A stretch of DNA of 23,231 bases, taken from positions 1-23,231 of the IMG/VR virus record IMGVR_UViG_3300032092_002703; one strand, written 5' to 3'. Under the pieces are notes generated by a model. It did no database searches. It saw only the letters and a list, made by a program, of their open reading frames with translations, and was not told the DNA's origin. Position 1 is the first letter of the stretch; every line of letters starts with the position of its first letter. A program made the position numbers and the translations under genes. The DNA is from a virus. Positions 1 through 23,231 of the stretch are shown here, one piece after another.

Positions 1-2
1 CT

Positions 3-323
3 CCCGCATCGTTTCAAAGTGTTCCATCTGCTCCATCTACGCTACTACCTTACGCAGGTAAAAAGCGTGGTCCCAAATCAAAGGCGGAAAAAGAAGCTTT
101 GGCCGCCAGTGGACAAGGGATTGCTCCTCAAGGTGCCCCCGCTGCACCTTCTCCAAATTCTGCTTCTTATACCGTTCGCGGACTTGAGCCTTCGTTTGTG
201 GAGGCAATTAAGCTTCTAGGCGGACAGCAGTATATGGTTGGGCTGTTGGTCGCTGACCTCAAACGTAGAGGAGTCGTCTACACCACGGTAGACTTGACTC
301 AAATCGGCGGTAAGAGCGAATAA
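3..323 (+). CDS. C-terminal part of an unidentified upstream protein
   Basis: The reading frame is open to the left edge, so only the last 106 residues are seen and the true start lies outside the window. The visible part opens with a Pro/Ser/Ala-rich stretch, then a basic patch (KKRGPKSKAEKEA, from position 60) that loosely resembles an AT-hook but lacks the R-G-R-P core. A second Ala/Pro linker leads to a compact C-terminal segment (GLEPSFVEAIKLLGG...VADLKRRGVVYTTVDL) that looks folded. The gene ends about 50 bases before a rho-independent terminator, so it closes the preceding transcription unit. A basic linker plus small domain would fit a DNA-binding accessory protein, but this is inference; I do not recognise the family. 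An internal TTG at 99 has no good SD and is unlikely to be the start. Confidence 0.7.
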   Translation, partial: PASFQSVPSAPSTLLPYAGKKRGPKSKAEKEALAASGQGIAPQGAPAAPSPNSASYTVRGLEPSFVEAIKLLGGQQYMVGLLVADLKRRGVVYTTVDLTQIGGKSE

Positions 324-370
324 GCTTCATTCCTGGTGAAGTGGGAGTGAAATAAAAACTCAGCAGGGTT

Positions 371-406
371 CAAAGAGTCTCGGTCTTCCCGAGGCTCTTT
401 GTTTTT
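371..406 (+). terminator. Rho-independent terminator after the upstream gene
   Basis: A 13-base arm (371-383) pairs with 389-401 with one G-T wobble around the loop TCTTC, and is followed by TTTTT (402-406). It separates the upstream gene from the terminase gene. It implies that the packaging genes are transcribed either by read-through or from a promoter I cannot identify in the 97-base gap. Confidence 0.88.
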
Positions 407-420
407 GCTATGGTATCCAG

Positions 421-1017
421 ATGGATCACGTAACTAGAATTCCACAGACCCAGCAAATGGTCCCTACTTCACTCACACAGGTCTTTCTTGACTTCCTTTC
501 CAGTGATTCTCTTCAAACGATTCGAAGCGAACTGGCAGCACTCAGGACTCTGGCTGTCGAGTATCGAAACGGGATTGAGAGCCGGCACGTTGCCAACCTC
601 CGTAAAGTAGCCGATGGCATCGTCTCAGAGGCACAGGATCGGTATGAGATGGAAGACTACGAGATGGAGGACTTGAAAAAGATAATTACTGAACACTTGG
701 CAACCGTGTTCGGAGTGTCGGGCTCTCTATCAGCGAAGGATGCCACCGTGATGCTCAATATCCTGACTGGAGTAGTCAAAGCGGAACGCGAAGCCAAGAA
801 AATTATGGAGGAGCAGACACTCCGAATTGAGTGGTCCTCTGAGATTGTCGAGATGCTAAAGAAGTTCCTCGAACTCATCGTCTTCCCAGACATTGAACCA
901 GAGAAGCGAGTAATTATGGCTACAAAAGCCGTCCAGTTCTTCTCGGGTAGCCGTAGCGGGTTGGCAGGTGGACAACAAATTGTCTCACTTGGTAGACGAC
1001 TGGAAGAGGCAATTTAG
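421..1017 (+). CDS. Probable small terminase subunit
   Basis: A 198-residue, mostly helical, charged protein directly upstream of the large terminase; its stop codon shares one base with the terminase GTG start. That position is the classic place for TerS, which binds the pac or cos site and regulates TerL. I see no decisive sequence motif, so the call rests on synteny, size and predicted helicity. Residues 75-84 are a perfect tandem YEMED-YEMED, encoded by a near-identical 15-base duplication (643-672). The start at 421 lacks a clear SD; an internal ATG at 457 (Met13) is no better, so the first 12 residues are uncertain. It could instead be another small head protein. Confidence 0.55.
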   Translation: MDHVTRIPQTQQMVPTSLTQVFLDFLSSDSLQTIRSELAALRTLAVEYRNGIESRHVANLRKVADGIVSEAQDRYEMEDYEMEDLKKIITEHLATVFGVSGSLSAKDATVMLNILTGVVKAEREAKKIMEEQTLRIEWSSEIVEMLKKFLELIVFPDIEPEKRVIMATKAVQFFSGSRSGLAGGQQIVSLGRRLEEAI

Positions 1018-2588
1018 TGTTAGAAGAATTCAAAATTCAGAACTTTCACGTCCCTACACCCTTAGAAGTGGTGTTCCACACTCTTGCAAATGAGATGGCC
1101 AATTCAGCCGCTTTGGCGGATGTCTTCAAGAGAAACTTCAACCCCAATTACAATCAGCGCAAACTGAAAGCTTTGCTGGAGACTTCGACTGTTCCTAAGA
1201 ATCAGCATCTGCACGTTCTTCTCTACGGAGGTGTAGGCTCAGGAAAAACTTGGGCGGCTCTTTCACATATCTTGGACCAGATGTGCAGTCACGCAAACGT
1301 CAACACGTTGGCAATTCGGCGAACTGCCGGTGACGTAGCACTCTCCGTGATGCCAGAGGTTACCGGGTTTCTATCTCGATTCGGAATTCTCCACAAGAAA
1401 AGGGAAAAGCCCGTGCCCCAGGTGGTCTTACCCAATGAGTCCACCTTTTTTATGCGGTCTGATAAATCACTAGTTCAGACTGGGAAAGCCAAATCAGATG
1501 CGCTCGGTTCAACCAAATACTCCTTCGTGTTGCTGGAGGAAGCGGACTCCATCTCGGAGATTCTAGCCGAAACCATCCCAGGCCGTATGCGTGACACAGC
1601 CGGCGTAGACCGTAAGATCATCTTTTACATCTGTAACCCTCCAGGTCGCAATTCGTGGATTTACCGCAAGTGGTTCTTGGATAACGACCCTCACGACCCG
1701 GGCTCCCACTATCGGGCACTACATATGCCAATTGAGGGTAATGCGGAGCACCTGGACCCCGGTTATGTAGAGTCGGTAGACAGAGACTATTCGAACAGCC
1801 CTAGTTCGTATGCCCGCTTACGCAGTGGTGAATTCGGACCAGATACTCCAGGTGACCCAATCTATCAGGCACAATTCAATAGGTCAGTTCACGTAAGTAA
1901 GACTTCATTGGAGTGGAACCCTCGCTACCCGATAATTCGGATGTGGGATTTTGGTTGGAATGGTATGCCCTGCATCATTGCACAGAATGACCTGGACCGC
2001 AGACAGGTTCGGGTCTTAGGGGTTAAGTTTGCGCAGAAGACTCTGTTCGAACCTTTCTTGAAAGAAGTGGTTGATTATACTTGGGAGAAATACCCAGGTG
2101 CGAATTACTTAGACTACACCGACGCGGCCGGCCGACAAAAGACAGGTAACGGACCCAGTTACCACGATATTATGAGACAGAAGGGACTGGAACCACAATA
2201 TTTGATTCACACTATTGGGTATGGTGTGGAAGTAGTGAATAGTTTATTGAGTGAGATGTCCTCCAGGTCAGGTAGAGAAATTCGAGATTCTGGACCTAAA
2301 CCATCTCTCCTTATAGACCCTGAGTGCCACTTGCTGATTGAGATGTTCGAGACAGGTTACTGCAACAAACCTGGAACTCCCCGAGGAGTAGTAGACCCAG
2401 TGAAAGACGGATTTTACGACCACATTGCAGATGCTATTCGATATGGTATAGTCTTAATTCGCAGGTCAGGAACGAATTCAAGCCAGACGCCTGGTCTTCT
2501 CAGTGGGGGCTCAGTTTCCATTGATGGTGTAAGAAGAGTTCAACAACAGCAAATCCCGCGTGGTAGATTCAGTCGAAGGAGAAGGTAA
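1017..2588 (+). CDS. terL: Terminase large subunit (ATPase and nuclease)
   Basis: A 523-residue DNA-packaging motor. The N-terminal ATPase has Walker A GGVGSGKT (71-78), a Walker B-like VLLEEAD (171-177) and a coupling motif IIFYICNPPG (201-210). The C-terminal RNase H-like nuclease supplies three acidic positions: D311 in RMWDFGWN, D369 in YTDAAG and D472 in HIADAIRYG, as in the Terminase_6C type. The size is normal for TerL. The start is a GTG whose first base is the last base of the upstream TAG, which suggests coupled translation. The C-terminus is a Gln/Arg-rich basic tail (QQQQIPRGRFSRRRR). The stop overlaps the portal ATG by one base. Confidence 0.97.
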   Translation: MLEEFKIQNFHVPTPLEVVFHTLANEMANSAALADVFKRNFNPNYNQRKLKALLETSTVPKNQHLHVLLYGGVGSGKTWAALSHILDQMCSHANVNTLAIRRTAGDVALSVMPEVTGFLSRFGILHKKREKPVPQVVLPNESTFFMRSDKSLVQTGKAKSDALGSTKYSFVLLEEADSISEILAETIPGRMRDTAGVDRKIIFYICNPPGRNSWIYRKWFLDNDPHDPGSHYRALHMPIEGNAEHLDPGYVESVDRDYSNSPSSYARLRSGEFGPDTPGDPIYQAQFNRSVHVSKTSLEWNPRYPIIRMWDFGWNGMPCIIAQNDLDRRQVRVLGVKFAQKTLFEPFLKEVVDYTWEKYPGANYLDYTDAAGRQKTGNGPSYHDIMRQKGLEPQYLIHTIGYGVEVVNSLLSEMSSRSGREIRDSGPKPSLLIDPECHLLIEMFETGYCNKPGTPRGVVDPVKDGFYDHIADAIRYGIVLIRRSGTNSSQTPGLLSGGSVSIDGVRRVQQQQIPRGRFSRRRR

Positions 2589-4765
2589 TGCAAGACCATT
2601 TTTTGGGGACAAGGTTCATTGATGATGAGGGTAACCCAAACAGTCCTAGCCTAGACGAAATAAGGCTGAATGATAGGTTGACTCAATTCGAATGGTCTCG
2701 CAGCGACATCGGAGAACGAGCTGCTGAAAACATCCGAATTTGTGAGCGCCTACGTGAGCTGCTTCGTTTGGAAAAGGAACGTAAGTTACCAATTGAGGAC
2801 AAAGCCCGCCACGTTTGGGAGTTATACCACTCCACGTATGTCAGTGACCTGGACAAGGACGACTGGATGTCTCGGAAAAAGTTTCCGGCCACTTTTATGA
2901 CTGTCGAGAAATATGCCGCTGCAGTTGGTAAGGTTCGTGAACAGAACCCGAATTGGTTTGAAGCGGTAGCTATCATACCCCAACAACAAGTTCTAATTAA
3001 CCTTGCAAAGAACTGGACGCAATTCCAATTGGAACACCCAGATGTCGGGTTCAATCAGTTCTTTAGGAATATCATCCGCAATGGACTAATCACATCCCAG
3101 ATGTATGCGATGGTTTCGATGAAGCTGGGAGAGCACCAGACTCCGCACAGCAAACCAGAAACTACAAATGAGCTAATGAGTTCGGAAGCCATTGAATCTC
3201 AGCTCTCTATGTTCCGAAACAACCCGGATATCCGTTCCTCCAAATCTATGCCGTTTATTCAAAACGATGCCACACCTCGGGTTCTCTTGGAGGCAATGGA
3301 CCCCGCCTACGTATGGTTGGACTCCTACGGCCATAACAGATACATTATCTGGCAAACTCGAATTACAACTGGGGACCTTCTTCAACAGGCAGAGGTTCTT
3401 GGGTATGATATGCAGGCTGTTAAAAGGTGTATTGCTCGTGGGTGTGAAGCGGAAGCTTTCGACAATAGGGACTCTTCTCAACAAGGAGTCAATGAAGGTG
3501 GCAATTCAAGAGAGACTCAAGAGGTAATTCTAACTCACCTGGAGGGCACTCTCCCAGACACATCTAACGGCCGTAATCTTTTCACCAAGAAGTATTTGGT
3601 AGTAGCTAATGGGTATGACGTGGTTTACGGACCAGCAGACAATCCATTCTGGGACCAGAAGTCTGCAATTGTTTACTCTCCCTTCATCGAGACTCCCAAT
3701 GCAGTATATGGCAAGTCGCCAATTACTGAGAATGCTGATGCTTTTGAAGTCCGACACGATATGATCAATATGCTGTTGGACTATTTCCAAAAGGTCCTCG
3801 AACCTCCATATGAGGTGAATCGTGACCGCCTAGAAGACAAGGAAGAGGGTTGCATACTCTACCCCAACAAGGCGGTATATGTGAATACTTTCAATGGAGC
3901 AAACGACCCTGTTGTAAGGATCATCTCGCCAGCAGATTTGCCTCCTGGTTTTTGGCAATTCAGCCAATGGTTCCAAACTACATATGCCGAGCACACCGGT
4001 CTTACTCAAGATATGATGGGTATGCCTAGATCCCGAGGTAGGGTCACTGCAGGGGAGTTCAATGCTCGGGAAGCCCAGGGTGGCTCTTTCATTGTTGAGA
4101 TATTCAAGGGTATTGAAGAGCGTCTGCTTCAACCACTAATTCACCGTTTGTTTCTTCGTAGTCTTCAATACACTCCCAATGAACAGTGGGAAGCCTGGGT
4201 ATTAGCTAATAAGGCGAGGATAATTCCCAAACCTCCTGTGAATGGAACCCCCGAACAATTGGAACAATGGAAGAAGTTGGTAGGCGAGTGGGACCGAGTT
4301 CTAACTGCGGTATCGAAGTGGGACAACAGAAAGAGATACGAGCGTTTGGGTGGCTTCTTCCGGTTCGTCGTTCGAATCTTCTCGTCGCTGATGGAGCGCC
4401 AAGCTGTCATCGAGCAAGTTACCTTCTTCCTTCAGACCATTGGAAGAATCCCCCAAGCTTTGCAGAAGGTTCGTATCGAGAAGATGATGATCAAGCTCTG
4501 TATGGCCTTCGGCTGGGACCCGGAAGAGGTGCTAAGTCTCGATTCAGTGGATACTCCAATTGAAGAATTAGATAGTCTCAAAGTGTTGTTGGGAGAGGCA
4601 GTGGAAGACCAGCAGCGCCAAGTCCCGGACTTCTTTGGGCTGGAGAGTATGTTCGGAGGTCTTGCGGAACCCATCCAAGCTGATACTATGGATACGACCT
4701 CGGGCTCACCCTTCCAGGGGACGGGTGCCCCCAAAGACTTCCCAATACCCCCGAAAGGATTCTAG
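2588..4765 (+). CDS. Portal protein (head-tail connector)
   Basis: A 725-residue protein immediately after TerL, with an SD (AAGGAGAAGG) inside the end of the terL gene and a TAATG overlap. The length is in the P22 portal class (725) rather than the T7 connector class (about 535). Supporting features are the central DAFEVRHDMINMLLDYFQ (384-401), a typical portal helix region. The stretch RVTAGEFNAREAQGGS (485-500) and the long helix FIVEIFKGIEERLLQPLIHR (501-520) also match the wing-to-stem part of podovirus portals. A helical C-terminal region (about 630-690) ends in a Gly/Pro tail. It forms the dodecameric ring through which TerL packages DNA. The assignment rests on motifs and position. 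Confidence 0.88.
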   Translation: MQDHFLGTRFIDDEGNPNSPSLDEIRLNDRLTQFEWSRSDIGERAAENIRICERLRELLRLEKERKLPIEDKARHVWELYHSTYVSDLDKDDWMSRKKFPATFMTVEKYAAAVGKVREQNPNWFEAVAIIPQQQVLINLAKNWTQFQLEHPDVGFNQFFRNIIRNGLITSQMYAMVSMKLGEHQTPHSKPETTNELMSSEAIESQLSMFRNNPDIRSSKSMPFIQNDATPRVLLEAMDPAYVWLDSYGHNRYIIWQTRITTGDLLQQAEVLGYDMQAVKRCIARGCEAEAFDNRDSSQQGVNEGGNSRETQEVILTHLEGTLPDTSNGRNLFTKKYLVVANGYDVVYGPADNPFWDQKSAIVYSPFIETPNAVYGKSPITENADAFEVRHDMINMLLDYFQKVLEPPYEVNRDRLEDKEEGCILYPNKAVYVNTFNGANDPVVRIISPADLPPGFWQFSQWFQTTYAEHTGLTQDMMGMPRSRGRVTAGEFNAREAQGGSFIVEIFKGIEERLLQPLIHRLFLRSLQYTPNEQWEAWVLANKARIIPKPPVNGTPEQLEQWKKLVGEWDRVLTAVSKWDNRKRYERLGGFFRFVVRIFSSLMERQAVIEQVTFFLQTIGRIPQALQKVRIEKMMIKLCMAFGWDPEEVLSLDSVDTPIEELDSLKVLLGEAVEDQQRQVPDFFGLESMFGGLAEPIQADTMDTTSGSPFQGTGAPKDFPIPPKGF

Positions 4766-4766
4766 A

Positions 4767-4958
4767 ATGAGCGAGAAATACATTTGCAGACCAACCTCCC
4801 CAGGGAGTGAATACCTGAAAGAAGACCGGGCAGAATTCCTGTCCAAAGGTCGAGGAACAGTTAAGGCAGATGCGGTAATTGAGCGAACCAAAGCCAAATC
4901 GCAATTGCCAAGGTCCGGTTCGCTGTCCTATGTGGACAGCAATCCAGAAATTAAGTAG
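4767..4958 (+). CDS. Small protein of unknown function (63 aa)
   Basis: Begins one base after the portal stop, with AAAGGA at 4755-4760 as SD. The product is basic and polar (starts MSEKYICRPTSPG), has no membrane segment or signal peptide, and contains one Cys. It is the first of three tiny genes between portal and scaffold. Their SDs and back-to-back packing support real translation. I do not recognise the family; a head-assembly accessory role is inferred only from position. Confidence 0.7.
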   Translation: MSEKYICRPTSPGSEYLKEDRAEFLSKGRGTVKADAVIERTKAKSQLPRSGSLSYVDSNPEIK

Positions 4959-4976
4959 GGAAGGAGGAAGCTCAAA

Positions 4977-5153
4977 ATGCCAATGCGACAAGGCACCACC
5001 CACCCTTCCGAGCGTGGGGCAGACCAAGCCACCAACTTGATCCAGGCGAAGTATGGAGAGGAGCGTAACAGCAACCAAACCACTTCTATGGTCCACAAGG
5101 AGATGGTTCGACGCGGAGAGGATGAACCCAACAAGTTCCCCGTTCCCGTCTAG
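4977..5153 (+). CDS. Small protein of unknown function (58 aa)
   Basis: ATG at 4977 follows a near-perfect SD, AAGGAGG at 4961-4967 with nine bases of spacing, the strongest in this block. The product is hydrophilic (MPMRQGTTHPSERGADQA...) and ends FPVPV. It has no membrane segment and no motif I recognise. Its compact placement between two other tiny genes suggests a conserved head-assembly cassette, but that is inference. Automated callers may miss it because it is under 60 residues. Confidence 0.75.
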   Translation: MPMRQGTTHPSERGADQATNLIQAKYGEERNSNQTTSMVHKEMVRRGEDEPNKFPVPV

Positions 5154-5157
5154 TGTT

Positions 5158-5163
5158 AGGAGG
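5158..5163 (+). promoter_or_regulatory. Ribosome binding site selecting a TTG start
   Basis: AGGAGG lies five bases before TTG 5169. The next in-frame ATG (5181) would be 17 bases away, too far for this SD, so TTG is preferred as the start of the following gene. Confidence 0.7.
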
Positions 5164-5168
5164 GTCAA

Positions 5169-5360
5169 TTGGACAGCAGAATGAGTAAGCACTTCAGCGG
5201 ACTTGCGTTTATGGATTTCATAGACCAAGAACGAAAGGAAGTGCTGAAAGCCCTGTCCAGTTGCCCGCCTACTGTCGACCAGTTATTGGTAATTAAAGGT
5301 AGGTCGGAGCAACTGGACAGGTTGGAAAGTAGAATCAAAAGCAACAAGGAGATGAAATGA
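5169..5360 (+). CDS. Small helical protein of unknown function (63 aa), TTG start
   Basis: Starts MDSRMSKHFSGLAFMDFIDQ and continues as one long charged helix ending in RLESRIKSNKEMK. This may be a short coiled coil or a helix that binds a larger partner. The TTG start is chosen from its SD; ATG at 5181 would shorten it by four residues. The stop overlaps the scaffold start by four bases (ATGA), so the two products are probably translationally coupled. It could be a scaffold partner or portal-binding peptide; neither is shown by sequence. Confidence 0.72.
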   Translation: MDSRMSKHFSGLAFMDFIDQERKEVLKALSSCPPTVDQLLVIKGRSEQLDRLESRIKSNKEMK

Positions 5361-6070
5361 ACGGTTTTGGCGAACCCACGGACTTGGCGGCTATGCAGCA
5401 ACGATTGGTTGACTTGCAATTACAGAATGAACAGCTTCGATCCAATAGCAGCAGACAGCACCACCAGCAACAGCAGACCAACAATATGTTGTTGGGTCAA
5501 TTGAATTCAAACCAGAACGAAGAATTCGATTGGGACAAGATTATGCAAGGGGTAAACAACCAGACCACCCCCCAGCAAAACTCAAACGAGATTGTGATTG
5601 ACCGCAAGAAGCTGGCTGAATACACCTCCAAGGTAGTCGAGAAGACTATCGACAAGAAGCAACAGCAATACCAGCAACAGTTGGAGGTTGGGCGCAAAAC
5701 TCAAGAGACTCTCCAACAGCGGTTCGTCAAAGAGCACCCCAAGCTGGCGCAGGACTACCGCGCCCAGGAACTTATCTCTCGGTATTGGAATCGAAGCTTG
5801 GAACTCAACCCCAATATGGACCCTGAAGCACGATATCAGGGAGTTCTTCGAGAAGCGTCAGATACTATGAGCCAATTCGGCTACAAACCGGGGGAGGTAG
5901 ATTTGAACACGCCAGCCTATATGAGCACAGGTAATTCATCTCACAACGTCTTGCAACCTGGACAGCGGATGCAAATCTCCCGAGAAGAGCAACTTGGCTA
6001 CAACCAGAATGAGCATCTCAAAGAGATGAAAGAGCGCCACCAGAAAGTTCTTGACAAGTTCAACCGATAA
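5357..6070 (+). CDS. Probable capsid scaffolding protein
   Basis: A 237-residue, very hydrophilic protein immediately upstream of the capsid gene, the usual place for the scaffold that guides procapsid assembly. It has an N-terminal coiled coil (about 10-30), a Gln/Asn/His-rich low-complexity stretch (about 30-80), a long Lys/Gln helix (about 85-125) and a short basic C-terminal helix (EMKERHQKVLDKFNR). The last resembles the small helical basic tail by which many scaffolds bind coat protein. Translation is coupled to the preceding gene by ATGA. Scaffolds diverge strongly in sequence, so the call depends on composition and synteny. Its last codons contain the -35-like TTGACA of a possible capsid promoter. 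Confidence 0.65.
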   Translation: MNGFGEPTDLAAMQQRLVDLQLQNEQLRSNSSRQHHQQQQTNNMLLGQLNSNQNEEFDWDKIMQGVNNQTTPQQNSNEIVIDRKKLAEYTSKVVEKTIDKKQQQYQQQLEVGRKTQETLQQRFVKEHPKLAQDYRAQELISRYWNRSLELNPNMDPEARYQGVLREASDTMSQFGYKPGEVDLNTPAYMSTGNSSHNVLQPGQRMQISREEQLGYNQNEHLKEMKERHQKVLDKFNR

Positions 6071-6079
6071 TTATTATAT
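6051..6079 (+). promoter_or_regulatory. Possible sigma70-type promoter for the capsid gene
   Basis: A perfect TTGACA (6051-6056) is followed after 17 bases by TTATAT (6074-6079), or after 15 bases by the better -10 TATTAT (6072-6077). The -35 lies inside the scaffold coding sequence and the -10 in the following gap. Transcription would start near 6085 and give a leader of about 95 nt. The compromise between spacing and -10 quality keeps this tentative. Confidence 0.4.
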
Positions 6080-6124
6080 TGGTTGGGATTATCAGTAACG
6101 GCCAGATACGTCGGCAGGACTCGA

Positions 6125-6169
6125 CCTTCAAGGGGCCAGTGCTTGAAACACACTAAAACCTTGAAGGAG
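6125..6169 (+). promoter_or_regulatory. Inverted repeat covering the capsid gene SD
   Basis: CCTTCAAGG (6125-6133) is the exact reverse complement of CCTTGAAGG (6159-6167), with a 25-base loop. The right arm contains most of the SD AAGGAG (6164-6169) of the capsid gene, 11 bases before its ATG. Folded mRNA would hide the SD. There is no U-run after it, so it is not a terminator. A control role is inferred. Confidence 0.6.
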
Positions 6170-6180
6170 TCCAAAGTGCA

Positions 6181-7119
6181 ATGCCTATCACCAGTGCAGA
6201 TGTAGTTGACCTACGACTACAGCAACTCTCCAAAGACGTTCGTCTAGCTGCCCAGAACAGACAGGTCTTTCGTCAATTCGTTCGCCCTGAAGGCGATTTC
6301 GGAGCCCATATGGGCGACGAGGTCAAGTTCATCACCGTGGGCAATATCGCCGAAGAAGGTCGTGAGGTCTCGGAGGATGGTGACATCCCCCAGGGAACTT
6401 TGCCGATTCGTGCCAAGCTGGCAACTGTCCGTGAATACCGCCTGGAAATTCCTTGGAATGACCGGGCTTCTTTGTTGTCTCAACTCAGTCTTGAGTCAAT
6501 GATCATCCGTCAGTTGACCAACAACGGGATTCAGAAGCTGGACAAATTGAGCGCCGTCCCCTTTAGGACGTGTGAATTCGTTTACACCCCGACCGGGCCG
6601 ATTGGCAACAAGAACTTCACTCTTGGAACGGCCGGCGTGGCTTTGGCCGTAGCGTCTCGCCCAGTATCGGCGTATGACCTGAAAAATATCCGTGGATTGA
6701 TGAAGTCCACGTATAACATCCCCGGGTTTGCAGGTTCCAGTCAGTATGTCGGGATTGTAACCGAGTCCACTTCTCGTTCGCTCAGTGATGACCCCGAGTA
6801 TGTGGACATTATGAAGCGGTATAAGCCGGCTCAATTGCTCAACGGAGAGATGACGGAGTATTACAACTTCAGAATTCTCGAAGAGAACAACTGTCTCAAC
6901 AACAACCTACCCAATGGGTGCGGTGAGTGCGTCTTTTTCGGTGACGACCCGGTTGTTGAATTGGAGTTGTATCCCTTCGAACTCCAGCGGGCTCTCGCCG
7001 AGAGCTACGGCCGAACCAAGGCTATTTGCTGGGTTTGGTATGGTGGTTTTGCTCGCACTTGGAATTTTGCCACCGATGGTGAAATTCGAATGATGCGAGT
7101 CGGTTCTCTACCAGCCTAA
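6181..7119 (+). CDS. Major capsid protein (HK97-fold, N4 gp56-like)
   Basis: A 312-residue coat protein in the canonical place after the scaffold. Several stretches fit the N4 gp56-type coat family. One is REYRLEIPWNDRASLLSQ (84-101) with the helix that follows, which ends IQKLDKLSA (117-125). Another is YVGIVTESTSRSL (189-201), then DDPEYVDIMKRY (203-214). NGEMTEYYNFRILEENN (221-237) matches that family's conserved 'nGEiG..gvRfiE' region. The C-terminal strands (KAICWVWYGGF, EIRMMRVGS) also fit. It assembles the icosahedral shell. The 110-base leader holds a possible promoter and an SD-masking repeat. Family identity is from motif memory; a coat role is more certain than the exact family. 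Confidence 0.85.
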   Translation: MPITSADVVDLRLQQLSKDVRLAAQNRQVFRQFVRPEGDFGAHMGDEVKFITVGNIAEEGREVSEDGDIPQGTLPIRAKLATVREYRLEIPWNDRASLLSQLSLESMIIRQLTNNGIQKLDKLSAVPFRTCEFVYTPTGPIGNKNFTLGTAGVALAVASRPVSAYDLKNIRGLMKSTYNIPGFAGSSQYVGIVTESTSRSLSDDPEYVDIMKRYKPAQLLNGEMTEYYNFRILEENNCLNNNLPNGCGECVFFGDDPVVELELYPFELQRALAESYGRTKAICWVWYGGFARTWNFATDGEIRMMRVGSLPA

Positions 7120-7140
7120 TAGGTAAGAAAGGATAATTCA

Positions 7141-7611
7141 ATGTCGAATGTTGCAAAGTCTGCTCAAGCGGGCAGATATCAAACGGTCCACCGCCACGTA
7201 GGGGGCAGCACCAACCTTACCAGCGGGACTGGAACCATTATGACCTTCCAGGTCACCCATCCCAAAATTGAATTGCTTACTGCTGGGTTTCACCACACCG
7301 CAGATACTGGCGCAGTGTCAACCCCTCCAGTATTTGAGGTGCGGCGGCGAGCAAGAGCAGGTGGGACGGCAACCATCATCAACGCGGCTGCGACCGTCTC
7401 CTTGCCTGCTGGTCGGGTAGGTCCCAACACCGTGGAGAGAGACCTGGATTTCGCAGCGCCGGACCCGTCTGACCCGCTGGGAGTTCAGAAGTATAAGGAA
7501 GTTCGAATTTTGGCCTACCGTGGGGATGAAATCATCTTCCACCAAGGCACTCAGGGTTCTGGTGGCACCCAGGTCGGGTTCCCCTTCCTGGAATACCGCG
7601 AACGTCCGTAG
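7141..7611 (+). CDS. Small head protein, possible capsid decoration protein
   Basis: A 156-residue Gly/Thr/Val-rich protein with alternating polar and hydrophobic residues typical of beta structure and no membrane segment. It follows the coat gene by 21 bases with SD AAAGGA and is the last gene before a strong terminator. It therefore probably shares the high-level capsid transcript. Both position and size fit a decoration or head-completion protein, but no specific motif was recognised. Confidence 0.6.
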   Translation: MSNVAKSAQAGRYQTVHRHVGGSTNLTSGTGTIMTFQVTHPKIELLTAGFHHTADTGAVSTPPVFEVRRRARAGGTATIINAAATVSLPAGRVGPNTVERDLDFAAPDPSDPLGVQKYKEVRILAYRGDEIIFHQGTQGSGGTQVGFPFLEYRERP

Positions 7612-7626
7612 CCAAAACACGTTGTT

Positions 7627-7654
7627 TCCCGGGGCTTAGGCCCCGGGACTTTTT
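7627..7654 (+). terminator. Strong rho-independent terminator after the capsid unit
   Basis: An uninterrupted GC-rich stem (TCCCGGGGC, 7627-7635, with GCCCCGGGA, 7640-7648) closes a TTAG tetraloop and is followed by C then TTTTT (7650-7654). It would reduce transcription from the capsid genes into the tail block, which fits the high copy number needed for coat protein. Confidence 0.92.
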
Positions 7655-7682
7655 GTTAAAATAAAGAAAGGCAATTCAAAAT

Positions 7683-8351
7683 ATGTATGACGTGAAGAAA
7701 CCGCACGAAAATTACGGCAATCTGATTTGGCAGGACGGAGTTCTATACGCCTTGGATGGTACGATTCTCCCCAAGGACCCCGTTAAGCTGGTTGCCAAAG
7801 GATACAATCCTCAAATCAGCCTTCGCCAAAAACTCTTTGGATACTCGGAAGAACTGCGAATTCAAAAAGAGTATGAAGAGAAGATGCTGCAGATTGAACA
7901 GATGAAAGCAGAGCGCGAGGAAAACTTCCGGCGCAGCTTACAGGCGCTACAGGAACAAGCGTATTCTCAGACCAGCCAAGTCACCCAGCAACAGGCTTGG
8001 GAAGACTTGATGCCTGACCCAGTTCAGTTGGATGTCCCAATTCTTCCTGAAGAGCTGGTGAGTGGAGCCCTGAATGAGATGATCGACCAGGGAGTTCCTG
8101 CGAACCAATTGCCTACCCGAGAAGAGGTGGAGGTGCAGCAACCGACGTTCATTCCTCCCCCTCCTCCGCCTTTGGCTGCGCATCTTGGAATTGATGGAGA
8201 GCCGGCTCACCAGGTTGTGGGTGGGGGTGCGCCTTCAACCAATTGGGTGTCCGCAACTCCTCCTCCGGTAATTCCTCCTTTTGAGCAAGTGGCTGCCGCT
8301 GCCCAACAAAAACCAAAAGTCAATCGTCGTCAAAGGGTGAATATTGACTAA
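7683..8351 (+). CDS. Coiled-coil, proline-rich structural protein
   Basis: A 222-residue protein in three parts. A small N-terminal segment (1-50, NLIWQDGVLYALDGTILPKD) looks folded. A charged coiled coil follows (about 52-105), then a low-complexity tail with six consecutive prolines (158-163), further Pro clusters (193-199) and a basic end (KPKVNRRQRVNID). It is the first gene after the terminator; GAAAGG lies 11 bases upstream. Its stop overlaps the next ATG (TAATG). Position suggests a head-tail connector accessory or minor structural protein; the family is not recognised. Confidence 0.7.
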   Translation: MYDVKKPHENYGNLIWQDGVLYALDGTILPKDPVKLVAKGYNPQISLRQKLFGYSEELRIQKEYEEKMLQIEQMKAEREENFRRSLQALQEQAYSQTSQVTQQQAWEDLMPDPVQLDVPILPEELVSGALNEMIDQGVPANQLPTREEVEVQQPTFIPPPPPPLAAHLGIDGEPAHQVVGGGAPSTNWVSATPPPVIPPFEQVAAAAQQKPKVNRRQRVNID

Positions 8352-9259
8352 TGACTGTTGCAGAGCTAAAGACAAGCGTATTTGAATTATTCCCAAGACG
8401 TAATCCAGTGATTATGTCTCGCTTCGATGCGGATTTTAAATCCTGGATGGATGACCTGTCTGTGGTTATCCCTTGGAATTGTCTGCGCGTGTCTCCTCTG
8501 CAATTGGAAGAAGTCAGTTCAACCTGGCCTTTGAATCTGGCGGCCCCGACGTTGAAGTCGGGCCGCTGGATTGCCCCCGGTATTATGGTAACTCAAGCAG
8601 GGATTTCTCGATACGAATTCGAGACCCCACACGAATATGAAGAATGGGAAGATTCCTCTTGGTGGCACGAAACCCAAGTTTCTCAGTGTCACTTTGTCGC
8701 TTTGCTGGATGAAGAAGGTCGGTTTGTTCGTGAATTATTTAGTGAAAGTCAACAAACCTCGATACGTCGCAGTTCTCGCAAAGTTACGGAACGTGGCTGT
8801 CCCGTCGAATACTTTGTCACAACCAATGATGTAGGCCGGTCATTCCTAAATCTTCGTCCAGTCCCGGATGAACCTTATTTGTTGGCAGTTGGGTTTCAGC
8901 GAATTAAGCCTGTGAGCTACATCCCCCCAAGTGAGTCTGCTTCTTTGCATCCGCTACTCACCAACCACAGAACCGTGGTCCAGACCACTTGCCTACACAA
9001 GGTTAGTATGTTTTTCGACGAACCCAATATGCAGCAGAATTACGAGCGTGAATTATATGGTTCCCCTCCCAAAGGCTTGCAATTGGCAATTATGGAAAAA
9101 ACTGGGCTCATCGGGTATGCCTATCACGAGCAAATGAAACTCCAAACCCAGAAGAATCAAACAATACAGTTTTACCGTTCGGAAGCTCAAGCGATGGGTC
9201 GTGAGAGACCATCTGGACAAAGCCGACGGAGATACCCTAACAGGTGGGGGTATAGGTAA
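8351..9259 (+). CDS. Probable head-tail adaptor or tail-tube-A type protein
   Basis: A 302-residue protein immediately before a propeller-like tail protein. That is the place of T7 gp11 or P22 gp4-type adaptors, which sit under the portal. It begins with a helical segment, then a Trp-rich beta region (WEDSSWWHETQ) and a section LLAVGFQRIKPVSYIPPSES that resembles the extended region of such adaptors. A basic tail (SRRRYPNRWGYR) closes it. It is longer than T7 gp11 (196 residues). Translation appears coupled on both sides by TAATG junctions, and its own SD is weak. The functional call is from position and overall pattern. Confidence 0.5.
   Translation: MTVAELKTSVFELFPRRNPVIMSRFDADFKSWMDDLSVVIPWNCLRVSPLQLEEVSSTWPLNLAAPTLKSGRWIAPGIMVTQAGISRYEFETPHEYEEWEDSSWWHETQVSQCHFVALLDEEGRFVRELFSESQQTSIRRSSRKVTERGCPVEYFVTTNDVGRSFLNLRPVPDEPYLLAVGFQRIKPVSYIPPSESASLHPLLTNHRTVVQTTCLHKVSMFFDEPNMQQNYERELYGSPPKGLQLAIMEKTGLIGYAYHEQMKLQTQKNQTIQFYRSEAQAMGRERPSGQSRRRYPNRWGYR
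8540..8566 (+). other. Intragenic GC-rich hairpin
   Basis: GCGGCCCCGAC (8540-8550) pairs with GTCGGGCCGC (8557-8566), giving 10 base pairs with one bulged C and a six-base loop. It lies inside the adaptor gene and has no following U-run, so it is not a terminator. It may be chance or an mRNA structure. Confidence 0.45.
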
Positions 9260-10839
9260 TGGGGGAATTCGCTCGCTCCAACATTATCAACGTCCCTCTA
9301 TTCGATATGTCACTGGGAGTCTTCTACGACAGACATCCAGTGAATATTCCTGTTGGGGGGTGTTCTCAGGTTCGCAATATGGTCTGGTCAGACGGATATG
9401 TGTGCGCTCGCCCTGGGTTATACAAGCCGTATGGTATGGCAGTGAATTCAAACCCTGTGGTCCACCTTTCTAGATACGTCCCGTTGGTAGGCGAGACCAG
9501 ACTAATTAGAGTAAGCCGGGATTTGGCTGTTCCTACCACGATGCACGTTCACCAATACGCAGGAGGTGTTTGGACTGCTATCACTTCTCCAGGTGGGATT
9601 GCTGGAGCATTGGACCCCAACTCACCACCCCAGTCTGTGAATTTTGGTAACCGATGGTATTTGGCTCCGGGCAATACCGGGTTGTATGTCTTCAACGGGA
9701 CGACTTTGGTAACCCTGTCGAGCTTAATTAGTAACGCCAATCAGCGCCCGTGGGATGCTCCCAAGTTTCTTGCTGCAACGGAATCAAGACTCATAATTGC
9801 CAACACCTTGGACTCCACGTCGGGAGGTAACCGGGCTCCATTTCGTGTTGCCTGGTGCGACCGTAACCAGCCTTTAATTTGGTCTACCGGTTCTGCGGAT
9901 GGCAATGGTAGTTCCAGGTTTATCGACCTCCCCAGTGACTCCAGTCCGATTACTGGGTTGTTCTGTGGACCCAATTCAACTATTACAGTATTCAAATCTA
10001 GAGAAGTAATCATAGGCGAGCCGGCTGCCAGCCCATACTTTTTTGAATTCAAACTTCTTCAAAAGGGACCCGGTTGTATCTCTGCAAAGACCATCAAAGA
10101 ATGGCGAGATGGCAAAGTAATTATGCTTGGGGATGACAACGTGTATGTGTATGTCCCCGGGCAGACGCCCCAGCCGGCTGGAGATGCTATTCGACCCCGC
10201 TTCTTCGATTTGGCCAACATCATCCAATTAGACAGAAGCTGTGCGTTCATTGACCGGGATAACGATTTATACACCCTAATAGTCCCCGAGTCCACCGGCC
10301 CGACTGCAGGCAAGAACCTTCGAATGTTCACCCTGTCTCTCCGCAATGGTTCCTGGTGGGAGGGAGTCTACAACTTGGGGACCGACGCTAGCGCGGATGA
10401 GATTCTAGATGCTTTTGAATTCAGATTTGGGACTTGGCAATCAAAGGTGTTGCTTGGGTCAGCCAAAGGCAACATTTTCGAGTCCTCCTTCACTGTGACT
10501 AGTGATGACAACAACATTTTCGACACCATTTGGGTGTCCGGGGTAATTAGAATACCCCAATTGACAAACAACAAGACGCAGCAAGGCTCCCTCCAGATTA
10601 TGCGAGTGTATGCTGATAATGGGCAAGTTTCTTGTGGATGCTTCTGGGGGGATAACCTCGACAGGTTCTCCTTCAGCGATTTTGGAATTCAACAAATTGA
10701 TGGGGTCTCACAACCCTATGTGTCGGGCAGAGAGATAGCAGAGAATTTCAAATTCACGTTGGGAACTTCTAACGCTGTTAATTCACCTAAAATCACCGGG
10801 ATGGCCATCGGGTTTATCCCAGAGGGGAATACTCGGTGA
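9259..10839 (+). CDS. Propeller-like tail hub / tail-tube-B type protein
   Basis: A 526-residue beta-rich protein. It has the features of the propeller-bearing podovirus tail proteins (T7 gp12, P22 gp10 class): an early RPGLYKPYG (51-59), a blade-like TITVFKSREVIIGEP (241-255), and GPGCISAKTIKEWRDGKVIM (270-289) followed by a GDDNVYVY turn. This last is the widespread 'GC.s..S....g.v.~lg.dg.y' signature of this group. Such proteins close the channel below the adaptor and carry fibres. It overlaps the preceding stop by one base and the following GTG start by four bases. Family-level assignment is by motif memory. Confidence 0.7.
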   Translation: MGEFARSNIINVPLFDMSLGVFYDRHPVNIPVGGCSQVRNMVWSDGYVCARPGLYKPYGMAVNSNPVVHLSRYVPLVGETRLIRVSRDLAVPTTMHVHQYAGGVWTAITSPGGIAGALDPNSPPQSVNFGNRWYLAPGNTGLYVFNGTTLVTLSSLISNANQRPWDAPKFLAATESRLIIANTLDSTSGGNRAPFRVAWCDRNQPLIWSTGSADGNGSSRFIDLPSDSSPITGLFCGPNSTITVFKSREVIIGEPAASPYFFEFKLLQKGPGCISAKTIKEWRDGKVIMLGDDNVYVYVPGQTPQPAGDAIRPRFFDLANIIQLDRSCAFIDRDNDLYTLIVPESTGPTAGKNLRMFTLSLRNGSWWEGVYNLGTDASADEILDAFEFRFGTWQSKVLLGSAKGNIFESSFTVTSDDNNIFDTIWVSGVIRIPQLTNNKTQQGSLQIMRVYADNGQVSCGCFWGDNLDRFSFSDFGIQQIDGVSQPYVSGREIAENFKFTLGTSNAVNSPKITGMAIGFIPEGNTR

Positions 10840-11192
10840 TAGATGCGACAGAGCAAGCACTTGTAACCCTGATTAACCAGGGCGAGACGATTGCTGGATG
10901 GTCACTAGTGTTGGCAGTCACTAATGACAACGTGATTATTCTACGCAATTTGATGGTGGCCAACTGTTCGGGAGCAACTGCTCAGTTCGCTATGATGATT
11001 TGCCCGAACAGTTACACACCAGTCTCGGGAATCGACCAACCTAATGTGATATTTAAGATTGGCACCTTTGGACAGGACGAGAGCTATAATCAAAGCTTGA
11101 ATGCCGCTGTGCCATCTGGATACTCCGTATACGTGTGGGCTTCGAGTGTTGAGTTAAATTACCATCTGAGTGGGATTGTGGGACAGAGATGA
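10836..11192 (+). CDS. Small beta-rich structural protein (118 aa)
   Basis: Starts at GTG 10836, overlapping the previous stop as GTGA, with AGGGGAA upstream. It ends ATGA into the next gene. The sequence is a run of short beta strands (SLVLAVTNDNVIILRNLMVAN, NVIFKIGTFG, YSVYVWASS) with no membrane helix and no charge clustering. It probably forms a small beta sandwich. Position inside the tail block argues for a virion part such as a tail or fibre attachment protein. I do not recognise it. Confidence 0.7.
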   Translation: MIDATEQALVTLINQGETIAGWSLVLAVTNDNVIILRNLMVANCSGATAQFAMMICPNSYTPVSGIDQPNVIFKIGTFGQDESYNQSLNAAVPSGYSVYVWASSVELNYHLSGIVGQR

Positions 11193-11668
11193 TTGTTAAA
11201 AAGGCGGACATAGAGGATTACCCGGCAGTATTCGAGATTTGGAGACTGCTGCGTGACAGCAAAGATCACGCTTTCAAAATCGAGGGTGGAGATGCTGAAT
11301 TCAAAATATTGTTCAAGGCCAACCTATCCAGCCCACTTGTGCAAGTTTGGGCTGTGTATGCTCCTGGAGCTGTGTCGGGTGGACAGTGCCTGGCTTTCGC
11401 AATTACTCAGGTGGTTGTGACTCCCGTCCCGGATAGCAATGGGATAGTGCACAACTCAGCCCAACTATTCATTCGGGCAGTATACGCTCGACACGGTAGT
11501 CACGTAGAAGCTATCAAAGCACTACAAGAAGAATTCCTGAAGTTCTGTAAGGCGAACGGTTGTCACTCTATATTCGGCAATTGTCGTCTTGATTTCAACG
11601 TAAAGGCGGCGGAACGTGCCTACGGTTGGAAACCCAAATACATTGTGATGGCAAAGGAGGTCGAATAA
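11189..11668 (+). CDS. GNAT-like protein, position of T7 gp13
   Basis: A 159-residue protein that starts like an acetyltransferase (MIVKKADIEDYPAVFEIWRL) and ends with a GNAT-like motif B (KAAERAYGWKPKYIVMAKEV, 139-158). The acetyl-CoA pyrophosphate loop (usually Q/R-x-x-G-x-G/A) is only poorly matched by YARHGSH (99-105), so enzyme activity is doubtful. T7 gp13, an internal virion protein with a GNAT-like fold, sits at the same place after the two tail-tube genes. A structural, non-catalytic role is therefore plausible, by inference. The start overlaps the previous stop (ATGA). Confidence 0.6.
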   Translation: MIVKKADIEDYPAVFEIWRLLRDSKDHAFKIEGGDAEFKILFKANLSSPLVQVWAVYAPGAVSGGQCLAFAITQVVVTPVPDSNGIVHNSAQLFIRAVYARHGSHVEAIKALQEEFLKFCKANGCHSIFGNCRLDFNVKAAERAYGWKPKYIVMAKEVE

Positions 11669-11669
11669 T

Positions 11670-12218
11670 ATGGGAGGAAATTCTGGTGGGGGTGGAAGCA
11701 CCCAGGTAATTGACACTAATGCACAGCGGACTCCGCATCCATTGGAGCCCGTATTTATGCCTCACGCTGAATTAGCATTGAACGCGAATCAGAAGTTCGC
11801 TCAGCGTGGGACTGGTTTTCGGTATATGCCGACCGGATACTTCGGCCAGGTTGAGATGGCTGGGCCTAATCCGACCATTTTTGGGAATCCCTATGGATAT
11901 TCACAACACGCCCCGTTCTTTGGACCACAACCCCAAGGAGCATCCCAGGCACAGATCAATGCTCGCAATATGCCAGCTCCGGCTAACCCTAACCCCCAAC
12001 AGGGTGGAGGTAATTCAAATCCTCCCCCACCTACACAAGAACAAACCCAAAACCAGTGGACACCGTTCTTACAAAACCTGGCGCAATACTTCCAACAAAC
12101 CCCCCAAGGCGGAATACCTCAGAACTTTTCTCAGCAGACGTTGGCGAGCTTGTTTGGTTTCCCCCCACCCCAGCAACAGGGTCCAACTCCGCCCCCACAA
12201 CAGCAAGGAGGAGCCTAA
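11670..12218 (+). CDS. Gly/Pro/Gln-rich protein, probable internal virion component
   Basis: A 182-residue protein with AAGGAGG (11654-11660) nine bases before its ATG. The first part (MGGNSGGGGSTQVIDTNAQR... to about residue 90) has aromatic residues and may contact a partner. The rest is low complexity (PNPQQGGGNSNPPPPTQ; end PPPQQQGGA) with one short helix, WTPFLQNLAQYFQQT. No motif is recognised. It heads a run of similarly biased proteins leading to the ejection proteins. A longer alternative reading frame over the same bases was rejected. Confidence 0.72.
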   Translation: MGGNSGGGGSTQVIDTNAQRTPHPLEPVFMPHAELALNANQKFAQRGTGFRYMPTGYFGQVEMAGPNPTIFGNPYGYSQHAPFFGPQPQGASQAQINARNMPAPANPNPQQGGGNSNPPPPTQEQTQNQWTPFLQNLAQYFQQTPQGGIPQNFSQQTLASLFGFPPPQQQGPTPPPQQQGGA

Positions 12219-13109
12219 ATGGCAGTATCATTCGGCACGGGTTTGGATGGGAAGCCGACAAGTCAGCCCACCTTCACTCCCCCTAACCCAAATGGAAACC
12301 CCAATTCAACTCCTCAACAGGTTGGACAAGTTATCAATGGGACTTTCGTTCCTGGCCAAACACAGAATGGACAATTCGTTCCTGGTCAATTACAAAACGG
12401 GAACTTCACTCCAGGGACGTATGACCCAATGGGCAACTTCACTCCTACCCCAACCAACACTGGGGGAGGAAATACTCCTGCCCCAACTACCGGTGGAGGC
12501 GGCAACTCACAACCCCAGGGACCAACTGAGTGGAACCGGATCCCCAACAATGTGAATGAATATTTGCAGTTCTTGGAGCCGAATTACACTGCCGGCTTAT
12601 TCAACTTAGCAGGTGTGGCTGGAAACATTGGGTCAATGGTTGGTCAGACCACTCCCCAGGCAACGCAATTCCTGGGTGGTCTGTTTAGTCCGACTTTGAA
12701 TCCTATGGAGCAGGCGTTTATGCAAGCGGGAGGTGAAGAACAGCGTCGAGCAATGGAACAGGCAATGCTTCGGATGGAAGGTGGCTTTGAGAATATGCCT
12801 TACCATTCAGGGTTGCAACAAGTGCAGCGTGAAGTGCTTCGGGATGCGAATAATTCGATGCTTCGAGAGGCATCCCAATTAGGACTGCAGAGACAGCAAT
12901 TAGCTACTGGGGCTCTGCAGTATCCTTTGGAAATGCCAATTAACGCTGCCAACACTGCGGCGCAAGCAGCCGAGAGAATGTTCAATATGGGTAACGCGGC
13001 TTACAATGCTCAGTATCAGATACCTCTGAGCATCTTTAGTCAATTACCATATGCGGCACCAACAGTTCTACAAACACAAGGCCAACAAGGCGGAAAGGGG
13101 TTATTCTAA
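12219..13109 (+). CDS. Repeat-bearing internal virion protein candidate
   Basis: A 296-residue protein with a perfect AAGGAGG SD seven bases before ATG. Residues 1-105 are Pro/Gly/Asn/Thr-rich and contain four degenerate copies of NG-x-F-x-PG-x-x-Q (from Asn40). Residues about 108-290 are helical with Met/Ala/Gln-rich amphipathic stretches (EQAFMQAGGEEQRRAMEQAM; NAANTAAQAAERMFNMGNAA), a pattern common among short-tailed phage ejection proteins such as T7 gp14. The role is inferred from composition and order; the family is not recognised. Confidence 0.72.
   Translation: MAVSFGTGLDGKPTSQPTFTPPNPNGNPNSTPQQVGQVINGTFVPGQTQNGQFVPGQLQNGNFTPGTYDPMGNFTPTPTNTGGGNTPAPTTGGGGNSQPQGPTEWNRIPNNVNEYLQFLEPNYTAGLFNLAGVAGNIGSMVGQTTPQATQFLGGLFSPTLNPMEQAFMQAGGEEQRRAMEQAMLRMEGGFENMPYHSGLQQVQREVLRDANNSMLREASQLGLQRQQLATGALQYPLEMPINAANTAAQAAERMFNMGNAAYNAQYQIPLSIFSQLPYAAPTVLQTQGQQGGKGLF
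12336..12446 (+). repeat. Tandem 30-base coding repeats
   Basis: Units begin at 12336, 12366 and 12396 (30, 30, 33 bases) and a partial one at 12429. They encode NGTFVPGQTQ, NGQFVPGQLQ, NGNFTPGTYDP and MGNFTP. The DNA copies have diverged while Asn-Gly, Phe and Pro-Gly are largely kept, which suggests selection on the peptide. Confidence 0.85.
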
Positions 13110-13619
13110 ATGAAGATGTTCAATCCACAAATTCAGCAACAGCAACCACAGCAACAGCAAGGCGGTTTGCTGTCCTCACTATTCGGATTGCTAGGTGCAG
13201 CAGCCCCGCATATCGGTGGTCCGGCTGGGATGATTGCCACGATGGGTAAGGCAATCACAAACCCCAATGCCCAGAATCTATCTGGGGCGATTGGGCAGAT
13301 GGCTGAGATGGTAGGGGATAACAACAGCGACGGCAAACCCGACGTTGCCCAGTCGGGCAACCAGACCCCGTTCCAGCAGCCCGGTTTTGTGGGACCCACC
13401 CAGGAATCTGCATTGGAGAATCCAGGCGGTGGTCAGGTGAATGATTCCACTACTACGCCGGTCGAGCAGAATTCACAAGAGGGAGAACAATCCCAACAAC
13501 CATCTGAAACGGATGTGTATGCCGGAATGACGGTTCGTGATATGTTTCAGAAGTTTCCTGGTTTGGAGGGGATGTTCCCGACAATGCTTGCACAACTGCA
13601 GCGAAACGGTATGGGATAG
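13110..13619 (+). CDS. Gln-rich protein with amphipathic segment
   Basis: A 169-residue protein. It opens with a polyglutamine-like run (QIQQQQPQQQQGG), then a hydrophobic, Gly/Ala-rich segment (LLSSLFGLLGAAAPHIGGPA, 20-39), a disordered acidic middle, and a short folded-looking end (DVYAGMTVRDMFQKF...). The hydrophobic segment could insert in a membrane during DNA ejection; this is inference. AAAGGGG lies about ten bases before the ATG. It follows the previous stop directly and is followed by a tiny gene. Confidence 0.7.
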   Translation: MKMFNPQIQQQQPQQQQGGLLSSLFGLLGAAAPHIGGPAGMIATMGKAITNPNAQNLSGAIGQMAEMVGDNNSDGKPDVAQSGNQTPFQQPGFVGPTQESALENPGGGQVNDSTTTPVEQNSQEGEQSQQPSETDVYAGMTVRDMFQKFPGLEGMFPTMLAQLQRNGMG

Positions 13620-13630
13620 GAGGTGATGGA

Positions 13631-13783
13631 ATGAAAGGCAGCAAGAAAAGCGGATGCACCGATTGCAAGATGGGTGCCAAAGCATCTACTCTGGGAACTG
13701 GCAAGTTGGTCAACAATATGATCTCAGAGAACAAAGAGAAATCCACTATGGGTGGTAAGTGGCCCAAAGGCGGGAAGAAATAG
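13631..13783 (+). CDS. Tiny basic CxxC protein (50 aa)
   Basis: ATG at 13631 sits seven bases after AGGAGG (13618-13623), which itself overlaps the previous stop. The peptide starts MKGSKKSGCTDCKMG and ends GGKWPKGGKK. It is strongly basic (many Lys), Gly-rich and has one C-T-D-C pair (Cys9, Cys12), half of a zinc-knuckle-like site. A DNA-binding or packaged peptide is possible. It is short, but the strong SD and lack of another gene here support it. Not recognised. Confidence 0.68.
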   Translation: MKGSKKSGCTDCKMGAKASTLGTGKLVNNMISENKEKSTMGGKWPKGGKK

Positions 13784-13784
13784 T

Positions 13785-13790
13785 AGGAGG
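13785..13790 (+). promoter_or_regulatory. Ribosome binding site selecting GTG 13797
   Basis: AGGAGG lies six bases upstream of GTG 13797, directly after the stop of the tiny CxxC gene. An in-frame upstream GTG at 13752 would overlap the tiny gene and lacks an SD, so 13797 is the better start. Confidence 0.8.
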
Positions 13791-13796
13791 TTTGTT

Positions 13797-15767
13797 GTGG
13801 ATAGTTTTGACAATTACGCTAGGCTTGGCGCTGAGGTTTTAGCAAGTGCTCCTCCCGAGGAGAAAAAAGCTGTCCCCAGCAGATTTGTTGGACCGTTGCC
13901 GGAAGCGCCTTCGGCACCTGTCCAGGTAACTGCGGCTGAAGCTGCTCGGGCGATGGCCCGTCCTGCCATCGGCCCAATGCCAGATGAAATCACTCCTGAT
14001 GAATTAGAGAAAGCCGCAATGGCTGCCAAACTGATGGGGGCTGATGATTTGATTATCTCTAATTCAACCCCACAGACAGTTCGTAAGTTGGCTGCTGAAG
14101 CGGACAAGATGTCCCGAATTGCAGCAGCCCGAGCAGCATATCAGGAGAACCCAACTCAGTATGATATGAGCACCGCAAACAATTTGGATGGTGCTATCTC
14201 TGCTTGGGTCCACCAAAAAATGGGAGAGGTCGGTTCTCCTAATGCGCCTGCACCTACTGTGGTCGATCCTTTTGCAAAGGCGGCTGCACCCCAACGGAAT
14301 ACTCCCGCTGCCAGACCTCAACTTGGTAATTCAAATACCGGTTCTGGGTATGATGATTACACTCCGCCAGTGGGCCGTGCTTCTGATGGACCAGCTTCTG
14401 CTTCTCCACGTATGGCGGCCCGATCACGGGCAGCATCCCCCACATCTGCAATGCAAAATCAAGGACCTACTTTGGAACAAAATGCGGCTGGGGCCGCCAA
14501 AACTGGAACTCGGAAAAAACCTGGTTTCGATGAAAGAGTGGGTCGTGTAAGCCAAGAATCAAAATCGAATTATACGGACAGAACTCCTGGTATGCCCTTA
14601 CCCACAGTCAAAAAGCCAGCATTGCCTGCTAAGCCTGGGGATGTTCAATTCAGGTCAAACACTCCGGCAGACCGTTTTGAGGAGGCTGACCCCAACACTC
14701 GATATGTCAAGACGCAGGAGAACCCAGTCAGGGTTCGTCGGCGAACTGACCCAGAAATGGCAGATTTGGCCGCCCAAGAGTCTGAGAAGCGGAGAAGAGC
14801 TAATAACGTATTTGCAGGTATGAATTCAATGCAGGACATACTTGGTGCCGGCTCAGTTGGTGCTAGAAGTGCTCCTCGTGGAACCACACCCCCGCGCCAG
14901 CAAACTTCTGGAAGAATTTCCAATAGTCCGGGTAATTTGTATAGAAACACTCCCACATCTGCTCCTTTGAAAAATCCAATTAAGGTTGATATGAAGTCTC
15001 AACAACCTCCTAACAAATTCTCAGGAGTAACTCAAGCTACCAAAGGAAGACCGACCAGACCAAACGTCGAGGCTAAACCCAATGACGTAATGAAGATGCC
15101 TAGTGCTACTGGGGTATCCAAAAGAGAAAACAGGAATCAAGTTCCTGCTGGTGGGGTTGTCCGAGCAGCCAGCACCAAAGGAGTTGCAAAAACTTCTGCG
15201 GAAACTGCTTTGAAGGCGGCGCAAAATCCTAAATCGGTAAAAGAGAGAAACTTGCCTGCACGTAAGAACGCAATTCCAATGGGCTCATCCCCACCAGTCC
15301 AGAACCCCGCAATTCCCCTCAGAAAAGAGGGAGCCAAACAAAGGTCAGAGGCCGCATCCAAAGGGCTGAGAACTAGCCCTGTTTCCAATAAATCTGGTTC
15401 GCGTAATCCCGAAGACTATTTTGGACCTAGGACTAAGGAAGGAGATGAAGCAGCAAAAAAATATATGCCAAAACTCAGTCGAATAACTGAACTTTCAAAA
15501 ACACCAGAAGGTCAAAGACAATTGAGAGAAGAGAGAAAGAACTACAAAAACTCCCCAGAAGGAAAGGCAGAATTTGAAAAGTCTTCTCAAGAATATAACA
15601 GCCGACCATACGTAAAAGAATATGACAATAAAGTAGCTGAGTTGAAGCAAAAAAGAAGAAGTGGTGAAATTACACTTCGTCAATTCATGGATTTGAAGAG
15701 GGATGCGTCATCTGAAAAATTGAAAAAACAAGATGACCACATTAGTCGATTGAGAGGTCGCCAGTAA
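13797..15767 (+). CDS. Long disordered basic virion protein candidate (656 aa)
   Basis: Starts VDSFDNYARLGAEV (read MDSF...) and has a short helical N-terminal part, including an Ala-rich helix near residues 55-110. About 450 residues rich in Pro, Ser, Lys, Arg, Asn and Ala follow, with almost no hydrophobic core and many basic clusters (TKGRPTRPNVEAK, VKERNLPARKN). The last about 115 residues change to a charged helical end (SPEGKAEFEKSSQEYNSRP...). Codons become visibly A-rich from about 15,400. The composition suggests a flexible protein packaged with DNA or a linker in the ejection apparatus; no family is recognised. Confidence 0.75.
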   Translation: MDSFDNYARLGAEVLASAPPEEKKAVPSRFVGPLPEAPSAPVQVTAAEAARAMARPAIGPMPDEITPDELEKAAMAAKLMGADDLIISNSTPQTVRKLAAEADKMSRIAAARAAYQENPTQYDMSTANNLDGAISAWVHQKMGEVGSPNAPAPTVVDPFAKAAAPQRNTPAARPQLGNSNTGSGYDDYTPPVGRASDGPASASPRMAARSRAASPTSAMQNQGPTLEQNAAGAAKTGTRKKPGFDERVGRVSQESKSNYTDRTPGMPLPTVKKPALPAKPGDVQFRSNTPADRFEEADPNTRYVKTQENPVRVRRRTDPEMADLAAQESEKRRRANNVFAGMNSMQDILGAGSVGARSAPRGTTPPRQQTSGRISNSPGNLYRNTPTSAPLKNPIKVDMKSQQPPNKFSGVTQATKGRPTRPNVEAKPNDVMKMPSATGVSKRENRNQVPAGGVVRAASTKGVAKTSAETALKAAQNPKSVKERNLPARKNAIPMGSSPPVQNPAIPLRKEGAKQRSEAASKGLRTSPVSNKSGSRNPEDYFGPRTKEGDEAAKKYMPKLSRITELSKTPEGQRQLREERKNYKNSPEGKAEFEKSSQEYNSRPYVKEYDNKVAELKQKRRSGEITLRQFMDLKRDASSEKLKKQDDHISRLRGRQ

Positions 15768-15768
15768 G

Positions 15769-17904
15769 ATGCCACAGATTTTCCAGCCTCAAGTCCTCCA
15801 AGACCGTAATTACAATAACGTAAACGCGAACGGTGTTTTTCCCCAACTGTTTGCACAAGCAGCAGCACCTTTGGCGGCTGAGGCTGGAAAATTCATTGGT
15901 AAAGAGGTCTTTGGGTTTACTACTCCTCAAGAAGAACAGCAAGAGATTGCGAATGAGGAGGCACAGCGCAAGATTGCCACCGACCAGGTAATTGCTGCTC
16001 GTGGGATGTCCCCAGAACAACGGACTATTTTGAATGATAGGTTGAAGGCTTCTGGGAAGTGGACCGGTATTGACGACCCCGCGTTACAGGGAACGGCAGA
16101 CCAGGTTGATGAGACCGAGCAATACCGACGACGCAAACAGGAATTGGGTTATGACTTCAACACGGGCAAGTGGAACGAAGAACTCGACCCCTTCCCAGAG
16201 GTCAAGCTACCTTCTCAGCAACCCCAACAGCCTCGAATGGAGGGTTCGACAGTAGGTGAATTCACTTCTCCTACGTCGGACTTGATTTCGGCTGGCCAGT
16301 CCCAGCTTGAGTCCGGGGTAGCGGCAGATGCTGCGACCTTTGACTTCACCCAGGCAACCAACCCGGATTACCTCAGCACCTACCTTCCCCAGGTCAAGGA
16401 CAAGCTTCCTCCGCGTCAGATGAGCATTGAGGAACAACGTCGGGCCGGCTCCATTGCAGACAAGATGATGGCGCTTCGAGACAATATGAAAATTTTTCGT
16501 TCCCCGGAGTTGTCCAGTCCTGAGCAGATTGCACGAATTCACTCAACCGCCCGGTCGGTAGTTTCTGACATTGACGTGTTGGTGGATGGATACAACGATA
16601 CCCACAAGCCGAGCATTTCAATTTCAGCTTACCCGGGTGGGTCTCTTGGGGCTGTCCAGGACATCAACAGGTTAGCTGTTCTAACTTCAGCCCCTTTGCA
16701 AAACAGTATGACTCAGGGCCAACGAGATGCGGCTGCTAAGGAAGCGTCTGCAATTATCAATCGAATGCAAAAACTGTCGGCTTACCAACTCACCCAGTTA
16801 ACTGAATTAGGTAAGCGCATACCTCAGAACGAGGTTGCTGCAATTCTTGAACAAGACAAAGCTGGCAAGGCTTTGCAAATGAAAGCTCGTGAAATTGCCA
16901 ATGATGAACGTCAAACTTCGGTCAACTTGATGAATGCAAATGTCGGAGTTCAGCGCCTGGTGATGGAACAGAACGAGAACCTCTGGCGTAGAGGATTCGA
17001 TATGTCCAAACTGCAGGTTGACTATGACCAGAACTTGATCTCCCGTGAGCGAATTGCGGCTGACCTAGGGATTTCTAGTAATCGCAACGCAATTGAATAC
17101 CTAACTTTGCAAGAGTCAGCTTTGAATCACAAAATTCAAAATGAGTTGACTGCTCGTGATCAAGACTTGCGCTGGGCGACCGAACAACAGAAAGCACAAT
17201 TACGTGGTATGGGTAAAACAGCCGCCACCCTCCAGAACCAAAAACTAATTCAAAGTCAGATTGAGGCTGCTAAGCTTCTGGAAAACGCAGGGACTCCCAA
17301 GCAACGAGAAGCGGCCAATACCATCAAAGACAACATTGCAGATTGGGCTACTTTAACTGGGGCGTCGCTGTTGGCTACTGAAGCCAATAAACCTGGAAAT
17401 CTGCTGGCTCAGGGTTGGCAGGCTTTGACTTCTGCAGTGACCGGAAACAGGGCGGCAGCCGGCCCCACCACCCCAGGCCCAATTAGTAATTCACAAGGCC
17501 CTGCTATCTCTGAGCAAATCGCATCTGAATACAAGAACATCTTGGGGGAGTCTCTGCGAAACGGAACCCAACTGTCGATTGAATTCTACAATGCGGCTAA
17601 TCACATCAAGGCTCAGCGGGATGGTTCCGTTGCTTTAGATGATGGAGCTTTGGTCCCAAATGGGACTAAGGTGGTCCGCAATGGTAAGGTGGTGGAGTCC
17701 CGAGATGAAACCCTTCATAGCATTGCTAGCAAAGTATCCACAGCCACTATTCAAGGTAAGGTCACCAAACTGAGTATGTCTCAATTCCTCGACTTGGCAG
17801 CCCCAGGCGGGACTACTCTTGCTCAGGCTCTTCCTACGGCGGATGAGCGCAAACGGGCTTACCAAATCTACCTCAACAATCTGAATTCTGCAGGTGTCAA
17901 ATAA
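15769..17904 (+). CDS. Helical internal (ejection) virion protein candidate (711 aa)
   Basis: A 711-residue, almost entirely helical protein directly upstream of the transglycosylase-bearing giant, the place of T7 gp15. It starts with MPQIFQPQVLQDRNYNN and an amphipathic Ala-rich helix (FAQAAAPLAAEAGKFIGKE). It then has a long series of Gln/Glu/Ala helices, including a coiled-coil-like block at about 355-490. The end (SMSQFLDLAAPGGTTLAQ...) looks compact. There is no signal peptide or catalytic motif. GAGAGG lies about 11 bases before the ATG. Its stop overlaps the next ATG (TAATG), linking the two products. Likely part of the trans-envelope DNA channel, by inference. Confidence 0.7.
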   Translation: MPQIFQPQVLQDRNYNNVNANGVFPQLFAQAAAPLAAEAGKFIGKEVFGFTTPQEEQQEIANEEAQRKIATDQVIAARGMSPEQRTILNDRLKASGKWTGIDDPALQGTADQVDETEQYRRRKQELGYDFNTGKWNEELDPFPEVKLPSQQPQQPRMEGSTVGEFTSPTSDLISAGQSQLESGVAADAATFDFTQATNPDYLSTYLPQVKDKLPPRQMSIEEQRRAGSIADKMMALRDNMKIFRSPELSSPEQIARIHSTARSVVSDIDVLVDGYNDTHKPSISISAYPGGSLGAVQDINRLAVLTSAPLQNSMTQGQRDAAAKEASAIINRMQKLSAYQLTQLTELGKRIPQNEVAAILEQDKAGKALQMKAREIANDERQTSVNLMNANVGVQRLVMEQNENLWRRGFDMSKLQVDYDQNLISRERIAADLGISSNRNAIEYLTLQESALNHKIQNELTARDQDLRWATEQQKAQLRGMGKTAATLQNQKLIQSQIEAAKLLENAGTPKQREAANTIKDNIADWATLTGASLLATEANKPGNLLAQGWQALTSAVTGNRAAAGPTTPGPISNSQGPAISEQIASEYKNILGESLRNGTQLSIEFYNAANHIKAQRDGSVALDDGALVPNGTKVVRNGKVVESRDETLHSIASKVSTATIQGKVTKLSMSQFLDLAAPGGTTLAQALPTADERKRAYQIYLNNLNSAGVK

Positions 17905-20900
17905 TGGATGGATTAGAGAACGTCGGTAGTGAATACCAGTATGAAGCACTACCCTCCAGTGCATTTCCAGCAAAAGAAGAAGCCCCACAGAAACCGGCTG
18001 AGATTCCAACTGAGCCGGTCGTTTCTGATTTCAAACCACAAGCAGCCCCCACACAGTCACAAGCACCAGCGGCACCGGAGCCGAGTCAAGCGCCTGCTGC
18101 CGACGAAGATTGGAAAGTGAATTTAGGGCTTGAGATTGAGAAGCTCGCGAACCCAGCCAAATTCACCCCCCCGCAACAGGCTCAACTAGCAATTAATGAC
18201 CCTGAATTAGCTCAGGCACTTCAGGCGGATATTAGCAAGTTAGCACACAACACGGACTTGCCAGAATACCCTGCCCGGGCTCCCAACCCAAAGTCTTACG
18301 AACAGTCTGCGGCTGAAGCCCGTAATCAGGGCAAACCCGTAGAAGAATGGCAAAACGGTTGGCAGGTTCCGGCCCGCAAGAAGCTGGCTGAGTTGACGAA
18401 ATACGCCCAGGCTGGAGTCAATTTGAATGGGTTGCGAGAGCCCGTTCTAAATGGCCTCTACGACCTACACAGTTTGGCCAAACGCAATGGGTATGAATTA
18501 TCCATTGGGTCTGCGGCGGATAAACACGGTCCAGAGTCACATCACTTTGCAGGCAATGCTGTCGATGTGAATATCAAGAAGAACGGTGAATGGGCCGATG
18601 AGGACCCCAAAATTCTTGAATTGATGAAGAAGTGGGCTTGGCAGTCGCAATTCGCCACTCTCTATGATGAAACCCACGAATACGATAGCAAAGGCAGACG
18701 GGGCCGACATAAAGGAGGCAATGCTCATTTCCATCTTGCTTGGTATACGGACGCCAAGAACGCTCCTGGAGCATACCAATTCTTTGACCGTGACGAATCC
18801 AAAGAGAAAAAGGCTGTCCCACACCAGGGGGCTAAGAATCCAAAGTTCGCAGACGTGGCTCCATTTCTTAATTCACACGACCTGAAGACTCCGGTCGGCA
18901 AGACAATTCGAGTAGCTGAATTGGAACAACTCGACCCAGACATTTTTGCCAGGATGATTTCTACTGAATCAGACTTCAACTTCAAGGCAGTGTCTCCCGT
19001 TGGGGCTTTCGGCTATGCCCAGCTAATGCCGCAAACTGCAGCAGAACTAGCCAATCAGATGGGTGTCCCTGAAGCTGAATTACGTAACAACGAGATGCTC
19101 AATTTGAAAGCTGGTGCTCGTTACCTGAAGAATATGCTGACCAAGTTTGACGGTAATTACGCCCGTAGCCTGGCAGCATACAATATGGGTCCTGGAGCGA
19201 TGGAGGCTTTCCTCAATGGGAAACAATCCCTCCCCAGGGAAACCCGTGATTACGTCTACAAGATTCTCAAGGAAAAAGACCCACAGGTTCTCACGAGTGA
19301 AAAGGTAGTCGAGGAATACCTACGTAAGGGACTTGGCCCAAAGCTGGGTGCACAGAAAGCTTCCAATGAGGTATCCCTGTTCCCAGCCGAGGCTGCCCGT
19401 TCCTACTCCCAGCGGTTTGCTGAATTACTTAGAACTGCTCACGATACATTTGTCGGAGACGTTCCCAAAGGTGAGAAGTCTAACTTTAATTTAGTAGGAC
19501 GTGCATTAGAGCAAATCCCTGGACTGAGAGACAACAAGACCTTCCAAAACTACAACGCGGCTTTGGATTCAGCCTTTACCGCCAGAACGGGGGTATTCGC
19601 GGATATTCACAATATGCTCAGCGGGTTTGTCCATACGGCTACTCCTTTTCACATAATTCCCGACTGGAGAAAGCAAGCCCGTAAAGAAGGCGAAGTATTG
19701 ATGTCAGGGGTTATGGACGAAATGGGTCCGGGTCTGCCCGGTTGGTTGATGCGTGGCGACCGGCAATTGGTTACCTCTACCCTACCTTGGCTTGCGGGTT
19801 ATGCTGTTGGGTTTTCCAATATGCTCAAAGGGGCCCAACTACTCGGGACTGCAACAAAGAACGTCCCAGTGATTGGTGGGCTCTTTGCCGGTTTTTCGGA
19901 AGCGGCTGCAATGGAGGGTTCTGCCACTCCGATGATTACCCGATACCTGAATCACACACTCAAAGGCAAAGGAAATTTTGTTCGGGATATGGCGGCTCTG
20001 GGTGGGCTATTTACCACCAACGAAATTGGGACCGGCCTGGTCGAGTGGATGCAGAATTCAGTAGATGGAAGTGACACCAGAGATTTCAAAACGGCCGCTT
20101 GGGATTCAATCAAACACGGTATGGTTGCAGGAGGCCTGATGACCCTTGGGTCAATCGCCTTCCCAGCCGTGCTGCAGAGTGCGATGAGTGGGTTAGTCCG
20201 CAAGCCTGAGATGCTTGGGTCTGTAGCACAATTTATGAATTCGGGTTCTCCGGCGGTTCAGACTTTAAAGCGCACGGGTGTGGGAGCGGTGACAGCACCT
20301 GTAGTAGGTATGGGCTTTATCAATCCTATTGCTGATCTGCTTGGAATTGATATGGACCCGGGCTTGCGGGAATATGCCACCGTTGGTGCTGGGGCCGGAC
20401 TATTAGGCTCCGGTCTTAAGATGTATGGGGATGACATCCTCAAAAAGATGGGTGGAGCTAATTCACCAGTTATGCAAACCATCTCCCGCAACTTGGACAA
20501 GTGGTGGGGCAAGCTGGATGATGTTTACAAGAACTCGTTCACTGATTCAGCGATGAGTGCTGCAGAAGCAGTAATGCAGGCAGCCGAGAAACAAACTCGC
20601 CTGGCAAAGGCAAAAGTCTACTCCGGTAAAATGCGTCAGACTGCAGATGAGTTAGAGCCAATCGTTGCTGGTGCTGAGAGCACAATTCAAATGAAGCAAG
20701 CTGAATTACAAAAGGCCGAGCAACAGGTTCAAGCCGTCAAACAACAAGTCCAAGATATGCAAGCGCAAATGACTCCTGAACAACAGGCCTTTGCGCAGGA
20801 ATTCAGACAGCAGGCGTCTGAGAAGGCACAATTGGTTCAGCGTAAAGCACAGGTCGAGGAGCAGTTACAGCAAGTCGCTCAGAATCCGAATGCTCCCAAG

Positions 20901-23231
20901 CAAGTGATTACTCAGATCAAGGCGTCACTCAACAGTATTCAGAACGACCTGAAATCCAAAGACACCGCATTGGCAGAGATTCTCAAAGGATACCCCCAGG
21001 TTCTTTCGGCTGTTAAAACCGAAGACCAATTAGCAATGCGTCTGAAGCAATTTGAAGGTCTCAAGCAAAACACCCTCAAAGAGATTGAGCCCATCATTCC
21101 ACAAGTGGTGGCTGGTCGAAAAGCAGTAACTGCATTCAGACAGGAGTCAGACAAGTTTGAACGGCTGCTGAAGAACGCGCCCGAAACCTTTGATGACCCC
21201 AATTTTAAATACTCGACTGGGAATGCGCTTCACGACTTGGAGATGACTGCGGGTGAGATACCCGATTATGTCCCAGGCATCAACAAGCAGTTAATTGCCG
21301 ATACCTACAACCAGGTGTGGCGGGATTCAGTCACGAGTTTGGTGGACAACTTCCAGCACACGGGCAAATACTTTGATGAAGCTCCTTTTATGCTTGCCAG
21401 AAAGACTATCTCAGAGTCTGCTGCAAAGTATGGTGTTCAAAACGATGTGGCTGTCGGTGGACTAATCGAGACCTTTACTAGAAAAGCTAATTCAAAGCTA
21501 GATGACCTAGCTTTTGAAACCTTTGGTGAATTGGGTCAAGCGAACAGTAAAACCAGAGAAGCCCGTCGCATCCTTCAGGAACAAGCAATCCAATACAATC
21601 TGCCGGGACCTCGCAAGAGAGGGACTGCCGCCCCGAAACTGGGGACTGTTCACGCAGACGTAATTCTACACGCTGCCAAACAACAAGGCTTCAACTTGGA
21701 ATCACCCAAGTTGATGGCTATGGCCGACCGGGTTGTTGAGGAAGGGGTGAAAGGTAATTGGAAAGACGCAAGTTACCTACCCTCCCCAGCCGAGATTCGA
21801 CCCACGGGTAAAACCGTCAAAGGCCGGAGAACTACCCACAACAATTACAAAATGAACGAGGACATCGTTGCACAGGCAATGGCTGCCCAACGTATGGGGG
21901 ATGCCCACGTCCCAGTTCTTTTGAATTCAAATACCAAAGCTGGTATGAATGATTTAGCCGCGTGGGCGGTCACAACCGGAGACGACTACCTAAATCAGTT
22001 GAAGCAATCTTACAAAGAAGCCGGAGAGAACCTGGCTAAATTCTCCACGGAAGCCCGAGCTACGGATGTGATGGGTAAAATGGAGGGTGTCACTGCTCCG
22101 AATGACCCCGGGGCACTGGCAGTCCTCAATAAGTCTTTGTATGAGGAGCAGTTGAGCGGTCGTCTTTTAGAAGAAGCTCGCGAACTGACAAATAACCCAA
22201 AGCTGCAACAAGAAGACGTGCTAAAGGCAATTCACGCCAAATACTCGGGCAAGAACACTGCACCTATGCTGGAAGAGCTAATCTCCCAGGAGGTCCGACT
22301 AATTGGTCAATTGGGTCAAAACATTGCAGGCACGGGCAAGGTGGTCGAAGCTGGTAAGGCCAAGACTTCCAAGTTCCAGGTTGGTGACGTTCTGTTCGGT
22401 AAAAACGAGACCGGCGCGTATGTGATCGACAAAGACGGTAAAATCCAAAACCGAAAGATGAATTTTTTCACGGGTGGATCTGGTCGTCAGCGTTTGCAAT
22501 TCGGGGACTTGGCAGAAGATGCCTACTCCGACCCAGCGGTAATGTCTGCTGTTCGTGAATTGGTTGGTTCAGATGCGTCTTCTGGTCTCAATAGTGAGAT
22601 ACTTCAATTACAGCAAACCAAAGACCGAATTAACCAAATTGTAGAGAGTGACCAAAAACTATCTCCTGAGCAAATATTGGGGTATGTGACTGAAACTTGG
22701 AGCAAGCAAGTCTACTCTCGTCGCAATGCAATGAATGAGGTTGCGTCCAACTTGACTACTTCGTTAGACGACACCCTTCAGAAAACGTATGACTTGCTAC
22801 CCAAGAATTCAGCGGGTATTCCCGCCATCTCGAAAGACCAGTTCTTGATGGACGTAGTTGACACCATCGAAGACTTCTCCAAATACAAGGAATTCACCAA
22901 GAACTATGGTGACGCAGGGAAGCAAGCTCTGTCGAGTATCCTGACTGCCACGGAAGCGATGACGGACTGGAAGCGGGCAAGCCCATTCCTCCAGTCATTT
23001 GCTCGTGATAGTTACTCAATTCACTCCTTCCCTGAGCGAGCAGCCTATTTGGCTTTGAGGCGTGGAGAGGAGATGAGTCAGAACCTATTGAGCAACTTAG
23101 ACTCATCTTTGCGCTCAATTCCTACACTTGCAAAAGCCCGACAGATGAAGGAATCGGCCGAAGCTTTGATAGCTCCCTTGGGGATGACCAAGGGCGACTT
23201 CCTTAAAATGTCAATTGCTGACCGAGCAAGG
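17904..23231 (+). CDS. Giant ejection protein with M15 peptidase and SLT transglycosylase, partial
   Basis: Open from ATG 17904 to the window edge (1776 codons, no stop); the 3' end is missing. The N-terminal 60 residues are Pro/Ala-rich. Residues about 172-290 resemble a zinc M15-type peptidase: SHHFAGNAVD (212-221) fits S-x-H-x-x-G-x-A-x-D, and AHFH (274-277) supplies the last ligand. Residues about 337-457 are an SLT lytic transglycosylase: catalytic Glu355 in ISTESDF, VSPVGAFGYAQLMPQTA, and AAYNMGPG (424-431). Gly/Ala-rich hydrophobic segments follow (about 627-675, 740-765, 790-835), then a coiled coil (about 885-1030) and a possible small beta barrel (about 1478-1540). The order matches T7 gp16, which opens the cell wall during DNA entry. 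Confidence 0.88.
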   Translation, partial: MDGLENVGSEYQYEALPSSAFPAKEEAPQKPAEIPTEPVVSDFKPQAAPTQSQAPAAPEPSQAPAADEDWKVNLGLEIEKLANPAKFTPPQQAQLAINDPELAQALQADISKLAHNTDLPEYPARAPNPKSYEQSAAEARNQGKPVEEWQNGWQVPARKKLAELTKYAQAGVNLNGLREPVLNGLYDLHSLAKRNGYELSIGSAADKHGPESHHFAGNAVDVNIKKNGEWADEDPKILELMKKWAWQSQFATLYDETHEYDSKGRRGRHKGGNAHFHLAWYTDAKNAPGAYQFFDRDESKEKKAVPHQGAKNPKFADVAPFLNSHDLKTPVGKTIRVAELEQLDPDIFARMISTESDFNFKAVSPVGAFGYAQLMPQTAAELANQMGVPEAELRNNEMLNLKAGARYLKNMLTKFDGNYARSLAAYNMGPGAMEAFLNGKQSLPRETRDYVYKILKEKDPQVLTSEKVVEEYLRKGLGPKLGAQKASNEVSLFPAEAARSYSQRFAELLRTAHDTFVGDVPKGEKSNFNLVGRALEQIPGLRDNKTFQNYNAALDSAFTARTGVFADIHNMLSGFVHTATPFHIIPDWRKQARKEGEVLMSGVMDEMGPGLPGWLMRGDRQLVTSTLPWLAGYAVGFSNMLKGAQLLGTATKNVPVIGGLFAGFSEAAAMEGSATPMITRYLNHTLKGKGNFVRDMAALGGLFTTNEIGTGLVEWMQNSVDGSDTRDFKTAAWDSIKHGMVAGGLMTLGSIAFPAVLQSAMSGLVRKPEMLGSVAQFMNSGSPAVQTLKRTGVGAVTAPVVGMGFINPIADLLGIDMDPGLREYATVGAGAGLLGSGLKMYGDDILKKMGGANSPVMQTISRNLDKWWGKLDDVYKNSFTDSAMSAAEAVMQAAEKQTRLAKAKVYSGKMRQTADELEPIVAGAESTIQMKQAELQKAEQQVQAVKQQVQDMQAQMTPEQQAFAQEFRQQASEKAQLVQRKAQVEEQLQQVAQNPNAPKQVITQIKASLNSIQNDLKSKDTALAEILKGYPQVLSAVKTEDQLAMRLKQFEGLKQNTLKEIEPIIPQVVAGRKAVTAFRQESDKFERLLKNAPETFDDPNFKYSTGNALHDLEMTAGEIPDYVPGINKQLIADTYNQVWRDSVTSLVDNFQHTGKYFDEAPFMLARKTISESAAKYGVQNDVAVGGLIETFTRKANSKLDDLAFETFGELGQANSKTREARRILQEQAIQYNLPGPRKRGTAAPKLGTVHADVILHAAKQQGFNLESPKLMAMADRVVEEGVKGNWKDASYLPSPAEIRPTGKTVKGRRTTHNNYKMNEDIVAQAMAAQRMGDAHVPVLLNSNTKAGMNDLAAWAVTTGDDYLNQLKQSYKEAGENLAKFSTEARATDVMGKMEGVTAPNDPGALAVLNKSLYEEQLSGRLLEEARELTNNPKLQQEDVLKAIHAKYSGKNTAPMLEELISQEVRLIGQLGQNIAGTGKVVEAGKAKTSKFQVGDVLFGKNETGAYVIDKDGKIQNRKMNFFTGGSGRQRLQFGDLAEDAYSDPAVMSAVRELVGSDASSGLNSEILQLQQTKDRINQIVESDQKLSPEQILGYVTETWSKQVYSRRNAMNEVASNLTTSLDDTLQKTYDLLPKNSAGIPAISKDQFLMDVVDTIEDFSKYKEFTKNYGDAGKQALSSILTATEAMTDWKRASPFLQSFARDSYSIHSFPERAAYLALRRGEEMSQNLLSNLDSSLRSIPTLAKARQMKESAEALIAPLGMTKGDFLKMSIADRAR

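Follow-up and report, generated by a model that had tools for sequence, protein, structure and literature searches.

Excess of GAATTC in an uncultured tailed phage as the by-product of an enriched and evenly spaced AATT-centred word

Introduction

Cyanobacterial chromosomes contain the hyperabundant palindrome HIP1 (GCGATCGC) as well as alternative hyperabundant motifs, and these motifs change along with methyltransferases, such that in some strains HIP1 has been replaced by words matching newly gained methyltransferases (PMC4390886). What such hyperabundant words do in a genome is a long-standing puzzle. A short palindrome is also needed frequently, and within a limited distance, where Dam methylation of GATC marks DNA for mismatch repair, which would set a limit on the length of the gaps between sites. 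The opposite behaviour, the avoidance of palindromes in phages and their hosts, was reportedly described by Gelfand and Koonin in 1997.

Here we describe a stretch of 23,231 bases (hereafter the window) that covers the block of structural genes in an uncultured tailed phage, and in which the EcoRI site GAATTC is in excess. Another contig from this virus, IMGVR_UViG_3300031758_001024 (L001), is identical to the window across positions 1-12499 and extends it by 3,335 bases upstream, where two further genes of interest are found (Table 1). The Lar-like gene of that extension also matches TIGR03655, with a score under that model's cut-off, and the methyltransferase-type gene beside it gave no match when compared with solved structures and NCBIfam models.

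Table 1. Positions of genes and short words in the window and in the upstream extension (L001).
Feature	Position	Strand	Match or remark
Terminase large subunit	1017..2588	+	phrog_2, 9e-32
Portal / head-tail adaptor protein	2588..4765	+	phrog_332, 1.5e-15
Major head protein	6181..7119	+	phrog_1357, 6.5e-8
Virion structural protein, resembles phage stabilization protein	9259..10839	+	phrog_3287, 1.4e-14
Giant internal or tail protein, SLT transglycosylase domain	17904..23231	+	at least 1776 aa, open at window end
Adenine methyltransferase-type gene	L001:747-1430		phrog_799, 9.6e-34; ~1.9 kb upstream of window
Lar-like antirestriction (restriction-alleviation) gene	L001:202-747		phrog_599, 3.6e-5; adjoins methyltransferase gene
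AATT sites (n = 225)	1..23231, whole window		mean gap 103, longest gap 351
GAATTC in GAATTCA only	1026..1031; also 2474, 7858, 10685, 13469, 16535, 20054, 20799, 22805, 22890		
GAATTC in TGAATTC only	1830..1835; also 6574, 17581, 17883, 20237		
GAATTC in full dyad TGAATTCA	5503..5508; also 9444, 10045, 10417, 11297, 14822, 16258, 21923		
GAATTC with neither flank	437..442; also 1384, 4833, 5522, 6872, 8615, 9265, 11531		
CATG, sole copy	15686..15689		
GTAC, sole copy	7759..7762		

Results

The GAATTC excess and the share of it that is due to codons

The original prediction, made by eye, had counted 30 copies of GAATTC and described a roughly fivefold excess; our recount gives 31 (1.33 per kb), all 19 of the positions it listed are correct, and the excess over base composition is 5.5-fold (5.6 copies expected). 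The expected number rises to 8.2, 16.3, 23.9, and 30.8 under Markov models of order 1, 2, 3, and 4, respectively, so that each order accounts for a further share of the excess, as would be the case if a neutral, sequence-context-dependent bias of mutation or repair, arising from the phage or host polymerase, favoured flanked AATT as part of a genomic signature. Conditioning on 5-mers, by which the original prediction was to count as refuted, does make the GAATTC excess vanish at order 4, but only because the 5-mers GAATT and AATTC are themselves over-represented. The row and column totals of a table of the bases flanking AATT likewise predict 30.8 copies of GAATTC.

Amino-acid composition, codon usage, or codon-pair preference could also raise the count, and synonymous codon shuffling within the annotated genes does bring the expectation from 5.6 up to 12.9±3.1. 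This is well below the 30 copies observed in those genes (about 2.3-fold), and the same shuffles give 144 AATT against 214 observed and 45 AATTC against 91 observed. As had been predicted, the copies fall in all three codon frames, and each frame is raised (14, 6, and 10 copies compared with 5.2, 2.6, and 5.2 in shuffled genes), so that a cause in amino acids or codons, which had been doubted from the outset, is hardly credible and was rejected; together amino acids and codons explain about half of the fivefold excess. In a stricter null, synonymous codons were swapped within genes, trinucleotide counts were held near those observed, and the same forbidden words were penalised as are missing from the window. 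Under this null GAATTC is expected 15.5±3.1 times (null maximum 25) against 31 observed, a 2.0-fold excess, and AATT about 169 times against 219 observed. The twofold excess of GAATTC at the DNA level is therefore genuine after control for protein, codons, trinucleotides, and avoided palindromes, and it continues beyond the window, with 3 GAATTC and 29 AATT in the 3.3 kb extension of the same virus.

The enriched unit is AATT with particular flanks

The 6-mer that stands out most under the strict null is TGAATT/AATTCA, with 79 copies compared with 28 expected (z 12), and it is enriched both within and outside GAATTC. TAATT is similarly raised (91 compared with 42, z 9.7), and the enrichment of AATT is 2.8-fold after TG, 1.5- to 2.6-fold after any base followed by T, and 1.9-fold after CG, whereas AATT with A on its 5' side is depleted. 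The enrichment is independent of reading frame and is found on both strands. Two-sided sites are more enriched than one-sided ones, the full dyad TGAATTCA being present 8 times against 1.8 expected under the strict null, TGAATTA 11 times against about 1.3, and TAATTCA 11 times against about 1.6, and this fits two half-sites that act independently. The enriched unit is thus AATT preceded by TG or T and followed by CA or A, a T(G)AATT(C)A dyad. Such a graded flank preference is also what a context bias of mutation might produce, though the words one base removed from TGAATT, which that bias might be expected to deplete, mostly lie at 0.55-1.1 of expectation and show no strong depletion.

The original prediction had taken GAATTC itself as the unit, and GAATTC might indeed be functional as an EcoRI-type methylation motif or as a binding or packaging site, since it is the only six-base palindrome in large excess in a genome from which many others are absent. 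The copies with neither a 5' T nor a 3' A do not bear this out, because they number 8 against 7.3 expected, and the excess is confined to copies inside TGAATTC or GAATTCA (31 matches against 10.0 expected). The related words that do not contain GAATTC, TGAATT[AGT] and [ACT]AATTCA, show an equally strong enrichment (48 against 18.2), and AATT and its flank frequencies already predict 30.8 copies. A function of GAATTC as such is very improbable, and we rejected it as the unit; the GAATTC excess is a by-product of the preference for T(G)AATT(C)A. The originally suggested role in methylation or protein binding is possible for the AATT dyad rather than for GAATTC.

Avoidance of other palindromes does not generate the AATT excess

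The expectation that phages tend to lose 6-base palindromes is borne out, as 29 six-base palindromes are absent from this genome, and those among them that are free of CATG, GTAC, and GATC would together have been expected about 80 times; CAGCTG is one of the absent palindromes (0 against 10.5 expected). Within the predicted genes CATG occurs once against 52 expected and GTAC once against 68 expected, and GATC is partly lost (21 against 76 expected), so that recognised palindromes are far under a codon-controlled expectation. The 23 GATC sites that remain in the window share no obvious preference in their flanks, and GCCGGC shows a mild enrichment (12 against 5).

Avoidance this extreme raises the question of whether the AATT words are simply what is left over when restriction sites are emptied from the genome. 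When the null keeps codons and only forbids those words as well, however, it yields 13.0 GAATTC and 145 AATT, which is no higher than without the forbidden words. Avoidance of the identified palindromes is not the cause of the AATT excess, and we consider this explanation improbable and rejected it.

AATT sites are evenly spaced

The gaps between AATT sites have a coefficient of variation (CV) of 0.76, compared with 0.97±0.07 in the null (minimum 0.80), and the longest gap is 351 bases where the null gives about 745 (minimum 475). Among 82 common tetramers AATT ranks first in evenness, and, once other pieces of this virus are set aside, the AATT gap CV of the window is the lowest found in 89 sequences. 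Both halves of the window are even when taken separately (p about 0.004 each), and the evenness persists when the 3.3 kb extension is added. The evenness was spotted in the course of the analysis, while the tetramer had been set beforehand by the GAATTC finding. AT-rich runs that do not contain AATT show no even spacing, and no peak was found at a period of ~10-11 bases for AA/TT or AATT. A single packaging site, one of the functions originally considered, is a poor fit to 225 AATT sites lying evenly across all genes and on both strands. On the concatenated coding strand GATT is unusually clustered (gap CV 1.51 compared with 0.98), with none from position 22000 onward.

This spacing bears on the mutational explanation, because a bias in mutation would make AATT more frequent and leave the gaps random; acting site by site, it would not space AATT evenly. 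An excess combined with a limit on gap length is instead the pattern to be expected if selection favoured having a site always close at hand.

Relatives, comparison sequences, and the host

Across the 178 other sequences compared, from phages and bacteria, the z-score of TGAATT has a mean of -0.30, an s.d. of 0.96, and a maximum of 2.5, compared with 11.4 in the window. In the environmental phages (L012-L091) the trend is opposite to that of the window, with AATT falling on average below its codon-shuffle expectation (pooled ratio 0.72). IMG/VR was searched with a terminase alignment and with seven proteins of the phage, six of them encoded in the window and the seventh being the upstream methyltransferase; the only close match was L001, the same virus, along with distant relatives of the terminase and methyltransferase at about 20-33% identity, and a search of 84,980 genomes with the head protein found no related prophage. 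The AATT bias is not shared by cyanophages or by the terminase relatives.

A cyanobacterial host is plausible, since CAGCTG is absent from the window and also from the coding DNA of most cyanobacterial stretches sampled (L096-L103, L176-L192, and L196-L235): it is missing from 33 of the 53 cyanobacterial stretches in which at least 3 copies were expected, several of these coming from one genome and so not all independent, compared with 1 of 59 stretches from other bacteria. CAGCTG is likewise missing from 10 of 45 environmental phages, and its absence is a possible host marker. Restriction systems are unusually numerous in bloom-forming cyanobacteria (PMC8262939). In the cyanobacterial stretches sampled TTCGAA, GTCGAC, GGTACC, and ACGCGT are also low; of the palindromes low in cyanobacteria, TTCGAA (9 against 10.8) and CTGCAG (14 against 10.9) are nevertheless kept in the window.

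No host was matched by signature among 80 genome loci (from an EF-Tu search), nor among 60 genomic stretches that came from cyanobacteria and a few other organisms. Counts of GAATTC in about 190 cyanobacterial genomes and of TAATTCA in about 290 (up to 292) also gave no host match; GAATTC reaches at most about 0.54 per kb in these genomes compared with 1.33 in the window, and at a similar GC content none of the cyanobacteria read reaches the TAATTCA density of the window. Some cyanobacteria do show a mild enrichment of AATTC, about 1.15- to 1.7-fold, which lends something to the idea of a context bias of mutation or repair, but the bias itself was seen in none of the genomes or phages sampled. 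Taking the Markov series, the flanks, the spacing, and these comparisons together, we regard a neutral context bias as the main rival explanation, possible if less than probable.

Discussion

The explanation that we tentatively favour, at somewhat short of an even chance, is that a recurrent AATT site with dyad symmetry is under selection because a DNA-binding or DNA-modifying protein uses it, and the GAATTC excess would be the shadow of that selection. That selection rather than mutation is at work, and that there is any protein partner, we infer. A protein recognising AATT would have to encounter its site regularly as the genome is traversed, and the phage would thereby keep at least one AATT per ~350 bases, as may hold for HIP1 in cyanobacteria. 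Such a protein, of the phage or of the host, would most likely be a DNA methyltransferase or else one that organises or repairs DNA, and one candidate partner is the upstream adenine methyltransferase-type gene that lies beside the Lar-like gene. In its most specific form, namely that the phage keeps an AATT-centred dyad no more than ~350 bases apart for a regularly searching protein, as a HIP1-like word of viral origin in a genome whose restriction sites have mostly been removed, the proposal is somewhat unlikely. It counts against the favoured explanation that the enrichment, at about 2-9 fold, is modest beside that of HIP1 in its host genomes, and that the flank preference is soft (TG, CG, or any T before AATT) and defines no crisp word.

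If selection for a spaced AATT site is true, then a small phage genome with a measurable spacing limit would provide a compact system for studying hyperabundant words, one in which a role in methylation, repair, replication, or DNA packaging could be asked about. The same genome shows the extent to which a phage can shed restriction sites.

Compared with described systems, the phage word resembles several in part. The EcoRI site GAATTC is the word originally counted, but it is not enriched here once the TG- or CA-flanked copies are set aside, so that it is not enriched whatever its flanks. The phage word is comparable to Dam-dependent marking at GATC, which would likewise give a limit on gap length, and unlike it in that the site is AATT. 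With the restriction-site avoidance known from phages and hosts (PMC4687349) this genome shares the near-total loss of CATG, GTAC, and 29 hexamers and the partial loss of GATC, whereas its AATT-centred words go in the opposite direction and are not produced by the avoidance. Closest in kind are HIP1 and its replacements, which are likewise short dyad-symmetric words with hundreds to thousands of copies per Mb within genes and on both strands, and like them the phage dyad stands far above codon and k-mer expectation in all frames. The HIP1 word GCGATCGC has 0 copies in the window, where GATC is avoided, and the phage word differs from it in its carrier, its AATT core, its graded flanks, its 2-9 fold enrichment, and its limit on gap length.
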